From Deltaproteobacteria bacterium (GTDB lineage Bacteria > Desulfobacterota > Dissulfuribacteria > Dissulfuribacterales > QOAL01): DNA of 64,000 bases. The position numbers and the translations under genes were made by a program. The notes below the pieces were generated by a model. That model saw only the letters and a program-made list of their open reading frames with translations, ran no database searches and was not told where the DNA came from. This document shows, piece by piece, positions 1-64,000 of the stretch; position 1 is the first letter of the stretch, and each line of letters opens with the position of its first letter. The stretch spans positions 62,001-126,000 of the forward strand of contig JALSNW010000051.1 in NCBI GenBank assembly GCA_026986785.1. The letters are read 5' to 3'.

Positions 1-259
1 TTTCATACAATAGTAGAAGGTCTATGTCGGAAAAGGGAAATAGCTCCTTTCTACCATATCCCCCGAGGGCAACGAGTGCTATGCCTGAGGGTTTCTTACC
101 CATGGAATTGAAAAGGCGCTGGGAAATGAATTCGTCCATGAGGGATGAATGGTGTGTCAGCAGTTCTCTCCCAGATAGGCCTTGTTCCCAAAGGGCGGCA
201 AGCGCCTGCCTTGGGGACAAAAACTTGATTAGTTCCTTTTCCGCTGCAGCAGTTTCCAA
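1..259 (-). CDS. glnD: [Protein-PII] uridylyltransferase, N-terminal part (cut by window edge)
   Basis: The reverse strand is open from 283 to the window edge. It carries the GlnD nucleotidyltransferase signature: GGYGRKELFPFSDIDLLLL follows VAL just before the edge. GlnD uridylylates and deuridylylates PII according to glutamine level, and it lies directly downstream of the PII gene, which supports the call. The start is unclear. A stop codon precedes codon 283-281, no ATG or GTG follows for about 35 codons, and the best candidate is TTG at 259. An ATG at 282-280 in another frame reads Met-Ser-Leu-stop, so a small frameshift near the start is possible. The C-terminal HD and ACT domains lie outside the window. 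Confidence 0.85.
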   Translation of the reverse strand, partial: METAAAEKELIKFLSPRQALAALWEQGLSGRELLTHHSSLMDEFISQRLFNSMGKKPSGIALVALGGYGRKELFPFSDIDLLLLYE

Positions 260-292
260 TTCTTTCGGGTCTATAGAGACATGTTACGATTG

Positions 293-634
<342 letters not shown>

Positions 635-643
635 TTACCTCCA

Positions 644-1861
644 TTATTGAGTATATCCAATTTCACTATGCTGGGTAAGATCCAGCCCTGTGATTTCATC
701 CTCCTCACTTACCCTAAGACCTATTACCATGTCCACTATTTTCAATATCACAAGGCTCACTATAAATGAATAGGCAATGGATGCCCCAGCACCTATGGCC
801 TGAATCACGAACTGATGTGGGTTGCCAAAAAACAGTCCGTTAGCCCCATCTGGATTCCAGTAGGTAGAGGCGAACAGCCCTGTAGCCAAGGCCCCCCATA
901 GTCCTCCTACCCCATGGACCCCTACCACGTCCAAGGCATCGTCATAGCCCAACCTGTTTTTCATGAGTACTGCAAGGTAGCACAGGCTGCCTGCAAGGAG
1001 GCCTATTATGATTGCAGATAGAGGCCCTACGAATCCAGCAGCCGGGGTGATTGCTACGAGGCCTGCCAATGCGCCAGAGGCTGCACCCAGGGTGGTGGGT
1101 TTGCCCTGGACCTTCCATTCTGTCACCACCCAGGACAGAAGCCCTGCTCCTGTGGCGATCTGGGTGGTAAAAAAGGCCAGGACAGCCACAGAGCTTGCAG
1201 AAAGGGCACTTCCTGCATTGAAACCGAACCAGCCAAACCAAAGGATGCCTGCACCCAGGATAGTCATTGGAAGGTTGTGGGGATGAAATGGCTCTCGGCC
1301 CCAACCTTTGCGTTTTCCAAGAACGAGTGCTGCTGCGAGTGCTGCACATGCTGAATTTATATGAATGACTGTTCCCCCTGCAAAATCAAGGGCATGGAGT
1401 TTCCCAAGCCATCCACCGGCGCCCCAGACCCAGTGGCATATAGGCATGTAGACAAAGGTGCTCCAGAGGATGGTAAAGAGAACGAATGCGGTAAATTTCA
1501 TCCTCTCTGCATAGGCACCGGTGATCAAGGCCGGGGTGATTATGGCAAACATCAATTGAAAGGCGCAAAATAGCAGGTCGGGAATGCTGTCTGCATAAGG
1601 GCCTGGCTGTAGCCCAACACCCTTTAGTCCCATCCACTGAAGGCTACCGATGAAGCCCCCCATGTCTGGTCCAAAGGCCAATGAATAGCCATAACCTATC
1701 CATATGATAGAGACTATGCCGAGACAGGCAAAGCTCTGCATTATAGTGGCAAGCACATTTTTTTGACGTACGAGGCCACCGTAGAACAAGGCAAGTCCTG
1801 GTGTCATCAGCATCACCAAGGCCGTGGCTATCAACATGAAGGCAGTATCCCCTGTATTCAT
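644..1861 (-). CDS. amt: Ammonium transporter (Amt family), second of two
   Basis: A 405-residue inner-membrane channel with about 11 transmembrane segments. The opening TAFMLIATALVMLMTPGLAL and the LFYGG motif are typical of Amt. The twin pore histidines sit in VIHINSACAAL and VVGVHGVGG, preceded by the conserved LDFAGG aspartate. It moves ammonium into the cell and is normally gated by PII binding at the cytoplasmic face. It lies 39 bases after the upstream amt paralogue and 12 bases before the PII gene. The C-terminus GLDLTQHSEIGYTQ matches the PII-interacting tail of the family. Confidence 0.96.
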   Translation of the reverse strand: MNTGDTAFMLIATALVMLMTPGLALFYGGLVRQKNVLATIMQSFACLGIVSIIWIGYGYSLAFGPDMGGFIGSLQWMGLKGVGLQPGPYADSIPDLLFCAFQLMFAIITPALITGAYAERMKFTAFVLFTILWSTFVYMPICHWVWGAGGWLGKLHALDFAGGTVIHINSACAALAAALVLGKRKGWGREPFHPHNLPMTILGAGILWFGWFGFNAGSALSASSVAVLAFFTTQIATGAGLLSWVVTEWKVQGKPTTLGAASGALAGLVAITPAAGFVGPLSAIIIGLLAGSLCYLAVLMKNRLGYDDALDVVGVHGVGGLWGALATGLFASTYWNPDGANGLFFGNPHQFVIQAIGAGASIAYSFIVSLVILKIVDMVIGLRVSEEDEITGLDLTQHSEIGYTQ

Positions 1862-1900
1862 GATCTCAAAACTCCTTTTATTTGGATTGATTCGGTATAT

Positions 1901-3130
1901 CTAATCGTTATACGCTGTTTCACTGTGCTGTGTGAGATCCAGGCCTTGGACTTCGTCTTCAAGGGGTACCCGTAGGCCAAAGATTGCATTGACAATCTTG
2001 AGAAGGATAAAGCTGGCTACAAAGGCGTACACGAGTACTACCAGTACCCCAAAGGCCTCAGTGGCAAAAAAAGCAGGATTGCCAGCCAAGAGTCCGTCGG
2101 CGCCACCTGGATTTATTGCCTTCGATGCAAAGATGCCAAGGCACAAAGTGCCTGCCAGACCGCCTAAACCGTGGATCCCTACTACATCGAGGCTGTCGTC
2201 ATACCCGAGGCTGTTCTTCATGGAGACGGCCATATAGCAAATGATTCCAGCTATTACACCAATGGCCATGGCAGACAGCGGGCTTACAAAACCAGCAGCA
2301 GGAGTGACTGTGGCCAAGCCAGCTATTGCACCGGAGGCAGCCCCAAGGGTGGTGGGTTTGCCCTGTTTGATCTTTTCCATTAGGCACCAGGAGGTCATAC
2401 CTGCCATGCCTGCAATGTGTGTGGCCACGAAAGCAGTAGCGGCTATGCCATTTGCGGCCAATGCACTGCCTCCATTGAAGCCAAACCAGCCAAACCACAG
2501 CAGCCCTGTGCCGAGGAGCGTCATGGGAAGATTGTGTGGCAAAAAGCTTTCTTTCTTGAATCCCTTTCTTGGCCCTATGATGATGGCGGCGGCCAAGGCA
2601 GCAGCACCCGATGTCAGATGTACCACCAGTCCACCTGCAAAATCCAGGACACCTCTTTGAGCAAGCCATCCGCCACTGCCCCATATCCAGTGACATACGG
2701 GGTTGTAGACGATGACAGCCCATAGGAGGCTGAAGATGATGAAAGGGCCGAACTTCATCCTTTCGGCAAATGCCCCTGTGATCAGAGCAGGCGTTATTAT
2801 GGCGAACATGCACTGGTAGATCATGAAGACGAGTTGAGGGATTGTTGTTGCGTATGTGGTGCTTGGGGCAGCCCCTACGCCCCTGAGGCCAAACCACGAA
2901 AGGTCCCCTATGAAACCTGCCACGTCTGGTCCGAAAGACATGGAATAGCCGATAAAGACCCATTCAAAGCTGATGATGGCTATCATGATCAGGCTCTGCA
3001 TTATGGTCCCCAGGACATTTTTGTTCCTGACCATGCCACCATAAAAGAGACCAAGGGCAGGAGTCATGAGTAGAACGAGCCCTGCCGAGGCCAAAATAAA
3101 CGCGGTGTCACCAGATGAAATAGTTTGCAT
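1901..3130 (-). CDS. amt: Ammonium transporter (Amt family), first of two
   Basis: A 409-residue Amt paralogue of the next gene, first in the operon behind a sigma-54 promoter. It has the same landmarks: LFYGGMVRNKNVL near the N-terminus, LDFAGGLVVHL with the first pore histidine, VVGIHGLGG with the second, and the tail GLDLTQHSETAYND. The two paralogues have clearly diverged, so the duplication is not recent. A purine-rich ribosome binding site (gggggagag) lies 6 bases upstream of ATG 3130. Two transporters with one PII suggests different affinities, or a sensor role for one of them. That last point is inference. Confidence 0.96.
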   Translation of the reverse strand: MQTISSGDTAFILASAGLVLLMTPALGLFYGGMVRNKNVLGTIMQSLIMIAIISFEWVFIGYSMSFGPDVAGFIGDLSWFGLRGVGAAPSTTYATTIPQLVFMIYQCMFAIITPALITGAFAERMKFGPFIIFSLLWAVIVYNPVCHWIWGSGGWLAQRGVLDFAGGLVVHLTSGAAALAAAIIIGPRKGFKKESFLPHNLPMTLLGTGLLWFGWFGFNGGSALAANGIAATAFVATHIAGMAGMTSWCLMEKIKQGKPTTLGAASGAIAGLATVTPAAGFVSPLSAMAIGVIAGIICYMAVSMKNSLGYDDSLDVVGIHGLGGLAGTLCLGIFASKAINPGGADGLLAGNPAFFATEAFGVLVVLVYAFVASFILLKIVNAIFGLRVPLEDEVQGLDLTQHSETAYND

Positions 3131-3170
3131 AGTTTCTCTCCCCCCTATTAAAGATCATCATAGGGGCCGT

Positions 3171-3186
3171 GCAATTATTTTGCCAA
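3171..3186 (-). promoter_or_regulatory. Sigma-54 promoter of the amt-amt-glnB-glnD operon
   Basis: Reads TTGGCAAAATAATTGC on the minus strand, with GG at 3184-3183 and GC at 3172-3171, giving the invariant GG-N10-GC spacing. It matches TGGCAC-N5-TTGC at all but one position. Predicted transcription start is near 3159, leaving about 29 untranslated bases before ATG 3130. Sigma-54 control of amt/glnK operons through NtrC is well established in proteobacteria. Confidence 0.85.
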
Positions 3187-3246
3187 CTCCTTGTTTTTAT
3201 AACCGTCTGATTTTAAAAAGAAATCAAGGTATTGCTTTGGGGCGGG

Positions 3247-3294
3247 GTTACAATTTTGAAAAAAAGGCCCCTGTAAATTACAATTTTGTAATTT
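3247..3294. promoter_or_regulatory. Probable enhancer (activator) sites: palindrome plus half-site
   Basis: A perfect palindrome AAATTACAA-TT-TTGTAATTT occupies 3275-3294. The core TTACAATTTTG is repeated at 3248-3258, exactly 30 bases away, about three helical turns. Both lie 60-125 bases upstream of the sigma-54 element, where a bacterial enhancer-binding protein would sit. The motif does not look like the enteric NtrC site, so the activator's identity is open. Confidence 0.5.
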
Positions 3295-3519
3295 ATTGGA
3301 TAATGAGACTTACTCATCCTTGGGGCCTGATTCTTGCACTTTGGGAGGTGTGTCAGGCCGTTTTTTGAGATTGGTTTTGGAGCACCAAGATCAATTTTTT
3401 TATGCCACGGTTATGTTTTGGTTGTAGCCTAAAAATCAAGTTGAATTTTGGTTGCTCTCTGATAAATTGCACCTAACAGGTTTTAGGTTAGCCTACAACG
3501 GAAAAAAAAGGGGTTGAGT

Positions 3520-4092
3520 ATGACAGCAATTAGATTATTGGAGGTAAGTGTAGTATCTATAGTTCTGATATTTTTGCTATGTTCCTGCGCTGGAAAGAAC
3601 GAGTCGGTTTCTGGGCCAGGTACAGGCATTCCTGTTGAGCAGGTGAAAAAAGGCCAAGCCGAGAAGGTGCCTGGCAGTGAGCTCCAGGAGGGGGTCATAG
3701 GTAGTGAAGGGATAAGGGAGCCTGGCGGTGAGAACGCCATTAGTGAAGCCCGTACGAGTGCTCCATTTCTGCCTATCTATTTTGATTTCGATCGTTACAC
3801 CATCAGGCCTGACATGAGGGACAGGATGGAGAAGAACGCTCAGATCATGCTCGATCATCCAGATATCAAGATCGAGATCCAAGGAAACTGCGACGAAAGA
3901 GGCACAAATGAATACAACCTGGCCCTTGGGGAAAAGAGGGCAAAGGCTGCCAAGGACTACCTGGTGATGATGGGGGTGAGCCCTAACAGGATCTCCATAG
4001 TGAGCTTGGGTGAGGAAAAACCACTGGACCCAGGTCATAATGAAGCAGCTTGGGCAAAAAACCGCAGGGATGATTTTATAATTTACAGGTAG
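3520..4092 (+). CDS. pal: Peptidoglycan-associated lipoprotein (Pal/OmpA C-terminal domain)
   Basis: About 190 residues. An N-terminal hydrophobic segment ends in lipobox LLCSC, so it is lipidated at Cys23. A low-complexity linker follows, then an OmpA-like peptidoglycan-binding domain with YFDFDRYTIRPD, GNCDERGTNEYNLALGEKRA and SLGEEKP. It anchors the outer membrane to the cell wall, normally as part of the Tol-Pal system, although no tol gene is nearby. ATG 3520 is preferred over an in-frame TTG at 3514 because AAGGGG lies at a good distance before it. A terminator hairpin follows about 90 bases downstream. Confidence 0.93.
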   Translation: MTAIRLLEVSVVSIVLIFLLCSCAGKNESVSGPGTGIPVEQVKKGQAEKVPGSELQEGVIGSEGIREPGGENAISEARTSAPFLPIYFDFDRYTIRPDMRDRMEKNAQIMLDHPDIKIEIQGNCDERGTNEYNLALGEKRAKAAKDYLVMMGVSPNRISIVSLGEEKPLDPGHNEAAWAKNRRDDFIIYR

Positions 4093-4180
4093 GGGCCCTG
4101 CCCGGAAGCCATAGCCTTCTTTTTGGGGCAAGGTTTTGATCCGTGGTCCCATAGCCTTTAATCTTTGACAAAAATAGGTA

Positions 4181-4212
4181 TGCACAGCCAAAAAAGGCTG
4201 TGCAGCTTTTTT
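4181..4212 (+). terminator. Rho-independent terminator between pal and skp
   Basis: The 9-bp perfect stem TGCACAGCC / GGCTGTGCA (4181-4189, 4196-4204) with an A6 loop is followed by GC and a run of six T. It ends just before the skp ribosome binding site. Confidence 0.8.
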
Positions 4213-4231
4213 ATTGGAGGTTTCAAGTATA

Positions 4232-4774
4232 ATGAATCTATTTGCTGAACGTATTAACGCCTTTCCCTTGTGTGTAGGTTTCATCCTATTGTTTGTCCTG
4301 TCCACCAGTCCCATTGCCTATGCACAAAAGAATCAGATCGCTGTCATCAACATGCAAAAGGTACTCAGGAATTCGAAAGCCGGGAAAAAGGCCATGGCCG
4401 AGCTGAACAAGAAATTCGAAAAGCTCAAAAGACAGTTACAGGCCAAGCAAAAAGAACTCAAGGCCTTCAAGCAGGAGATGGAGAAGAAGGCACCTTTGAT
4501 GAACGAGGAGGCAAGGGCTGAAAAAGAGCGTCAATACAAGAAAATGCTCAGGGAATTCAAGGACAAGAGCGATGATGCCCAATATGAAATGCGTCAGGCA
4601 GAGTCAAAACGCATGGAGCCTATATTGAAACAGTTGGAAAAGATAGTGACCAAGATCGGCAAGGAAAAACATTTCGTTGTCATCATGGAGAAGAATATGC
4701 CTGGTATTTACTACACTGCTCCCGACGCTGATATCACCGATCTGGTCATAAAGGTCTTTGATCGCTCAAAATAG
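4232..4774 (+). CDS. skp: Periplasmic chaperone of the Skp/OmpH family
   Basis: 180 residues with a signal peptide (hydrophobic stretch ending in SPIAYA before QKNQIAVINMQKV), then a long, very Lys/Glu-rich coiled coil (about residues 50-130). This is the tentacle architecture of Skp, which holds unfolded outer-membrane proteins on their way to the BAM complex. GGAGG at 4216-4220 precedes ATG 4232 by 11 bases; an upstream in-frame TTG at 4214 overlaps that site and is rejected. It sits between pal and transketolase, not in the common bamA-skp-lpxD context. Confidence 0.88.
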   Translation: MNLFAERINAFPLCVGFILLFVLSTSPIAYAQKNQIAVINMQKVLRNSKAGKKAMAELNKKFEKLKRQLQAKQKELKAFKQEMEKKAPLMNEEARAEKERQYKKMLREFKDKSDDAQYEMRQAESKRMEPILKQLEKIVTKIGKEKHFVVIMEKNMPGIYYTAPDADITDLVIKVFDRSK

Positions 4775-4835
4775 GAATATATCTTTGTCATCTCGTTTTT
4801 TGCGGAATTCTATCTCAACATAAGGTTTAGGTATC

Positions 4836-6791
4836 ATGTTTCAAATCGATCTGGAACAACAGGAAACTCTAAGTGAAGAACAGCTCAGTACCCTATCCCA
4901 GATGTGGCAGCGTTGTGCAGGTAGGGTGATAATCTCTACTACTCTGGCAAAAAGTGGCCATCCTGGAGGCTCCCTTTCCTGCCTTCATGCCTTGCTCATA
5001 ATGTATGCTATCATGCGGCACAAACCCGATGATCCTGATTGGGAACAGCGGGATAGGATGGTGGTCAGCATTGGACACATATCTCCTGCTGTATATGCGG
5101 TCCTATCAGAATATGGCTATTTCCCTGAAGAGGACTTTTTGACAGAATTTCGCAGGGCTGGCTCTATCTTTGGTGGGCATATCGAACAGGGGGTTCCCGG
5201 GGTGGAATGGAATACGGGCAATCTGGGCCAAGGTCTGTCAGTGGCCGATGGCTTTGGCCTTTCTGCCAGGCTCCTTGGACACGAGGATATACGCACCTTT
5301 TGTCTGATGGGTGACGGGGAGCAGCAAAAGGGTCAGGTTTCTGAGGCAAGGCGTTTTGCAGTCAAATACGGGCTGAAGGATCTTTACTGTATAGTCGACA
5401 GGAATCATCTCCAGATAGGTGGCAATACCGAAGAGGTCATGCCGGTTCGTGTCAGGGAGGAATATGAGGCATCCGGTTGGAATGTCGTCTATGTCCCAGA
5501 TGGAAATGATTTCAACCAATTTTACAAGGGGCTCAGGAGGGCAATCCTCCATGAAGATCTGGAGCCCACCAGGCCTGTGGTTATTGTCAACCGGACTGTC
5601 ATGGGTAGGGGTGTGTCCTTCATGGAAGACAAGGCAAAATATCATGGCTCTCCCCTCCCTTTGGACATGGCGAAAGATGCCCTCAAGGAGATAGGCCTCG
5701 ATTCCGATCTCCTGGATGAATGGTCGGATAGACGTGATAGGCATGAGATCAAACCCGTAGGCCATGCCTGCAGAAAGATGCCCCCTTGTCAGATTGATCC
5801 TGGCCAGCCCATTGTTTACAGCCCAGACCAGGTTACAGACTGCCGGTCTGCATATGGAAACGCCCTGAAATCCCTGGCGGAAAAAAACAACGTGGGCTCT
5901 TCCCATCCAAAGATAGTGGGTTTCAGTTGTGACCTGGAAGGCTCTGTGAAGATGCAGGGGTTTCATCAGGTCAGTCCAGATGCATTTTTTGAGGTAGGGA
6001 TACAGGAGCATCATGGTGCTGTTTGTTCTGCTGCCATGAGTAAGTATGGACTTGCCTCCTTTTTCAGTACGTTTGGGGTATTCGCTGTCTGTGAGACATA
6101 CAATCAGCACAGACTCAGCGACCAGAACCACACGAATCTCAAGGTAGTGGCAACCCATGTAGGGTTGGACGTTGGTGAAGATGGCCCTACTCATCAATGT
6201 ATAGATTATATAGGGCTGATGGAAAATCTATTTGGCTTTTCCATCTTCATACCCGCTGACCCCAATCAGACAGACAGGATAATCCGGTACATAGCCTCCC
6301 ATGAGGGAAACTTCTTCGTGGGTATGGGACGTTCAAAGATGTCTGTTGTACTCGATATAGATGGCCAGCCCTTTTTTGGGCCGGATTACAGTTTTGTCCC
6401 TGGGAAGGCAGATTGGCTCAGAAGAGGTCATAAGGGCTCTCCCACCATAATAGCCTATGGTTCTGTCATACCCTACGTCATGGCTGCATGGGAGGGCCTG
6501 AGGCAAAAAGGTGTGGAAACCTCTGTATTGAATGTTGCCTCTTTGAAGCCTGTAGATCAAGATTCTATCTGTGAAGCAGCCCAAAATGGCCCCATAGTCA
6601 CAGTAGAAGACCATGTCGTTTCCACGGGCATAGGTGCAATTACTTCCAGGATACTTGTTCAACACGGTATAAGTCAGAAGGTGGTAAGCCTTGGCGTAAA
6701 TTCCTATGGCGCCTCTGGCAAGCCTTCGGATCTCTACAGGATGCAGGGTATAGATACCCAGTCAATAATGGATGCGGTCTTGGCCATTTGA
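4836..6791 (+). CDS. tkt: Transketolase
   Basis: 651 residues, full length with both halves in one chain. The thiamine diphosphate motif GDGEQQKGQ starts at residue 159 and ends near Asn190. The substrate-site motif KSGHPGGSLS is at 39-48, and the pyrimidine-binding domain begins around residue 335 with catalytic-site EVGIQEHH. It transfers two-carbon units between sugar phosphates in the pentose phosphate pathway and supplies erythrose-4-phosphate, which the DAHP synthase at 8648-9778 consumes. GHISPAVYAVL replaces the usual GHGS-type motif. The ribosome binding site AAGG is weak. Confidence 0.95.
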   Translation: MFQIDLEQQETLSEEQLSTLSQMWQRCAGRVIISTTLAKSGHPGGSLSCLHALLIMYAIMRHKPDDPDWEQRDRMVVSIGHISPAVYAVLSEYGYFPEEDFLTEFRRAGSIFGGHIEQGVPGVEWNTGNLGQGLSVADGFGLSARLLGHEDIRTFCLMGDGEQQKGQVSEARRFAVKYGLKDLYCIVDRNHLQIGGNTEEVMPVRVREEYEASGWNVVYVPDGNDFNQFYKGLRRAILHEDLEPTRPVVIVNRTVMGRGVSFMEDKAKYHGSPLPLDMAKDALKEIGLDSDLLDEWSDRRDRHEIKPVGHACRKMPPCQIDPGQPIVYSPDQVTDCRSAYGNALKSLAEKNNVGSSHPKIVGFSCDLEGSVKMQGFHQVSPDAFFEVGIQEHHGAVCSAAMSKYGLASFFSTFGVFAVCETYNQHRLSDQNHTNLKVVATHVGLDVGEDGPTHQCIDYIGLMENLFGFSIFIPADPNQTDRIIRYIASHEGNFFVGMGRSKMSVVLDIDGQPFFGPDYSFVPGKADWLRRGHKGSPTIIAYGSVIPYVMAAWEGLRQKGVETSVLNVASLKPVDQDSICEAAQNGPIVTVEDHVVSTGIGAITSRILVQHGISQKVVSLGVNSYGASGKPSDLYRMQGIDTQSIMDAVLAI

Positions 6792-6836
6792 TTGATTATA
6801 TCAATACCGATATCCCCACTCCTTGATGGGAAAATA

Positions 6837-6868
6837 AAAAGGCCCGGATTATTCCCCGGGCCTTTTAT
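6837..6868. terminator. Bidirectional terminator between tkt and the porin gene
   Basis: An 11-bp stem AAAAGGCCCGG / CCGGGCCTTTT (6837-6847, 6856-6866) flanked by A and T runs on both sides. It serves the convergent genes on either side. Confidence 0.85.
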
Positions 6869-6894
6869 TGTTTGTTTTGGATGAGCTGAAGTTC

Positions 6895-8514
6895 TTAGAA
6901 GAACCAGAGAAATTCTGCAGCAAAACGCATTGAGACGTCGTCGCTCTTCTTGCCCTTTTCGAAGTCAACTCCACGACCATAGGCATTTATTGCCTTTGTA
7001 ATATCCTTGGCGCCACTTCCTGGGAACAAGAATGCAGCCCCACCCTTTATGGTAACCTGCTTGAAGAGTTGGTAACGGAGCTCATTATTCCATTCGACAC
7101 CCATGAAGTTATCTATGTCAACATTTCCTGTTACACCCATATTGGTATAGTAACTTTCGACTGCCTCTGTCTCATTGAACCACATGGCCATGACATGGGT
7201 TATGTAGGTCCAATTTCCGTAACCGGCATTGATTCCACCACCGACCATGCTGAATCCAGGGTTGTCGAGGGCAGCACCACCATTGATGCCTCCGCCACGG
7301 ACTGTTCCGTAATAGGTTGGGAACATGCTGTAGAGGATCTGGCCAAAGATTGGGTTGCCGTCATGAGATATGGACTGTTCGCTTCCAAACCTCGGTGTGA
7401 ACCTGGTAATACCAACTGCCGGGGTGAATCCTTCGAGATCGTCGTCATTGGGATCGTCGTCACCTCTGAGCCAATAACCACCAACATGCACCTCAAACTT
7501 CTTGATGCCAACCATCTCGTGAAGGTCTGCCAGGACATCGCCAAAGAAGGCATAGGAGCTGATGTCATAGTCGATCTCGCGGTCGTTGTCGAATTTTCCT
7601 CCCACATAGGCGAATTCTGCAATGGGATGGAAGATTCCATAATGGCCTTTATAATTGATACCGCCGAAGAAGCGGTCTATGTCCACGTGGTTACCTTGCT
7701 GGTAATTCTGATCATAGAAGAATACACCCTCTATATATGTGTTATGCATGAAGGTATAGCCGAGTTTACCCATGTAGAACGTACGGTCTGTATGGGATTG
7801 TTGGGTTGGTGGACCAATGGGATTGACTTTGCTCTTTACATCGTCGATACCAGCATAGCCAGCCTCTTGTTCATCCTTCTTGATATACCATGCTTCCCAC
7901 TTGAAACCCTGATAACATCCAGTGATTCCAAGGCCTGGGTCATCGTCACCATAGATTAGACCACCATATTTCACATCAGCACCCTTGACATCCCAGCCAC
8001 CGTTGAATCTGGAATTTATCCAGGGGAGATTGAACGAGGCGTTCAATCTTTCGATACCAAACTGCTGGCTCTGGAGGCCATACGCAAAGTCTGTACGGTC
8101 AACAGCCGTTCTGTCCAGGGTGGTATCGGATTCCAGTGCAAAATATACGTCCCAGTCCTGATCGTGTGCAAAATTGAAGAATAGCCTGTTCTCACCACGG
8201 ATATACCCGTCTTTCAAGGCTCCTCCTGCCTCGTTCAGGTGGTCTTTGAGGCTGCTTCCCAGAACGCCGAGTTTTCTCATGATACCAACGGCCTTCTGTT
8301 CTTGCTCCCTATTCAGTTCACTGGACGTACCAAAGTCCCTGCTGATTTCCTGGGTGGGCACAAGGCGTACCTGGGCCCCCATCCTAACGGTAATATCTCC
8401 CAATGTCTGAATATTTACCGTGCCTGGCCCTACGTGACCGGCTCCAGCCAAGGCCAGAGATGCCGTGAGCATTGTCGCAAGTGCCACGGCAAATACAGTT
8501 AAGGTCTTTTTCAT
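6895..8514 (-). CDS. Outer-membrane beta-barrel protein (porin-like)
   Basis: 539 residues with a clear signal peptide (residues 1-23, ending LALA before GAGHVGPG). The mature part is rich in aromatic and glycine residues alternating in beta-strand fashion and ends in an aromatic C-terminus (AEFLWFF), the recognition signature for BAM-dependent insertion. AAGGAGGG precedes the ATG at a good distance, so expression is likely strong. It resembles uncharacterised porin-like barrels of Desulfobacterota; substrate unknown. The long antisense reading frame at 7069-7959 is a codon-composition shadow. It shares a terminator with transketolase. Confidence 0.8.
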   Translation of the reverse strand: MKKTLTVFAVALATMLTASLALAGAGHVGPGTVNIQTLGDITVRMGAQVRLVPTQEISRDFGTSSELNREQEQKAVGIMRKLGVLGSSLKDHLNEAGGALKDGYIRGENRLFFNFAHDQDWDVYFALESDTTLDRTAVDRTDFAYGLQSQQFGIERLNASFNLPWINSRFNGGWDVKGADVKYGGLIYGDDDPGLGITGCYQGFKWEAWYIKKDEQEAGYAGIDDVKSKVNPIGPPTQQSHTDRTFYMGKLGYTFMHNTYIEGVFFYDQNYQQGNHVDIDRFFGGINYKGHYGIFHPIAEFAYVGGKFDNDREIDYDISSYAFFGDVLADLHEMVGIKKFEVHVGGYWLRGDDDPNDDDLEGFTPAVGITRFTPRFGSEQSISHDGNPIFGQILYSMFPTYYGTVRGGGINGGAALDNPGFSMVGGGINAGYGNWTYITHVMAMWFNETEAVESYYTNMGVTGNVDIDNFMGVEWNNELRYQLFKQVTIKGGAAFLFPGSGAKDITKAINAYGRGVDFEKGKKSDDVSMRFAAEFLWFF

Positions 8515-8647
8515 TTTTCCCTCCTTTTATGATAAATGATTAGGATTCACCAAAAACTCCACTTTGTTATTAGATTGTTTTTTTATCACCTCCCTGTCTA
8601 TATGTGATCAATCTGTTTTCCCAAAACCCTCCTGTAGGCACAAAGAT

Positions 8648-9778
8648 TTATTTACTCATGTCTTTCACCATTTCCTGGGAATACGTATTCACACGTTTTT
8701 CATAGGCCTGTCTCACAATGGCTATGTCAGTGATGAAGAGCTCCAGTTCCCTGGGTGTTAGGGACTGGTGTCCATCACAGAGGGCCTTTTCCGGTTCTGG
8801 ATGGCATTCTACCAATATCATGTTGGCACCGGCTATGACCCCTTGGGCAGCCGCATTAAATATGTCCATGAGTCCACTCGGCGCCCTGTCCTTGGAGCCT
8901 ATGGAATGGCTTGGATCCACGCAAACGGGTAACCGGGTTAGCCTGTGGATCACCGGGACATGTATGAAGTCAGCCATGTTCCTGTGAGGTGCGCTCATAG
9001 AGGTCTTTATACCCCTGAGACAGAATACGATGTTCCTGTTACCTTCACTTGCAATGTATTCACATGCATTCAGGGATTCTTCTATGGTCAGGCCCATGCC
9101 CCTCTTATAGAGGACCGGCAGTTCCGTCTGGGAGCCAACAGCCTTCAGAAGCTCGAAATTTTGTGCATTCCTGGTACCTATCTGGAGCATGACACCTGTG
9201 GGATGGCCTGCTTCGTCAAGGGCCTTGAGGATCTCCTCTATGTGGATCTCTTTCAATACCTCCATGGCTATAACCTTCACGTCATACTTGCCAGCAAGCT
9301 CGAAAACCCAGGGCAGGCATGCAGCCCCATGTCCTTGGAAATCATATGGGCTGGTCCTCGGTTTGTAGGCACCCATGCGTGCCGTGGCAATACCCAGTTC
9401 TTTCAAGTTCTTGAATACCTCTTCCACATATTCAGGTGTATCCACAGCACAGGGGCCTGCAAAGATATTCAGGCCATCCTGGTCGAATTTGATCCCGTTG
9501 TAGGTAAACCCAATGGGTACAAATTTGACGTCGTGACGCCCGATCTGTCGATATTTGGTCGAGACCCTGACAACCTTTTCCACGCCGGGCATGGAACTGA
9601 GAATCTCCTCGGGCACGTTATGGGTTGGGCCAATGAGGTGAACCTCACGAACAGTCCTGGTCTCCCCTGTCAACTCTACAATCCTGATGTTGAGCCCTGG
9701 GAAATTTTCCAGGAATTCATAGATCCTCTTTAGTTCATGACTATCTTTGTCAACACTTTCTTTGAGAATAAGTATCAT
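8648..9778 (-). CDS. aroF: 3-deoxy-7-phosphoheptulonate synthase (type I beta, with N-terminal regulatory domain)
   Basis: 376 residues. Residues 1-80 form a ferredoxin-like regulatory domain as in Thermotoga/Bacillus-type enzymes. The catalytic barrel follows, with NIFAGPCAVDTPE (Cys110, metal and PEP site), GAYKPRTSPYDFQG, LPVLYKRGM and VCVDPSHSIG. It condenses PEP with erythrose-4-phosphate, the first step of the shikimate pathway. The C-terminal ECHPEPEKALCDGHQSL is also family-typical. It is probably transcribed alone, 186 bases downstream of recD2. Feedback inhibition by an aromatic amino acid is expected for this class but cannot be read here. Confidence 0.95.
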   Translation of the reverse strand: MILILKESVDKDSHELKRIYEFLENFPGLNIRIVELTGETRTVREVHLIGPTHNVPEEILSSMPGVEKVVRVSTKYRQIGRHDVKFVPIGFTYNGIKFDQDGLNIFAGPCAVDTPEYVEEVFKNLKELGIATARMGAYKPRTSPYDFQGHGAACLPWVFELAGKYDVKVIAMEVLKEIHIEEILKALDEAGHPTGVMLQIGTRNAQNFELLKAVGSQTELPVLYKRGMGLTIEESLNACEYIASEGNRNIVFCLRGIKTSMSAPHRNMADFIHVPVIHRLTRLPVCVDPSHSIGSKDRAPSGLMDIFNAAAQGVIAGANMILVECHPEPEKALCDGHQSLTPRELELFITDIAIVRQAYEKRVNTYSQEMVKDMSK

Positions 9779-9964
9779 CCCGTCTCTCTTCTATACATTC
9801 AATGGAGTTATAAGTGGCCGTTCCGGCACCATATTAACCTTTTCTATTTAACATCGGGCAGACAGCAGGTCAACAGCCTGGATTGTTGTTTTTTTGAAGC
9901 TGTGAGAGGTCCGGGGTGAGAGGGGGTGATATGGCGTGCTTTCCGACCAAGGGGCCTTGGCCGA

Positions 9965-12304
9965 TCATTTCTTAAGCCAGGTCAGGCGTTCTACCCCTTC
10001 CACGTTTGTGCATGCCCGTTTCAAGGCAAAGTGCTGTCCTATCAGATAGACCTTTTCTTCAGCTCTGGTGATGGCCGTATAAAACCATTTGTTGTTCAAC
10101 ATGATGAAATGGGAATTGGACAGTGGAATCACCACTATTCTGTATTGACTGCCCTGGGCCTTGTGGACGGTAAGGGCATAGGCAAGCTCTATGATATCGC
10201 CAAGGTGGTCGAATTCGTAGGCTACTACTATCCGTTCTGGATAGACAACGAAAAATTGTTCTGATTCAGGGTCTATTTTGGAGACCAGTCCTATATTGCC
10301 ATTGAATATACGTATAAATTCCTGCTTGGAGAATCTTTTCCCCTCCTTTATGAACATATCCCATGGCATTACCTCCATGTCCCTGTTTTGGAGATGGACA
10401 ACCTTGTCACCTTCCTTCAGGCGTATACCAGCCCTGGTTATGCCCTTGGAGGAAATGGATGGATTCAATATGTCTTGTAGCCTGCTATTTAGGATCTCAG
10501 TGCCGAGCTGGCCTATCCTCATAGGGGTCAGGACCTGGAAATCCCATGCAGGATGAGTGAGTCTTTTTACATAATAGGCAGCAAGCTCGAGTATCCTGTC
10601 CAATATGGCCTGGTTGTTTTCCTCCCTGAATCTTTTCAGCTCCTGTTCTCTCTTGTTCTGCCTCTTGAGGGCAAAGATGTTGTGAGGCTCGATCCTTTCA
10701 TACAAGAAGTCATTCCAGTGCTTGTGATCTACACCTGTGGGAATACGTCCCTGCCTGATCTCATTGGCGAAGAGTGCCAGTACGCTTTCCTCTCCCTGTC
10801 TGAATATGCGAACAAGGTGAACTGAAGGTATGAGTCCTTTACGCAATGCATCTGAAAAGACGTTGCCTGCACCGATTGGAGGAAGCTGGGCGGGGTCCCC
10901 CACCAGGATCAATAGGGCTGTCGGCTTTATGGCCCTTGCCAGACGATAAAAGAGGGACAGATTGACCATGGATGCCTCATCCAACACTATCACTTTATAT
11001 GGAACAGGATTGTCTGGGCCATGTTCAAATTGGTTTTCTCCTTTGTATTTCAAGAGGGAGTGGATCGTCACGGCCTCATGGCCCGTTGTTTTTCTAAGAC
11101 GTGAAGAAGCCATCCCAGTGAATGCACAGCAGATGATTTCCTCCCCCCTGGCATAATAATGGCTGAGAAGCTCGAGTATTGCCCTGCATACCGTGGTCTT
11201 TCCTGTGCCTGCATAACCAGCAAGACCAAATACGAGCCGTGGTTCAGTGGCAATCTTCTCGATGATCTCCTTTTGTTCCTCAGCGAACTCTATGCCATTT
11301 CGGTTTTCATAATCTGAAATGAAGGAAGAGACCTCCCCAAGGCTGATCGTCCTCCTCTTGAATTCTTTGGAGCGCTGGAGGAAGAATTCCCGGAGCCTGT
11401 CCTCCATGTACTTGTAGGAACTCAGACCTACCTCTCCTTTGTCTCCCAGGACTATCAGGCCTTCAAGTATCATTTTTTTCAGAACTGCTGATATCCTGGC
11501 GTCCGACACAGGGCCCTCTTCTGTAACAAGAAGCTCTTTGACAGTAGCCAAGAGATCCCTCTGCTCCAGATAGCAGTGGCCGTCGGATTCTGCTGCGTTT
11601 ATAAGCACATGACTGATGCCTGCCTTTATCCTCCAGGGCGAATCAGCAGGGAGGCCAAGGGAAATGGCGATATTGTCTGCTGTCTTGAAGCCAATGCCCC
11701 TTATTTCCGTCAGCTTGTATGGGTTTTCCTTGATTATCTCTACGGATTGGTCACCAAAGTGGTTGTAGATGCGGATCAATAGGTTGGGAGTTATGTGGCC
11801 TTTGCTTCCAAGATAGCTGGCCAGAGATTTCAATGATCTGTGTTTGTGCCAGGAGCGCTTTATGAGGCTGAGGCGTTTTTCCTTTATCCCCTTTACCTTG
11901 AGGAGTCGTTCCGGTTCGTTGTCGAGAATCCTGACCAGTTCCTCTTCTCCAAACTGTTCTATGAGATCCCTTGCCATCTTTTCTCCAAGACCCTTTACCA
12001 CCTTGCTAAGAAAAAATTGCAGTTCACTCCCAAGGAGACTGTAGTGGCTAAAATCGAATTGACGCCCATATTTAGTCATCTGCCAAGAGCCTGTGAACTC
12101 GAATTCGGCCCCTACCACAGTGGCATTGGAGGCCAGTTCACTCATATAGCCCTTGACAGTGAAACTGCCTCCTCTTTTGGGTTTTACCCTGAGTATTACA
12201 AAGCCTGAGTCTTGGTCTGCATATGTGACCCGTTGGACCGTGGCCCGAAGTTTTATCTTGGGCGTGGGTGGCTTGCTGGTGTTTTCCTTGGAGAGCGTTG
12301 TCAT
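9965..12304 (-). CDS. recD2: RecD2-type ATP-dependent DNA helicase (superfamily 1B)
   Basis: About 779 residues. The order is an N-terminal OB-like domain (VQRVTYADQDSGFVILRV), helix-hairpin-helix repeats (residues about 80-220), Walker A GYAGTGKTTVCRA, Walker B VIVLDEASMVN, a Q-rich motif GDPAQLPPIGAGNVF and C-terminal motif YALTVHKAQGSQY. RecD2 is a 5'-3' helicase working outside RecBCD, in replication-linked repair. ATG 12304 is chosen because it lies one base after the TGA of the upstream permease (TGATATG), implying translational coupling; an upstream extension to 12388 would overlap the permease. A separate RecBCD-type recD is encoded at 26797-28689. Confidence 0.93.
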   Translation of the reverse strand: MTTLSKENTSKPPTPKIKLRATVQRVTYADQDSGFVILRVKPKRGGSFTVKGYMSELASNATVVGAEFEFTGSWQMTKYGRQFDFSHYSLLGSELQFFLSKVVKGLGEKMARDLIEQFGEEELVRILDNEPERLLKVKGIKEKRLSLIKRSWHKHRSLKSLASYLGSKGHITPNLLIRIYNHFGDQSVEIIKENPYKLTEIRGIGFKTADNIAISLGLPADSPWRIKAGISHVLINAAESDGHCYLEQRDLLATVKELLVTEEGPVSDARISAVLKKMILEGLIVLGDKGEVGLSSYKYMEDRLREFFLQRSKEFKRRTISLGEVSSFISDYENRNGIEFAEEQKEIIEKIATEPRLVFGLAGYAGTGKTTVCRAILELLSHYYARGEEIICCAFTGMASSRLRKTTGHEAVTIHSLLKYKGENQFEHGPDNPVPYKVIVLDEASMVNLSLFYRLARAIKPTALLILVGDPAQLPPIGAGNVFSDALRKGLIPSVHLVRIFRQGEESVLALFANEIRQGRIPTGVDHKHWNDFLYERIEPHNIFALKRQNKREQELKRFREENNQAILDRILELAAYYVKRLTHPAWDFQVLTPMRIGQLGTEILNSRLQDILNPSISSKGITRAGIRLKEGDKVVHLQNRDMEVMPWDMFIKEGKRFSKQEFIRIFNGNIGLVSKIDPESEQFFVVYPERIVVAYEFDHLGDIIELAYALTVHKAQGSQYRIVVIPLSNSHFIMLNNKWFYTAITRAEEKVYLIGQHFALKRACTNVEGVERLTWLKK

Positions 12305-12305
12305 A

Positions 12306-13181
12306 TCAGCCTTTTTTCCTTGGGTCGAGGGCATCTCTGAGCCCTTCACCCAATAGATTGTATCCAAGCACAGTGATGAGGATTGCAAGGCCAGGATATA
12401 CCGAAAGCCACCAGGCGATCTCCAGATTATCCTTACCTTCAGTGAGCATATTACCCCAACTCGGGGTTGGAGGCTGTACCCCTATGCCCAAAAAGCTCAA
12501 GGCACTTTCCGTAAGTATTGCCCCACCGACACCCAGAGTGGCAGAGACGATGATTGGGGCCACTGCATTCGGGAGTATCTCGTTGAAGACGATCCTCATG
12601 TTCGATGCGCCGGATATCCTGGCTGCAAGGACAAAGTCTCTCTTTCTGAGACTGAGAAACTCGGCCCGTACCAGGCGAGCCACTCCCATCCAGCTCGTTA
12701 GGCCGATTACAGCCATTATGTTCCATATGGAGGGCTCGAGGAAGGCAATGACTGCCATGATCAGGAAGATAGAGGGGAAACAAAGCATTATGTCCACGAA
12801 ACGCATGACTATGGTATCGACCCATTTCCCATAAAAACCTGCCAGTGCCCCAAGCACCGTGCCGACGGCAGTAGCTATCCCAACTGCAACAAAGCCCACC
12901 AGCAGAGATATGCGGGAGCCATAGATGAGTCTTGACAGGCAGTCTCGGCCCAGGGAGTCTGTACCAAACCAGTGAAGCCTGGAAGGTGGTTCCAGTATGT
13001 GATAGGTATCTATGGCCTGTGGGTTGTAAGGGGCTATGACTGGTGCCAGAATAGCTACGACGAATAGGAAAATAACGATGATAGAGCCTGAAAGTGCCAG
13101 GGGATTGGTCAATAGCGACAAAAAGAACGAGAATGGTCTTTTTTTGCCTTGTTTTTTCCCTGATCTGCCAAGGACTTCCAT
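12306..13181 (-). CDS. Peptide/nickel-type ABC transporter permease (DppC/OppC family)
   Basis: 291 residues with a cytoplasmic N-terminus, one transmembrane helix (about 30-50), then the BPD permease domain of about five helices. The family loop GADRDVLSRLIYG appears here as GTDSLGRDCLSRLIYGSR, and the coupling EAA-like motif contains ARISGASNMRIVFNEILPN. It pairs with the DppB-like permease 8 bases upstream to form the channel of a peptide importer. No dppD or dppF ATPase gene is present: the next gene is recD2. Confidence 0.93.
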   Translation of the reverse strand: MEVLGRSGKKQGKKRPFSFFLSLLTNPLALSGSIIVIFLFVVAILAPVIAPYNPQAIDTYHILEPPSRLHWFGTDSLGRDCLSRLIYGSRISLLVGFVAVGIATAVGTVLGALAGFYGKWVDTIVMRFVDIMLCFPSIFLIMAVIAFLEPSIWNIMAVIGLTSWMGVARLVRAEFLSLRKRDFVLAARISGASNMRIVFNEILPNAVAPIIVSATLGVGGAILTESALSFLGIGVQPPTPSWGNMLTEGKDNLEIAWWLSVYPGLAILITVLGYNLLGEGLRDALDPRKKG

Positions 13182-13189
13182 CTTCTGTC

Positions 13190-14194
13190 TTATTCTTCCT
13201 CCCTTAGTCCTGTCCTTATGCGTGGGTCCACGACCGCATAACCAAGATCTGCCAAAAGATTTCCCAGCAAGGTGAGTACGGAGACGATAACCAGATTACC
13301 CATCAGTACTGGATAGTCCCTTGCCATGACAGACGACCACATGAGTTGGCCCACTCCAGGTATGGCAAAAATCGATTCAAATATTACACTTCCTCCGATG
13401 AGCCCAGGTATGGATAGGCCAAGGATGGTGATAAGGGGAAGCAGGGCATTCCTCAGGGCATGTCTGTATATGACAGTTCGTTCTGGTAGGCCTTTGGCCC
13501 GGGCGGTAGTGATGAAGTCTTGTCTCAATACCTCGAGCATGGAAGAGCGGGTATAGCGTGAAAACCCGGCAAGCCCTCCTATGGCAGAGACGAATACTGG
13601 CAGTACGAGGTGTCTGCCCCAATCCAGCACCTTGTGCCAGGTATCCATCTGTTCATAGCCCATAAGGGTGTGAAGGCCGGATACCGGCAGCCAATTGAGC
13701 TCAATGCCAAAATAGAGCATCAAGAGAAGTGCCACCCAAAAGGCAGGTGCAGCATAGGCCACGAATACCAAGACGGTGGTGACCTGGTCAAAGAGGCTGT
13801 TTTGTCGAACTGCTGCCCGTACACCCAAGGGGATTGAGACAATGATTATGAGGGCCATGGACAGCACATTTATGAGTATGGTGACAGGGAGCCGTTCCTT
13901 GATCTTGTCCCAGACCTTTCGCCTGTCAGGGGAGAACGACCTGCCGAGATCCAACTGCATCAGCCCCTTGAACCATTTTGCATATTGGACATAGATAGGT
14001 TTGTCCAAGCCATACTGGGCCCTGAGCCTCTGTCTCATCTCGGGCGTCATCTTGGGATTGAAGTCTGCTTGCAGGCTCATGGGCTCACCCGGGGCAAGAT
14101 GCATGACAAAGAACGAGATGAGGGTTATCCCAATGAAAGTTGGTATGAGGGCGAGGGCCCTTTTGGTTGTCCAGATGAGAAAGTCCATATTCAA
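13190..14194 (-). CDS. Peptide/nickel-type ABC transporter permease (DppB/OppB family)
   Basis: 334 residues. The N-terminal helix and FVMHLAPGEPMSL are typical of DppB/AppB, followed by LDLGRSFSP, five more membrane helices and the coupling segment TTARAKGLPERTVIYRHALR. It starts inside the stop of the binding-protein gene with a 4-base overlap, showing translational coupling. It forms the membrane pore with the downstream DppC-like subunit. Substrate is presumably oligopeptides, by homology to this family only. Confidence 0.94.
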   Translation of the reverse strand: MNMDFLIWTTKRALALIPTFIGITLISFFVMHLAPGEPMSLQADFNPKMTPEMRQRLRAQYGLDKPIYVQYAKWFKGLMQLDLGRSFSPDRRKVWDKIKERLPVTILINVLSMALIIIVSIPLGVRAAVRQNSLFDQVTTVLVFVAYAAPAFWVALLLMLYFGIELNWLPVSGLHTLMGYEQMDTWHKVLDWGRHLVLPVFVSAIGGLAGFSRYTRSSMLEVLRQDFITTARAKGLPERTVIYRHALRNALLPLITILGLSIPGLIGGSVIFESIFAIPGVGQLMWSSVMARDYPVLMGNLVIVSVLTLLGNLLADLGYAVVDPRIRTGLREEE

Positions 14195-15816
14195 GGCATC
14201 ATGTATTTTTGTTCATTCTTGGGTACCCACCACCTGATGAAATTATAGCTTATCCCGGCTGGAGCAGGCTTTATGCCGTGAAATCTGGCATGTATGATGG
14301 GAAGGGCCATTGGGACATAAAGGAAAGTGTAAGGTTGGTCCTCTGCCAGTATTTCCTGGATCTTGAAATAGATCTGTCTTCTCTTCTCCCTGTCGAATGT
14401 CCTTCGCCCCAAGACGAGAAGCCTATCCACTTCCGGGTTCTTGTAGCCAATGAAGTTTAGCTGCTTTGGGCCCGTTTTGGACGAATGCCATATATCATAT
14501 ATATCCGGGTCTTGCCCAAGGGTCCAGCCAAGGATGACTGCCTCAAAGCGCCTTTTGTCGATGAAATCGTTGATGAAGGCTGTCCATTCAAGCTGTCTGA
14601 TGTCCATCTTGATACCTATCTGGCCGAGCCTGTACTGGATGATCTGGGCTGTCTTGTCCCTTAGGGGATTGCCTTGGTTCGTGAGAACCGTGAATGAAAA
14701 CGGTATGCCATCCTTGTCGAGGATCCCATCTCCGTCAGTATCCCTCCAACCGCTGTCCGCCAATAATTTTTTGGCCCGTCTGGGGTCATAGGGATAGCGT
14801 TTCACATTGGGATTATAGAACCATGCATCTGGCTTGTATGGGCCAGTTGCCTCGACACCGAGGCCAAGGAGTACACCCCTTATGATCTCCTCCTTGTCAA
14901 TGGCATAGGATATGGCCTGGCGGACCCTCTTGTCTTTGAAGAACGGGTGGTTGAGGTTATAGCCCAGATATGTATAGGAAAAGGACAAGTATTTATATTT
15001 TTTGAAGTTTTTTTTGAAGAACGGAGTATCGGTCTGCCTTTGGTACTGGATGGGTGAAAGGCTCATCCAGTCCAGGCCTCCTGCCTTCAACTCCATGAAC
15101 ATGGTGGCAGGATCTGGGATGATGCGCATTATATATCCATTGAGATATGGCCTGCCATCAAAATAATCATTATTGGCTACCAGTTCTATCCGTTCCTGGG
15201 TCTTCCAGAGTTTGAGCCTATAGGGACCCAATCCTACCGGGTGTCTTGAAAGGGGGCTTTTGGTTATGTCTTTACCCTGAAGCAGATGCCTCGGCAGGAC
15301 GACTATGTCTCCCCATGAGCTAAGGGCCGGGGCAAATGGTTCTTTATAGGTGACACGGAAGGTATAGGGGTCTGGGGCCTCTGCCTTTTCAACCTCGAGA
15401 AAATCCCCAGCATAGGCCGTGGGTGTCTTGGGATCGATAATGGTCTTGTATCCGAAGAGTACGTCCGCAGATGTGAAAGGTTGGCCATCCTGCCACTTGA
15501 CCCCATGTTTCAGATGAAAGGTTATGGTCTTGCCGTCATTCTCTATGGTCCACGAATCGGCAAGATCTCCCACAAGATTCAGGTCTTTGTCATATTTGAC
15601 AAGCCCATTGTAGATGAGTCCAGCTATTTCGTGGGAGGTGGCATCAGAGGATAGCATGGGTATCAGGTTGGAGGCATCCCCAATGGAGCCTGTGATAATG
15701 GCGTCTCCATAGACCGGTTTTTGTCCAGGCTGGGCCAGGGCTACTTGGTACATGCCCAATAGGATAATAGCAATAAACCCAAGGGGTGTTTTTGGTAGGG
15801 TCTTTTTAAAGGGCAT
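14191..15816 (-). CDS. Extracellular solute-binding protein, peptide ABC transporter (SBP family 5)
   Basis: 541 residues. The signal peptide ends in YQVALA before QPGQKPVYGDA. It is not a lipoprotein, because no lipobox cysteine is present, so it is probably a free periplasmic receptor. SBP_bac_5 hallmarks include LADSWTIENDGKTITFHLK, GVKWQDGQPFTSADV and DKRVRQAISYAIDKEEII. It captures peptides for the two permeases that follow with a 4-base overlap. It overlaps the upstream PHP gene by 11 bases, so the whole block is one operon. Confidence 0.94.
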   Translation of the reverse strand: MPFKKTLPKTPLGFIAIILLGMYQVALAQPGQKPVYGDAIITGSIGDASNLIPMLSSDATSHEIAGLIYNGLVKYDKDLNLVGDLADSWTIENDGKTITFHLKHGVKWQDGQPFTSADVLFGYKTIIDPKTPTAYAGDFLEVEKAEAPDPYTFRVTYKEPFAPALSSWGDIVVLPRHLLQGKDITKSPLSRHPVGLGPYRLKLWKTQERIELVANNDYFDGRPYLNGYIMRIIPDPATMFMELKAGGLDWMSLSPIQYQRQTDTPFFKKNFKKYKYLSFSYTYLGYNLNHPFFKDKRVRQAISYAIDKEEIIRGVLLGLGVEATGPYKPDAWFYNPNVKRYPYDPRRAKKLLADSGWRDTDGDGILDKDGIPFSFTVLTNQGNPLRDKTAQIIQYRLGQIGIKMDIRQLEWTAFINDFIDKRRFEAVILGWTLGQDPDIYDIWHSSKTGPKQLNFIGYKNPEVDRLLVLGRRTFDREKRRQIYFKIQEILAEDQPYTFLYVPMALPIIHARFHGIKPAPAGISYNFIRWWVPKNEQKYMMP

Positions 15817-16657
15817 CCCTTACTGCTTTTATGGCCTCAACACAGGAATACGGTATCTGCAGGTTGCCCTTGCCCCTTCCAAGCTTGATATAGGGTTTGG
15901 CCTTGCCATGATAATCACTCCCTCCAGTGGCCACCAAGTCAAGCCTTCTCGCAATGGATAGACAAAGGGCTGTAAAACCTTCATCGTGTTCGCTGTAATA
16001 GCATTCCAGGCCCATGAGTCCCTGGTCCTTTAGCTCGTCAATGATACCTTCGAGCTCTTCTGGATCCTTGGTCAACAATGAAAAAGGGTGGGCAAGTACT
16101 GGGACCCCACCTGCCTCTCTTATGGTCCCAATGGCCTCGAATGGGCTGAGGATGGATTTGGGGGCATAGGCCGGGCCCCCCTTTTTCAGATACTTGTCAA
16201 AGGCCTGTTTTACAGATCTCACATATCCCTTCTCTACCATGAGCCTTGCGATATGGGGTCTGCCAATCTGTCCGCCCTGGGCCATTTCTTCGAGCTCAGG
16301 CATGTGGAGGTCCATCCCTAACTGCCTGAGCCTATGGAGTATCCTTGGATTGCGTTCTGCCCTGGCAGCCTGGACTCTAGAGAGGACGGATTGAAGCAGA
16401 TGAGATCCCTGGTCAATATAGTAGCCGAGAAGATGCATGTTCCCCTTGGGAAACGATACGCTCAACTCGACTCCGGGAATGAATTCCAGGCCGATCTCTT
16501 TGGCCCTATTGGCCCCAGCATCAAGGCCCGCCGTGGTGTCATGATCGGTTATGGAGATGGCAGATAACCCTACGGCCCTGGCTAAATTGATTAGCTCTTC
16601 CGGCGAATCAGAGCCATCAGAGGCCGTGGTATGGGTATGTAGATCACAGATTTTCAT
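15806..16657 (-). CDS. PHP-domain phosphoesterase (YciV/RNase AM-like)
   Basis: 283 residues forming a PHP metal-dependent phosphoesterase with all four motifs: DLHTHTTASDG (motif I), ITDHDT (II), PGVELS (III), and C-terminal GGSDYHG (IV). An inserted helical region lies at about residues 95-160. Related proteins are E. coli RnmA (YciV), a 5'-3' exonuclease acting on rRNA ends and short nucleic acids; that assignment is by family resemblance. The start is 12 bases after the ppiD stop and the end overlaps the binding-protein gene, placing it inside the transporter operon. Confidence 0.88.
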   Translation of the reverse strand: MKICDLHTHTTASDGSDSPEELINLARAVGLSAISITDHDTTAGLDAGANRAKEIGLEFIPGVELSVSFPKGNMHLLGYYIDQGSHLLQSVLSRVQAARAERNPRILHRLRQLGMDLHMPELEEMAQGGQIGRPHIARLMVEKGYVRSVKQAFDKYLKKGGPAYAPKSILSPFEAIGTIREAGGVPVLAHPFSLLTKDPEELEGIIDELKDQGLMGLECYYSEHDEGFTALCLSIARRLDLVATGGSDYHGKAKPYIKLGRGKGNLQIPYSCVEAIKAVRDAL

Positions 16658-16669
16658 TTGACCATTACC

Positions 16670-18562
16670 TTATGGCTTTCTAAGGATCTCTATCTCTGCC
16701 CGTTCTCTCTGGCGCTGCAGCCAGTCTGTAAAAACGCTCTGGGCCTTCAACTGTCTGACCTGCTGTTTTATCTTGGACTTTTCCGAGGCAAAGGCCTTCA
16801 TGTCCGCATCTTCCTTCATGCCCTTCAAATGGATCACGTAAAATGTCCTCCTGTTGGAGGAGATTTTTTCTGGGAAGGGTTTTGCCTTGTAGAGGGAAAG
16901 GGCATCCCTTACAACAGCCTCCGGTAACTTGCCTTTTGCAGTGTGGTCTGTCCTCTTGAAGAAGCCTGTTTCTTCAATGGTGAGATTGTACTGTTTGGCA
17001 GCGGCTGCAAAGCCTTTTTCCTTGGCCAACTGGAGTATCTTCTCTGCCTTCTTTCTGCACAACTCGAGGGAGCGTTCCTGGATGTACACATTTTTCACCC
17101 TGTCTTTTACCTCCTTGAAGGAAGGTATGTATGGGGGCTTTTTGTCAACAACCTCGGCAATTATGACGCCCTTGGGGACCTCCAGCAATGAACTCAGCTC
17201 TCCCTTTCCCAATGAGAACACGGCCCCGAGCACCTGAGGATTGAAGCCGAGTATGGGATCTGGATGGTTCCTCGGAAAGAATCCAGTCTCTTCAATGGTC
17301 TTGTTGGCACTTTTTGCATAGGCCTCAAGGCTTCCAAGCTCGATAATGGTATCATAGGCCTTGTTGGCCTGATCCCAGATGGTTTTTTCTATCTTTTTGT
17401 CCTTGATCTTTTGTGCAATCAGCGTTTGGACCTCTTTCAGGCCCTTGTCCCTGGCAGGTTTTATCTTTTCGAGTTTGATGATATGAAACCCAAACCTAGT
17501 CCTCACAGGTTTACTAATCTGGCCCTCTTTCATGGAAAAGACCTTTTCATCGAAGGGTTTTACCATCATACCTTTTTTGAAGAAGCCGAGTTCCCCCCCC
17601 TTGGCTGCCGTTGCAGGATCTTGGGAGAACTTTTTGGCCATTGCACTGAAAGATGCCCCTGCTTTCAATTTTTTGATGATCTCTTCAGCTCTTTTCTTTA
17701 CTTCTTGGACCTTGGTTGCATTTGCGTCCTGGGGAATCTTTAGAAGTATGTGGCTTGCCTTTCTCATCTCTGGAACATGAAATTCTGCCTTGTGTTCCTG
17801 AAAGTAAGCCTTTATTTCTGTATCAGTGGCATTAACCCCTTTTGCTGCGGCCTTTCTGGAGAAAAGGATGTAGCGGAGCTTGATCTGGGGATCCGTCTTG
17901 AATTCCTCTTTGTGCTTCTGAAACCAATTCTCGAGTCTCGTATCGGTGGCATTGACGGAAGAGACACAGCTTGATGCATCTATTCTCAGAAATTCGATAT
18001 TTATCTCTGCGTTTTCATAGAGATAGTGTTGTCTCGCCTCTGAGTCCGGGACGAATATGCCAGCAGTCAGGAGTGCTTGTACCTTTCTCAGATACATCTC
18101 CTGTCTGACATTCTCCTCGAAATCTACCGGTTTCATGCCTGCATTTCTCAGGGCAGCCTGATAGAGTCGCTGGTCGAAGACGCCGTTTTGTTTGAATGCA
18201 GGGACGCTGAGGATTACCTGTTGGATCTCCTTGTCTGTCACCAATACGCCCATTTTTTCTGCTGCCTGTTTGATCAATGCGGCATCGATGAGCTGGTTCA
18301 AGACCTGCTGTTTGATGTTCATCTGTTTGAGGACGGCTTCAGATAACGTGCCCCCGTACATTCGACGCAATCGATCGATGGTATTGTTATATGTCTTCTG
18401 ATAGTCCTCAACGAGAATCTTCTGGCCATTTACCTTGGCCATGATGTCGAGGCGTTGGGACCTGAAAGTGCCCACCCCCCAGAATATGAAGACCACTACA
18501 ATGGCCCCAAGTATGAATTTCATTAGCCAGGACGCTGCATTTTTCCTTATTATGTCCAACAT
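16670..18562 (-). CDS. ppiD: Membrane-anchored periplasmic folding factor, PpiD-like (SurA_N plus parvulin)
   Basis: 630 residues. A single N-terminal membrane anchor (LMKFILGAIVVVFIFWGVGTF) is followed by a SurA-like chaperone domain (residues 30-190), a parvulin domain (about 260-365: ASHILLKIP, AKKFSQDPATAAKGGELGFF, FGFHIIKLEKI) and a long C-terminal helical region. It assists folding of newly secreted and outer-membrane proteins at the inner-membrane surface. It is the first gene of the operon that continues through PHP, the peptide transporter and recD2. Some parvulin active-site residues are substituted, as is usual for PpiD, so isomerase activity is uncertain. Confidence 0.9.
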   Translation of the reverse strand: MLDIIRKNAASWLMKFILGAIVVVFIFWGVGTFRSQRLDIMAKVNGQKILVEDYQKTYNNTIDRLRRMYGGTLSEAVLKQMNIKQQVLNQLIDAALIKQAAEKMGVLVTDKEIQQVILSVPAFKQNGVFDQRLYQAALRNAGMKPVDFEENVRQEMYLRKVQALLTAGIFVPDSEARQHYLYENAEINIEFLRIDASSCVSSVNATDTRLENWFQKHKEEFKTDPQIKLRYILFSRKAAAKGVNATDTEIKAYFQEHKAEFHVPEMRKASHILLKIPQDANATKVQEVKKRAEEIIKKLKAGASFSAMAKKFSQDPATAAKGGELGFFKKGMMVKPFDEKVFSMKEGQISKPVRTRFGFHIIKLEKIKPARDKGLKEVQTLIAQKIKDKKIEKTIWDQANKAYDTIIELGSLEAYAKSANKTIEETGFFPRNHPDPILGFNPQVLGAVFSLGKGELSSLLEVPKGVIIAEVVDKKPPYIPSFKEVKDRVKNVYIQERSLELCRKKAEKILQLAKEKGFAAAAKQYNLTIEETGFFKRTDHTAKGKLPEAVVRDALSLYKAKPFPEKISSNRRTFYVIHLKGMKEDADMKAFASEKSKIKQQVRQLKAQSVFTDWLQRQRERAEIEILRKP

Positions 18563-18746
18563 CGTTTTGGGATTTCTCCTCTCAATGCAAAAATTTTCAT
18601 CAGGGTTCGGCCTTTTTTTGTATACCGAAACATTGGTAGTTGTATGGGGGCCTTGCCCAGTGTCATACCGTGTCGGAAATCGAGACTGAACAAGATCAAA
18701 TGTCCTGTAGGATGCCTTTTAGTTCAGATAATGTCAAGAAAGTCCT

Positions 18747-19754
18747 TTAAAATCTCCATTTTTTCAATTCCTGATCTGTGGCTGGCCTCTTCACCAGTAT
18801 AGTCTTCGAGAGGTTGTCGCATTGGCTCAGGATCAAGGCCTTGAAAGGCAGTCTTTGATCATGTTTACAATACCTGGCGCAGATACTGCCCGCGATCTCG
18901 ATGGCCTGATGGGAAGATGGATAACGTAAGATACAAGAGGGACCAGGGACCTGAGCAGGTTTGATGAGGATGTCAGATGGGAGGCTGAGGCTTTCTAACC
19001 TGAGATTTTCCGCATGTTTTCTGCCCACCATCACCCAGCTTTTGTCATTGAGTAAAAAATGCCTGCCTGTTTGGGCAGCAATGCAATCGACCTTGGTGAA
19101 GTTTGGCCAGGTCTCGAATATCTTTTTGAACCTTTCAGAAAGTATGGGGTCAGTCAATACACAGCCCCCGGCAGGAGCAGGATATCCATGGATATTGTAT
19201 CTGCCGGCAAGCTTCATCTGTTGCTTTCTGCCTCGACCTGAAATAGCAGGCAGGAGTTCCCTCCTTACAATGCCCTTCTTCTCGACCAGGGTCCTTGGCA
19301 GGTAACGGGCGGAAAGAGGTCTCAGCAGTAGCCCTTCAGCCCCGCTCTGTCTTTCTATTATCCTGAGAGTATCTTTTCTTTGGGACATGGGGCGTTGCCC
19401 CACCACCTCTCCCGTGGCTATGAAAGTGGCACCAAAGTCTTTCATGACAGAGAGTGCCTTCTTGACCATGAGGATCTTGCAGTCTATACAAGGATTGAGA
19501 TAGCGTCCATATCCATGGGGCGGGTCAATCACCATTTTCAAGAATTCTTCTGTTATATCGATCAAGTGGATCTCTAACCCATATTTTTGGCCTGTCTTTT
19601 CACAATACGTATCCCTTGAGCCAAGGAGTTCATGACCAAAAAAAGGGCTGACGAACTGGAGGGCTATGGGCCTGATGCCTTGTTCTTCGAGCACCTTACA
19701 GGCCAGTATGCTATCAAGACCTCCTGAAAACAGTACTAAGCAGTTCGTTTGCAT
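18747..19754 (-). CDS. PP-loop tRNA thiolation-type protein (MnmA/ThiI-like, with C-terminal NFACT-R-like domain)
   Basis: 335 residues from ATG 19754. The N-terminal ATP-pyrophosphatase loop LFSGGLDS (residues 8-15) and the paired cysteines in NPCIDCKILMVKKAL are typical of tRNA sulfuration enzymes that adenylate a uridine and swap in sulfur. The middle motif PAPAGGCVLTDP is conserved in this uncharacterised group, and the C-terminal third resembles the RNA-binding NFACT-R type. The gene overlaps the end of recN by about 40 bases. An in-frame TTG at 19784 with AAGGA just before it is an alternative start. The exact modified base is not determined. Confidence 0.75.
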   Translation of the reverse strand: MQTNCLVLFSGGLDSILACKVLEEQGIRPIALQFVSPFFGHELLGSRDTYCEKTGQKYGLEIHLIDITEEFLKMVIDPPHGYGRYLNPCIDCKILMVKKALSVMKDFGATFIATGEVVGQRPMSQRKDTLRIIERQSGAEGLLLRPLSARYLPRTLVEKKGIVRRELLPAISGRGRKQQMKLAGRYNIHGYPAPAGGCVLTDPILSERFKKIFETWPNFTKVDCIAAQTGRHFLLNDKSWVMVGRKHAENLRLESLSLPSDILIKPAQVPGPSCILRYPSSHQAIEIAGSICARYCKHDQRLPFKALILSQCDNLSKTILVKRPATDQELKKWRF

Positions 19755-21387
19755 ATTTTCGAGCCGTATCCGTTTCTCCTCCAAGCATCCTTACGATTTC
19801 ATCCAGCCTATCCGTAGCAGAAAGCTCTCTGACCTGTGTAACAGTTGTACCCTCTCTGTCGTGTTTTTCCACTACCAGGTGAAGCTGGCCCATTGCGGCA
19901 ATCTGGGGAAAGTGGGTTATGGCTATGACCTGATAGTTTTCCCCCATCTGTCTCAATTTTTTCCCTACATTCTCTGCTATTTCACCCCCGAGGCCAGCAT
20001 CTATTTCGTCGAATAGCATGGTTTCTTCAAGGCGCCTTTCCCCTGTTACTATCTTGAGGGCAAGGAGGATCCTTGAAAGTTCTCCGCCAGAGGCTACCTT
20101 TGCAAGGGATCTGAGGGGCTGGCCTGGATTGGCAGAAAATGTGAATTCTACCTTGTCTGCACCCGTTGGCCCAACTGATTTTGCGACAATAGGAGAGGGG
20201 GTGTGGATATGTATCTCGAATGCCGCTTTTCCCAGATCGAGCTCCGATAGCTCTTTCTTGACAGCCTGTTCCATTGCCTTGGATGCCTCGTGTCTTTTGG
20301 TGCTGAGTCCTTGTGCCAGTTGTTCGAGCCTGGTTTCTGCATGTTGGAGCTTTTCTGCCAGGTCAAGCATTTCTTGTTCGATTTGTAGGTACGTATCCAG
20401 TTCTCTTTCCAGGACCTGTCTATGTTGGAGTACGTCACTGATCTCGGGGCCAAATCTTTTTTTCAGTCTTTGAAGCCTGAAGAGTCTTTCCTCCATGGTG
20501 TCCAATCTGGTGGTGTCAACGGGTAATCCGTGGAGATAATCCCTTAGTGAAATAGCGAGGTCCTCTGCCTGAAAGCTCAGAGAATCCAACAATTCCCTGT
20601 GAGATTGGAGGGATGGGTCGATCTCTGTCATTTTCTCCATGTCTGTCCTACATAAAGAGAGCTCTTCTGTGATGCTTCCCCTGGCTCCATAGAGCCTCGA
20701 ATATATCTCATCTCCAAGTTGTCTCAGTCTGCTTGATGATCGAAGCAGGCTTAGTTGGTCTTTCAGTTCTTCTTCCTCTCCCTCTTTGGGATCTATTTCA
20801 TCGATGAGCTGTATCTGTCTGCGAATTCTTTCTATCTCGTCTTCTCTTGTCTTGTATCGCTCCCTGAGTCTTTCGGCCTTTCGTCTCAGCTCGACAGTTT
20901 CCTCATAGAATGACGCAAGGCTGGAACGTTCTTCTTGAAGGCCTCCAAATGTATCGAGCATCTCCAATTGTTTCTGCCTCTTGAGGAGATTTTGGTATTC
21001 GTGTTGGCTCGCTATACTCACGAGATCACTGGTGATGGTCCTTAGTTGTTGAAGTGTAAAGAGTGCTCCATTTACGAATATCCTACTCTTGCCCTTGGCA
21101 TGAATGATTCTTCTTATGATGAGTTCAGATTCTGCCTCTACACCAAGATGGTCCAGGGTCTTTTGTAGATCTTTCGAGATAAAGAAGATGCCTTGTATTA
21201 TAGCCTGCTCTGATCCAGCCCTTATTACAGATGCATCAGCCCTTTCACCGAGAAGGAGTTTGAGTGCCTTGACGAAGAGTGATTTTCCTGCACCTGTTGG
21301 CCCAGTAATCACATTGAGCCCAGGGCCAAAGGAAAAGACAGCCTGCTGTACAAGTATGAAGTTTTCCAATAACAGTTCGGAGAGCAT
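19714..21387 (-). CDS. recN: DNA repair protein RecN
   Basis: 557 residues, SMC-like: an N-terminal head with Walker A ITGPTGAGKSLFVKAL, two long coiled-coil arms (about 155-370), and a C-terminal head with ABC signature LRSLAKVASGGELSRILLALK and Walker B MLFDEIDAGLGGEIA. RecN binds and tethers DNA ends during double-strand break repair, upstream of RecA. It belongs functionally with the recBCD operon in this window. GPTGAGKS replaces the more common GETGAGKS. No LexA box was recognised upstream. Confidence 0.95.
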   Translation of the reverse strand: MLSELLLENFILVQQAVFSFGPGLNVITGPTGAGKSLFVKALKLLLGERADASVIRAGSEQAIIQGIFFISKDLQKTLDHLGVEAESELIIRRIIHAKGKSRIFVNGALFTLQQLRTITSDLVSIASQHEYQNLLKRQKQLEMLDTFGGLQEERSSLASFYEETVELRRKAERLRERYKTREDEIERIRRQIQLIDEIDPKEGEEEELKDQLSLLRSSSRLRQLGDEIYSRLYGARGSITEELSLCRTDMEKMTEIDPSLQSHRELLDSLSFQAEDLAISLRDYLHGLPVDTTRLDTMEERLFRLQRLKKRFGPEISDVLQHRQVLERELDTYLQIEQEMLDLAEKLQHAETRLEQLAQGLSTKRHEASKAMEQAVKKELSELDLGKAAFEIHIHTPSPIVAKSVGPTGADKVEFTFSANPGQPLRSLAKVASGGELSRILLALKIVTGERRLEETMLFDEIDAGLGGEIAENVGKKLRQMGENYQVIAITHFPQIAAMGQLHLVVEKHDREGTTVTQVRELSATDRLDEIVRMLGGETDTARKYANELLSTVFRRS

Positions 21388-21515
21388 GGGGTAGAGATCA
21401 ATCCTTACGGTTTTTGTTGGAAGACTGGCCTTAGATATTAGGACAGATCTGGCCTATCTGCAAATAATCCGAGAAAGAAGTTTTGGTGAGACAAAAAGGG
21501 CAGGATTCAACGATG

Positions 21516-21551
21516 TCTCCCCAGCCCAGGGTGTACTCAGGGCCGGGGAGA
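21516..21551 (-). terminator. Hairpin downstream of the nrfD-like gene
   Basis: Arms TCTCCCC-G-GCCC and GGGC-T-GGGGAGA (one mismatch) enclose a 12-base loop directly after the nrfD stop. A T-run appears only about 20 bases later, so it may be a terminator or an mRNA 3'-protecting hairpin. Confidence 0.45.
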
Positions 21552-21562
21552 TGGATAAAAAT

Positions 21563-22741
21563 TTAATGTTCGCTGATTGAAAACACCTTTCCAAAGAAAC
21601 GCTCTCCCAGGAGAAAGCCTCCCAGGGTTAGGCAGATAGAACCGAAGACGACAAAGAATTCTGCAGGTGAAGGGGTATATGGCATAAAGCTTGGCAGGTT
21701 GTCCCAACCGTAGAATACGGGAACGGATTGGCCTGCGACCACCAGATCGTAGCGCTGGAAAAAACCACCAATGAGGGCCATGAGAGATGCAGCCGACATG
21801 GCGGCAAGATTGTTTACCTGGGTGCCCACCAACAACAAGAGCGGTATTATGATGCCAATGACAGTTTCAAAGACCCAGAAATTGGTAGAGAGAGGACCTT
21901 TCAGGAGATTGAGGGCTGCAAGCCTGGCTCCTTCATCTCCTGTGAACATGATGATGAATTTCCATGCGGTGGCAATTGCAATGAGGAAAAGTGTAAGGGC
22001 CAGGACCTTCGCTACTGTTTTCAGGGCTATGAAGTTTTTCTGATCCATCTTTTCCCCACGGATGATATAGGCTATATGGGTGAGGAGTATTATACAGGCG
22101 GCACCACTCATCACAGCAGAACAAAGGAAGAATACGGGCAATTGGGCACCATGCCAAAAAGGCCTGGAGGCCAAGGTCCCAAAGACGGCCCCCAAGTTAG
22201 AATTGGCTCCAATCTCAGCAAAGGCACCAAGTACGCCTACATAGAGGGCAAGTCGCCATTTCTGGCTTATGATCCCAAAGAATTCAACCAACATGCAACC
22301 CACTGCTGCACCGTAAAGGGTTCCCATCCACCAGATGTTTGAGGTCAGATTAGGTGAAATGATATTATAGATGAGCATCCTGTGAGGGCTTTCGAGTTCA
22401 ACGCCTATGGACAAGAAAGCAGAAAAGATCGTGATGATAGATAGATATACGGCTCTGTTGGCAACAGGAGCCATGGGATTGCCTCCAAAGGCATGACTGA
22501 TGGCCGCTATTAGAACCAGTCCGGTGGATATGATGGCAAAAGAGGCGTAGTTAGAGATCAGAATGCCCCAGGGGACCTCCCTTGTTACCCCATAAATATG
22601 TGCGTGGCCATAGATAAAACCATAAACGCCAAGGGCAAGGACGCCAGCCACAACTGCCAAAAGGGCGAAACCAAGCAACACCATGCCAGTGTTTATGCGT
22701 GGTTCGATCCAGGCCGTCAATACTTCCATCGAATTGGACAT
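21563..22741 (-). CDS. NrfD/PsrC-family polytopic membrane protein
   Basis: 392 residues with about ten transmembrane helices. NrfD/PsrC proteins are the quinone-reactive membrane subunits of respiratory complexes (polysulfide, nitrite, DMSO and Dsr/Qrc-type reductases). Family features include EVPWGILISNY near residue 57, EFFGIISQKWRLALYVG, and FWVFETVIGIIIPLL. It is unusual that no iron-sulfur (NrfC/PsrB) or catalytic partner is adjacent: the next gene upstream is AOR, 624 bases away. The start ATG 22741 has GGAGAAGGAGG shortly upstream. It may pair with a complex encoded elsewhere. Confidence 0.88.
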   Translation of the reverse strand: MSNSMEVLTAWIEPRINTGMVLLGFALLAVVAGVLALGVYGFIYGHAHIYGVTREVPWGILISNYASFAIISTGLVLIAAISHAFGGNPMAPVANRAVYLSIITIFSAFLSIGVELESPHRMLIYNIISPNLTSNIWWMGTLYGAAVGCMLVEFFGIISQKWRLALYVGVLGAFAEIGANSNLGAVFGTLASRPFWHGAQLPVFFLCSAVMSGAACIILLTHIAYIIRGEKMDQKNFIALKTVAKVLALTLFLIAIATAWKFIIMFTGDEGARLAALNLLKGPLSTNFWVFETVIGIIIPLLLLVGTQVNNLAAMSAASLMALIGGFFQRYDLVVAGQSVPVFYGWDNLPSFMPYTPSPAEFFVVFGSICLTLGGFLLGERFFGKVFSISEH

Positions 22742-22820
22742 GATCTGTTCCTCCTTCTCCTAAATAAAAGATACACAAGCTGTATATTTATACCTTTTTT
22801 CTCAATCGTTTTCAAACATT

Positions 22821-22842
22821 TTTCTGAATTTCCATTCAGAAA
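22821..22842. promoter_or_regulatory. Palindromic operator, copy A
   Basis: TTTCTGAAT-TTCC-ATTCAGAAA, a perfect 9-bp inverted repeat with a 4-base spacer, 80 bases upstream of the nrfD-like start. A second copy with the same arms and spacing lies 206 bases further upstream. Repetition with only the spacer changed argues for protein binding. Confidence 0.65.
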
Positions 22843-23026
22843 ATTTGTATATAAACTCACACTCTAAGGATAATGTTAGTTTTTTCTTTTTACGACAAGC
22901 AGTGGAGCATCCAAGGAGAATATGGGTTTGTATGCAAAAAATTGCTCATGATTTTTTTTAAGCTGGAATTGTTGCGAGACGATCTTTTACTGTGACAAGA
23001 TGTGATGTGGCCTGAGAGTGGTTGTT

Positions 23027-23048
23027 TTTCTGAATCACCATTCAGAAA
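23027..23048. promoter_or_regulatory. Palindromic operator, copy B
   Basis: TTTCTGAAT-CACC-ATTCAGAAA, with the same arms as copy A and a spacer differing at two positions. It is followed 37 bases later by TGACA-A-TGTCA, another small palindrome that is decayed in copy A. Confidence 0.65.
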
Positions 23049-23317
23049 TTTTATCTATAAACTCACTGGGTAATGACAATGTCAGTTGCTGTTTGGTTTC
23101 TATGACCAGTAGGGGTTGTCCAAGAACAGTCACTGTATGAGGAAGGGAAAAGAATTGCGTGTTTGTGGGCATTTCCCCCGATTCACCCGAAAGGTACTCC
23201 ACGAGCTGCCATAAATGTTTCGCAGTTCAAGCCTAAATGGCTTACAATTTCACTGAATCTCCTGGGTTGTCAAGGTATTGAAATGAGGCCTTAAAGAAGA
23301 CTTTCTTGGATGTTCGA

Positions 23318-23347
23318 GGCAGGTCCGCCACCGAAGACGGGCCTGCC
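23318..23347 (-). terminator. Hairpin downstream of the AOR gene
   Basis: Arms GGCAGGTCCG and CGGGCCTGCC with a 10-base loop, 18 bases after the AOR stop. It is GC-rich and stable but lacks a T-run, so it is either an mRNA-end hairpin or a rho-linked terminator. Confidence 0.45.
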
Positions 23348-23365
23348 ATTTTCAGATGAAAAGAC

Positions 23366-25177
23366 TCAACTCGTCAATCCAAGCTGCTTCAATAGTGTCT
23401 GCATGGGCCGTCCTTCCTTGTCCCAACCCCTGATAGAGTAGTATTCAGGTAACATCTCCTCCAATCTCACAACGTTTCCCTTTTTGGGCCCTTTTGGTAG
23501 TGGGGTCTTGAGCAACCTTTCGGGAAGGGTGTCTTGGCCCGGGTCCATACCGAGCTTGAGATTCAATAGCCTTTCCAGGTTCCAGATCCTTTCTCCACAC
23601 TCCATCATCTCTTCTGTGGTGTAATCGAAACCTGTCGAGGCAGAAAGAAGGTCCCGGTAGTCATCGGCCACCAAGACAAATGAACTGAAAAGGCAAAGGC
23701 CGCTGGAGTCTATCACAGCAGTCAGGTCCTGAAAGATCTTCACCCACTTGGCCTTGCCCTCAGTGGCCTGTGGGTCGAGTTTTTCTGGTACACCAAGGAC
23801 CTCAGGCGATATGAGATAGGCCCTAACGTGGCAGCCACCTCTGTTGGATGTGGCATAAGAAAGGCCTTGGCCTTGAACCCCCCTTGGGTCATAGGCTGGC
23901 AGTTCCTGTCCTTTTACCGACATGGAGACCTCTGGAGCACCGTATTCCATTGCCAACCTTGCGGAACCTTGGCCGAGTCTTGTGCCAAAACCTTTGCCCA
24001 TGCCAGTGGCATGGGTATAGAACAATAGGGATTCGGTACTGCCAAAGTTGAGCTCTGGCCCTCCCTGGAGATCGTCTTTTTTTATCAGGCCCTTCTCATA
24101 TAGCTCCATGGCGCATGCCAAGGTTACACCACAGGAGATGGTATCCATCCCCAGACGGTTACAGATGTAATTTGCCTCTGTGATAACTGCCAGGTCTTTT
24201 ATGCCCATGCATGCCCCCATGGCCCAGCTGGTTTCATATTCTGGTCCTTCTCCCTTGTTCCCTGTAGGGGTTTCGGTCACCCGTCCACATTTTATAGGGC
24301 ATGCCCAGCAGCCACGGTTTTTCTTGAGATAACCCTTGGAGATTAGGGCTTCCCCTGCTATTTCACTCGTTCCATCAAATGTACCTTCCTGAAAATTCCT
24401 GGTTGGATAGGCCCCTACGTCATTGATGATGTTGTCCAAGACCTTTGTCCCCAGTCTTGGCAGGGCGTCTGCTGTGATGGGGTCTTTGTTCAATTTTTCC
24501 ACCTTTGCCCTTATGATCTCCATGAACTTGTCCTTGTCCGGTGCTTGGGGCCTTTGTTCCCCCTTTACCACTACTGCCTTCAGGTTTTTCGATCCCATGA
24601 CAGCGCCTACACCAGAACGCCCAGCAGCCCGGTGTTTTTCATTGATTATACAGGCAAAACGCACAAGGCATTCACCGGCTGGTCCAATGCAGGCGATCTT
24701 GGCCTTACCCTCTCCAGTCTCTTTCAAGATCAGATCTGTGGTTTCATGGGTGTCTTTGCCCCATAGGTGGCTGGCCGATTCGATATGGGCCCCTTGTTGA
24801 TCCACAAAGACATAGACAGGGGTTTCAGCCTTTCCCTGGATAATGAGTAGATCCCAGCCCGCCATTTTTAACTCGGCCCCAAAAGAACCGCCGGAGTTGG
24901 AGCAGGCCACCAATCCTGTCAAGGGACTGCGGCAGATGGCCATGTAACGGCCTCCCGTAGGGGCAGCAGTGCCACTTAGAGGGCCGGTTGCAAAGATCAG
25001 GGGGTTTTCCGGGCCCAGAGGCTCAGTCCCCTTGTCTATCATCCCGTTCAGGAGATAGGTGCCCAGCCCTCTTCCCCCTATGAAACGCCTAAGGATCTCT
25101 GTGCTTAACCTTTCAGTGTCCGTCTGGCCCGTGGCCAAGTCGATTCTAAGTATCTTGCCAGCATAGGTTCCAGTCAT
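23366..25177 (-). CDS. aor: Aldehyde:ferredoxin oxidoreductase (tungstopterin enzyme)
   Basis: 603 residues, typical AOR length. The N-terminus YAGKILRIDLATG, the tungstopterin-binding segment GRGLGTYLL, and the 4Fe-4S cysteines in CWACPIKC (Cys290, 293, 297) with the fourth in DSSGLCLF are all present. It oxidises aldehydes to acids with ferredoxin as acceptor, or the reverse under reducing conditions. GGAGGAGG lies before the ATG. No ferredoxin, moaD/moeA or tungstate transporter gene is adjacent, so cofactor supply is encoded elsewhere. A possible sigma-70 promoter lies 50 bases upstream. Confidence 0.95.
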   Translation of the reverse strand: MTGTYAGKILRIDLATGQTDTERLSTEILRRFIGGRGLGTYLLNGMIDKGTEPLGPENPLIFATGPLSGTAAPTGGRYMAICRSPLTGLVACSNSGGSFGAELKMAGWDLLIIQGKAETPVYVFVDQQGAHIESASHLWGKDTHETTDLILKETGEGKAKIACIGPAGECLVRFACIINEKHRAAGRSGVGAVMGSKNLKAVVVKGEQRPQAPDKDKFMEIIRAKVEKLNKDPITADALPRLGTKVLDNIINDVGAYPTRNFQEGTFDGTSEIAGEALISKGYLKKNRGCWACPIKCGRVTETPTGNKGEGPEYETSWAMGACMGIKDLAVITEANYICNRLGMDTISCGVTLACAMELYEKGLIKKDDLQGGPELNFGSTESLLFYTHATGMGKGFGTRLGQGSARLAMEYGAPEVSMSVKGQELPAYDPRGVQGQGLSYATSNRGGCHVRAYLISPEVLGVPEKLDPQATEGKAKWVKIFQDLTAVIDSSGLCLFSSFVLVADDYRDLLSASTGFDYTTEEMMECGERIWNLERLLNLKLGMDPGQDTLPERLLKTPLPKGPKKGNVVRLEEMLPEYYSIRGWDKEGRPMQTLLKQLGLTS

Positions 25178-25228
25178 GGCAGCCTCCTCCAGCGTGTCTC
25201 GTTTTTCTATGGTATTTCTCTTGGTAAC

Positions 25229-25257
25229 ATTATATCAATGAATATGAAAAGAAATAA
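25229..25257 (-). promoter_or_regulatory. Possible sigma-70 promoter of AOR
   Basis: A perfect -10 hexamer TATAAT (25234-25229, minus strand) lies about 50 bases before the AOR start in an A/T-rich stretch. The -35 region is poor. The call rests on the -10 element only. Confidence 0.35.
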
Positions 25258-25388
25258 TTTTTTTGTCATGCTATCCAGAACAACTCTGTGGTAAGGGGAA
25301 AAAGGATGGAGACGGTGATCCGAAATATGGATGCAAGCCTGCCCTGAGATGCAAGGCAGAAGGGGTGTCCCTGTCATAAGCCGGGATG

Positions 25389-25429
25389 AAAAAAGGCGCG
25401 TCTGTCAATCTTGGGATTGGAGACACGCC
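25389..25429 (-). terminator. Rho-independent terminator of the glycine-zipper lipoprotein gene
   Basis: On the minus strand, GGCGTGTCT pairs with AGACGCGCC and an inner stem CAATC/GATTG extends it. The 35-base hairpin is followed by TTTTTT. It lies about 120 bases after the lipoprotein stop. Confidence 0.75.
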
Positions 25430-25550
25430 TTCTATCAACCCCCATAGGGTGGGGGGTGGAAATCACTCATTCCATATTGTGCACTTCAAACGCCTGAAAA
25501 AGAATAATTCCTTTGCATGTGGGCAAGCTTGTGATCTGCATGATCCGGGG

Positions 25551-26111
25551 TCACGGGTTTACTACATTCCATCCCCTGTTTCTCATGCAATTTATGTAGG
25601 CCTGTTTATATTTCCTTTCAGCCTCTATTCCTTTATAGGCACCTCCACCAATACCGCCGGCTGCTGCCCCAATTGCAGCGCCCTTTCCAGCATTGCCAGT
25701 GGCAGCTCCAATTGCAGCACCAGCAGCAGCTCCAATTGCTCCACCTATAAGCCCCCCTTTGATGGTCTCTCCTGGAGTATATCCAGAGACCCGCTGTGCC
25801 AGCATCTTGCATTCAGTAAGGTCTTGGGTATAACTCCGCTGTGGAGGAGGGGCAGCGGGAGCTGGGGCTGGTGCTACTGCAGGGGCCCTGGTAGCAGCAG
25901 GAGCTGGAGGAGGCGGTGGCGGATACTGTGCTGGTGGTGGTTGGGGTACAGGTCGCCTCGCCTGTGCTGGATACTGCTGAGGATAGGGTTGGCTTTGATA
26001 TGGCCCTGGTGCAGATGTATCGACGGTAGGGGTCCAACCACTTTGTGAAGCACATGCAGCCATGAGAAATAGACAGAAAAAGATGAGCAACATAGAGGAA
26101 ATCTTGGGCAT
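25551..26111 (-). CDS. Glycine-zipper lipoprotein with Pro/Ala-rich linker
   Basis: 186 residues. A signal sequence ends in lipobox LMAAC, so it is lipidated at Cys20. A long Pro/Gln/Tyr then Pro/Ala-rich linker (about 30-90) follows. The C-terminal domain has a conserved CKMLAQR start, a glycine zipper (GGLIGGAIGAAAGAAIGAAT, about 120-160) and ends in CMRNRGW. This resembles outer-membrane glycine-zipper lipoproteins of the SlyB/YmgG type, in which the zipper inserts in or packs against the membrane. The two cysteines flanking the zipper could form a disulfide. Role unknown; envelope integrity is likely. Confidence 0.8.
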   Translation of the reverse strand: MPKISSMLLIFFCLFLMAACASQSGWTPTVDTSAPGPYQSQPYPQQYPAQARRPVPQPPPAQYPPPPPPAPAATRAPAVAPAPAPAAPPPQRSYTQDLTECKMLAQRVSGYTPGETIKGGLIGGAIGAAAGAAIGAATGNAGKGAAIGAAAGGIGGGAYKGIEAERKYKQAYINCMRNRGWNVVNP

Positions 26112-26309
26112 GTATAAACACCTCCTGTTTTTTTGTCATGAATTAAACTAATAACTCGCCGGAGAATTGGCAATCCCTCAGGAGCCCTCCTAACTATAGA
26201 TGGATCGATGAGGGACATCCTGCTTGCTTTTCTTCCTTATCGTTCCTATCTCTACCTATATGACTATTGTCAGGTTTCTCGAAACAAAATACCTACAGGA
26301 GGTGAAGAG

Positions 26310-26828
26310 ATGAAGGTCTTGCTCGTGACGGCAGATGGCTTTGAAGATTCGGAGCTTCTGTGTCCAATGTATAGATTAAAGGAAGAGGGATTCGAAGTGG
26401 ATATAACTGCCCCGGAATGGGGACAGGTTAAGGGAAAGAAGGGCTATGTAGTCAGTGCGAACCTCTCTTTTGACGAGGTGGAACCATCGGCATTCGATGC
26501 CCTGTATCTGCCAGGAGGGAAGGCACCAGACAAATTGAAATATTCAGCAGAGGTGCAAAAGATCGTCCAGGCCTTTGATCGCGACAAAAGGCCTATGGCT
26601 GCCATATGTCATGGACCATTGATCCTTGCCAAGGCAGGTGTGCTAAGTGGCCGAAAGGCAACATGTTACTGGAGGGTGGCCGAGGACATAAAGGCTGCAG
26701 GGGCAATCTATGAAAACGTGCCCGTGGTGATCGATGGAAATCTGGTCACCTCCAGGGAGCCGGCTGACATACCATTTTTCATGAAGGAGTTCGTCTCTAT
26801 GTTGAAGAGGGCCCAACAGGGGGAGTGA
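26310..26828 (+). CDS. DJ-1/PfpI family protein (glutamine amidotransferase-like)
   Basis: 172 residues from ATG 26310, which follows a strong AGGAGGTG site; the upstream in-frame extension lacks any such site. Family landmarks are Glu12 in GFEDSEL, the nucleophile elbow AICHGP with Cys100-His101, and the ending ADIPFFMKEF. Members act as chaperones, deglycases or cysteine peptidases (PfpI, YhbO). Activity cannot be assigned more narrowly. The 3' end overlaps the convergent recD by 32 bases. Confidence 0.9.
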   Translation: MKVLLVTADGFEDSELLCPMYRLKEEGFEVDITAPEWGQVKGKKGYVVSANLSFDEVEPSAFDALYLPGGKAPDKLKYSAEVQKIVQAFDRDKRPMAAICHGPLILAKAGVLSGRKATCYWRVAEDIKAAGAIYENVPVVIDGNLVTSREPADIPFFMKEFVSMLKRAQQGE

Positions 26829-28689
26829 TTGCCTGGTCTTCATGAGAGGGTTGTTGTCGGTCCTGGAATAGCTTGGCCCTGAGGCCAGTAGATCGTTTCA
26901 CCCTTTGGGAGACCGCTTTTTTCAAGGCGTCTTTCGTGCCCCAAATCTCAACACCTTCTCTGGCCCTCGTGACCGCGGTGTAAAGGAGCTCTCTCGTGAG
27001 AAGAGGGGAGTCCTCATCAGGCAAGACTAGAAAAATCCTATCGAATTCCGAGCCCTGACTTTTGTGTACGGTGATGGCAAAGGCTGTGTCGTGCTCTGGC
27101 AGGGTATTGAGGGGCAGGTGGCGGCACGTGTCTGCCTGTAATTGGAACCAGGCCCTCATCTTTCCAGTTGTATCAGGCCACACTATACAGATGTCTCCAT
27201 TGAAGATGGCATATCTGTAGCTGTTTTTGAGTATTATCAATGGCTGGCCCTGGAAAAAACGTGTGCCACCAGGGAGTGATCTTTGTCTCAAGAGCAGGTG
27301 AGATATGGTCTTGTTTACCATGTTGGTACCGTGGAGGCCTGTTCGGTGGGCGCAAAGGATCCTGAAGTCTTGTAGTCTGTCAAGGCCTGTCAAAGGGGAT
27401 GCTGCCTTTATACAGGGAAGGAAATGCTGGTTGGATCTCTCGGCCAGGAGGGAAGAAAGGTGGGTATTGCTGGGTTCCATGAGGCGTGCATACGGGATGT
27501 CTCTATCTATAAGGATCTCAATGAGTTTTTCGTGATCTCCTGCAGAGATGGCCTTTGCCACTTCCGAGATGGGACTTTTGCTGTCGAAACGAAAGTTTTT
27601 TTTCAGTTCGACAATACAGTCTCTCAGCGGGAAGGAATCGACCTGAGGAAGTGGCAGGTTATCTCCACTCAATTCCAGGATGGAGCTTGCATGCCCGGCA
27701 GAGTAATGGAAGGATCTGGAAAAAGAGCAGATATCGCTTAGTACATTTCCTGCTTCTACAGAGGCGAGTTGATCCTTGTCTCCAAGGAGGATCAGGCGAG
27801 CATCTGGACTTAGGGCAGATACAAGCTTGCTCATCATGGGCAGGTCCACCATGGATGCCTCATCCACTATAATTGTATCATAGGGTAGGGGATAGCCTGG
27901 ACCGTAGCGGAATCTGCCCCTGGCGTCGGCTCCAAGTAGCCTATGCAAGGTATAGGTCTCCTGGATCAGATCCATTTCGTAGAGGAGGCCGGTTGCCGAA
28001 AGGACAGCGTGAATAGAGTCTCTGAGTCTGGTTGCCGCCTTGCCCGTGGGGGCTGCCACCGCTATGGCATTTTCTCTCCAGGCCGCTTTTAGCCCGGCAA
28101 TGATCGCTGCCACTGTCCTGGTTTTACCCGTGCCTGGTCCTCCAGAGACTATACAAAGCCCTTTCAATACGGCTGTGGCCACGGCGACCCGTTGCCAGTC
28201 GCACTTATCCTGTCCCTTGAAAAACCAGGAAAGGACCTTTCGTACATCTTCGATCTGTCCGGTTTTCAAGACGTAATCCCTGCTGGCAAGCCTGGAAAGA
28301 CAAGATGCCAGGATGGTTTCGTATCTATGATAACGCTGTAGATAAAGCCTTCTTCCGTCTTCGAATATCAAGGGGGCGGGTATCTGCTCAGTGGGGTGAG
28401 CCACAAGGGGAGACGAGGCAATGCATTCTCTCAATTCGTCCAGGGAGATAGCACTGATCATCTCTCTGGCCCATTCCAGCCATCCACAGCCTGTCTCTAT
28501 TGGTTGCCCAAAGTCGATACATGTACTGGAACGGCTGACTGCATGGCTTGCCAAACACCCTGCAAGGATGACGTGATCAGAGGCCTTGGGGTCCAAGCGC
28601 TCGAGGAATTTGGCGAACTCGAGATCTAGGGGTTCCATGTCCCCATCCCGGACAGCCTTTTCAAGTCGTTCAAATAGCTCCTTACTCAT
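26797..28689 (-). CDS. recD: Exodeoxyribonuclease V alpha subunit
   Basis: 630 residues from ATG 28689, which overlaps the recB stop by one base (TGATG). Walker A SGGPGTGKTRTVAA, Walker B IIVDEASMVDLPM, GDKDQLASVEAGNV and FAITVHKSQGSEFDRIFLVLP define the superfamily 1 helicase. RecD is the fast 5'-3' motor of RecBCD. It is the last gene of recC-recB-recD. The 3' end runs 32 bases into the convergent DJ-1 gene. It differs from recD2 of this window in lacking the N-terminal OB/HhH region. Confidence 0.95.
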   Translation of the reverse strand: MSKELFERLEKAVRDGDMEPLDLEFAKFLERLDPKASDHVILAGCLASHAVSRSSTCIDFGQPIETGCGWLEWAREMISAISLDELRECIASSPLVAHPTEQIPAPLIFEDGRRLYLQRYHRYETILASCLSRLASRDYVLKTGQIEDVRKVLSWFFKGQDKCDWQRVAVATAVLKGLCIVSGGPGTGKTRTVAAIIAGLKAAWRENAIAVAAPTGKAATRLRDSIHAVLSATGLLYEMDLIQETYTLHRLLGADARGRFRYGPGYPLPYDTIIVDEASMVDLPMMSKLVSALSPDARLILLGDKDQLASVEAGNVLSDICSFSRSFHYSAGHASSILELSGDNLPLPQVDSFPLRDCIVELKKNFRFDSKSPISEVAKAISAGDHEKLIEILIDRDIPYARLMEPSNTHLSSLLAERSNQHFLPCIKAASPLTGLDRLQDFRILCAHRTGLHGTNMVNKTISHLLLRQRSLPGGTRFFQGQPLIILKNSYRYAIFNGDICIVWPDTTGKMRAWFQLQADTCRHLPLNTLPEHDTAFAITVHKSQGSEFDRIFLVLPDEDSPLLTRELLYTAVTRAREGVEIWGTKDALKKAVSQRVKRSTGLRAKLFQDRQQPSHEDQAITPPVGPSST

Positions 28690-31600
28690 CAACAGAGCCC
28701 CAATCTTTTGCCAATTTCTTCTCTTGGTATGAAAAGTACCCCTGTTTTACCGTTGGAGGATGGATGGATACCCCTTACGAACAGATAGACTACGCCACCA
28801 AAGTGCTGGTTGAATCTGTAATCGGCCATGGTCTTGGAAAGGAGCCTGTGAAGTGCCAATGCGTATATCTCTGCCTGGAGATGGTAGTCATGGATCGTCA
28901 TGGCCTGTCGCAGTTTCTCTATCCTGTAATCCTGAAGCTTGTCTCCAAGGTAGTTGCTCTTGTAATCTGCCACATAGTAGAGTCCATCATGCGCAAACAA
29001 CAGGTCCACAAACCCCCTGATTATACCTGATTCATATCTGTCCAAGGCCTGTCGGAGGGAAGACGGTACATCGATTATACTACTGAAAAATGAAGAGAAC
29101 TCCATCTCTTTCACCATTTGGTCCGGCGGGATGGCCTTTAGTCTGATATCGGGGAGGATCTGGGTGCCGGTGACATTTTCGACCATTTCCAAAAGGACAT
29201 GGTCCCAGGTGGGATCAAGCCCCCATTCGGCAAGGGCGAGACGGCATTTCCCCAGTATGGCTTCCGAATCGTCATGGGAAAAATCTACATTTTCCAGGAT
29301 CTTGTGTATGCAGTTGCCTGGTAGAGCCCCCCTTGGAAAAGAAAAGATGTCTTTACCATGGCCCTCCAATGGCTCAGGGCCTTTCTGAAAGTGATAAAGG
29401 CTGTCATCTCCTTGCTCCTCCATGGACAGGGAGGAAAAGCTTTCTACCCCGAATCGTTGTCTGACCCTCCTTGTCACCTGTCTGACCTCGTATAGCAGGG
29501 TGGTATCATCATCTGTACGAATTTCCTTCTCCACAGGTCCAGGGATGGGGGTGATGTTCGAGGCCGGGCACCTTTCAGGTCCTTCTATTTCGTATCCCTG
29601 GAGCAAGTAATATAAGGCGGAATTTTCACTGCTCTTGAATCTGCCCCAGGAGATGTAACAACGAACCACTGCCCTTGTGAGGGCAACATACAGGAGCCTG
29701 GTTTCCTCGGCCAAACGTTGGCGTTCCATTTCACTTCTCATTTGTCCATGGTCGGTCCTGATGACATAGCAGCCTTGTTTTTCATCAAAGTATTGCAATA
29801 GATTCTGGCGATTTGCACCTGAGCTACTATCCCAGATGAATGGTACAAAGACGATTGGAAATTCCAGGCCCTTACTCCTGTGGATCGTCATGATGGTGAC
29901 GAGCTGCCTGTCGCTTTCCAGCCTCATCTGTTGCCCTTCCTCATCAGAACCTCCAAGTTCGATCTGGTTGGCAAGCCAAGATAGTTCTGCCTCGATACCA
30001 GAGACCTCTGGTCTTTTTTCGTCGAGCAGTTCAGCGAGTTGGAACCAGTTAGTGAGCCTTCTTTCTCCTCCAGGTAGCTGAAGCAGGCGGTGGGCTATGC
30101 CCAACTGGTGAATCATTTGTCTGAACATGACCAAGACCCCTCTTCTGAGCCAAAGGGAACGAAGTTCAAAGAAGGCCGATGAGATATCTTCCCACTTCTC
30201 AGGGTGCTCACGCAGTGCAGCTATCTCTTTGGCGTTCCAGCCCATGGCATCAGTGGCAAGGGCTGTCGATACGGCCGATAGGTCGCCAGGGGTGGCAGCA
30301 GCCCTCAATACCATGAGGAATTCCCATGCCTCATCTGTTGAGAAAACGCTTTGGTTTGCATGATAGACACAGGATATACCAGCCTTGGAAAGGGCATTTC
30401 TCATCACCTCTGCCTGGGTACGGTTCCTGACAAGTATTGCTATGTCACTTGATCTGACAGGGTGGCTTTTACCAGAGGGGTCTTTTATCAGGATGCGTCC
30501 TTGTGCTCCACCTGCCAAGAGTCTGGCTATTTCTCCTGCACATCCATCAGAAAGTACACGCCTTGCCTCTGATTTATTCATCGAGGCATGGGAGGTATTA
30601 TTCTTGGAATCCTCATCCGGTTTCCATATTATGAGATCTCCTGACAGGTCTGGATCTTGGAGAAATGGCAGTCTGGGATCTCGGCTTTTGACCTCGTGAT
30701 AGGGGATTGCCTCGAATACAAAGGGATATTTCCTCCTGGTAAAGAGAAAATTTACTGCCTCTACCAGCCCTGGAGAAGAACGCCAGTTCTTGGCAAGACC
30801 AAATCGTCTTTCCTCTCCTACCTTGGATCTAGCATTCAGATAGGTAAAGATATCAGCCCCCCTGAAGGCGTATATGGATTGTTTTGGGTCACCGATCATT
30901 ATGAGGAGGTCATGCTGGCTCGATGGATAGATCTTTTCAAATATACGGTATTGTACCTGGTCGGTGTCCTGAAACTCGTCGATCATGGCGACCTTGAACC
31001 GCTTCCTCAGCATGGCGGCCAGCCTTGGGCCGTTTGGTGAGCACAGGGCCTTGTCCATCTTGACAAGCAGATCATCGAAGGCAAATAGCCCCAGGCGTTG
31101 TTTTATCCCAGTGCATATCTGTCTAATCTTGTTAGAAGCCCTTTCCAGGAGGGCTGCTTTCATGTATGTCCACCAGGTGTCATGGGTCTCTATCAGGGTG
31201 TCCCATTTTTTGAAAAATGGGTGGCAGGGTGGAGTGCTGTAGCCTTTTTTGAGGCAATTTTCCAGAAGTCGCTGGGAAAATGGCATCTGTTTCAGATCCC
31301 AGAGGGAAAAGAGATCTATCTCTTCTTGCTCGAAGAATTCGTCCAAGGCCTTGGCTGCCTCGATAATGCCTTTTTTCTTGAGGACGGCCCTTCTCCTGAC
31401 AAGGCTATTGTCGTCCTCGAGTAAAGAGACAATTTGCCTTCGCTTGTTAGTCCACATCGTCTTCAGTTCCAGGAAGAGGGCATCCAAAACAGTCTTGTTC
31501 TCAAGGCATTTCCCCAGGTCTGCCTTGGGCTCTATCATGACGGGTTCGAGGCCCAGCAGTGGACGAAGTGTTTGGAGCATTTGTCCCGGTCCTGGGAACA

Positions 31601-32129
31601 GGGAGATTATGGCTTTTGCCAGCCAGGGATCGGCACCGTAAAATTCCTGTCTCCAAAACTGGCGTGCTGCCTCGAGGAGCAGGTCTTCATGGGAAGGTAT
31701 AAGCTCCATGTCAAAGGATGTCTCGGTCTCAAAGGCATAATCGCTCAGCATCCTCTGGCAGAATCCATGGATGGTGAAGATGGCCGCTTCGTCAAGGCTG
31801 ATGATAGCACGTTCTATTAGTATTCTTATCTTTTTCTTTCCGTGAAGCCTGGCTGATCTCTCCAGTAGAGAGGCCACGAAGTCATCCTTACAGGCATCCC
31901 CTCTGGCATGGTCAAGGGCTATTTTCAGCCTATGTCTAACCCTGTCCTTCAAATCCTCGGTGGCAGCCTTGGTAAAGGTGACTATCAAGATCTGACTTAC
32001 TTCGAGACCCTGTTCAAGGATGAGCCTCAGGAAGAGGGATGTGATGGTGTAGGTCTTTCCTGTACCTGCACTCGCCTCTATGAGGGTATGCCCAGAAAGC
32101 TCCATCTCCAGGGGAACCAACTCGTTCAC
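28689..32129 (-). CDS. recB: Exodeoxyribonuclease V beta subunit
   Basis: 1146 residues, near normal for RecB. The N-terminal UvrD-like helicase has Walker A EASAGTGKTYTITS, VTFTKAATEDLKDR, and MIDEFQDTDQVQYRIFEKI, followed by MTIHRSKGLEFPIVFVPF. The C-terminal RecB nuclease has GFVDLLFAHDGLYYVADYKS with the catalytic Asp and Lys. It is the 3'-5' helicase and sole nuclease of RecBCD. The GTG start overlaps the recC stop by 4 bases (GTGA) with AAGGAG upstream, so translation is coupled. Confidence 0.96.
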   Translation of the reverse strand: MNELVPLEMELSGHTLIEASAGTGKTYTITSLFLRLILEQGLEVSQILIVTFTKAATEDLKDRVRHRLKIALDHARGDACKDDFVASLLERSARLHGKKKIRILIERAIISLDEAAIFTIHGFCQRMLSDYAFETETSFDMELIPSHEDLLLEAARQFWRQEFYGADPWLAKAIISLFPGPGQMLQTLRPLLGLEPVMIEPKADLGKCLENKTVLDALFLELKTMWTNKRRQIVSLLEDDNSLVRRRAVLKKKGIIEAAKALDEFFEQEEIDLFSLWDLKQMPFSQRLLENCLKKGYSTPPCHPFFKKWDTLIETHDTWWTYMKAALLERASNKIRQICTGIKQRLGLFAFDDLLVKMDKALCSPNGPRLAAMLRKRFKVAMIDEFQDTDQVQYRIFEKIYPSSQHDLLIMIGDPKQSIYAFRGADIFTYLNARSKVGEERRFGLAKNWRSSPGLVEAVNFLFTRRKYPFVFEAIPYHEVKSRDPRLPFLQDPDLSGDLIIWKPDEDSKNNTSHASMNKSEARRVLSDGCAGEIARLLAGGAQGRILIKDPSGKSHPVRSSDIAILVRNRTQAEVMRNALSKAGISCVYHANQSVFSTDEAWEFLMVLRAAATPGDLSAVSTALATDAMGWNAKEIAALREHPEKWEDISSAFFELRSLWLRRGVLVMFRQMIHQLGIAHRLLQLPGGERRLTNWFQLAELLDEKRPEVSGIEAELSWLANQIELGGSDEEGQQMRLESDRQLVTIMTIHRSKGLEFPIVFVPFIWDSSSGANRQNLLQYFDEKQGCYVIRTDHGQMRSEMERQRLAEETRLLYVALTRAVVRCYISWGRFKSSENSALYYLLQGYEIEGPERCPASNITPIPGPVEKEIRTDDDTTLLYEVRQVTRRVRQRFGVESFSSLSMEEQGDDSLYHFQKGPEPLEGHGKDIFSFPRGALPGNCIHKILENVDFSHDDSEAILGKCRLALAEWGLDPTWDHVLLEMVENVTGTQILPDIRLKAIPPDQMVKEMEFSSFFSSIIDVPSSLRQALDRYESGIIRGFVDLLFAHDGLYYVADYKSNYLGDKLQDYRIEKLRQAMTIHDYHLQAEIYALALHRLLSKTMADYRFNQHFGGVVYLFVRGIHPSSNGKTGVLFIPREEIGKRLGLC

Positions 32130-35100
32130 GTACGCTTCTCCTTGCTCTTTTCAATCAGTGGTTCAAAGACGGAGAGGGCAAGCTCTTGGAATTCTCTGTC
32201 AAAGACCCGTCTGCCCCTGAACGCTACCTCCAACCAGCGATCGTGGAGGCTCTTTCCGTTTCTGTAGGTGCCTTTCTGAAACTGTTTTTCAGCAAGGGCT
32301 GTGGCTTTTGATATGGCAGTGCCCTCATCGTGTTTATTCATGAGTGTCAAGTAGTTTTTGGCAAATACAAAAGAGGGCTCTGGTATGAAGGGTAACGGCC
32401 TTTTGATGCCCTGGAGAAAAATATCCAGCAGTTTCGAGAGGCAATCATTGGCCTCATTCTGGTCCAGGCCTGCCAATTCTATGGAGTGACCATCAGAACC
32501 GACATGGATGCTTTCCACTTCATGTCCAGTATTCAAGGTGGCAACCAGGTGTTTGATCCAAAGAGATACCCTGTCCGACGCCTTGATCTTGGCTGCACGG
32601 AAGGAGACAGCGCCATGTTGCTTAGATGTCCAAATGGAGCCTGTGAGCCTGATGTCGCCAATATGGATATCCACAGCCGAGGCAGAAGAATGTATGCCAA
32701 CTCGCTCGAGGTGAGGTAGAATCTTTATTGCACTATTTACTATCTGGCCGAATGACAACTGGTCAAAAGGGGGGAAGGGCAAAAGCCCTTTGCCTCTCAG
32801 CCTGAGGTATTGTTCCTCAAGGGCTTGTTTTCCCCTGTCCATGAGGAGTTGGATGATCTCGTTGGTCTGCATATAATGGTCTAATGCGCTGAAGGAAAAG
32901 GGTTCATCTGCCAAAAGGACCGCATTTTGGAAAGCCAGGTCGATGCCCAGGCGTTTTGACAGGAAGAACCTGGCTGGGTGGGAAAAGAAATAAACGAGTT
33001 GGGAAAGCTCGATCCTGTCTGGGTCTTCCTGTCCCATATCTATCTCTTCACCCCAAAAAGGTGTGATCCAATAGGTATCCTGCCCATCTTTTTCATCACA
33101 TCTTGGTCGGCACCATTCGTCGGCATAGGTGAAGAGTCTGGGTTGTTCTTGTCTTGAGTAGGCAGCGCTAAATGGCATCAGGGGATGTTCTGTAACCAGG
33201 TTCTTATGGATTCCTTCACCGTTTGGTCCTTGTATGTTTTGTTCCAGAAAATCCAAGAGTTCACTTATGACACCAGAGGGCAGCATGAGTGTATTGTCCT
33301 TCTGACTCCTTCCTACATAACTGATATATAGACAATCCCTGGCAGAAAGAATGGTCTCCAAGAAGAGATATCTATCCTCATCCCTTGGGAACTTGTCACC
33401 AGGGCGGGGATGTCTTTCCACAAGATCAAAGTTGGTGGCAGGTCGTCTTCGCGGGAAGTCCGTGTCATTCATGCCCAGGAGACAGATAATCCTCGCTGGT
33501 ATGGAGCGCATGGGTACGAGGCTTGAGAATGTGACCTTGCCAGAGATGAAATTTCTTGCACCAGCAGGGCGATTTAGTCGATCGTGTAGAAATTGTCTTA
33601 CGATTTCCAGATCCAGGAATTCGATATGGGCCTGTTCACTGAGATCCCGCAGGTGCGCAGCCGTATCCATGATGAGTACAACGGCCTGTTTCTCATCTGG
33701 TTCCTCAGGTAAAAAGAAGGTCTCCACCAGGTTTACGATAAGCTCTTGCCACTCCATAGGAGAACGCTCCTTGGACGTCTCATCCAAAAAGGAGCGGATC
33801 TTTGAGACAAAAAAGGATAGACAGCCGACTGCTCGGGCAATATCCCCCTCAACAGGTGTTTCAAAGGGTAAGATCGACCACAGAAGTGACTTCCCAGAAT
33901 ATGAATAACTGCCCAAGAGCCGATCCAGGCCGAACCTCCAGGAATTCTGCCTCGCTTCGTCAAAGCCCAGCTCTCGTCTTATGCCGCTTTCAGCCACCAA
34001 TTCCCTTACCAGGTCCAGGCCCTCTTCATCCAGTCCAAACCTCCTTGCTGTGCATGGATATTCCAGTATGTCCATTAAGGCAGGGGCAGTGACTGGCAAG
34101 TTTGAAAGATCCAATATCTTCAAAAAGGTGGTAATCAGGGGGTTTCGTTTGTCTTCTGGCAGGTCTGTAATAGCCCAAGGGATCGTTCTTTTGGAATCCG
34201 TGGGATGAGCACCAAAGACCGCCTCTATGAAAGGTGCATACTTTTGGATATCTGGTGCCATAACCAGGACCTCATGAGGGTGGAGATCCGAAAGGTTTTC
34301 AAACATGTCCAGCAATTGGTCATGGAGTACCTCTACCTCCCTCAACGGGCTGTGGCAACTGTGTATCTGTATGGAGTGGTCATCCGCAGTCATCTCGAAG
34401 GCAGGCCTTTTGAGTTCCTCTCCTCTGAGAATACCTGCCTGTAGCCATGACAGCAATGAACCGCCTTGGGGGATATGGAAATAGTCCTTTGCATCACTTT
34501 CTATCCCTGGTTCAAAGAGGCGTTCATAGAGGGCATGGAGGAAGTCTTTGCCAACCGTGCCCAGGGATTCGAGCAGGGGATGAAAACTGGTCAGAGGATC
34601 ATGTCCCACAAGGTATTCCATCTTCTTTTTCCTCTTAGGGCTCTTTATGTCTTCCCAGAATGTGCTGCATGGATTGAGTACAAATAGATGCACATCAATG
34701 TGTTTTGCCAGTTGAAAAAAAAGTTCCAGATAGACAGGTGGAAGGTGAGAGATCCCAAATAGTGCCACAGGACATGGAAACATCGTATCCACCAAGGGGT
34801 GATCCAACATGTCTGTCAGGTTTTTCAATAACCTGGCCCTGTGACTGTATTTGAAAGAAGTGGTGACAAAACGCCAGAGGGAAGGCTGCCATCTGTCTTC
34901 TTTTCTCAGTGGTACAACGCTGGAGTCATCTCCTTGTTCCCAGGCAAGCAGCATGTCTGGACGATAGGTCAGATATTTTTCAAAAAGTTGCCCCAGGCGC
35001 TGGGCCAAGCCATAGAGCTCTTTGCTTGCTTCACCAGGCCTGCTGTCTGCAATAATCCTTAGATGTCCAGGAAGCATAACGGATGTGGATGGGAGCCACC

Positions 35101-35398
35101 TTGGGAGGGCGCCCAGGATCAGCCACGAAAGCTGTTCCCTGTCCAAGGCAGGGTAATGCCCTTCTTCAGGGAGAAGCCTTTTCGTGATCTGGCCGATAAA
35201 GGCGGCAGGCATGGGAAAGTTCACGTTGGCACATATCGAATCAATGGAGGCCAGCTTGAAAGACAGCCATCTTGCCATACCCGGGTTGTTTACGACTATG
35301 GTCCTTGGTAAGAGGGGAGGGGCCTCATAGCCTGCCATTACCTCTGAGAGTTTCTGGGCTAGGATCTCGATCCGGTTGCCGTTATGGAGTATGAACAT
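32126..35398 (-). CDS. recC: Exodeoxyribonuclease V gamma subunit
   Basis: 1090 residues. The N-terminus FILHNGNRIEILAQKL and NPGMARWLSFKLA, then the inactive helicase-like fold (ICLLGMNDTDFPRR, DEDRYLFLETILSARDCLYIS) identify RecC. RecC holds the split DNA strands and recognises Chi; the Chi sequence used in this organism cannot be predicted here. It is first in the operon. No clear ribosome binding site precedes ATG 35398. A 15-bp inverted repeat lies about 120 bases upstream. Confidence 0.95.
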   Translation of the reverse strand: MFILHNGNRIEILAQKLSEVMAGYEAPPLLPRTIVVNNPGMARWLSFKLASIDSICANVNFPMPAAFIGQITKRLLPEEGHYPALDREQLSWLILGALPRWLPSTSVMLPGHLRIIADSRPGEASKELYGLAQRLGQLFEKYLTYRPDMLLAWEQGDDSSVVPLRKEDRWQPSLWRFVTTSFKYSHRARLLKNLTDMLDHPLVDTMFPCPVALFGISHLPPVYLELFFQLAKHIDVHLFVLNPCSTFWEDIKSPKRKKKMEYLVGHDPLTSFHPLLESLGTVGKDFLHALYERLFEPGIESDAKDYFHIPQGGSLLSWLQAGILRGEELKRPAFEMTADDHSIQIHSCHSPLREVEVLHDQLLDMFENLSDLHPHEVLVMAPDIQKYAPFIEAVFGAHPTDSKRTIPWAITDLPEDKRNPLITTFLKILDLSNLPVTAPALMDILEYPCTARRFGLDEEGLDLVRELVAESGIRRELGFDEARQNSWRFGLDRLLGSYSYSGKSLLWSILPFETPVEGDIARAVGCLSFFVSKIRSFLDETSKERSPMEWQELIVNLVETFFLPEEPDEKQAVVLIMDTAAHLRDLSEQAHIEFLDLEIVRQFLHDRLNRPAGARNFISGKVTFSSLVPMRSIPARIICLLGMNDTDFPRRRPATNFDLVERHPRPGDKFPRDEDRYLFLETILSARDCLYISYVGRSQKDNTLMLPSGVISELLDFLEQNIQGPNGEGIHKNLVTEHPLMPFSAAYSRQEQPRLFTYADEWCRPRCDEKDGQDTYWITPFWGEEIDMGQEDPDRIELSQLVYFFSHPARFFLSKRLGIDLAFQNAVLLADEPFSFSALDHYMQTNEIIQLLMDRGKQALEEQYLRLRGKGLLPFPPFDQLSFGQIVNSAIKILPHLERVGIHSSASAVDIHIGDIRLTGSIWTSKQHGAVSFRAAKIKASDRVSLWIKHLVATLNTGHEVESIHVGSDGHSIELAGLDQNEANDCLSKLLDIFLQGIKRPLPFIPEPSFVFAKNYLTLMNKHDEGTAISKATALAEKQFQKGTYRNGKSLHDRWLEVAFRGRRVFDREFQELALSVFEPLIEKSKEKRT

Positions 35399-35520
35399 TG
35401 TCAGTTGTCACGTCAGGATCACTATCGATGGGATAGTATGACCTTATTATACCAACCTTGGCCAATACAGGGATTCTTAATAGCTGCATACAACATAATA
35501 TAGCATAGATATTCAATAAG

Positions 35521-35569
35521 TGATCCTGGATTATGCAGTTCAGGATTTGGAGTACATAATCCGGGATCA
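35521..35569. repeat. 15-bp inverted repeat in the recC / cytochrome intergenic region
   Basis: TGATCCTGGATTATG (35521-35535) and CATAATCCGGGATCA (35555-35569) are complementary except at one position, with a 19-base spacer. The region separates two divergent genes. It could be a dimer-binding operator or a hairpin; no T-run accompanies it. Confidence 0.6.
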
Positions 35570-35646
35570 ATGGAGCAGGAGGCCCTTGTCTGTTTAGATC
35601 CCATGTATTAGCCTATGATCCTATATGATGACGGCCTTGTGGAGAT

Positions 35647-35660
35647 GGATCTTTTATTGC
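35647..35660 (+). promoter_or_regulatory. Weak sigma-54 promoter candidate for the cytochrome gene
   Basis: TGG-ATCTTTTAT-TTGC has the GG-N10-GC spacing and a perfect -12 TTGC, but the -24 element lacks the conserved CA. It is placed about 29 bases before the start codon, as expected for a functional site. Confidence 0.35.
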
Positions 35661-35688
35661 CTGTAAGGGCGAAACAAGGGGGGCTTTG

Positions 35689-37608
35689 ATGGAGAAGTCG
35701 TCTCGGATTATACGTTACTCTCTTTTTGCATGTGCCTTTACACTCTGCCTTTCATGTTTTGTCCCCGTATGTATGAGCTCAAGCTGCGAGGAGTGTCACA
35801 GGGGTATCGAGTCAATCTCGGAAGAACCGTCCATGAAGGGGCTTTCGTGTAGTTTTTGCCACAAGGGTGATCCCGATGCCCCTACCAAGGAAGGCGCTCA
35901 CGAGGATATGTGGGCGAATCCGTCAGACTACCGGGTGGCCAAGCATACATGTGGACAGTGTCACGGGCAGATACTCGAACGTTCCCAAAAATCCCTTCAC
36001 GCCACGAGTGCAGGGATTATAAGTGCCACACGCTATACCTGGGCCGCCCAGAATACCAGAAGTGCCCTGTATGCAAATTACGAGGTGAGGGATGACGATG
36101 GGGTTATCCCCAAGGAAAAAGGGGCATTGCCAGGTCTCAAGACCCTACCTTCTTTTGATCCAAACAAGCCGGATGGTATGGAAAACAGCCCTGCCGACGA
36201 CTATCTCAGGGAGGAATGCCTGAGATGCCACATCTATAGCTACGGGGCTGAGCGCCCGGGAGACTATCGTGCAAGTGGCTGTGCTGCCTGCCATATGCCC
36301 TATGCGGACGATGGCATATATCGAGGTGCCGACAAGGCCATTGGAAAACATGGCCCAGTTGCCAGGCCGAGATTTCACAGGATTACCAGGCTCATACCCC
36401 CTGAACAGTGTATCCATTGTCACAACAGAGGTGGCAGGACGGGTGTAAGTTTTATAGGCACAATGGAATCAGACGGTTATGGTTCTCCCTGGTCTACACG
36501 CCCTGGTCAAAAAGGCGGTGAGAAGCTGCATGGGAAATACTACAACCACCTCAGTCCAGATGTACATTATGAAAAGGGCCTTTATTGTATTGATTGTCAT
36601 ACAGAACAAGACTGTCATGGAGATGGAAACATCTATGGCAAAAAAGAAGAGGCTGTGGAGATAGAATGTCAGGACTGCCATGGCACTCCAGATGCTCAAA
36701 GCATTCTCAAGACCTCGTGGGGAAACCCCATGAAGTCCTTGAAGCAGGTGGAAGGAAAGATAGTCCTCACATCGGTCACGGGCAAAGAGTATGTAGTCCC
36801 CCAGGTCAAGGATGTTATCAAAAGAGGTCCGGCCTCGGCACGAAGTGCAATGGGGCTTTCCTCTCATATGAAGAGGCTTGAATGTTATGCATGCCATTGC
36901 AGGTGGGCGCCTCAATGCTATGGTTGTCATGCCCAACAGGATTGTGGTGAGCCGTCTCATGATTGGTTGAGGTATAGAGTTGCTAGAGATCCCTCCAGGG
37001 CAGGAAAGGCAATATTCAGGGAACAGGATTGTTTCAAGTGGAGGGAAACCAGGTCATATCTGAGATGGGAGGAGCCGGCCCTTGGAATAAATTCAGAGGG
37101 GAAGGTGGCCCCGTTTATCCCTGGCTGCCAGGTGATCTTTACCCAGATTGGTCCAGATGGAAAGGTCAGGGCACATAATAAGGTTTTTACCACCTATGAT
37201 GGACTGTATGGAATTGCCACAAACCCGATCCAGCCCCACACGGTCAGCAGAAAGGCCAGGACGTGTGAGAGCTGCCATGCCAATCCCAAGGCCCTGGGCC
37301 TTGGCTCTGGTATCTATGATAGCCGGGCAAATGGTCTGGCTCTGCCTTTTGAACTGGAGCAGATAGTGACTATAGATGGCAAGCAACTCCAAGCCACGAG
37401 CCATGATGGTGCCCGCCCCTTCAATAGAAAGGAACTGATGAAGATGAGGAGGGTCGACATATGTGCGGCCTGCCATAAGTATATGGAAGATCCTTCATTC
37501 TGGAAGGACGTAGAGAGGCAGAATGGTCTTGCCCCTGATGACAAGATACATAGCCAAATCTTGGGGGATCTCCTTAAGTCCTCTGTAGGAGGCAACAAAG
37601 ACAGGTGA
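35689..37608 (+). CDS. Dodecaheme c-type cytochrome
   Basis: 639 residues with an N-terminal signal segment (ACAFTLCLSCFVPVCMSS). I count twelve CXXCH heme sites: CEECH, CSFCH, CGQCH, CLRCH, CAACH, CIHCH, CIDCH, CQDCH, CYACH, CYGCH, CESCH, CAACH. The spacing is uneven, with a long heme-free part (about residues 425-525) that could hold a catalytic or docking domain. It is a periplasmic or surface electron carrier, or an oxidoreductase of sulfur, nitrogen or metal compounds; the class is not recognised. AAGGGGGG precedes ATG 35689. No other cytochrome gene is adjacent. Confidence 0.85.
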   Translation: MEKSSRIIRYSLFACAFTLCLSCFVPVCMSSSCEECHRGIESISEEPSMKGLSCSFCHKGDPDAPTKEGAHEDMWANPSDYRVAKHTCGQCHGQILERSQKSLHATSAGIISATRYTWAAQNTRSALYANYEVRDDDGVIPKEKGALPGLKTLPSFDPNKPDGMENSPADDYLREECLRCHIYSYGAERPGDYRASGCAACHMPYADDGIYRGADKAIGKHGPVARPRFHRITRLIPPEQCIHCHNRGGRTGVSFIGTMESDGYGSPWSTRPGQKGGEKLHGKYYNHLSPDVHYEKGLYCIDCHTEQDCHGDGNIYGKKEEAVEIECQDCHGTPDAQSILKTSWGNPMKSLKQVEGKIVLTSVTGKEYVVPQVKDVIKRGPASARSAMGLSSHMKRLECYACHCRWAPQCYGCHAQQDCGEPSHDWLRYRVARDPSRAGKAIFREQDCFKWRETRSYLRWEEPALGINSEGKVAPFIPGCQVIFTQIGPDGKVRAHNKVFTTYDGLYGIATNPIQPHTVSRKARTCESCHANPKALGLGSGIYDSRANGLALPFELEQIVTIDGKQLQATSHDGARPFNRKELMKMRRVDICAACHKYMEDPSFWKDVERQNGLAPDDKIHSQILGDLLKSSVGGNKDR

Positions 37609-37994
37609 TCGAAGAGTTAATCACTTGATGGTTCGTTTAGGCCAATGACTATCACCAAATCTTTTGGTGGCAGAACTCCAATATATCCCCTCCGGAGGTA
37701 GCCATCCCTATATGTTGCCATAGGGCAGCCATCTTTTGGCACTTGTAGGAAAATACATTCACGTTTTTTTACACACCCCCTGTTCGTATTGTAAAACCCC
37801 CTTTAACACCAGCGTTTTTTGCCTATTTTTGCATGGTTTTTTGGCATGCTATTAGCTACTTCATCAAATCTGTTTAATGGATTTTTTCAAAGCCTAAAGA
37901 CCTGTTTGGGGAAAAAATGGCTTCCGAACATATCCAGGTATGTCTGTTGCTCTTAATGATCTAAACAGACCGTCATCAACCAGGAGGAAGTGAT
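37609..37994. other. Intergenic region upstream of the FN3/malectin-like gene
   Basis: Carries two small hairpins, CACCAAA/TTTTGGTG (37653-37669) and CCCTAT/ATAGGG near 37707-37726, the direct repeat AGCCATC, and two ACCCCCT motifs 20 bases apart (about 37774 and 37794) ahead of a sigma-54 promoter. Further down, the leader contains the 7-bp stem GTCTGTT/AACAGAC. No known riboswitch consensus fits. Confidence 0.45.
37841..37857 (+). promoter_or_regulatory. Sigma-54 promoter of the FN3/malectin-like gene
   Basis: TTGGCATGCTATTAGCT: GG at 37843-37844 and GC at 37855-37856 give exact N10 spacing. It matches TGGCA at -24 and T-GC at -12. Predicted start near 37868 gives a 127-base leader. Confidence 0.65.
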
Positions 37995-39752
37995 ATGAAA
38001 ATCCGCTGCTTTCATAAAAAATATATAAAAATTAATGGATTGAGTGCGATGCTCCCAGTTGCAAGCGAAGGTTTAAAACTTTTGCCCTATAAAAAAAGTT
38101 TTAAATTGCCCTTAAATATTTTTTGTCTATTTGTGGCCTTCTGTTTTTTTGGGCCCCAGGTTATCATGGCCGCCAGTGTCACGTTGAGCTGGAATAGAAA
38201 TCAGGAGCCGGATATAGCTGGTTACAAGATCTTTTATGGCACAGCCTCGCATCAATACAGCCAATCCGAGACAATCAACGATAGTCGGCACAGCCCTCTG
38301 GAGATTTCCCATGTCATCTCCAATCTGGACGACGGCAAGACCTATTATTTTGCAGTAAAGGCCTTTGATTTGGCAGGTCAGACGAGTGATTTCTCTGATG
38401 AGATATCCATAACCATCCCTTCGTCTACAAGTGGTTCTGGAGGCGATGAAGGCTCAGGTGGTTCTGATGATTCTGGCTCTACGGGTGACAGCGGAGGAGA
38501 TGACGATACGGTTAGTGGCCCTATGGAGTTCAAGGTGAACTTCCAGCCAGCCAATGCCCCGATTCCCAGTGGTTTTGCTGCAGATTCGGGCCAGTGGTAC
38601 AGCTCCTCGACAGGTTACGGCTGGGTGGGCCAGAGACCCCAAGTCTATGATCTCAACAGCAGAAGATCAAAGGATCAGCAGCACGACACCCTGGCCAAGG
38701 TGAACAGCAGTATGAAGTGGGAGCTTGCCGTACCCGCAGGCGACTACGAGGTAACTGTCTGTATAGGCAGCCCTACGAACCAATATCTATTTCAGGGTGT
38801 TTATGTGGAAGGAAATAGGCTTTTTTATAACACAACGACATGGGCTGGAAAGTGGATGGAAAAGACTACAAAAGTACATGTCTCAGATGGCAAACTCACC
38901 CTGAGCTTCAAGAATATCCTAAGGTTCTTTGTTGCCCTCGATTATGTGATTGTCCGCAGTGAGGATACAGGCGTTTCCGTTCATCAAAATCAACCTCCAA
39001 TCCCTGTAATCTCCACGTCTACCAGAAGTGGCCAGGCACCTTTTGAAGTTCAGTTCAATGGTAGTGGTTCCTCTGATCCGGATGGTAGTATTGTCCTCTA
39101 TCATTGGGATTTTGGGGATGGTGAAACTCTCAATGGTGCGGTTACCAGCCATGTATTTTCGTCTCCAGGTTCTTATACCGTAAGGCTTACAGTAAAAGAC
39201 GACGATGGCCTGTCTCGTTCCAAGACTGTAACTATTACGGCTACTGGTTCTGATGATTCTGGCTCTACGGGTGACAGCGGAGGAGATGACGATACGGTTA
39301 GTGGCCCTATGGAGTTCAAGGTGAACTTCCAGCCAGCCAATGCCCCGATTCCCAGTGGTTTTGCTGCAGATTCGGGCCAGTGGTACAGCTCCTCGACAGG
39401 TTACGGCTGGGTGGGCCAGAGACCCCAAGTCTATGATCTCAACAGCAGAAGATCAAAGGATCAGCAGCACGACACCCTGGCCAAGGTGAACAGCAGTATG
39501 AAGTGGGAGCTTGCCGTACCCGCAGGCGACTACGAGGTGACCGTTTGTGTGGGGAGTGCCACAGCTCCTTATTTCTTCCAGGGTGTACAGGTTGAGGGAA
39601 AGAGCTTCTTCTCTGGGCTGACTACCTTCCCTGGTCATTGGGAAGAAAAGACAAGACAAGTCCATGTGTCCGATGGCAAGCTCACGCTTAAATTCTTTAC
39701 CATCTCCAGATCCTTCGTGGCCCTGGATTATGTGATCGTCAAGAAAAAGTAA
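37995..39752 (+). CDS. Secreted multidomain protein: FN3, malectin-like, PKD, malectin-like
   Basis: 585 residues. AGGAGGAAG precedes ATG 37995. A long basic N-terminal stretch leads to the hydrophobic export segment (about 38-58, ending VIMA). Next come a fibronectin type III domain (about 60-140), a Gly/Ser/Asp linker, a malectin-like beta-sandwich (about 175-310), a PKD domain (about 330-415: GSGSSDPDGSIVLYHWDFGDG), the same linker again, and a second malectin-like module to the end. The two linker-plus-module N-halves are encoded by identical DNA while their C-halves differ. All modules bind carbohydrate or protein outside the cell. No sorting signal was found at the C-terminus. Confidence 0.85.
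   Translation: MKIRCFHKKYIKINGLSAMLPVASEGLKLLPYKKSFKLPLNIFCLFVAFCFFGPQVIMAASVTLSWNRNQEPDIAGYKIFYGTASHQYSQSETINDSRHSPLEISHVISNLDDGKTYYFAVKAFDLAGQTSDFSDEISITIPSSTSGSGGDEGSGGSDDSGSTGDSGGDDDTVSGPMEFKVNFQPANAPIPSGFAADSGQWYSSSTGYGWVGQRPQVYDLNSRRSKDQQHDTLAKVNSSMKWELAVPAGDYEVTVCIGSPTNQYLFQGVYVEGNRLFYNTTTWAGKWMEKTTKVHVSDGKLTLSFKNILRFFVALDYVIVRSEDTGVSVHQNQPPIPVISTSTRSGQAPFEVQFNGSGSSDPDGSIVLYHWDFGDGETLNGAVTSHVFSSPGSYTVRLTVKDDDGLSRSKTVTITATGSDDSGSTGDSGGDDDTVSGPMEFKVNFQPANAPIPSGFAADSGQWYSSSTGYGWVGQRPQVYDLNSRRSKDQQHDTLAKVNSSMKWELAVPAGDYEVTVCVGSATAPYFFQGVQVEGKSFFSGLTTFPGHWEEKTRQVHVSDGKLTLKFFTISRSFVALDYVIVKKK
38459..38752 (+). repeat. 294-bp perfect direct repeat, copy 1
   Basis: Identical base for base to 39245-39538, offset 786. 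It encodes the acidic linker and the first half of the malectin-like module. Both edges are sharp: similarity drops immediately outside. Confidence 0.97.
39245..39538 (+). repeat. 294-bp perfect direct repeat, copy 2
   Basis: Second copy of the repeat starting at 38459. Synonymous positions are also identical, so homogenisation by gene conversion or duplication was recent. Confidence 0.97.
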
Positions 39753-39785
39753 GGCCTTTTCTCTATATGAAATAGAGACATGGGC

Positions 39786-39822
39786 GAAAAGGAGGCGTCA
39801 TCATGAGGTGAGCCTCCTTTTC
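39786..39822. terminator. Bidirectional terminator between FN3/malectin-like gene and GT2
   Basis: An 11-bp perfect stem GAAAAGGAGGC / GCCTCCTTTTC (39786-39796, 39812-39822) with a 15-base loop. It touches the stop codon of the convergent glycosyltransferase. Confidence 0.8.
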
Positions 39823-40966
39823 TATTCAATATAATCCTGACCTTTGCCAAAGTGCCTTGTGTGTCTCCATCCCTTGCCTCTATCCCAAATGGCCTGCATA
39901 AGATGCATCACCTGGATGCCCATCTGCCAGAATGGGAACACGACTGCAATGGGGCCTATTCGATAAGGCTTAAAGACAAGGCTTGGAAATATCCATGCCA
40001 GCCAAGGGAAAAGGAGGAAGGGGGTCATCGTCTCCCAACTAAATGGGCAAAGCATGTGATTCAAGAGTGCAGATATGAATGCAAGCCAAAACACTGGTTT
40101 TGGCAATAGAGCCCAGATGACAGAAATGGCGAAAAGGGGTTTCCTCTTCAGTAGCGAGATGCATTCTATTGCTATTGCCATTCGACCTCTCAACCATCTG
40201 CTCCCTTGGACAACACCTGATTTGAGCGCAATAGGCTTTTCATCCAAGACCCAGATGCAGTCGTACCAGTGGATGGGTATGTTCTTTTCGCAGAGCCTGA
40301 TTTGGTAGTAGATGTCCTCTACAAGGCCCATGTCTTCTGTCCAAGGTGCCCTGTGAACCAATATGTCTTTCCTGAACAGCATACCTGTCCCGCACAGGTT
40401 GGCACTGAGTCCAAATACTGCACGTCCTCTTTGGATGACCCTATTTAAGAATGCATATATTACAGTGATCATCTTGGTTGTCATGGAGTGTCCTGGGTTG
40501 GAAGGCCGAACCTCCACCTGGACAACTTCTGGGCTCAATGCCAATACATGGGGCAGCAGGTGCCAGAAATTGGCCGACAGTACGTTGTCTGCATCCATCA
40601 CCATCAGATATCGCCAGTGCTGGTTTTTGTAGTGCTGAAGCGCAGCCGAGAGTGCCTTGGACTTGGTCGAGTTGGCACCCTTGTCGAAAATAAATGCCTC
40701 GAAGCCTGCTCTTTTACTATGTCAAGGGTGCGATCTGTACAATGGTCAGCAATCACCACCACCCTGGCAGGACAATCCTTCAGGGAAGAAAGGGTATGGC
40801 CTATAACCATTTCTTCATTATGGGCCGGTATGAGAAGGAGTATATCTGGGAGGTGGTTTCTGCGTCTCAACCTATTTGAGAAAAAAGGGGATGCGACGAG
40901 GAGTAGAAATATCGTGGCATCCCATATTAATAAGAGAGAGAAAAAAAGATAAAAGATGGCCTGCAT
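39822..40966 (-). pseudogene. Glycosyltransferase family 2, interrupted by a -1 frameshift
   Basis: Two reading frames together make one GT2 of about 380 residues. The first (from ATG 40966) has a membrane anchor and LPDILLLIPAHNEE, then loses frame after ADHCTDRTLDIVKEQ. The second continues FEAFIFDKGANSTKSKAL, MDADN (metal-binding DXD-like) and QGSRWLRGR, then ends in membrane helices. The break lies at about 40704-40708, where one base is missing in a GG run. The flanking protein reads perfectly, so this is either a very recent mutation or an assembly error. If intact it is a processive-type membrane GT2 for exopolysaccharide. Confidence 0.85.
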
Positions 40967-41002
40967 CTGCCTAAATCAGTCCACTATTCAATGGGGTACG
41001 GA

Positions 41003-44000
41003 TCATAATCGTTGTTCCAATATCTCCATGAACGTCTTGGTTGTCTTTCGAATCATCTGTTCCACATTGTATTTTTCCTCTACGAGTTTTCTCCTCTTGG
41101 GCCCATGAGACCTCCAAAAATCCCTTCGTTCCAGCATGTCTTCCATGGCCTCGACCAGGGGATCCAGATTGTCAGCTCTGGTCTCCTGGGTATAGATTCC
41201 CAGGTTTTCACCCTTGACATTGGTTATCGAGCCAAAGCTATTGGGGACGAGGATGCCAATCCAGTCTTCTGTCAGGACGTCTGCCGCCCCCCCGACATCT
41301 GTCAGGATGACTGGAAGACCGAAATACAGTGCCTCGGTCTTGGCGATGCTCCAACCCTCCACTATGGAAGGCATCAACAAGCAATCCGCAAGCCTGTAGA
41401 GATCGGCCTTCTCTTTGATGAAACCTGGAAAGAGGATTTTTTCTTCCAGGCCGGATTCGGCAATTCTCTGCTTTAGTCCCTGGAAGTAGGTAGGATCCAT
41501 TACATTCCCTGCACATAGGATTCTTGCCTCAGGGTAGGTCTCGAGTATCCTTGAAAGGGCACTTATCATGATATGGTGATTTTTTCTACCATCTATGGAT
41601 GCCGGGTTCAGGAAGACGAAATCCCTTTCAGACAGGCCAAGTTTCGATCTCGTGATGCTTGGAGGTATCTGAGAGACGAGTTTGAGTAGTACAGTATCAA
41701 CACCATTCGGGATCACGGTTATCTTGTCCTTGGGGATGGTGAGTACCTTGGTCAAATACTCTCTTACAGATGATGAAACGGCTATGTAGTGGGCAATGTA
41801 TTTGTCTTTTCGTATGAAGTCCTGTCTTTGAGCCTTGTCGAACCAGACATAGGCGTTGTGGATAGTGGCAACAATTGGAATATCGAGTTTTTCGGTCAAA
41901 TCGAGGCTGAAATCACAATAGTGGGAATTTATCAGGCAGATTTTTCTCTGTTTCAAGAAATTTTCATACGTCTCAAGATCTCCTTTAAAGACTTGTACAT
42001 CCAAACCCTGTCTTTGGGCATTCTCTGCCATCAATCCCCCGTCTTTGGCACATGTTATTGTGACATCGTACATGTTTTTGTCGAATTGTGATGCCAAGTT
42101 GAAGACTACCTCCTCGAGTCCTCCCTTGTCCAAGGAGTTTATTTCAAGGGCAATGGCCCTCCGGTCTTTGGATGGCCTCAGAGGTGTAGGAGGTTTGGGG
42201 AAGAAGGCCTTTTTCCCGCCACATTTCTTGTCTATGAACAGGTCGTTGTTGGCTGCAGCAAATAGAAATCTTGCCAAGGCCCCAGGAGAGTGTTTGTCCA
42301 GATAAGCGTCACATGTGGTCTTGTCTGGTTTGCATTTCAAGGCCTTTTCTATGATGGAGTGAATCTTTCGGTCTTGGCAGAGACCAAACCAATACGGTGC
42401 CTCGGGTGAGTATCTGAGGCTATCTGGGGCCAGAAATGGCTTGGCAATGGTGAGTGAATATGCATACTTGTGAGTTATATCTGTGATAGAATATGTTTCT
42501 TGGACAGGCATCCATAGGGCAGATACGGCCCCTGCAAGGGGATATAGCTGCTCCAGGGAGTCGAAATGGAAAAAGTGTATATTTGTCCTATTGAAGAGAT
42601 GCCCGTGTCTTTTTTTGTCTTTTTTGTCCTGAGAGGCAAAGACAAGATCCACTTCTTTGAAGGCATCTGCAGTCTCGGATACCAAGTCTTCATCCACAGC
42701 ATCAAGGCTGTCTATGGAGAGGAGGATATGGCCACCTTGCCAGGGAAACTGCCAAATGGGGAACTTGTCCTCCCGTGCCTTTCTCAGTAGATCCGGTCCA
42801 CACAATGGAATCGGAACCAAGATGGTGTCTTCCTTTTGGAGAATGGATAGGTCATTGAAGGTGGTATGGTCATCCAACAGGAGCTTTCTAAGGCTCATAC
42901 TTTCTTTGAGATGTGCAGGGGGGCTGTCACCATGTTTTGAGAGCAGGCCGCACCAGATGTCCAGCTTTTCCGTCAGACCGTCAGTAAGTTTGGATAAGCC
43001 CTCTATCCAATCGGTCAATATGAAGACTTTTCCCCCTGTATTCTGCATTAGGTTGGCACGATATGAGGAGATGGAAACGTGGGGCAGCACGAGTTTGCCA
43101 TGGAACTCAATGTCTTCGGGGATGACTACCCGAAAGCCGCAGCCCTCTTCCTGTAATCCCTCGGCGAGACTGAACAGTGGACTTTTGGATTTGTCCAGGA
43201 CATCCCGAGATAGGATCAGTGTAAGAAATTTTTCCCTATAGTATTGTCTGCGATATCTATGGTCTTCTATGAGTTTTTTCACGTTGTGGCAGATATGGGT
43301 GTCTCCATATCTGCCACTCAATGAGTTCTTGTGTACCCTATATTGATAAAGGACCTTGTCAGAATCACATTTTTCAATATTAAAAAGCTCCTTGGTCCTC
43401 AGCCAATAATCGTAATCTTCTGTGCCAAGGAGCCTGGGATCATAGGGGCCGAGCGCCTGGGCCACATCCTGCCTGTACATGAATGCGGCATTGATAAAGT
43501 TGTCTGGTACTGCGTCAAGCGCCTTGATTTCAGAAGGCAAATTCAGGATGCTCGATCCCTTGGATACCTGATTCTGTATCCTATAATCGGAATCCGTAAG
43601 GGGTTGTCCATCTTCCCCAATGACCTCCACATTGCCATAGGTCAGATCCACGTCTGGCCTCTTGAACAGGAAACAGGCCAATGTCTCTATCTGCCAAGGC
43701 AGCATTATGTTGTCAGCCGATGTCCAGGAATAGAAGACCCCCTTCGCAAAACGAAATCCATTGGTCAATGCCCCTGGCAATTTCTGATTTTCCTGGGTGA
43801 GAAACGTGATGTTTTTCCTGCCTATGTAAGGTGCTAGAACCTGCTGTAAGTCGTCTGTAGAACCATCATCTACGATGACGATCTGGATGTTTGGATAGGT
43901 CTGGTTCAATATACTCTCAACAGCAAGCCTGGCACTTGCTGCATGATTGTAAATAGGCAGCACTACGGTAATCAAAGGTGGCCTGTGGATGAGACAAGGG

Positions 44001-45583
44001 TCTAAAGATAATGGCTTTTCACCAATGTTTTTTTCTCTCTCTACATCATGTGGGGCCTCACCTCGGATAGTCTTTTTACCATGGCCAGTCCCTGGGCTCT
44101 TGACAGTTCCACCTGGTTGATCCATAGACGACAGGAGCTTGGCCTTTAGCTTTGGCCCGTATTTGGCCCGTATCCCAAGGGGTAACAGATGCCAGAGCTG
44201 TTGTGCCATGCCTATGAGATTACGTCCTCCCCTGGCAAAGAGAGAACAAAGTCGTAGGGTGCATCGTACAAAGCGGCGATTAAGGAATCTCTCTCTTTCC
44301 TCCAGGTCCCTTTGGTAGCCTTCAAGCCACTTCAGTTTTTCATCCAATGAACTATTCCATTCATCGAGCTCCTTTTCCCTGTCTGCAAGCCTCTTATATT
44401 CTCTATGCAATTTCTCGTATTCATGGTTCAATCTCTTGGATTCTTCCCTCAGCTCTCTCCTCTCTGCCAATATATCCGGGACTTCTTGTCTATATCTCTC
44501 AAGTTCAGCCTTTAATTTTACCAGGTTCGGTACATTTTCTATGTGGATCTTGAATCCTGCCAGCTCACCTTCTGTGATGGCCAATTTTTTTGATAGATCC
44601 AGCAGCCTCTCATCCCTGAGGTCCAGGAAGCCTTGGCGCTGTTCTATCTTCTTCAGGAGTAGCTGGGGTATCTTCAGGGATGGGTCGAGCTGTCTGGCCC
44701 TATTGAGAAAAAGCCTACACCATGGCAAAAGTTCAATAAGCCCTGATCGAATGAGGTGTTCTGTAAGCCTGACATATTTCACAGCCCTTTCCCTTGTAGC
44801 CTTTTCTCCAAGGTCCTTTTTCAGTTCTGGATATATGTCTTCTATCCGGAGCCTATATAGTGCCTTGATCAATACATAGGCCCTTTCAAAATTTACGGCC
44901 TCTTCAGCCTTATAGGTGAGGTTTTCTCCATGCCATCTGTAATATAGAAGTGGCTCGTGTAACCAGAATGCCTTGCCTGTTGGCAGCAATCTCATCCAGA
45001 GATCGTAATCTTGGGTATAGATGAGACTTTCATCAAACCCACCAACTGCCTTGAGGCTGTCTATACGAATGAGTGCCGATGGGGCTGGTATGAAGTTTCT
45101 CTCGAATAGGTTCGGTAGTATGTGCCGTTCATCTTCAAAGGGGACTCGATGCCATTTCTGGATCTCCAGATTTTTGTCAATGACCTTGCCATTGGCATCT
45201 ACGGGGATCTGATCTGAAAAGATACATATGCTCTCTGGTCTTTGCCTTAGTACCTGGACCTGTTTTGAAAGTTTTGATACGTGGAAATAGTCGTCCGAGG
45301 GCAAGAAATTAAAGAATTCTCCCTTGGCCAAGGTAACAGCCCTATTGAGGGTGGGGCTCAGACCCATGTTTTGCTGGTGGAATATCCTTATCTTGGGCTG
45401 GTCTTCATATGAATCTATTATCTCTGGAGTGGCGTCTGTAGAGCCATCATCTATTATTATGAGCTCCCAGTCCTTGAAATCTTGTGCCAACACACTTTCA
45501 ATGGCTTCCTTGATGTATCCTTCATGATTGAATGCTGGTATTGCTATGGTAACAAAGGGGCGTTTTGTTTCCTGGCTTTTCAT
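41003..45583 (-). CDS. Giant three-module glycosyltransferase (GT2 - coiled coil - GT2 - linker - GT4)
   Basis: 1526 residues. Module 1 (about 8-245) is a GT2 with TIAIPAFNHEGYIKEAIES, IIDDGSTD and FLPSDD. A strongly charged coiled coil runs from about 312 to 436. Module 2 (about 537-790) is another GT2 with VVLPIYNHAASARLAVESIL, IVDDGSTDD and TSADN. Residues about 795-1130 form a domain I do not recognise. Module 3 (about 1150-1520) is a GT-B/GT4 with VIPNGVD, PASIDGRKNH and EGWSIAKTEALYFGLPVI. Fused enzymes of this kind build a repeating unit in one complex; the coiled coil may oligomerise it or set chain length. Cytoplasmic; no membrane segments. Confidence 0.9.
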   Translation of the reverse strand: MKSQETKRPFVTIAIPAFNHEGYIKEAIESVLAQDFKDWELIIIDDGSTDATPEIIDSYEDQPKIRIFHQQNMGLSPTLNRAVTLAKGEFFNFLPSDDYFHVSKLSKQVQVLRQRPESICIFSDQIPVDANGKVIDKNLEIQKWHRVPFEDERHILPNLFERNFIPAPSALIRIDSLKAVGGFDESLIYTQDYDLWMRLLPTGKAFWLHEPLLYYRWHGENLTYKAEEAVNFERAYVLIKALYRLRIEDIYPELKKDLGEKATRERAVKYVRLTEHLIRSGLIELLPWCRLFLNRARQLDPSLKIPQLLLKKIEQRQGFLDLRDERLLDLSKKLAITEGELAGFKIHIENVPNLVKLKAELERYRQEVPDILAERRELREESKRLNHEYEKLHREYKRLADREKELDEWNSSLDEKLKWLEGYQRDLEERERFLNRRFVRCTLRLCSLFARGGRNLIGMAQQLWHLLPLGIRAKYGPKLKAKLLSSMDQPGGTVKSPGTGHGKKTIRGEAPHDVEREKNIGEKPLSLDPCLIHRPPLITVVLPIYNHAASARLAVESILNQTYPNIQIVIVDDGSTDDLQQVLAPYIGRKNITFLTQENQKLPGALTNGFRFAKGVFYSWTSADNIMLPWQIETLACFLFKRPDVDLTYGNVEVIGEDGQPLTDSDYRIQNQVSKGSSILNLPSEIKALDAVPDNFINAAFMYRQDVAQALGPYDPRLLGTEDYDYWLRTKELFNIEKCDSDKVLYQYRVHKNSLSGRYGDTHICHNVKKLIEDHRYRRQYYREKFLTLILSRDVLDKSKSPLFSLAEGLQEEGCGFRVVIPEDIEFHGKLVLPHVSISSYRANLMQNTGGKVFILTDWIEGLSKLTDGLTEKLDIWCGLLSKHGDSPPAHLKESMSLRKLLLDDHTTFNDLSILQKEDTILVPIPLCGPDLLRKAREDKFPIWQFPWQGGHILLSIDSLDAVDEDLVSETADAFKEVDLVFASQDKKDKKRHGHLFNRTNIHFFHFDSLEQLYPLAGAVSALWMPVQETYSITDITHKYAYSLTIAKPFLAPDSLRYSPEAPYWFGLCQDRKIHSIIEKALKCKPDKTTCDAYLDKHSPGALARFLFAAANNDLFIDKKCGGKKAFFPKPPTPLRPSKDRRAIALEINSLDKGGLEEVVFNLASQFDKNMYDVTITCAKDGGLMAENAQRQGLDVQVFKGDLETYENFLKQRKICLINSHYCDFSLDLTEKLDIPIVATIHNAYVWFDKAQRQDFIRKDKYIAHYIAVSSSVREYLTKVLTIPKDKITVIPNGVDTVLLKLVSQIPPSITRSKLGLSERDFVFLNPASIDGRKNHHIMISALSRILETYPEARILCAGNVMDPTYFQGLKQRIAESGLEEKILFPGFIKEKADLYRLADCLLMPSIVEGWSIAKTEALYFGLPVILTDVGGAADVLTEDWIGILVPNSFGSITNVKGENLGIYTQETRADNLDPLVEAMEDMLERRDFWRSHGPKRRKLVEEKYNVEQMIRKTTKTFMEILEQRL

Positions 45584-45954
45584 GGATTCTTAGTCCTTCT
45601 CCTGCATCGGTTCTGAAAAAAGGGAAAATGAATCTCCCCATACTAATTTATGGCAATGGTTAGGATCTTCTTTTATCTTGTCTATCCCTTGCATACTTAA
45701 TAAGAAAGACCGAAGGATAAGAGGCACTGGCCCTGGATTATTGCCTTTTGGGGGAAGAAGCTGTTCCCTGTGAGGCCAGGAAATGTTAACAGAACTTTAT
45801 TGGAAAACCAAATGGCTAATTTTGGCCAGCTCTTCTTTGATGTGTTTATGTTCATATACGGTTTTTTGTCCATCTCGCCTCAACAGTGCATTTGCTGGGG
45901 TGTGTACGTGCTGGAGATTATTTTGTCCTCAAAGGGAGAAACAACAGAACAGTA
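45584..45954. other. Divergent intergenic region between two glycosyltransferase genes
   Basis: AT-leaning sequence between the giant glycosyltransferase (minus) and the TuaH-like gene (plus). I see no terminator, RNA gene, repeat or convincing promoter in it. Confidence 0.4.
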
Positions 45955-47148
45955 ATGGATAGCTTGAAGGAGTGTGGCCATAAAAAGATCATATTCTACC
46001 CACCTGTTGAATGGGGTGGACTTTTTCAAAGACCTCATCATATAGCCTTTCAGATGGCTGGACTGTTCGATGAAATATTGTTCGTCCAGCCGGCAGGGTT
46101 GAGGAATCCATCCTGGAAAGATATTGGCAGGTTGAGAGGTATCATTGGCCCAGCCCGGGATAGGCTTTCTGGGCAAATATTAGGCCACGATAGGCTCAAG
46201 ATCTGTTGGTTGCCCTTTTTGCCATTTCATGGCCTTGAGGCCTTGGAGGCATTCAATGCCTGGGTCTTTTCCAGGTTCGTAAGAAGATCAGTGTCGTCAT
46301 CCCAGGCTACGATACTCTGGATTGGGGCCCCAGCTCCCTTTCTAAGGAGGGCCTTAAGGTCAATCTCGCCAGATATGCTGGTCTTTGATTGGATGGACGA
46401 CTATTGTCTTTTTTCTCATCTGCCCCCTGTGGTACATGACATGCAGTATTGGTTGGTCCAAAAGGCCGATCTTGTCTTTGCAAGTTCCTCTACGCTCTTG
46501 AATAAGGCAAGGCAGATGAGGAGGGATGGCCTTTGGCTTCTTCCAAATGGCGTAGACATGGCTCATTGGGATCCAGATAAAAACCAGGGCGGGCTTGCGC
46601 GGTATGGCAGTGGCAAAAGCTTGATAGGGTACTTTGGCGCAATCTCCCACTGGTTGGATGGAGATCTGGTTTCCGATCTTGCCAAAAGGCACAGAGAATG
46701 GGATTTCGTCTTCATAGGGCCGAGGACAGACAATGGTAGCTTGGATCCCATGTTCTCTCTGTCCAATTGCCATCACGTGTCGGCCCAGCCATACGATAAG
46801 CTGCCTACACTGGCCAGCGGATTCGATGTATGTTGGATACCATTCAAGATGGGTGGCCTCATGAATAGCATAAATCCTGTGAAGGCCTATGAATATCTCG
46901 CCATGGGAAAGCCCGTGGTGTCCATACCGTTTCCAGATCTTGGTGGACTTGAACACGTGATCACCTTTGCCACCGATGGTCCATCTTTTGAAAAGGCAAT
47001 AACTGAAGCCTTGAAATGGGGGAATCAGCCTTTTCTGGCAGACAAGAGGAGGAATTCGGTCCGGCCCTTTACCTGGGAGCGCATAGGTAGAAGGGCAGCA
47101 ACCATCTTGGAAGATGCATGGGAAGATCAACATGCCCTACCTTTGTAG
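45955..47148 (+). CDS. Glycosyltransferase, TuaH-like (GT-B fold)
   Basis: About 397 residues from ATG 45955. The N-terminal IIFYPPVEWGGLFQRPHH motif, the mid-protein DWMDDYCLF and WLLPNGVDMAHWDP, and C-terminal NPVKAYEYLAMGKPVVS are typical of the TuaH group of sugar transferases in polysaccharide clusters. The start is uncertain: no good ribosome binding site lies directly upstream, and the frame stays open to GTG 45886. The next gene, an epimerase, begins 38 bases later, so the two are probably co-transcribed. Confidence 0.82.
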   Translation: MDSLKECGHKKIIFYPPVEWGGLFQRPHHIAFQMAGLFDEILFVQPAGLRNPSWKDIGRLRGIIGPARDRLSGQILGHDRLKICWLPFLPFHGLEALEAFNAWVFSRFVRRSVSSSQATILWIGAPAPFLRRALRSISPDMLVFDWMDDYCLFSHLPPVVHDMQYWLVQKADLVFASSSTLLNKARQMRRDGLWLLPNGVDMAHWDPDKNQGGLARYGSGKSLIGYFGAISHWLDGDLVSDLAKRHREWDFVFIGPRTDNGSLDPMFSLSNCHHVSAQPYDKLPTLASGFDVCWIPFKMGGLMNSINPVKAYEYLAMGKPVVSIPFPDLGGLEHVITFATDGPSFEKAITEALKWGNQPFLADKRRNSVRPFTWERIGRRAATILEDAWEDQHALPL

Positions 47149-47185
47149 GGCCTTGATCATGTAGGAGCACAGAAGGAGCAGGATA

Positions 47186-48325
47186 TTGAAGAAGATAGTG
47201 GTAACAGTGGGCACGAGGCCCGAGGTGGTAAAGATGGCACCCCTGGTGTACGAATTGAAGAGACACGATGCCGAACTGGAGACCATTTTGGTCTCTACTT
47301 CCCAGCACAGGCAGATGTTGGATCAAGCCCTGGAGGTCTTTGGGCTCGTGCCGGACTTTGACCTCGATATTATGGAGCCTGACCAAAGCCTGTGCTTTTC
47401 TACGGCCAGGGCCCTTGAAGGTATGGGGCGGCTTCTGTCAGATGTCGAGCCAGGATTGCTCCTCGTGCAGGGGGATACCAATACGGTGCTGGCTGGTGCC
47501 CTTGCAGCCCATTATCACAAAGTGCCAGTAGGGCACGTGGAGGCGGGTCTTAGGACCGGGGATCCTTATCTCCCCTTTCCCGAGGAGATGAACAGGAGAT
47601 TGACTTCACGGCTTTGTCGACTCCATTTTGCCCCTACGAGGAGAGCGGTTGAGAACCTATTGACAGAGGGGACAAGGGCCGATTGCATATTCCAGACGGG
47701 AAACACCGTGATCGATGCGCTTTTTTGGATAAAGGATAGGTATGATGGCCAACTTCCAAGGGTGGCGCAAGACATCTTGGCCAGGGGAAACCGCTACATC
47801 CTCGTCACTGTCCATCGGCGGGAGAGCCTTGATTGTCATATCAAGGGGATAATGGGGGCATTCAAGAGGCTTGTGGAATCGTTTCCAGGAATCGAGATAA
47901 TATATCCCGTACACCTTAACCCCAGGGTGCAGGAGGTTGCCTCAGGTGTATTGAGACATGTGGAAAGGGTCCATTTGATATCGCCGGTTTCATATCCTGA
48001 GATAGTAAACCTTATGGATAAATGTTATTTTGTCCTGACGGATTCCGGGGGAATACAGGAGGAGGCTCCAACCTTCGGTAAGCCTGTGCTGGTACTGAGA
48101 CAGGTGACAGAGAGGCCGGAGGCCATCGAGGCAGGTGTGTCGAGGCTCGTAGGTGTGGATCCAGAAAGGATATTCAGGGAGGCTGCCTTGTTGATCGATT
48201 CTCAGGAGGCCTATCAGGAAATGGCCAGGCAGGTCAATCCTTTTGGAGATGGGCTCGCCTCCAAGAGGATCGTGGGGCATGTTTTGGATTTTTTCAAGAG
48301 ACAGGAGGGAGAGCCCGTTGGCTGA
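47186..48325 (+). CDS. wecB: UDP-N-acetylglucosamine 2-epimerase (non-hydrolysing)
   Basis: 379 residues. VVTVGTRPEVVKMAPL, VQGDTNTVLAGALAAHYHK, VGHVEAGLRTGDPYLPFPEE, and VLTDSGGIQEEAPTFGKPVL match the family throughout. It interconverts UDP-GlcNAc and UDP-ManNAc, supplying ManNAc-type sugars for surface polysaccharide. The start codon is TTG at 47186, supported by AAGGAG 9 bases upstream; no ATG exists near the conserved N-terminus. No wecC dehydrogenase follows, so the fate of UDP-ManNAc is open. Confidence 0.95.
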   Translation: MKKIVVTVGTRPEVVKMAPLVYELKRHDAELETILVSTSQHRQMLDQALEVFGLVPDFDLDIMEPDQSLCFSTARALEGMGRLLSDVEPGLLLVQGDTNTVLAGALAAHYHKVPVGHVEAGLRTGDPYLPFPEEMNRRLTSRLCRLHFAPTRRAVENLLTEGTRADCIFQTGNTVIDALFWIKDRYDGQLPRVAQDILARGNRYILVTVHRRESLDCHIKGIMGAFKRLVESFPGIEIIYPVHLNPRVQEVASGVLRHVERVHLISPVSYPEIVNLMDKCYFVLTDSGGIQEEAPTFGKPVLVLRQVTERPEAIEAGVSRLVGVDPERIFREAALLIDSQEAYQEMARQVNPFGDGLASKRIVGHVLDFFKRQEGEPVG

Positions 48326-48428
48326 TTATGGAACACTCAACCAATATCTTGGCTATATCTGACCAGGTGTTAAAGGCGTCTGGTTTTATAACATCCTGGA
48401 ATAAAAACATTTTTACGATTATGTTCTC

Positions 48429-48444
48429 TGGCATGAATCCTGCT
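48429..48444 (+). promoter_or_regulatory. Sigma-54 promoter of the CAP-domain gene
   Basis: CTGGCATGAATCCTGCT: GG at 48430-48431, GC at 48442-48443, exact N10 spacing, matching -24 TGGCA and -12 TGC. Predicted transcription start near 48455, 36 bases before ATG 48491. Confidence 0.7.
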
Positions 48445-48490
48445 TTAAGGGGAATAAGTATCAAATTGTAAATATTTTTTATGGGGAGAA

Positions 48491-49462
48491 ATGAAGGGTC
48501 TTATCTCTACAATCGTATGTCTTTTGGCAATCTATTTGACGATGCCGGAATTGGGGGCCTTTGCTTCCTGTGCTGATGAAGGACCAGAAGCAAATGCCAC
48601 CATTCGGGAGGCCGAGGACTGGATTGTAAACTATATAAATGAACTCAGGACTGAGCCAGAATCGGCCCTTCATGAGCTTGGCTTGAATGCCACGCTGTCT
48701 CTACCAATTCATGGGGATATGATCTGTAATTGGTATGGGTGTTTTTATCAAGAGTTGGAGACATATCCCCTGGCCAGGTCTGCTATCCTGGATGGTTTTG
48801 CCTCAACCTGGGCAGATGAGATGGCTGAGGAGGGCTTTTTTTCCTATGAGGCCCCTGATGGATCATCTCTGGAGGATTTTATAAAGGAGACAGGTTATCC
48901 GTCATCCAACGGTGCCCAGATAATCTCGGCTGTTCTTATCAAGGACTACAAGAGTCCTTGCCAGGCAGTCAGGGTCATTATGCAAAATCTGCTCGAAAGT
49001 GGCATATCTGACAACAAGGCAACAGGCAATGCCTCATCCTTGATAGACTACCACTATGATGCTGTAGGAGTGGCCCTCAAGCCTGCCCTGTTTTCCATGG
49101 ACGACGGCACGATTGTTGGGGCCTACTATCTGGTGATATTGCTCGATAGGCCCTTGGAGATCTTTCGTTCGCGTATGGTGCATTGTGGCCACCTTTATTC
49201 TGATGTCAATAACGATGGGCTTTACGAAGAGGGAGAGGGGATAAAGGGGGCATTGTTTTATGATGACAACGGTGCTATCTTGGCCAGGTCATATAGTAAG
49301 GGCAGGTTCTGTCTGGAGCAGTCGGTGGAACAGTGGACCTGGCACATTGGAAACAGGTCTCTTCCTAGTGTAGATCTGCACGGGATCTCTACCTGGAGCA
49401 ATGGCGAGTTGAGGCAGGATATAGACTTTGACAGGCTTCATGGCAAGCTTGGTGATGAATGA
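48491..49462 (+). CDS. Secreted CAP (SCP/PR1)-domain protein
   Basis: 323 residues with a signal peptide (ending LGAFAS before CADEGPE). The CAP-like features are IVNYINELRTEPESALHEL, a helix AILDGFASTWADEMAEEGFF, ETGYPSSNGAQII, and a final strand VVGAYYLVILLD. A C-terminal extension (about 235-323) has a Ca-site-like DVNNDGLYEEGEG and could be a small beta domain. Bacterial CAP proteins are extracellular with mostly unknown activity. GGGGAG lies 5 bases before ATG. The first gene after a sigma-54 promoter, followed 28 bases later by a lipoprotein gene. Confidence 0.7.
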   Translation: MKGLISTIVCLLAIYLTMPELGAFASCADEGPEANATIREAEDWIVNYINELRTEPESALHELGLNATLSLPIHGDMICNWYGCFYQELETYPLARSAILDGFASTWADEMAEEGFFSYEAPDGSSLEDFIKETGYPSSNGAQIISAVLIKDYKSPCQAVRVIMQNLLESGISDNKATGNASSLIDYHYDAVGVALKPALFSMDDGTIVGAYYLVILLDRPLEIFRSRMVHCGHLYSDVNNDGLYEEGEGIKGALFYDDNGAILARSYSKGRFCLEQSVEQWTWHIGNRSLPSVDLHGISTWSNGELRQDIDFDRLHGKLGDE

Positions 49463-49490
49463 AAATTTTATTTGAGACCCATAAAAGACG

Positions 49491-49982
49491 ATGAAAGAGA
49501 TATATCAGAGAGATCTACTTGGTAGCTATTTGATCAATGCAGTTTTGGGCAGTTCATGCAGGTATTGTTTTGCTGGTTTGTGTCTTCTGGTAGTAGCGTT
49601 ATTGTCTTCTTGTGCAGGTCTCAATCTGCATCCTGATCCCCAGTCGGATGTACGTAAGGCTGCCGAAAATTATTGGAGTGCCAGGGTTGCCGGGGATTGG
49701 GTTACATGCTATAAGTATGAAGAGGTTTCTAAACTTCAGGAAGAATCATTGTCCCAATATGTGCACCGTCAGGGTAGCCTCATCTATAAATCCGCCCTTG
49801 TAACAGGCGTTGAAATGAAAGATCCTGATCATGCATTGGTGCATGTTTCTTTGGAATATTGTTTACCGGCCTTTGGTACGAGTCATGCTTTCAAGACTGA
49901 TGTGAAGGATACATGGGTAAAAATTGATGGAAAATGGTATCATCATGTCGAAAAGAGATTGATGGACAAGATGAAGAGCTAA
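49491..49982 (+). CDS. Putative lipoprotein, NTF2-like fold
   Basis: 163 residues. The N-terminal extension of about 25 residues precedes the hydrophobic export segment and lipobox LLSSC. The mature part (VRKAAENYWSARVAGDWVTCYKYE ... WVKIDGKWYHHVEK, split here) has the helix-then-sheet pattern of small NTF2-like lipoproteins. Function unknown. It lies in the presumed sigma-54 operon with the CAP gene. A later start cannot be excluded, because no strong ribosome binding site precedes ATG 49491. Confidence 0.6.
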   Translation: MKEIYQRDLLGSYLINAVLGSSCRYCFAGLCLLVVALLSSCAGLNLHPDPQSDVRKAAENYWSARVAGDWVTCYKYEEVSKLQEESLSQYVHRQGSLIYKSALVTGVEMKDPDHALVHVSLEYCLPAFGTSHAFKTDVKDTWVKIDGKWYHHVEKRLMDKMKS

Positions 49983-50021
49983 AGGAAGGAGGTGATCGAA
50001 AAAAGGAGGGATTAGAAAATC

Positions 50022-50051
50022 TTGAGTTTAATGTTTCTTGAGTAATAAAAT
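50022..50051 (+). promoter_or_regulatory. Possible sigma-70 promoter of the 344-residue secreted protein
   Basis: TTGAGT (-35) and TAAAAT (-10) are separated by 18 bases, 32 bases before the start codon. A strong AGGAGGT ribosome site follows. Confidence 0.4.
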
Positions 50052-50083
50052 CAATACAAACAAACAAACAGGAGGTTTAAGAA

Positions 50084-51118
50084 ATGAAGAAGTTTACATC
50101 TTTGGGAGTAGCAATCTTTGCTGCATTGATGATGGTTGGTATTACCAGCCAGGCAAACGCCGTTACACTCGGCGTCTATGACAAGGGCCTTCTCGTGCCC
50201 ATCACCACCCATGGCGCACCTGGAATCGATACCGCTGTTGGTATCCTCTGTTCCCAGGATACAACTGTCTATTGGACTTTCTTCGATAAACAGTCCAATC
50301 CGATCGTTGACAGTGACTTCCCCTGTACAAAGAACGATCTCTATCATTTTTCTTTGAACAACGAGGCCCCTAATACAGAAGGAGTCGAGGGCTATCTGGT
50401 ATTTACCGCAAATGGCGGAATAAAGGCTGCTGACAAGACAGCTATCCTCAACCCAAACGACAACAAGAGCATTTCAGGAAATGCATTCCTCATCGATACC
50501 AATAGCGATGATGCCATCTTCCTGCCAGTCGTTCCCCTCTGTATTACTGATTATGCAGCTGGTACCGACCTTTCCGCTATGACAAACACCTCAGTTGTGA
50601 GCCTGCACTATGGTTTTACAAGGGGAGATAACTGCAATATTGATGTGCGCTACTGGCTCGATCCCCAGTACGGTGCATGCACAAACGTTATCCTCTGGAC
50701 CACCCAGTGCCTGAACCAGTACTGGCAGTGGGGCGGAGTAAATCCAGTGCCTGGAAACTGCTATTTCGATACGGATCCAAACAATCCTACCCCTTGGATC
50801 CTCAAGTGTCACCTGAACGTGTATGATGACGAAGAGCACAGGACCTCTGTGAGCATTCCTCTCCAGTGCGAGGTTACAAACTTCTTCCCATCAAATATCA
50901 CAGGTTGGCCAAACTATATAGATGGCTTCATCCGCATCCCCTCCACGGATCTGATGCCTAATGCTGGCGACGGTGCCTTTGGCTTCTCCTATGTGACAAG
51001 CACCACCTTCAAGGCTGCCCAGTCACTTCTTGCCAGCGAAAGCTGCGGACAGGTGAATTGTGGTGCCCATAGGGCTGCTGGAGGAAGCACCCCCAAACCC
51101 TGTGGATGTGGCCAGTAA
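50084..51118 (+). CDS. Abundant secreted protein of unknown family, Cys-containing
   Basis: 344 residues. The signal peptide ends in QANA before VTLGVYDKG. The mature protein is rich in Asn, Asp, Thr, Tyr and Trp, looks all-beta, and carries 13 cysteines, four of them clustered at the C-terminus (CGQVNC and KPCGCGQ). I recognise no family. Near-consensus AGGAGGTTT, an A-rich leader and a perfect terminator suggest high expression as a single-gene unit. It could be a surface layer, filament or adhesin subunit; that is inference. It lies inside the polysaccharide cluster, next to the CAP and lipoprotein genes. Confidence 0.8.
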   Translation: MKKFTSLGVAIFAALMMVGITSQANAVTLGVYDKGLLVPITTHGAPGIDTAVGILCSQDTTVYWTFFDKQSNPIVDSDFPCTKNDLYHFSLNNEAPNTEGVEGYLVFTANGGIKAADKTAILNPNDNKSISGNAFLIDTNSDDAIFLPVVPLCITDYAAGTDLSAMTNTSVVSLHYGFTRGDNCNIDVRYWLDPQYGACTNVILWTTQCLNQYWQWGGVNPVPGNCYFDTDPNNPTPWILKCHLNVYDDEEHRTSVSIPLQCEVTNFFPSNITGWPNYIDGFIRIPSTDLMPNAGDGAFGFSYVTSTTFKAAQSLLASESCGQVNCGAHRAAGGSTPKPCGCGQ

Positions 51119-51153
51119 TATCGGCTGACATAGAGCCACGATAGAGTAACCGA

Positions 51154-51187
51154 AGCGGCTGTCTTTTCCAGACAGCCGCTTTTTTTC
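51154..51187 (+). terminator. Rho-independent terminator after the secreted protein gene
   Basis: A 10-bp perfect GC-rich stem AGCGGCTGTC / GACAGCCGCT, a 7-base loop and seven or more T. It is one of the strongest terminators in the window. Confidence 0.92.
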
Positions 51188-51366
51188 TCCTTTGTTCCAT
51201 CCTATCCACAAAAAAATTCGATCCATACCAGGCCTGTTTCACTATCCGGGAATAGATTAGATCATTGATACTTGCTTTTTGCCTTTCCCTGATGCCTCCA
51301 TCGTGGTAAAAAGTCGTGGATCTGGGCCTGATGATAAGGTGCGGGAAATCTTTTTAAAAGGGATCG

Positions 51367-52170
51367 ATGAACTATCTAAGGACACTTGCTGCAAATATCT
51401 TCAAGAACAGGTACTTGTTGCTGCTTTGGACGAAGAGAGAGATCAAGGCGCGTTATGCAGGGACAGCAGCAGGTGTTATATGGGCAACACTTGTGCCTCT
51501 TTGCACCATTGCCCTATACTACATATTTTTTTCCCTCGTGCTCAAGATAAAGATACCAGAGGTTGCTGGAAGCTCTGGTTATTTCTTCTACCTCCTGGCT
51601 GGATTAATACCCTGGATGTCCCTATCCGAGGGCTTGGGGCGCTCTGCATCCTGTCTGGTGGATTATGGTTTCCTTGTCCAGAAGATGGTATTCCCCATGG
51701 ATATCATCCCTGCTACAGTGGTCATCGTGTCCTTGGTACCTCAAGTGGTTGGCTTTTTCATATATGTTGCAATGTTGTCCCTTGGGGGGCTCGTGGAATG
51801 GTACAGGCTCCTATGGGTGCCTGTCATTTTCTTGTGCCAAGTGATGTTGATGCTGGGTATGGCCTATCTGCTATCTGCCCTTGGAGCAGTCTTTCGCGAT
51901 TCCATCCAGGCAGTTGGAATACTGCTTCAATTTTGGTTTTATCTCACTCCCATACTCTATCCCCTCAAGATGGTGCCAGAGTCCTTCAGGCCTTTCATTC
52001 TGTGGTCTAACCCACTAACCCCCTTGGTCATGGGCTACCAGTGGGCATTTCTTGGGATTGCCATGCCGGAATGGATGCCGGCAATGATGGTCTTGTGGAC
52101 TTTTCTTGCCCTGCTCATGGGCCCATGCCTTTTTTATATCGTTGCCCCAACCCTTGCAGACCAGGTATGA
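51367..52170 (+). CDS. wzm: O-antigen/polysaccharide ABC exporter permease
   Basis: 267 residues with six transmembrane helices of the ABC-2 type. LLLLWTKREIKARYAGTAAGVIW at the start of the domain (here read across two segments) and FWFYLTPILYPLKMVPE near the end are typical of Wzm/KpsM/RfbA. It forms the channel that carries undecaprenyl-linked glycan across the inner membrane. Its stop overlaps the start of the ATPase gene by 4 bases (ATGA). AAAAGGG lies just upstream of ATG 51367. Confidence 0.93.
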   Translation: MNYLRTLAANIFKNRYLLLLWTKREIKARYAGTAAGVIWATLVPLCTIALYYIFFSLVLKIKIPEVAGSSGYFFYLLAGLIPWMSLSEGLGRSASCLVDYGFLVQKMVFPMDIIPATVVIVSLVPQVVGFFIYVAMLSLGGLVEWYRLLWVPVIFLCQVMLMLGMAYLLSALGAVFRDSIQAVGILLQFWFYLTPILYPLKMVPESFRPFILWSNPLTPLVMGYQWAFLGIAMPEWMPAMMVLWTFLALLMGPCLFYIVAPTLADQV

Positions 52171-53405
52171 AGACCACCTTTGTACCAGAAGAATACCCTG
52201 TGGTATTAAGGGATGTCTCCAAGGTCTACCGGCTCTATGCCAAGCCAGTTGACCGGATGAAGGAACTCCTTCTCAGGAGGCCCTTTCACAGGGAATTCTG
52301 GGCCCTAAAAGATATAGGCTTCACACTCAAGAGGTCGGAGACCTTCGGTGTAATAGGGGAAAATGGGGCTGGGAAGAGTACCCTTTTGAAGATAATTGCT
52401 GGAACCATCCTCCCCACTTCTGGCTCTGTCGAGGTAAAGGGTAAGGTTTCGGCCCTTTTGGAGCTTGGTGCAGCATTCCATCCCGATCTCTCTGGCAGGG
52501 AAAACGTATTCATGCAGGCGGCCATCCTTGGGCTTTCCCAAAGGGAGATAGAGGAGCGATACAAGGACATAGTAGAATTTTCTGAACTGGATGAGGCTAC
52601 CATGGAGCGTCCTGTCAAGACCTATTCCTCTGGCATGTTCGTGCGTCTTGGTTTTGCCATTGCCACGTGCGTAAGCCCTGAAGTCCTGGTTGTGGACGAG
52701 GCCCTTTCCGTGGGGGATATACATTTCCAGAAAAAGAGCCTTGATAGGATCATGGGGTTTAGAAAGGCAGGGAAGACCATCCTGTTTTGCTCGCACAACA
52801 TGTATCAGGTGAGAAGTCTCTGTCAGCGGGCCCTTTGGCTCAAGGATGGCCAGATGCAGGCCTTTGGTCCCACAGAAGACGTAGTAGCAGAATATGAGGC
52901 CTATCAGAGAAAGAAGGAAAAGGAAGCGGGAGAGGAAGAGAGGTCAATATCCATAGTAGAGCCAGAGGCAAAGCCAGCAACTCAAGCCCCTCCAGTCAAG
53001 ATAATCGACATATATATCGTTGATTCCAAGGGCAATCGTTGCAACAGGCTGATTTCCCATGAGGATTTTATCATAGTCATAGAGGTGCAGGTACTGGAGC
53101 CAGATAGGCCTTTTCATCTCGGTGCAGTTATCCAGAGAGACGATGGCATCAATGTGTTCGTCACCACGACCAAACAGCAGGGGTATGATCCTGTTGTCGG
53201 GCGTGAAGTAGTAACAGCACATCTGTCTCTACCACAGCTGGCCCTTCTTTCAGGTGATTATTCCCTATTTATCTATGTGTTGGACGATCACGGGATACAG
53301 GTTCTCGATATGGCAGAAGGGGTTTATCCCTTTTCTATCAGAGCGGCTACTTCAGAGATGGGGATCGTGGCATTGAAACACAAATGGCACATAAAGACCC
53401 TGTAG
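52167..53405 (+). CDS. wzt: O-antigen/polysaccharide ABC exporter ATPase with C-terminal glycan-binding domain
   Basis: 412 residues from ATG 52167. The nucleotide-binding domain has Walker A GENGAGKST (64-72), signature YSSGMFVRLGFAIA and Walker B VLVVDEALSVGD. A charged linker (about 255-275) leads to a C-terminal Wzt-type beta-sandwich (about 285-412). In O9a/O12-type systems this domain binds the modified non-reducing end of the polymer. That matches the presence of methyltransferase genes nearby which could cap the chain. The longer upstream frame is a shadow of wzm. Confidence 0.94.
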   Translation: MKTTFVPEEYPVVLRDVSKVYRLYAKPVDRMKELLLRRPFHREFWALKDIGFTLKRSETFGVIGENGAGKSTLLKIIAGTILPTSGSVEVKGKVSALLELGAAFHPDLSGRENVFMQAAILGLSQREIEERYKDIVEFSELDEATMERPVKTYSSGMFVRLGFAIATCVSPEVLVVDEALSVGDIHFQKKSLDRIMGFRKAGKTILFCSHNMYQVRSLCQRALWLKDGQMQAFGPTEDVVAEYEAYQRKKEKEAGEEERSISIVEPEAKPATQAPPVKIIDIYIVDSKGNRCNRLISHEDFIIVIEVQVLEPDRPFHLGAVIQRDDGINVFVTTTKQQGYDPVVGREVVTAHLSLPQLALLSGDYSLFIYVLDDHGIQVLDMAEGVYPFSIRAATSEMGIVALKHKWHIKTL

Positions 53406-53414
53406 TCCTTATTC

Positions 53415-54389
53415 TTATCGTCTTGAAACGCCTCCTGGTTCCCACATGGAGTTCATGAAACCCCACTGCCACCACTGGCAGGGACAATTGGCAAGGTCTC
53501 TTTCGAATCTCTTTACTGCCTGGGCGAAGGCCTCGTGACCAAAGCCTTCGAGAGGTGATATCTCTGTCCTGACCTGCCAGGCGCCATCGGGTTTCGTAAT
53601 AGAATAAACAAGGGGGGTCCTTGTCCGTTGGGAGATCCTCTCTATACCAGTCGCAAGCTTTATCCTGCCTCCGAGAAAGGGATGTATGCCAAATTTTCTC
53701 ATATTGTGTGGATAGGCATCCAATAATATGAAAATGGTTTCATTTCTCCCAAGCGCATTGAATATGGCCTTGATATTCTCTCCAAGGGTTATGCCCTTGG
53801 CTCGTGAGGTTTCATAGAGCCTTCTGACCTTCTTGGCAAGATATATCCGATCCACCCAGTCGAGGTAGGGATTCTTGCGGCTTATATCCTGGCTCAGATT
53901 CCTTATGCCCAGTCCTGAGATGCCAATGGCATAGGGGGTCATGAGAAGCCTGTTGAAGTGGCCTGTAACTACAATGAGGCCACGTCCTTTCATTAACGCC
54001 TCCTGTATATGTTCCAGGCCCGTGATGGTGCAGATATTGCTGAATCTTGCAGGATGCATCCCTGGGACTATAAAGTTATCCATGATTTCCATGGATAGCA
54101 TCTTGAGGTTCTCCCTCATACATACCTCGAGATCCAACTGGGGAAGCATACCTCCTGTGAGTACCTTTTTGATACCGGTTATTGCCCCGGTGACGTAGTT
54201 TTCGAGGTCCTCTCCACTCAATGGTTGAAAAAGGGTACAGAGTCTATAGGCCATGCCCATAGGGAGTAGTGACAAGAGGGGGAATATGACAAAGAGCTTG
54301 GATGCCTTTATTATTCTCTTTGGGCAAAGGGCCTTTTTAATGACTGCTGGTTGGAGCCTGGTCGTTTTCATCACATCTCTTGCTGGCAT
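53415..54389 (-). CDS. LpxL/HtrB-like acyltransferase homologue
   Basis: 324 residues. It has an N-terminal membrane helix (SKLFVIFPLLSLLPMGMAYRL), then the fold of lipid A late acyltransferases with GRGLIVVTGHFNRLL, FILLDAYPHN and C-terminal WQWGFMNSMWEPGG. The family's catalytic H-X4-D/E is not conserved: the residue five after the histidine is Leu (HFNRLL). It may therefore be a divergent acyltransferase, use another acid, or be inactive. The start is 12 bases after the TylF-like gene's stop; ATG 54371 is an alternative start. Confidence 0.72.
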   Translation of the reverse strand: MPARDVMKTTRLQPAVIKKALCPKRIIKASKLFVIFPLLSLLPMGMAYRLCTLFQPLSGEDLENYVTGAITGIKKVLTGGMLPQLDLEVCMRENLKMLSMEIMDNFIVPGMHPARFSNICTITGLEHIQEALMKGRGLIVVTGHFNRLLMTPYAIGISGLGIRNLSQDISRKNPYLDWVDRIYLAKKVRRLYETSRAKGITLGENIKAIFNALGRNETIFILLDAYPHNMRKFGIHPFLGGRIKLATGIERISQRTRTPLVYSITKPDGAWQVRTEISPLEGFGHEAFAQAVKRFERDLANCPCQWWQWGFMNSMWEPGGVSRR

Positions 54390-54401
54390 GAGAAGAGATC
54401 A

Positions 54402-55232
54402 TCACTTCCGCCAATATATCCCCGTCCAGTCGATCTTGTGGATTTTGGAATCTATCCCCTGTCTGGCCCTGAAGTCGTCCACCGCCTTCTGGCAACCTGT
54501 CAGACCATAGTCATCGACGATACAAAATCCCCCTTTTGAAAGCTTCGGATACAGGTTTTCCAGGGCAACCATTGTGGAACCATACATATCCCCGTCGAGA
54601 CGAAGCACGGCCAATTTGTCTATGGGGGCACTGGGCAGGGTATCTTGAAACCACCCTTTGAGAAAGGTCACCTGTTCGTCAAGCATGTCGAATCTTTTAA
54701 AGTTTTCCCTCACCTCTTCCAGGGAAACTGCCAGGTATTCGTGTGTGTGATGAGGATCTCCTTGATCAGCCGGATAACGCTCTGGATCTGGTTCAGGAAG
54801 GCCCTGAAAAGAATCCGCCACGAAAACGCGTCGACCAGTGATACCATATACTTTGAGTACAGCCCTCATGAATATGCAAGCACCTCCCCTCCAAACCCCT
54901 GTTTCTATGAGGTCTCCTGGTACCTTTTCCTCTATGACCGTCTCGATGGCATATTGGAGGTTGTCGAGACGTTTTAGGCCGATCATGGTCAGGGCATTGA
55001 GTGGCCATATCTTGCCTTCTTCTTTGTCCTCGGGGCTGGGTTGGCTTTGGCGTTCGACTATCTCGAAACCATAGTTTGAAAATATCCGGGCCAAAAAGGA
55101 CAGAAGCCTTTTCTGAAAGGGAGGTCTCATATAATTGAAGGTCTCTATTGGAACAGGAGGCTCTGGCCAAAAGGAAAAAGAAAGCGTCTTCTTGAGCAGA
55201 TCCAGGTAAAGTTTTTCTGGTGTCATGGTCAT
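54402..55232 (-). CDS. TylF/MycF-like O-methyltransferase
   Basis: 276 residues. LIETGVWRGGACIFMRAVL (SAM site), VFVADSFQGLPEP, LAVLRLDGDMYGSTMVAL and FCIVDDYGLTGCQKAVDDFR are the TylF signatures; the aspartates bind Mg. The family methylates sugar hydroxyls in macrolides and in surface glycans. Within this cluster the likely substrate is a sugar of the exported polysaccharide, perhaps as a chain-end cap read by Wzt. It heads a short operon with the LpxL-like gene. Confidence 0.9.
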   Translation of the reverse strand: MTMTPEKLYLDLLKKTLSFSFWPEPPVPIETFNYMRPPFQKRLLSFLARIFSNYGFEIVERQSQPSPEDKEEGKIWPLNALTMIGLKRLDNLQYAIETVIEEKVPGDLIETGVWRGGACIFMRAVLKVYGITGRRVFVADSFQGLPEPDPERYPADQGDPHHTHEYLAVSLEEVRENFKRFDMLDEQVTFLKGWFQDTLPSAPIDKLAVLRLDGDMYGSTMVALENLYPKLSKGGFCIVDDYGLTGCQKAVDDFRARQGIDSKIHKIDWTGIYWRK

Positions 55233-55482
55233 CCGTATCCTCTATTTCACATGTTGGGAATATAAGAGAGTTTCGAAGAAGTTACAATGTGTGCTTCATA
55301 AATGAAAGGGCCTTGGACAATATTGAACAATTGGGATTAAGCTCCTCTATCCATTGTTTTTTTGGTTTTCAGCCCATGCCATCTGGATTACTATACTGCT
55401 GTTTTGTCGTTGCTAATTTTTTGGAAACAATAAGAGTAGGGTTGGTCATGATCTGATGCCAAGGGTGTGGTAACCCAACGGT

Positions 55483-56268
55483 ATGAAGTGGATTTTTGGG
55501 CCTGAAAAGGAGCTGGAATTGGCGACAAGAGATGAATTCGAAGGCTTCAGATATGCCTATCGTATAGATATGGCCCAGGATTATACCCCTACCAAGGTGG
55601 TAAGGCTGGTAGGAAAGTACAAAGAGGTCTTGGAGTTTGGCTGTGGGCCAGGACACATGTCAAAGGTGTTGACCGAGGAGTTGGGTTGTAGGGTCACTGG
55701 CATCGAGCTCGATGAGGAGGCGGCAGAGAATGCCCAAAAGTATTGCCAAGAGGTCTACAATATCGACCTCGATCAGATAGATATCTTGGGTATCATGGGC
55801 AATAGAAAATTCGACGTGCTTCTTTTTGCGGATATCCTGGAACACCTGAAGTCGCCTGAAACCCTACTTTCCACATCTGCCAAGCTCCTGGCAAAAGGGG
55901 GCCATGTTGTTGCCTCTGTCCCAAACGTGGGCTATTGTGGCCTTGTTGCCGAACTACTGGTTGGCAGGTTTCAATACAGGGACCTGGGCCTTCTCGACAA
56001 GACCCATATACGTTTTTTCACCAGGCAAGGCCTTGTTTCCATGTTCGAACAATGTGGCCTCGTTATAACAGATCTGGACGGTTATGAAGTGCCTCTTGAG
56101 CTTTCAGAATTCAAGGGGGCGTTCAAAGGCCTGCCACGTGCTGTTACTGATTTTATCACGAGCCAGAAGGATTCCATGGTCTATCAATTCATACTCAAGG
56201 CCTCTATCCAGCAGAGGTACAACCTGTTGAGTCGGATCAAGCAATGTATCATCAGAGACAAGGAGTGA
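55483..56268 (+). CDS. Class I SAM-dependent methyltransferase
   Basis: 261 residues. Motif I VLEFGCGPGHMSKVL, acidic loop GIELDEEAAENAQ, and motif FDVLLFADILEHLKSPETLL place it in the Methyltransf_11/23 group; the later DKTHIRFFTRQGLVSMFEQCG is frequent in polysaccharide-cluster members. Probable target is a glycan, by context only. No clear ribosome binding site precedes ATG 55483. Three bases separate it from the FG-GAP lipoprotein gene, so both are co-translated. Confidence 0.85.
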   Translation: MKWIFGPEKELELATRDEFEGFRYAYRIDMAQDYTPTKVVRLVGKYKEVLEFGCGPGHMSKVLTEELGCRVTGIELDEEAAENAQKYCQEVYNIDLDQIDILGIMGNRKFDVLLFADILEHLKSPETLLSTSAKLLAKGGHVVASVPNVGYCGLVAELLVGRFQYRDLGLLDKTHIRFFTRQGLVSMFEQCGLVITDLDGYEVPLELSEFKGAFKGLPRAVTDFITSQKDSMVYQFILKASIQQRYNLLSRIKQCIIRDKE

Positions 56269-56271
56269 ATC

Positions 56272-57444
56272 ATGCTATCTTTTGTGAGGAATGTCTGTCT
56301 TCTTTGGCTATGTTTTGTCCCGTTCGTCTTGGTTGCCGGGTGTACGGGTGTGGCAACCAAGGCCAGGGAGACAAAGGTCCAGAACGAGGGGCCTGTATAT
56401 CCGGCACATCATGTGGAATTCGATGCAGGCAGGGACCCTGAGAATATCGTTGCTGCGGATTTTAACAATGACGGTATCTTGGATGTGGCAATCAGTTCCC
56501 ATGGGGATAGCTGTGTAAAGATATTCCTTGGAAAAGGGCATCGTGGCTTCCATCTGGCCACAGTCATCCCCAAGGCTGTTGTGGGTTTCCATCCCGACTG
56601 TCTTGCAGCTACGGACTGGGACAAGGACGGCTATATAGACCTGGTCCTTGCGGCCGAAGGCCGCAGTAAGGTGATTTGGCTTCGAAACAAGGGAGGAAAC
56701 GGCTTTGAAAAGGCTGGAGCTGTACCTGTGAAGTATCCGCCAAAGGGCATAGCCCTTTCCGATCTTGACGGAGACGGAAACATGGATATCGTCCTGGGGC
56801 CTTACAGCCGCGGCAATGTGATGGTGTTATGGGGCAAGGCCCAGCCGCGTTTTGAATTCCAGGCATCCGAGATACCGGCAGAAAGGTTTGCATCTTCTGT
56901 CTCCATCGCAGATTGGAATAGTGATGGCCGCCCGGATGTGTTCTGGACAGAGACAGAAAAATACAACGTCAAGGTTGCTTTGAATCAGGGTAACAGACGG
57001 TTTCATACAAAGATATTGTTTCACCGTTCCCCCATGATTTTGGAGCTGCCGAGAAGTGTTGTGACTGCGGATGTAGACGGAGATGGTTGCGTGGATGCCT
57101 TGTCTCCTCTTGAGATTGGGAAGGCAGCAATAATACTACACGGTGACTGTAAAGGAAATGTCAAAGATCTGGAAACCATCAAGGCACCTGCCTGGGGCTA
57201 TAGAGGTATAGGGGCCATTGCTGCTTCTCCTGGGCATCCGGCCTACATCGCCCTTGGAGAAAAATTGAGGATCTTTATAGGCGTCAGAAACAAGGCGGGT
57301 AAATGGGATCTCCATGAATATAAGGGAGGCAAAGTGCCTGAGGCCTTCGTCTTCAAAGATATGGACAAGGATGGCAACATGGATGTGCTATTTGTTGATT
57401 CGGCTGGGGATACGGCCAGCCTCTACTACGGTCCATTGACATAA
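56272..57444 (+). CDS. FG-GAP/VCBS-repeat lipoprotein
   Basis: 390 residues. A lipobox VAGC ends the signal sequence. The rest is a beta-propeller of FG-GAP/VCBS repeats with recurring calcium loops: DFNNDGILDVAI, DWDKDGYIDLVL, DLDGDGNMDIVL, DWNSDGRPDVFW, DVDGDGCVDAL, DMDKDGNMDVLF. Six such loops fit a seven-bladed propeller with one degenerate blade. Probably a surface or periplasmic scaffold binding glycan or protein. It lies between the methyltransferase and a parvulin gene 16 bases downstream. Confidence 0.88.
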   Translation: MLSFVRNVCLLWLCFVPFVLVAGCTGVATKARETKVQNEGPVYPAHHVEFDAGRDPENIVAADFNNDGILDVAISSHGDSCVKIFLGKGHRGFHLATVIPKAVVGFHPDCLAATDWDKDGYIDLVLAAEGRSKVIWLRNKGGNGFEKAGAVPVKYPPKGIALSDLDGDGNMDIVLGPYSRGNVMVLWGKAQPRFEFQASEIPAERFASSVSIADWNSDGRPDVFWTETEKYNVKVALNQGNRRFHTKILFHRSPMILELPRSVVTADVDGDGCVDALSPLEIGKAAIILHGDCKGNVKDLETIKAPAWGYRGIGAIAASPGHPAYIALGEKLRIFIGVRNKAGKWDLHEYKGGKVPEAFVFKDMDKDGNMDVLFVDSAGDTASLYYGPLT

Positions 57445-57460
57445 AGGAGGTTTTATCCAT

Positions 57461-58339
57461 ATGGGCAATTGCGTTAGATATTTCATCGTCATAGTAACCT
57501 TGGCCAGTTTTCTTGTCATACCAGGAACTTCGTTTTCAGCAGGTGATCTTAAAATAAGTAAAGCCGAGGCCAGCCATGTAGTGGCCGAGGTCCATGGTAA
57601 GAAGATAACAGTACATGACATCAGGGAATTTGCCACAAACTCCCCAGCCTTTTATGCCTATCTCGAACTCCCTGGGGGGCCAAACAAGATCTTGAATGAC
57701 ATGATTCTCAGGGAGTTGCTCTACCTGGAGGGACATGACATGAAGATCCCTGAAAATCCTGAAAAGCCAAAGGAGGTATACGTAAGGAAGGTATTGAATA
57801 GACTGTTTCCCAAAGAGCCAAAATTTACCGAGGACGAACTGAGAAGATTTTACGACGAACATCCCGAACTCTTCAGTACGCCCAAGTTCATTCGTGTATC
57901 TGTTGTCCGTGTATATGTCAAAAGAGACGGCGAGGCCAAGGCCTTGGAGAAGATACAGCAGGCCCAGGAGCTTTTGAAGGCTGGACAAGCCTTCGAAGAT
58001 GTGGCTGCGAGGTTTTCTGAGGACCCCTTGAGCAGAGACAGGAAGGGGGACCTTGGCTTTTTGCCAGACAATGAAATAAAGCCCCCAAGTCTCAGGAAGC
58101 TTCTCGAATCCATGAAAAAGGGCCAGCTCAGCGATGTCCAGAGGATAGACGGTTATTTTGCAATATTCAAGGTCACGGATATAAGGGGGCCTGTAGTGGA
58201 GCCCTTTAACAAGAAATTCGTTGAGGAAAAGGCCAAGGATTACCTGAAGGAAAAGGCCATAAATGATATAAGATCAAGACTGGCAAAGAAGTGGGGAGTG
58301 AAATATATAGATCCTGCTTTTGCACCAGATACCGAATAG
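57461..58339 (+). CDS. Periplasmic parvulin-type peptidyl-prolyl isomerase
   Basis: 292 residues. A signal peptide ends near GTSFSA. A SurA_N-like helical part (VVAEVHGKKITVHDIREF ... RELLYLEG) is followed by a rotamase domain with FSTPKFIRVSVVRVYV, DVAARFSEDPLSRDRKGDLGF and QRIDGYFAIFKVTDI. It helps fold secreted or outer-membrane proteins. AAAGGAGG lies about 11 bases before the ATG, and the gene is the last of the methyltransferase-lipoprotein-parvulin operon, which ends at a strong terminator. Confidence 0.9.
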   Translation: MGNCVRYFIVIVTLASFLVIPGTSFSAGDLKISKAEASHVVAEVHGKKITVHDIREFATNSPAFYAYLELPGGPNKILNDMILRELLYLEGHDMKIPENPEKPKEVYVRKVLNRLFPKEPKFTEDELRRFYDEHPELFSTPKFIRVSVVRVYVKRDGEAKALEKIQQAQELLKAGQAFEDVAARFSEDPLSRDRKGDLGFLPDNEIKPPSLRKLLESMKKGQLSDVQRIDGYFAIFKVTDIRGPVVEPFNKKFVEEKAKDYLKEKAINDIRSRLAKKWGVKYIDPAFAPDTE

Positions 58340-58361
58340 ACAAGAAACTCTTGGAGAAAAA

Positions 58362-58394
58362 GAAAGGGGCAGTAAGTACCTGCCCCTTTCTTTT
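58362..58394. terminator. Bidirectional terminator between parvulin and metalloprotease genes
   Basis: An 11-bp perfect stem GAAAGGGGCAG / CTGCCCCTTTC (58362-58372, 58380-58390) with T run after and A run before. It serves both convergent genes. Confidence 0.9.
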
Positions 58395-58426
58395 GGTGGA
58401 GGTAGCATTGGAGCCAAAGGCTATAT

Positions 58427-61312
58427 TTATTGGGAGAATTCCACCGTGTAGTCTTCCACTTCTCCAAATAGGAATGTACCACATGCCTTTGGAGGTACTA
58501 TTCTGGACATGGCTACACGCATCCTTGTAGATCCTGTGGCATTACTTGCCACGGTAAAGCCACCAGAAAGGGCTGTATTTTTCATCCCGGAAAATACCAG
58601 CTCTCCTGGGTCAGAGAAATCCCCGTCCTTGTTGTAATCTATCCATACAATCCAGTATTCAGGATACGCCGTAGCTGCAAAACCTGGAGTCAATATCACG
58701 GATACAGTCTGGCCAGGTGTTAACAATACGGTCTTACTGAGAAAATCACTGTATGGCGATGGGCCAGATTCACTTGAGAAGTTTCCTATCTGGACCTTGC
58801 CTATCCACTCAGCCGCCTGGCTGTTTCCCTGTGATGTGCAGTAGCTAACCACCTTTTCGGTTACATGGATATAGGAGGTCTTGGTCTTACTGTCTGAACC
58901 CACGCTGTTGGAGACGCTGAGAGTGACTGGGTAATCTCCAGGACTGTTATATGTTATCGTTGGGTTTTCCTGAGTGCTGGATGAGGGGCTACCTCCCTGA
59001 AATGTCCATGACCAAGAAGTCGGATTGTTGCTTGACTGGTCAATGAAATGTACCTGACTACCCGTCTGGACATAGGTATGGTCTGCTGAAAAGTCTGCTA
59101 CTGGGGCCATTGGTTCTGGAGGTGGCCCAAATGTGACGGTGTAGTCTTCCACTTCTCCATACTTGAAAGGGCCACAGGCAGGGGGATAGGCCTTGTATTG
59201 CATGGATACCCTCATGCGTGTAGATCCCGAGGCAGAAGATGGGACAGTAAACGATCCTGACACAGATGCTGAGGCAGAACCGGAGAATACATTTTCTCCT
59301 GGGTCAGAGAAGTCCCCGTCCTTGTTGTAGTCGATCCAGACCTTCCAGTACTCAGGATAAGAATAACTGGCAAAACCTGGAGTCAGGCGAAGTGATACTG
59401 CCTGGCCTGGGGTAAGGGATATGTTTTTCAAGGTATAGTCCGAGTAATGAGATTGGTTAGACGTATTGGTGAAGCTACCGACCTGTACCTTGCTTATCCA
59501 CTCGTACTGCTGGCTGTCACCCTGGGAAGAGCAATAATCAGTTGATGAATCTCCACCATCATCACCGCCTCCACTGATATTATCCACGAAAGTTACGGTG
59601 TAGTCTTCCACTTCTCCATATCTGAAAGAGCCACAGGCAGGGGGATAGGCCTTGTATTGCATGGATACCCTCATGCGTGTAGATCCCGAGGCAGAGGCAC
59701 TAACAACAAAAGCCCCCAGTTTTGCAGTAGAGGCATAGCCGTAGAATACATTTTCTCCTGGGTCAGAGAAGTCCCCGTCCTTGTTGTAGTCGATCCAGAC
59801 CTTCCAGTACTCATTGTATGCCTTACCAGAAAATCCTGGCGTGAGATTTAGGGTAACACTTGAACCTATTGGAAGATCGATGTTTTTCGAGGTGAAATCC
59901 GAATATTTGGAGGCACCCGAACTGTTTGAAAAGCTGCCTACCTGTACCTTGCTTATCCACTCGTACTGCTGGCTATCACCCTGGGATGTGCAGTAGCTTG
60001 TATCGCCAGAACCGTCGTCTCCACCACCTCCAGAGAATACGGACTGCCTGTAGCTTGCCACAGTAGCCATTGTCTGACGAATGGTCTCGGCATTGTCTGC
60101 CTCGCCGGCTACACCTATGGCATAACCCTGGTATGTGATATCAGGGTTGGAAAAGTAAGGTATGGTTGGCGAGTTATAGCTCATGATGGTTGCAAATATA
60201 CCTGGCTTGTCATATCCATAGGAATAATCAAACAGCCCTGGCATAAGTTTACCATTGCTGCCATAAGCATGGGCCTTGTCATGCTGGCAGCCCAGATTGT
60301 GACCTATCTCATGGGCCAGGGTGTAGTCGTCACAATAGTAACCAGAGGCCGAGCCTGTCTGGATGACAGAAAAGCCGTATCCCTGGGTACCTGATGGATT
60401 GTTTACAGCTTGAAGGAGCCAGGCAAGGCCACAGTATTGATTGTCCTCGGTGAAGGCCCTTACGAGGCATACTAGATCCGCTCCATATTCGTCTCGCCAT
60501 GTTGGTACCAGGGAGAACACACCACTACTAGAGGTGAGGGCATTTAGTGCTGAATCGCTCAGAACGTTGTCTGGGTAATTGACCTCCTTTTCCCCAACGA
60601 GATTGAGTTTGAGATTGATATTGCTATTGATGTATGCCTGATTGGCAAGTTCGACCAAGGAGTTCAAAAAGGTATCCAGGGCGTCCCCAGGGTGTTTTTG
60701 GGCCACTTCAGGGGTATAGAGTAGCAATAGATCTATCGTAGTCTGCCCCTCTCCCTCTGGTACGGCATAGGAAAGGGGTGGGTTTTCCTGATCCCCTACC
60801 TCTTCGACCGGTGCCGGCAGGGCGTCGTTCATATTCTTCAAAGGCATCAGTCCCTCAAGGTCTGTGATCTTGTGGAGATTGTTCGAACCCAGGGATGTAA
60901 CTTGATATATCTGGCCATTGAAGATGATGCGTCCGGCCATGATAGAATTTTTTATGAACAAGAAGGCACTTCCGTTGCCATATTCTGGTTCTACTGTGCC
61001 TATCCAGACCAACCCGTTCTTGGTTATCCTGATTTTTTGCGTTTTGATACCGATGTAGGTACTATCGTCCAACTGGGCCATTACCTCGGTACCAGGAGTG
61101 GAATTTTTCAGGAGGGCGGCATTGGCAGTGACAATAAATGAATTGTTACTGGCAAAATTTGGCAGAGTCCCTGATGGAACAGCTGCGGATAGCGCCACGG
61201 GTGCCTTTGAAAAAAGTGCCTCTGCACTGCTGACACCAGAGACAAACAAGGAAAATAAAAGGACAAAACTCAAAAACAGACCTGAAAGATACGTTCTATA
61301 GACTCTTTTCAT
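58427..61312 (-). CDS. Secreted metzincin metalloprotease with three GEVED modules and a PKD domain
   Basis: 961 residues. Signal peptide (about 1-30), a propeptide-like region, then a zinc protease domain with HEIGHNLGCQHD at 334-345 and Met-turn IMSYNS near 375. This is a reprolysin-like metzincin. Then GEVED module 1 (about 441-580), module 2 (595-735), PKD (about 740-830) and module 3 (835-961). Each GEVED ends in FGEVEDYTV or YGEVEDYTV and holds WIDYNKDGDFSDPGE. Modules 1 and 2 are encoded by nearly identical DNA. AGGAGGTAG lies before the ATG. An extracellular protease, possibly processing surface proteins. Confidence 0.92.
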   Translation of the reverse strand: MKRVYRTYLSGLFLSFVLLFSLFVSGVSSAEALFSKAPVALSAAVPSGTLPNFASNNSFIVTANAALLKNSTPGTEVMAQLDDSTYIGIKTQKIRITKNGLVWIGTVEPEYGNGSAFLFIKNSIMAGRIIFNGQIYQVTSLGSNNLHKITDLEGLMPLKNMNDALPAPVEEVGDQENPPLSYAVPEGEGQTTIDLLLLYTPEVAQKHPGDALDTFLNSLVELANQAYINSNINLKLNLVGEKEVNYPDNVLSDSALNALTSSSGVFSLVPTWRDEYGADLVCLVRAFTEDNQYCGLAWLLQAVNNPSGTQGYGFSVIQTGSASGYYCDDYTLAHEIGHNLGCQHDKAHAYGSNGKLMPGLFDYSYGYDKPGIFATIMSYNSPTIPYFSNPDITYQGYAIGVAGEADNAETIRQTMATVASYRQSVFSGGGGDDGSGDTSYCTSQGDSQQYEWISKVQVGSFSNSSGASKYSDFTSKNIDLPIGSSVTLNLTPGFSGKAYNEYWKVWIDYNKDGDFSDPGENVFYGYASTAKLGAFVVSASASGSTRMRVSMQYKAYPPACGSFRYGEVEDYTVTFVDNISGGGDDGGDSSTDYCSSQGDSQQYEWISKVQVGSFTNTSNQSHYSDYTLKNISLTPGQAVSLRLTPGFASYSYPEYWKVWIDYNKDGDFSDPGENVFSGSASASVSGSFTVPSSASGSTRMRVSMQYKAYPPACGPFKYGEVEDYTVTFGPPPEPMAPVADFSADHTYVQTGSQVHFIDQSSNNPTSWSWTFQGGSPSSSTQENPTITYNSPGDYPVTLSVSNSVGSDSKTKTSYIHVTEKVVSYCTSQGNSQAAEWIGKVQIGNFSSESGPSPYSDFLSKTVLLTPGQTVSVILTPGFAATAYPEYWIVWIDYNKDGDFSDPGELVFSGMKNTALSGGFTVASNATGSTRMRVAMSRIVPPKACGTFLFGEVEDYTVEFSQ
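59284..59354 (-). repeat. GEVED module DNA repeat, copy 1
   Basis: 71 bases identical to 59743-59813, offset 459 (153 codons). The surrounding parts of the two modules (about 59138-59520 and 59597-59990) are also highly similar, including a shared tract around 59640-59695. This marks a fairly recent tandem module duplication. Confidence 0.9.
59743..59813 (-). repeat. GEVED module DNA repeat, copy 2
   Basis: Second copy of the tract at 59284-59354. The third module (58440-58850) is much more diverged. Confidence 0.9.
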
Positions 61313-61346
61313 AGTGATTCTACCTCCTATACTCTCCCCATGCCCA

Positions 61347-61362
61347 GCAATTGTAATGCCAA
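61347..61362 (-). promoter_or_regulatory. Sigma-54 promoter of the metalloprotease gene
   Basis: TTGGCATTACAATTGC on the minus strand: GG at 61360-61359, GC at 61348-61347, exact N10 spacing. It matches TGGCAC-N5-TTGC at all but one position. Predicted start near 61335, followed by AGGAGGTAG and ATG 61312. Confidence 0.82.
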
Positions 61363-61442
61363 ATTTTTATGTGAAAACAAGGACAAAGCTTTTGAGATTA
61401 ATCATAATAGCTTACCTATAAAAAATTGAAAACAGCTCTTTC

Positions 61443-61487
61443 GTCTCTATTTATGGGCTCTATATTGTTTTCAAGGGTCTCTATTTT
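61443..61487. promoter_or_regulatory. Three direct repeats upstream of the metalloprotease promoter (possible activator sites)
   Basis: TCTCTATTT at 61444-61452, GCTCTATAT at 61457-61465 and TCTCTATTT at 61479-61487. They lie 80-130 bases upstream of the sigma-54 element, the usual place for an enhancer-binding protein. Confidence 0.45.
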
Positions 61488-61590
61488 TTTCAAAAAAGAT
61501 TACAATTGCAAAATCGCCAGCCTTTTACTATAGAATTAAGAAAGACTCAGCTCTCTTTATTTCCCTCTATCTTCAAGGAGTGATCAAAAA

Positions 61591-62007
61591 TTGAAATATG
61601 ATAGACGTCTCTTATTCTTGATCTTGGTAGCCTTTTTTCTTTCTGGCTGTTCCGTTTCTCATTCCATATCCTCGAGCTCCGATTCCTCTTCCTCCATCTC
61701 GCGTTCCAGTTCAGGGCCGGAGATCTCGGATCAGAACAGGAAGGACTACATAAAAGATCTCGAAACCTATACAGAGGCCATTGGACAAAGCCATGTCTCT
61801 GGTGATGATTTTATGAGGGGGTTATCGAGGATCGCCAGGAATCATGGTATCTCCGACTGGGAGAGCTACAGATATACCTATGTGGGGGTAGGGCGAGGTT
61901 TGAAGGCCGCAGGGATTGACAAGGGGAAAATTGGGGACCTGCCCTATCTTGCACCCCTTTTAAGTGGGCATCCCAAGAGAATAGAATACATAAAGGAAGG
62001 TTATTGA
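61591..62007 (+). CDS. Small Ser-rich lipoprotein, partner of the downstream DUF4105-like protein
   Basis: 138 residues. A TTG start is supported by AAGGAG 11 bases before it. The signal sequence ends in lipobox LSGC; a Ser-rich stretch (about 22-48) follows, then a compact helical domain with DYIKDLETYTEAI and ISDWESYRYTYVGVGRGLKAAGI. No assigned function. The next gene starts 1 base after the stop, so the pair is one translational unit. Small lipoproteins of this kind recur next to DUF4105-type genes; that association is from memory and should be checked. Confidence 0.65.
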   Translation: MKYDRRLLFLILVAFFLSGCSVSHSISSSSDSSSSISRSSSGPEISDQNRKDYIKDLETYTEAIGQSHVSGDDFMRGLSRIARNHGISDWESYRYTYVGVGRGLKAAGIDKGKIGDLPYLAPLLSGHPKRIEYIKEGY

Positions 62008-62008
62008 T

Positions 62009-63868
62009 TTGATTTCCAGGCAGGATAAAATCAATAAAGGGGGGCCTTTGGCCTCCTTTTTATTTTTAGCCCTGTTGGGCAGCCATACTTTTTTCTCTGC
62101 TTTTTTTGTTTCTCCAATTGCTGCTGCCTCAGACACGATAAGTCTTGTCTATATCGAAGCAAATACTGGAGGGGGAAGTGGAGGGCATCTTGCGATAAGG
62201 ATAGATGAGTCGGTTTTTCATTTCCAATACCATCTAGATGGTTTTTTCAGACTGAAGCGAGATAGTTGGAGGCATTTTCGACTCGTCTACAACGATCTGG
62301 AGAATAGGTCATTGTTCTTGGCGGAGACACTGGTTGGGGCCGGGCCTTGTAAAAGATTAAAGGATCGCCTGTCAATGCTTCTCCTGGCACAGGATAGAAA
62401 TTTCGCTAATCTCGATATATTAAAAGACAATTACTCGTTTTTAAAATCCATGCAAACCACCGGCCATGTAATGGTGAGCATCAGGGCTTTGGGCCTTTTT
62501 AAAAGGCGGTCCCAGCTCTCATGTCCAGAGATGGCAAGGCTGAGACAGGAGGTGCTCTCACGACATGGAAGGCACTTTTTTGATATCTGTCTTAATGGCC
62601 TGGACAAGAAGATCAGACATGTTTGCCAAGGCCCATTTAAGGCGCGTCTGATCCTACCCAAGGCCAAGGCCGACTTTGTCCCACTGGTTCACACCAGTGC
62701 TCAGCAGCTGGCTGAACTTGTTGCCATGGAGGAGGCCTATAGAATACTGGATGGGGCCATCGCTGTAAAAGATGATGTCTTTATGGATGCAGGGAGGTAT
62801 CCTCCCTGTTTTCTCCAGGATCTCATTGTCCTTAGGCAGAGTGTCAAAGAGTCTATCACAAGACTCTTGAACTCCAACCGTCCTGACAAGGGTCCTGCAT
62901 TACTGGTAGAGTTGGCAAGATTCCAGGCCTTGGAAAGGAGCATAGAGACAGGCCACCTAATCGTTCTCGATCCGTTTCATGACGAGTCTCCCAGGGTGTC
63001 CTCAAGGGTATTTCTGGCAGACCGGGCCTCCATGGAGATGCTTCATGGAGATCTGAAGAGACGACTTTCATATAGATTGAGGACGCTTTGTGTCCAAGGG
63101 ATAAGGGATGAAGTCACCTATAACGGACTTGAGAATCTGACAGCACGTATGGTGGAACTTGAAAGAGGGCTCGAGTACGGCCTGCCAGTTAGGATATCGG
63201 ACGGGATCGATGTCCCATGTCGAAAGGATAATGTCGTTGTGGGGGGACATTTTTGTGTAATAGGAAAAGAGGCCCTGGACAGATCGAATGAAAATTACCG
63301 ACTTTATCTTGAGCGCCTGAGAGAGATCTATTCCTATGATCTCATAGATTCCAATTGTGTGACGGAGCTCTTGAAAGAGATAAGACAGGCCTTTGTCGTG
63401 AACAGCTCGGGCATGAAGTGCGATTCGGCTTATCTCGACCTGGTAAGTGATTTGTCCTTTGTCCCTTTCATGTCCTTTCGCTATTGGGTTACCCACATGG
63501 CTGTCCGCCGGGTGGTGTATATGCCGTCATTCAGGAAGAGGAGCCTCTCTGGGATGTACGAACATGACAATAGTCTCAAGGTTTATCTTAGGGAGTCTAA
63601 CACCCTTACATCCAGCATCTATAGGCCAAAGCCTGAAGATACCAGCTTCCTGTTTTTTACAGACGATGTGTTCCTTGCCCGTCCGTTTTTCGGTGCTATT
63701 AATACTGCATGGGGGATTTTGAACATGGCGACAGGCCTGGTGTTTATCCCCATTGATCATGGATCGAGATTTGGCCAGGGTTTTTGGGGCATGCTCTACA
63801 GCCTGCCGGAGCTCGTTTTTTCCAACATAAGAAAGGGGAGTTTTACATGGACAGGTGTTGCTGAGTAA
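62009..63868 (+). CDS. DUF4105-like envelope protein (permuted NlpC/P60-type fold suspected)
   Basis: 619 residues. The start codon is TTG at 62009, with AAGGAAGG 8 bases upstream. An N-terminal export segment ends near PIAAA. The conserved parts resemble DUF4105: SGGHLAIRIDESVFHFQY with His60 near the start, and YDLIDSNCVTELLKEI with a cysteine near residue 450. His-before-Cys order fits a circularly permuted papain-like fold, as in LRAT-type acyltransferases. Some DUF4105 proteins have been linked to lipoprotein N-acylation. Membrane-associated helices occur near the C-terminus (GAINTAWGILNMATGLVFI). Enzymatic role inferred only. Confidence 0.68.
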   Translation: MISRQDKINKGGPLASFLFLALLGSHTFFSAFFVSPIAAASDTISLVYIEANTGGGSGGHLAIRIDESVFHFQYHLDGFFRLKRDSWRHFRLVYNDLENRSLFLAETLVGAGPCKRLKDRLSMLLLAQDRNFANLDILKDNYSFLKSMQTTGHVMVSIRALGLFKRRSQLSCPEMARLRQEVLSRHGRHFFDICLNGLDKKIRHVCQGPFKARLILPKAKADFVPLVHTSAQQLAELVAMEEAYRILDGAIAVKDDVFMDAGRYPPCFLQDLIVLRQSVKESITRLLNSNRPDKGPALLVELARFQALERSIETGHLIVLDPFHDESPRVSSRVFLADRASMEMLHGDLKRRLSYRLRTLCVQGIRDEVTYNGLENLTARMVELERGLEYGLPVRISDGIDVPCRKDNVVVGGHFCVIGKEALDRSNENYRLYLERLREIYSYDLIDSNCVTELLKEIRQAFVVNSSGMKCDSAYLDLVSDLSFVPFMSFRYWVTHMAVRRVVYMPSFRKRSLSGMYEHDNSLKVYLRESNTLTSSIYRPKPEDTSFLFFTDDVFLARPFFGAINTAWGILNMATGLVFIPIDHGSRFGQGFWGMLYSLPELVFSNIRKGSFTWTGVAE

Positions 63869-64000
63869 GGAGAAAGAGGCAATCATTGATTTGGGCAGGT
63901 GATTGGATGGTAAGGCTTTCATTTTTGTGGTAACTCTTCATTGGAAAAATGGAAGGTTTGTTTGTTGCTCATGAATAATCACTATGGGAAATATTAGGAA

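Follow-up and report, generated by a model that had tools for sequence, protein, structure and literature searches.

Three genes for unrelated secreted proteins, encoding an FN3/PKD protein, a CAP-domain protein and a metalloprotease, appeared to lie behind sigma-54 sites in the 64-kb stretch of DNA analysed here, which comes from an uncultured member of the Thermodesulfobacteriota (hereafter the window), and a preliminary description of the sequence had proposed that they reflect one switch for extracellular structures. The locus raises the question of whether these sites are promoters at all, and whether the genes obey a common activator. We consider it probable that they are functional sigma-54 exoprotein promoters placed around a polysaccharide export locus, with the CAP operon controlled through a dyad of its own and the other genes through separate activators.

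Comparison with shuffled DNA, which had been suggested as a check, gave a divided answer. The bare GG-N10-GC pattern was uninformative and occurred at the chance rate (the window has 528 matches, and shuffles predict 507 +/- 22), whereas sites scored with a full sigma-54 matrix, whose frequencies were approximated from the published consensus, clearly exceeded chance: the 5,855 intergenic bases (~5.9 kb) of the 64-kb window contained three sites of at least 14 bits, while 300 dinucleotide-type shuffles averaged 0.06 such sites and never gave more than one. The sites reported before the FN3/PKD, CAP and metalloprotease genes are thereby confirmed as present and above chance. All of them display GG at -24 and GC at -12 in the TGGCAY...YTGCW context and face good start codons, lying 153, 62 and 49 bases upstream of these, respectively. 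Genome-wide, the pattern TGGCAY-N5-YTGCW was found 25 times and the reversed control pattern once, and genes with such sites amounted to 4/44 in the window as against 4/684 (Fisher p = 0.0007) in a systematic sample of 40 stretches covering 791 kb, or ~30% of the draft genome beyond the window. Two further sites had been overlooked, namely a proximal one at the FN3/PKD gene (37936) and one before amtB (Table 1).

Table 1. Sites and genes considered in this work, with positions in the window unless a locus label is given
Feature	Position	Strand	Evidence or remark
P-II gene and two ammonium transporter genes	293-631; 644-1861, 1901-3130	-	
Sigma-54 site TGGCAAAATAATTGCA before amtB	3185-3170	-	14.6 bits; internal positive control
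Weak site proposed upstream of the dodecaheme cytochrome gene	35646..35661	+	7.0 bits; rejected
Distal sigma-54 site TGGCATGCTATTAGCT, FN3/PKD gene	37842..37857	+	14.1 bits; site reported earlier
Proximal sigma-54 site AGGTATGTCTGTTGCT, FN3/PKD gene	37936..37951	+	10.2 bits; degenerate in this genome
Secreted FN3/PKD protein, 585 aa, two putative malectin-like repeats	37995..39752	+	Pfam fn3, PKD
Second dyad TGGCTAATTTTGGCCA, between divergent glycosyltransferase genes	45813..45828	.	No adjoining sigma-54 site
Dyad TGGCTATATCTGACCA, CAP operon; probably an activator (enhancer) site	48350..48365	.	Dyad searches
Sigma-54 site TGGCATGAATCCTGCT, CAP operon	48429-48444	+	16.0 bits
Secreted CAP/SCP-domain protein, 323 aa, operon gene 1	48491..49462	+	Pfam CAP, E=3e-5
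Probable lipoprotein, 163 aa, operon gene 2	49491..49982	+	LLSSC lipobox by eye; conserved order
Secreted beta-rich protein, 344 aa, operon gene 3	50084..51118	+	Conserved order
ABC-2 membrane subunit, Wzm-like, polysaccharide exporter	51367..52170	+	Pfam ABC2_membrane; directly downstream of operon
ABC ATPase with Wzt C-terminal domain	52041..53405	+	Pfam ABC_tran, Wzt_C
Secreted reprolysin-like metalloprotease, 961 aa	58427..61312	-	Pfam Reprolysin_4/5, GEVED, PKD
Sigma-54 site TGGCATTACAATTGCT, metalloprotease gene	61361-61346	-	14.9 bits
~490-aa IPPLVFLNDTP family member	L133:1235-2701	-	
~490-aa IPPLVFLNDTP family member	L134:9926-11401	+	

The CAP gene heads what is probably a single operon with the genes for the lipoprotein and the beta-rich secreted protein, followed by those of a Wzm/Wzt-type exporter, in which the true start of the ATPase gene probably lies downstream of 52041. 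The first product belongs to the CAP/SCP family, scoring above the cut-off of Pfam PF00188, and its model matched the SCP/CAP structures 4ifa, 2vzn and 3q2r in Foldseek with a probability of 1.00. No Pfam family was found above cut-off for the probable lipoprotein, nor any for the third product, whose model (pLDDT 73) gave weak matches to ASRT/TM1070-like folds. The likeness of this model to the Anabaena sensory rhodopsin transducer/TM1070 fold reached probabilities of up to 1.00, at E-values of about 0.02-0.05.

A search of 59 other genomes turned up CAP homologs in 16, and the gene order of the operon recurs across several genera and families. In 14 orthologs from same-genus to same-order genomes, mostly with 21-56% protein identity, a GG-N10-GC sigma-54 site lies 22-48 bases upstream of the first start codon in frame; orthologs within one clade are not independent, though where the proteins have diverged this far, so has the upstream DNA, the sites excepted. 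Outlying homologs in G010 and in G018 (on C164), as well as the second copy in G022, lacked the site, while a further copy in G018 was cut by the contig end. This comparison makes the predicted sigma-54 control of the CAP gene well supported. A secreted family of ~490 residues, marked by the motif IPPLVFLNDTP, adjoins the CAP operon in G004 and G008, with a sigma-54 site in both.

At the FN3/PKD gene, a sigma-54 site was kept in all 10 orthologs examined, 33-104 bases before an in-frame start, with sequences resembling RGGCAY-N4-YTTGC and a single GGAAC variant. When nine of these sequences were aligned, the invariant positions were GG, TTGC and two single A residues, and the spacer was free. 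The position-equivalent of this conserved site in our genome is 37936 and not 37842, the one originally reported. The congener G001 carries TGGCATACCGTTAGCT at the same place as the distal site, and tandem sites, 55-94 bases apart, occur also in G009, G011, G027 and G029. Site 37842 is the upstream member of a predicted tandem sigma-54 pair, and the predicted control of the FN3/PKD gene by this factor is well supported. For the CAP and FN3 genes, comparison with relatives settles the question of the predicted promoters as far as sequence can do so, and both promoters are very probably real.

The metalloprotease site is less conserved than its counterparts at CAP and FN3, and this is the only genome in which it is strong. 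Weaker sites precede the gene in G002 (CGGCCCTGAATTTGCT, 47 nt before the start) and in G018 (TGGTCTCTTATTTGCT, 58 nt), and in G017 a site was detected only at 125 bases. Sigma-54 control of this gene is plausible, and the promoter is likely to be real. A weaker site had also been proposed before the dodecaheme cytochrome gene, but it does not display the sigma-54 promoter pattern and none of 11 orthologs carried a site there, leading us to discard it.

Activation from a sigma-54 promoter might be expected to leave a second conserved element upstream of the CAP operon, and such an element was found. Unbiased dyad enumeration, allowing up to two mismatches, recovered TGGCCA-N4-TGGCCA in 8/8 CAP upstream regions (those of family f1 together with G034), against a null maximum of 4 in shuffled sets. 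With transitions allowed, a dyad score of 1.5 or better was reached in 9 of 15 CAP upstream regions and in only 2 of 800 random places. Some relatives (G041, G038 and G022) have a weak dyad or none; the G042 copy is separated from the CAP promoter downstream of it by 336 nt. Exact matches to TGGYYA-N4-TGRCCA occur at five places in the genome; two of these are intergenic, both in the window (48350 and 45813), and the second was not found in G001 or G002. We conclude that the TGGYCA-N4-TGRCCA element upstream of the CAP operon is probably an activator site. It was absent at the FN3 (best score 3.0) and metalloprotease (4.5) genes, no shared dyad emerged from a search of the FN3 upstream set, and no activator site was found upstream of either gene. 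An 11-base match common to the CAP and FN3 upstream regions, GGTGTTAAAGG, had been noticed by eye and was dropped, as the dyad searches gave it no support. The presence of a conserved dyad at CAP and its absence at the other two genes are best read as meaning that the CAP operon would have its own activator.

The response regulator at G000:C51:196918-198279 is a candidate for this role; its gene is flanked by those of a histidine kinase and a TonB-dependent receptor. In G042, an ortholog with 67% identity is found in the CAP gene cluster, where the dyad lies between a receptor gene and CAP. The regulator occurs in 17 of 17 genomes with a CAP hit (this one included), in a presence profile made for this candidate alone, but the link must be regarded as tentative because the regulator is present also in 15 genomes without a CAP hit. 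It is possible, though somewhat doubtful, that this protein is the activator of the CAP operon.

The exoprotein genes had been called scattered, a description that turned out to be misleading, as they flank a polysaccharide locus and are found together around one in relatives. CAP and FN3 genes are close together on one contig in G001, G011, G009 and G004, and in the first three of these a GEVED piece is located on the same contig. Because they occur together in relatives, these genes can be viewed as members of a conserved surface neighbourhood. Within the relatives' loci, 14 of 164 ORFs had a site of at least 11.5 bits within 110 nt, and 13 of these 14 sites precede genes with a signal-like N-terminus as judged by eye, a count biased by the choice of loci for holding CAP or FN3. 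Two adjacent minus-strand ORFs of 120 and 260 residues (window 39822-40966) correspond to the initial and subsequent portions of glycosyltransferase family 2 profiles; their coverage of separate profile parts suggests a frameshifted or split gene.

Beyond the exoproteins, RpoN is encoded in the genome together with about 19 enhancer-binding proteins of full size, not the one orphan activator that had been expected. Ammonium transporter genes such as amtB are a classical kind of sigma-54 target, and the site before amtB lies about 55 bases from its start. Other sigma-54-type sites were detected before motA-like, fliL, lpxC, pilin-like and flagellar genes, names which, lpxC excepted, were assigned from sequence by eye. 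This range of sites, amtB included, indicates that sigma-54 serves several functions in this organism. The site at lpxC (lipid A synthesis; L034, G000:C24:31349) is TGGCACACTTCCTGCT and stands directly before the gene. Two PEP-CTERM genes, G000:C14:42017 (L223) and C21:34893 (L224), have sites of 11.7 and 13.3 bits at 56 and 76 bases before the start, respectively. The proposed enrichment before signal-peptide genes was visible only as a modest trend: 7 of the 26 hits in the 791-kb sample fell before predicted signal-peptide genes, against 14% (OR 2.4, p = 0.056), the predictions being made with a home-made heuristic.

How should these sites be explained? That a short degenerate motif simply recurred by chance would agree with the behaviour of bare GG-N10-GC, but it accounts neither for the full-matrix enrichment nor for the retention of sites with variable spacers in 14 CAP and 10 FN3 orthologs; we hold it to be extremely improbable overall, refuted for CAP and FN3 by their footprints in the compared sequences, while at the metalloprotease gene a chance match is still possible. 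The conserved upstream element could alternatively belong to an RNA. In related bacteria, RNA elements of the c-di-GMP riboswitch type are frequent at genes for secreted proteins and cytochromes, and the FN3 leader is indeed conserved. Nevertheless, only GG, A and TTGC are conserved, the spacer being free to vary, and no Rfam match was obtained in the window or in the loci of ten relatives, which leaves this reading hardly any credibility.

Two other explanations accept the promoters and differ in what governs them. Control of all three genes by a single sigma-54 activator, as one exoprotein regulon, would fit their common traits: secreted products, a location close to one polysaccharide locus, and sigma-54 sites. 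However, no activator site is shared by all members, the CAP dyad being absent at the FN3 and metalloprotease genes and no common dyad having emerged from the FN3 set, and the genome offers many activators to choose from. Given that the CAP dyad is missing at the other two genes, the idea of one switch for extracellular structures is unsupported beyond the common sigma-54, and we regard a single regulon as unlikely. Membership in the PEP-CTERM/PrsK-PrsR sigma-54 regulon is less probable still. It could be argued from the genome, which has a hit for an exosortase as well as three PEP-CTERM proteins, of which two have sigma-54 sites, and from the same theme of exported proteins beside polysaccharide genes (PMC1569441). 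Against it, the three window proteins end without a PEP-CTERM tail, and neither the best activator (453 against the curated PrsR cut-off of 502.6) nor the best kinase (112 against 300 for PrsK) reached the required scores.

We therefore favour functional sigma-54 promoters with a separate activator for the CAP operon. The sites, their conservation, the operon order and the dyad can be read directly from the sequences and their comparison; from these we infer activation itself, the identity of the activator and a role in cell-surface or biofilm structure. In the proposed mechanism, sigma-54 RNA polymerase would wait as a closed complex at 48429, and an NtrC-type activator would bind the TGGYCA-N4-TGRCCA dyad ~70 bases upstream of the CAP promoter and open this complex by ATP hydrolysis, turning on the CAP-domain protein, the lipoprotein and the third secreted protein. 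The same sigma factor would serve the FN3/PKD and metalloprotease genes through other activator sites; the FN3/PKD gene carries a tandem pair of sigma-54 sites.

The preliminary description considered this set different from known cases of sigma-54 control, a view that holds only in part. Passages of Francke et al. (2011; PMC3162934) tie sigma-54 promoters to polysaccharide, lipoprotein, LPS and flagellar genes under the general idea of exterior control, the same theme as here, although these passages stress the biosynthesis and transport of exterior components, whereas our targets are CAP, FN3/PKD and metalloprotease exoproteins. In the same phylum, 37 sigma-54 operons concerned with motility and the cell exterior have been described in Desulfovibrio vulgaris (Kazakov et al. 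2015; PMC4641369), with the promoter consensus tGGcacg / tTGCt and most activators serving 1-4 operons, each with its own site. Sigma-54 likewise serves several functions there, and the term 'CAP domain' is absent from the text of that paper. Sigma-54 promoters before polysaccharide-associated exported proteins were already known from PEP-CTERM systems, where a -24/-12 motif is accompanied by a separate conserved activator motif (Haft et al. 2006; PMC1569441); RpoN dependence has been shown for pepA (PMC9850573). Our system appears to work like that regulon, with exported proteins tied to polysaccharide loci and sigma-54 combined with a separate activator motif, a likeness that does not amount to membership: unlike there, the window proteins have no tails, no PrsK or PrsR was found above the curated cut-offs, and the dyad TGGYCA-N4-TGRCCA precedes the CAP operon. 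With the exterior theme established (PMC3162934, PMC4641369), the apparent novelties are the CAP operon found across the order, the enhancer site of that operon, and the pairing of FN3 promoters in tandem.

These results illustrate that promoter matches in a single genome can be settled via comparison with relatives, and that a common sigma-54 does not mean a common switch. They add CAP-domain exoproteins to the exterior theme of sigma-54 and provide the uncultured Thermodesulfobacteriota with an exoprotein operon under predicted sigma-54 control that is deeply conserved, open to testing and equipped with a defined candidate enhancer site. More tentatively, the CAP, lipoprotein and third-protein genes, the enhancer and a two-component activator with its TonB-type receptor may possibly constitute an undescribed order-wide module, which, if true, would link the construction of a surface layer associated with polysaccharide to an external signal.

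Follow-up and report, generated by a model that had tools for sequence, protein, structure and literature searches.

What kind of protein is encoded at positions 50084 to 51118 (+ strand), next to the polysaccharide exporter genes of this window (the whole stretch of 64,000 nucleotides analyzed)? The gene specifies a secreted, predicted beta-rich protein of 344 residues, here called the target, whose family is undescribed. A sequence-only reading had singled it out as a candidate surface component. That the target is a so far undescribed exported component linked to the polysaccharide cluster was well supported by the conserved neighborhood, by co-occurrence, and by expression signals, and the larger finding is a conserved unit of a lipoprotein and a secreted protein, often located in polysaccharide clusters, in which the secreted families are interchangeable. 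As to location, fold, and function, we infer, with about an even chance of being right, that the target is exported and nonenzymatic and gives structure to a surface or matrix layer built on polysaccharide, being highly translated and under sigma-54 control. To our knowledge, few proteins of the matrix or coat have been characterized in these lineages of Desulfobacterota. Their habitats lie close to minerals and sulfur, and one paper describes another clade of the same order as living with methane-oxidizing archaea (PMC10553843).

Expression signals and transcript unit

The near-consensus Shine-Dalgarno sequence and perfect terminator reported for the gene at the outset were both found, as AGGAGGT (50070 to 50076, +) and as an intrinsic hairpin of 13 pairs followed by a T-run (51152 to 51182, +), and the strength of both was conserved in 10/10 copies of the module. 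At least 5 of the 7 bases of AGGAGGT preceded the target in all 10 copies, compared with 59/254 other genes, a count in which the preference of the gene caller for starts with a Shine-Dalgarno sequence applies equally to all genes. A hairpin terminator with a score of at least 28 followed the target in 10/10 module copies versus 8/254 other genes of the loci, with L051 and L054 left out at contig ends and paralogs outside the module uncounted. No terminator was seen after the paralogs L046, L047 109-966, L049, and L053 or after the first of the two tandem target genes in G002.

The gene had also been credited with its own promoter and with standing as a single-gene unit, neither of which was supported. 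A sigma-70-like promoter at 50022 to 50051 was 1 of 7 found, while shuffled sequences yielded 6.6 (sd 2.4), and the gap before the target held no consistent promoter site in its relatives; the promoter was therefore rejected as a chance-level match. The target gene is separated by 101 nt from the gene of its partner lipoprotein (49491 to 49982, +), and since this gap contains no terminator, the target is more likely to be the last gene of a three-gene operon, CAP-lipoprotein-target. The claim of strong expression was favored by the conserved strength of the Shine-Dalgarno sequence and terminator but not by codon usage: the target ranked an unremarkable 8/45 among the window ORFs in codon adaptation, by an index that barely separates ribosomal genes, and the argument from codon usage was set aside as uninformative.

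The presumed operon begins with a secreted CAP-domain protein (48491 to 49462, +; PF00188, E 3.1e-5, over the cut-off), and 46 nt 5' of its gene lies a sigma-54 (-24/-12) promoter-like site, TGGCATGAATCCTGCT (48429 to 48444, +). When the 120 bp before each gene were scanned and compared with randomly chosen stretches from that locus, sigma-54-like sites (p below 0.05) were found before 15/19 CAP genes (Fisher 1e-14), with their position kept, compared with 1/30 lipoprotein-like, 0/11 target, 2/17 GDAL (see below), and 0/8 FG-GAP genes. The scan omitted the CAP gene of L050 (contig edge) and 7/18 target-type genes for which another profile scored higher (L045, L046, L047 109-966, L048, L053, L055, and L056). 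RpoN was detected in 43/46 genomes of the order, including G000, and the genome of the window has it; the CAP gene of G001 has a sigma-54-like site, yet that genome gave no RpoN match. Sigma-54 control of the CAP/lipoprotein pair, as originally proposed, was thus supported.

The protein and its family

The N-terminus of the target reads by eye, with no predictor, as a Sec-type signal peptide of residues 1 to 26 (50084 to 50161, +), with A-x-A at residues 24 to 26 (QANA) before V27 (VT); it was kept in alignment A1. The mature protein is acidic (34 kDa, pI 4.4) and carries all 13 cysteines, four of which (C321, C326, C340, and C342) fall within the last 24 residues, in a Pro/Gly-rich tail (51044 to 51115, +) ending in PKPCGCGQ. 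Reading frame, signal peptide, and cysteine count agreed with the first description of the gene.

That description had recognized no family, and the target matched no known housekeeping family in Pfam (0 families at E up to 10), NCBIfam (no model), or the PDB (no sequence match, and nothing significant with profiles). Profile matches to the GH27 C-terminal domain (E 0.06 to 0.28) and to multicopper oxidase (E 0.33 to 1.3) were rejected as being at chance level. Pfam detected no FN3 or Ig-like domain in the target, and the 17 members gave a single V-set match at E 0.16. An internal duplication suspected by eye was likewise discarded, the profiles of the N- and C-terminal halves scoring not above shuffles. 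Single-protein pattern searches of viral contigs gave no target relatives, and in open PMC papers, searched with terms of our own choosing, no published description was found.

Target homologs were identified in 12/46 genomes of the order (by inference, Dissulfuribacterales), with one copy in the 2.59-Mb genome of the window. Of 395 genomes sampled across the phylum, 6 matched the target, 5 of them in the same order. Outside the order, relatives occurred in one of about 378 sampled phylum genomes, G068, with two remote relatives whose similarity spans most of the protein (hhalign probabilities of 97.4 and 98.2). Four paralogs (G023 second copy, G031 C68, G035 C11, and G041 first copy) have no adjoining lipoprotein gene. 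At L013 1289-1620 (G017), pieces of a target homolog are spread over at least two frames, and one of the matches contains a stop; they probably represent a decayed gene. The invariant residues of the family are few and have a structural appearance in the alignment, and no active site is visible in the target sequence.

It is unlikely that the target builds an ordered assembly of protein, such as an S-layer, sheath, or filament, for which the polysaccharide would be merely an anchor. A subunit of that kind would fit the conserved strong translation and termination signals, the acidic mature protein, the tandem duplicates in G002, and the AlphaFold2 model, which was mostly strands but, built from two sequences only (window and L021), was unusable at pLDDT 34.3. 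Against this, no assembly family was matched: Pfam found no SLH domain in the target (S-layer types lacking SLH remain compatible), no camelysin domain of the TasA/camelysin fiber type in the target or members, and no pilin domain in the target, whose signal, as read by eye, is class I with A-x-A cleavage rather than that of a type IV prepilin. In addition, the target occurs in just 12/46 genomes, and complete members vary from 260 to 395 residues with large loop insertions.

Gene neighborhood and the interchangeable secreted proteins

The partner lipoprotein has a lipobox, LSSC, read by eye, and gave no Pfam match over the cut-off. Its model from two sequences (pLDDT 66.8) is consistent with an NTF2/cystatin-like fold: the best VIA match (Z 7.2, rmsd 2.3, 68 residues) was of that type, at a score below the trusted level of the tool, and Foldseek against the PDB gave a best E of 9e-3, with none under 0.001. 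The lipoprotein gene lies directly 5' of the target in 12/12 target genomes, with a gap of 719 nt in G033. Strong lipoprotein matches (E below 1e-48) occurred in the same 12/46 genomes and in no others of the order, while 8 further genomes gave weak matches only; because the profile was built from those 12 genomes, the informative part of this result is the lack of a strong match in the other 34.

The exporter genes were also as described initially. A Wzm-type ABC-2 polysaccharide exporter permease (51367 to 52170, +; PF01061) is followed by a Wzt-type ATPase with a C-terminal glycan-binding domain (52167 to 53405, +; PF00005, PF14524; start set by eye, 52071 in the ORF list). Farther along lie an FG-GAP repeat lipoprotein (56272 to 57444, +; PF13517), with relatives in 10/46 genomes, all among the 12 having the target, and a periplasmic PpiC-type prolyl isomerase (57461 to 58339, +; PF13145/PF00639). 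CAP relatives were found in 21/46 genomes of the order. A count of homologs and of their CAP/lipoprotein adjacency had been suggested as a check; families throughout the order retain the arrangement CAP-lipoprotein-target. In G023 (Dissulfurimicrobium) and G031, the lipoprotein-target pair occurs without CAP or exporter, and its neighbors are a sigma-54 activator and a PilS-like kinase (the kinase by Pfam in G023, by eye in G031); the G023 pair sits outside any polysaccharide cluster.

In many loci, the target is directly 5' of Wzm/Wzt, and a Sec signal by itself guarantees periplasmic delivery only, as would suit a periplasmic or outer membrane accessory of polysaccharide modification or export that forms no surface structure. 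We regard such a role as quite improbable: the terminator after the target in 10/10 copies implies that it does not share one transcript with the exporter, the G023 pair has been retained away from any exporter, and an accessory would not require expression as high as the signals suggest.

Several other genes were noted in these loci. A protein of 170 to 210 residues with one N-terminal membrane helix recurs near CAP (L064-L069, L043, L044, and L047); none was noticed in the window. An M12B reprolysin-like metalloprotease with three GEVED domains and one PKD domain (58427 to 61312, -) has a sigma-54-like site, TGGCATTACAATTGCT (61346 to 61361), 33 nt 5' of its gene. A secreted FN3/PKD protein (37995 to 39749, +) also has a sigma-54-like site upstream (37842 to 37857); relatives of this protein are found next to the target cluster of both G009 and G011, and it may therefore share the regulon of the target. 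A membrane glycosyltransferase at 39825 to 40966 (-) is apparently split into 39825 to 40604 and 40607 to 40966 by a frameshift-like change.

Where a genome matched the lipoprotein only weakly, the lipoprotein-like gene often precedes one for a different secreted protein. One such family, for which the name GDAL was coined in this analysis (no published name was found in open PMC papers), has the motif GDALxxPxY and occurs in 9/46 genomes of the order, two of which (G018 and G034) also carry the target unit, and in 7 genomes outside the order among the 395 sampled. Within the order, a lipoprotein-like gene adjoins GDAL in 8/9 genomes (absent in G036), most of these loci having been found via the lipoprotein. 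Outside the order, where the GDAL profile was the sole criterion, it adjoins GDAL, before or after, in 7/7 fetched loci (one per genome, two of them sharing a genus; G333 C3 was not fetched). The arrangement in G249 is CAP, ORF, lipoprotein, GDAL, Wzm, Wzt, which is that of the window with GDAL replacing the target; the G249 CAP gene was matched by the CAP profile and not by Pfam at E 0.001. In L067 5632-6658 (G029) and L071 5966-6986 (G019), the slot after the lipoprotein-like gene is filled by a third kind of secreted protein, of 155 residues, and a subtilase-like protein precedes the lipoprotein-like gene.

By local hhalign with signal peptides removed, target and GDAL scored 34.9 versus a shuffle maximum of 22.0 (n = 100), and the three control families reached at most 16.1. 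The probability was 28% here, and local alignment of the two families gave only 28 to 51% in all. The wider profile A2 scored 32.2 against GDAL, versus 20.6 for shuffles and 17.0 for controls, at a probability of 16%. Global alignment without signal peptides was not above shuffles. The best local match was the C-terminal YDDEE/ELN/GFIR region, at the corresponding place in both. From these profiles, the two families are likely, but unproven, remote homologs. GDAL resembles the target in being secreted, in adjoining the same lipoprotein type, in its G249 slot before Wzm/Wzt, and in remote profile similarity, whereas it is mostly longer (430 to 660 residues) and its local hhalign match is weak.

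Likely role and comparison with known systems

A coat or matrix structural protein best fits the data because the target belongs to a sigma-54 unit and is a well-translated, separately terminated exported product without a visible active site, and also because it is accompanied by the lipoprotein, the CAP protein, the periplasmic PpiC isomerase, and the glycan exporter. Under this explanation, RpoN and an enhancer-binding regulator would jointly switch on CAP, lipoprotein, and target. The target would pass the inner membrane via Sec, its folding perhaps assisted by the PpiC isomerase of the cluster, and the lipoprotein would hold it or hand it on at the outer membrane; no outer membrane export route was identified for it. 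The target would finally associate with the Wzm/Wzt-exported glycan, giving the coat or matrix its structure. Several points speak against this explanation: codon usage does not mark the target as abundant, four paralogs lack an adjoining lipoprotein gene, the G023 pair lies away from a polysaccharide cluster, and the similarity to GDAL is weak.

At least two cysteines within the last 25 residues were found in 7/17 aligned members, 2 of the 17 being truncated by contig ends. Subunits could be stabilized or cross-linked by the core cysteines, which are capable of forming disulfides, and by the flexible CxC tail that some members have. That the target is instead an adhesin or a mineral- or sulfur-binding surface protein, with polysulfide, sulfur, or metal bound by its CxC tail, is improbable: the tails would suit an order including sulfur disproportionators, for which one paper discusses contact with solid sulfur (PMC8780430), but a Cys tail is absent from both copies in Dissulfurimicrobium (4 and 2 cysteines in total) and one member has no cysteine at all.

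The structural reading can be extended, tentatively and with a fairly low probability, to the CAP/lipoprotein/secreted-protein unit as a whole. It would then be an undescribed, sigma-54-controlled surface system of Desulfobacterota in which the lipoprotein delivers interchangeable subunits (the target, GDAL, and perhaps a third, short kind) into exported polysaccharide, and in which, among sulfur-cycling members, Cys tails serve to cross-link the coat or to interact with sulfur or metal. The lipoprotein with its secreted protein provides a two-gene signature for finding major surface proteins from sequence alone, and one carrier, Dissulfurimicrobium hydrothermale, is cultured.

As a coat or matrix protein, the target would by analogy act like RbmA or PepA, being a member of neither family by the tests made. 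The RbmA gene sits among polysaccharide genes (rbm/vps clusters), and the PEP-CTERM/EpsH system links exported proteins to exopolysaccharide. RbmA of Vibrio cholerae is described as a secreted protein of the biofilm matrix that binds Vibrio polysaccharide (PMC5605196). The target shares with it the character of a secreted protein working with polysaccharide but has no FN3 Pfam match, and its partners are CAP, lipoprotein, and ABC exporter. PepA of Aquincola is reported to be an RpoN-dependent PEP-CTERM protein that raises bound polymer and flocs (PMC9850573); on that description it resembles the target in being exported, sigma-54-controlled, and linked to exopolysaccharide. The target differs from PepA and from the PEP-CTERM/EpsH system in its C-terminus, PKPCGCGQ, from which the PEP-CTERM tail (PEP motif, membrane helix, and basic end) is absent, with no NCBIfam match, and no exosortase was noticed by eye among the window ORFs. 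The Xap locus of Geobacter offers a further likeness in description. Its cargo consists of multiheme cytochromes, and there, as proposed here, an extracellular polysaccharide network is the scaffold that carries secreted proteins (PMC10553843).
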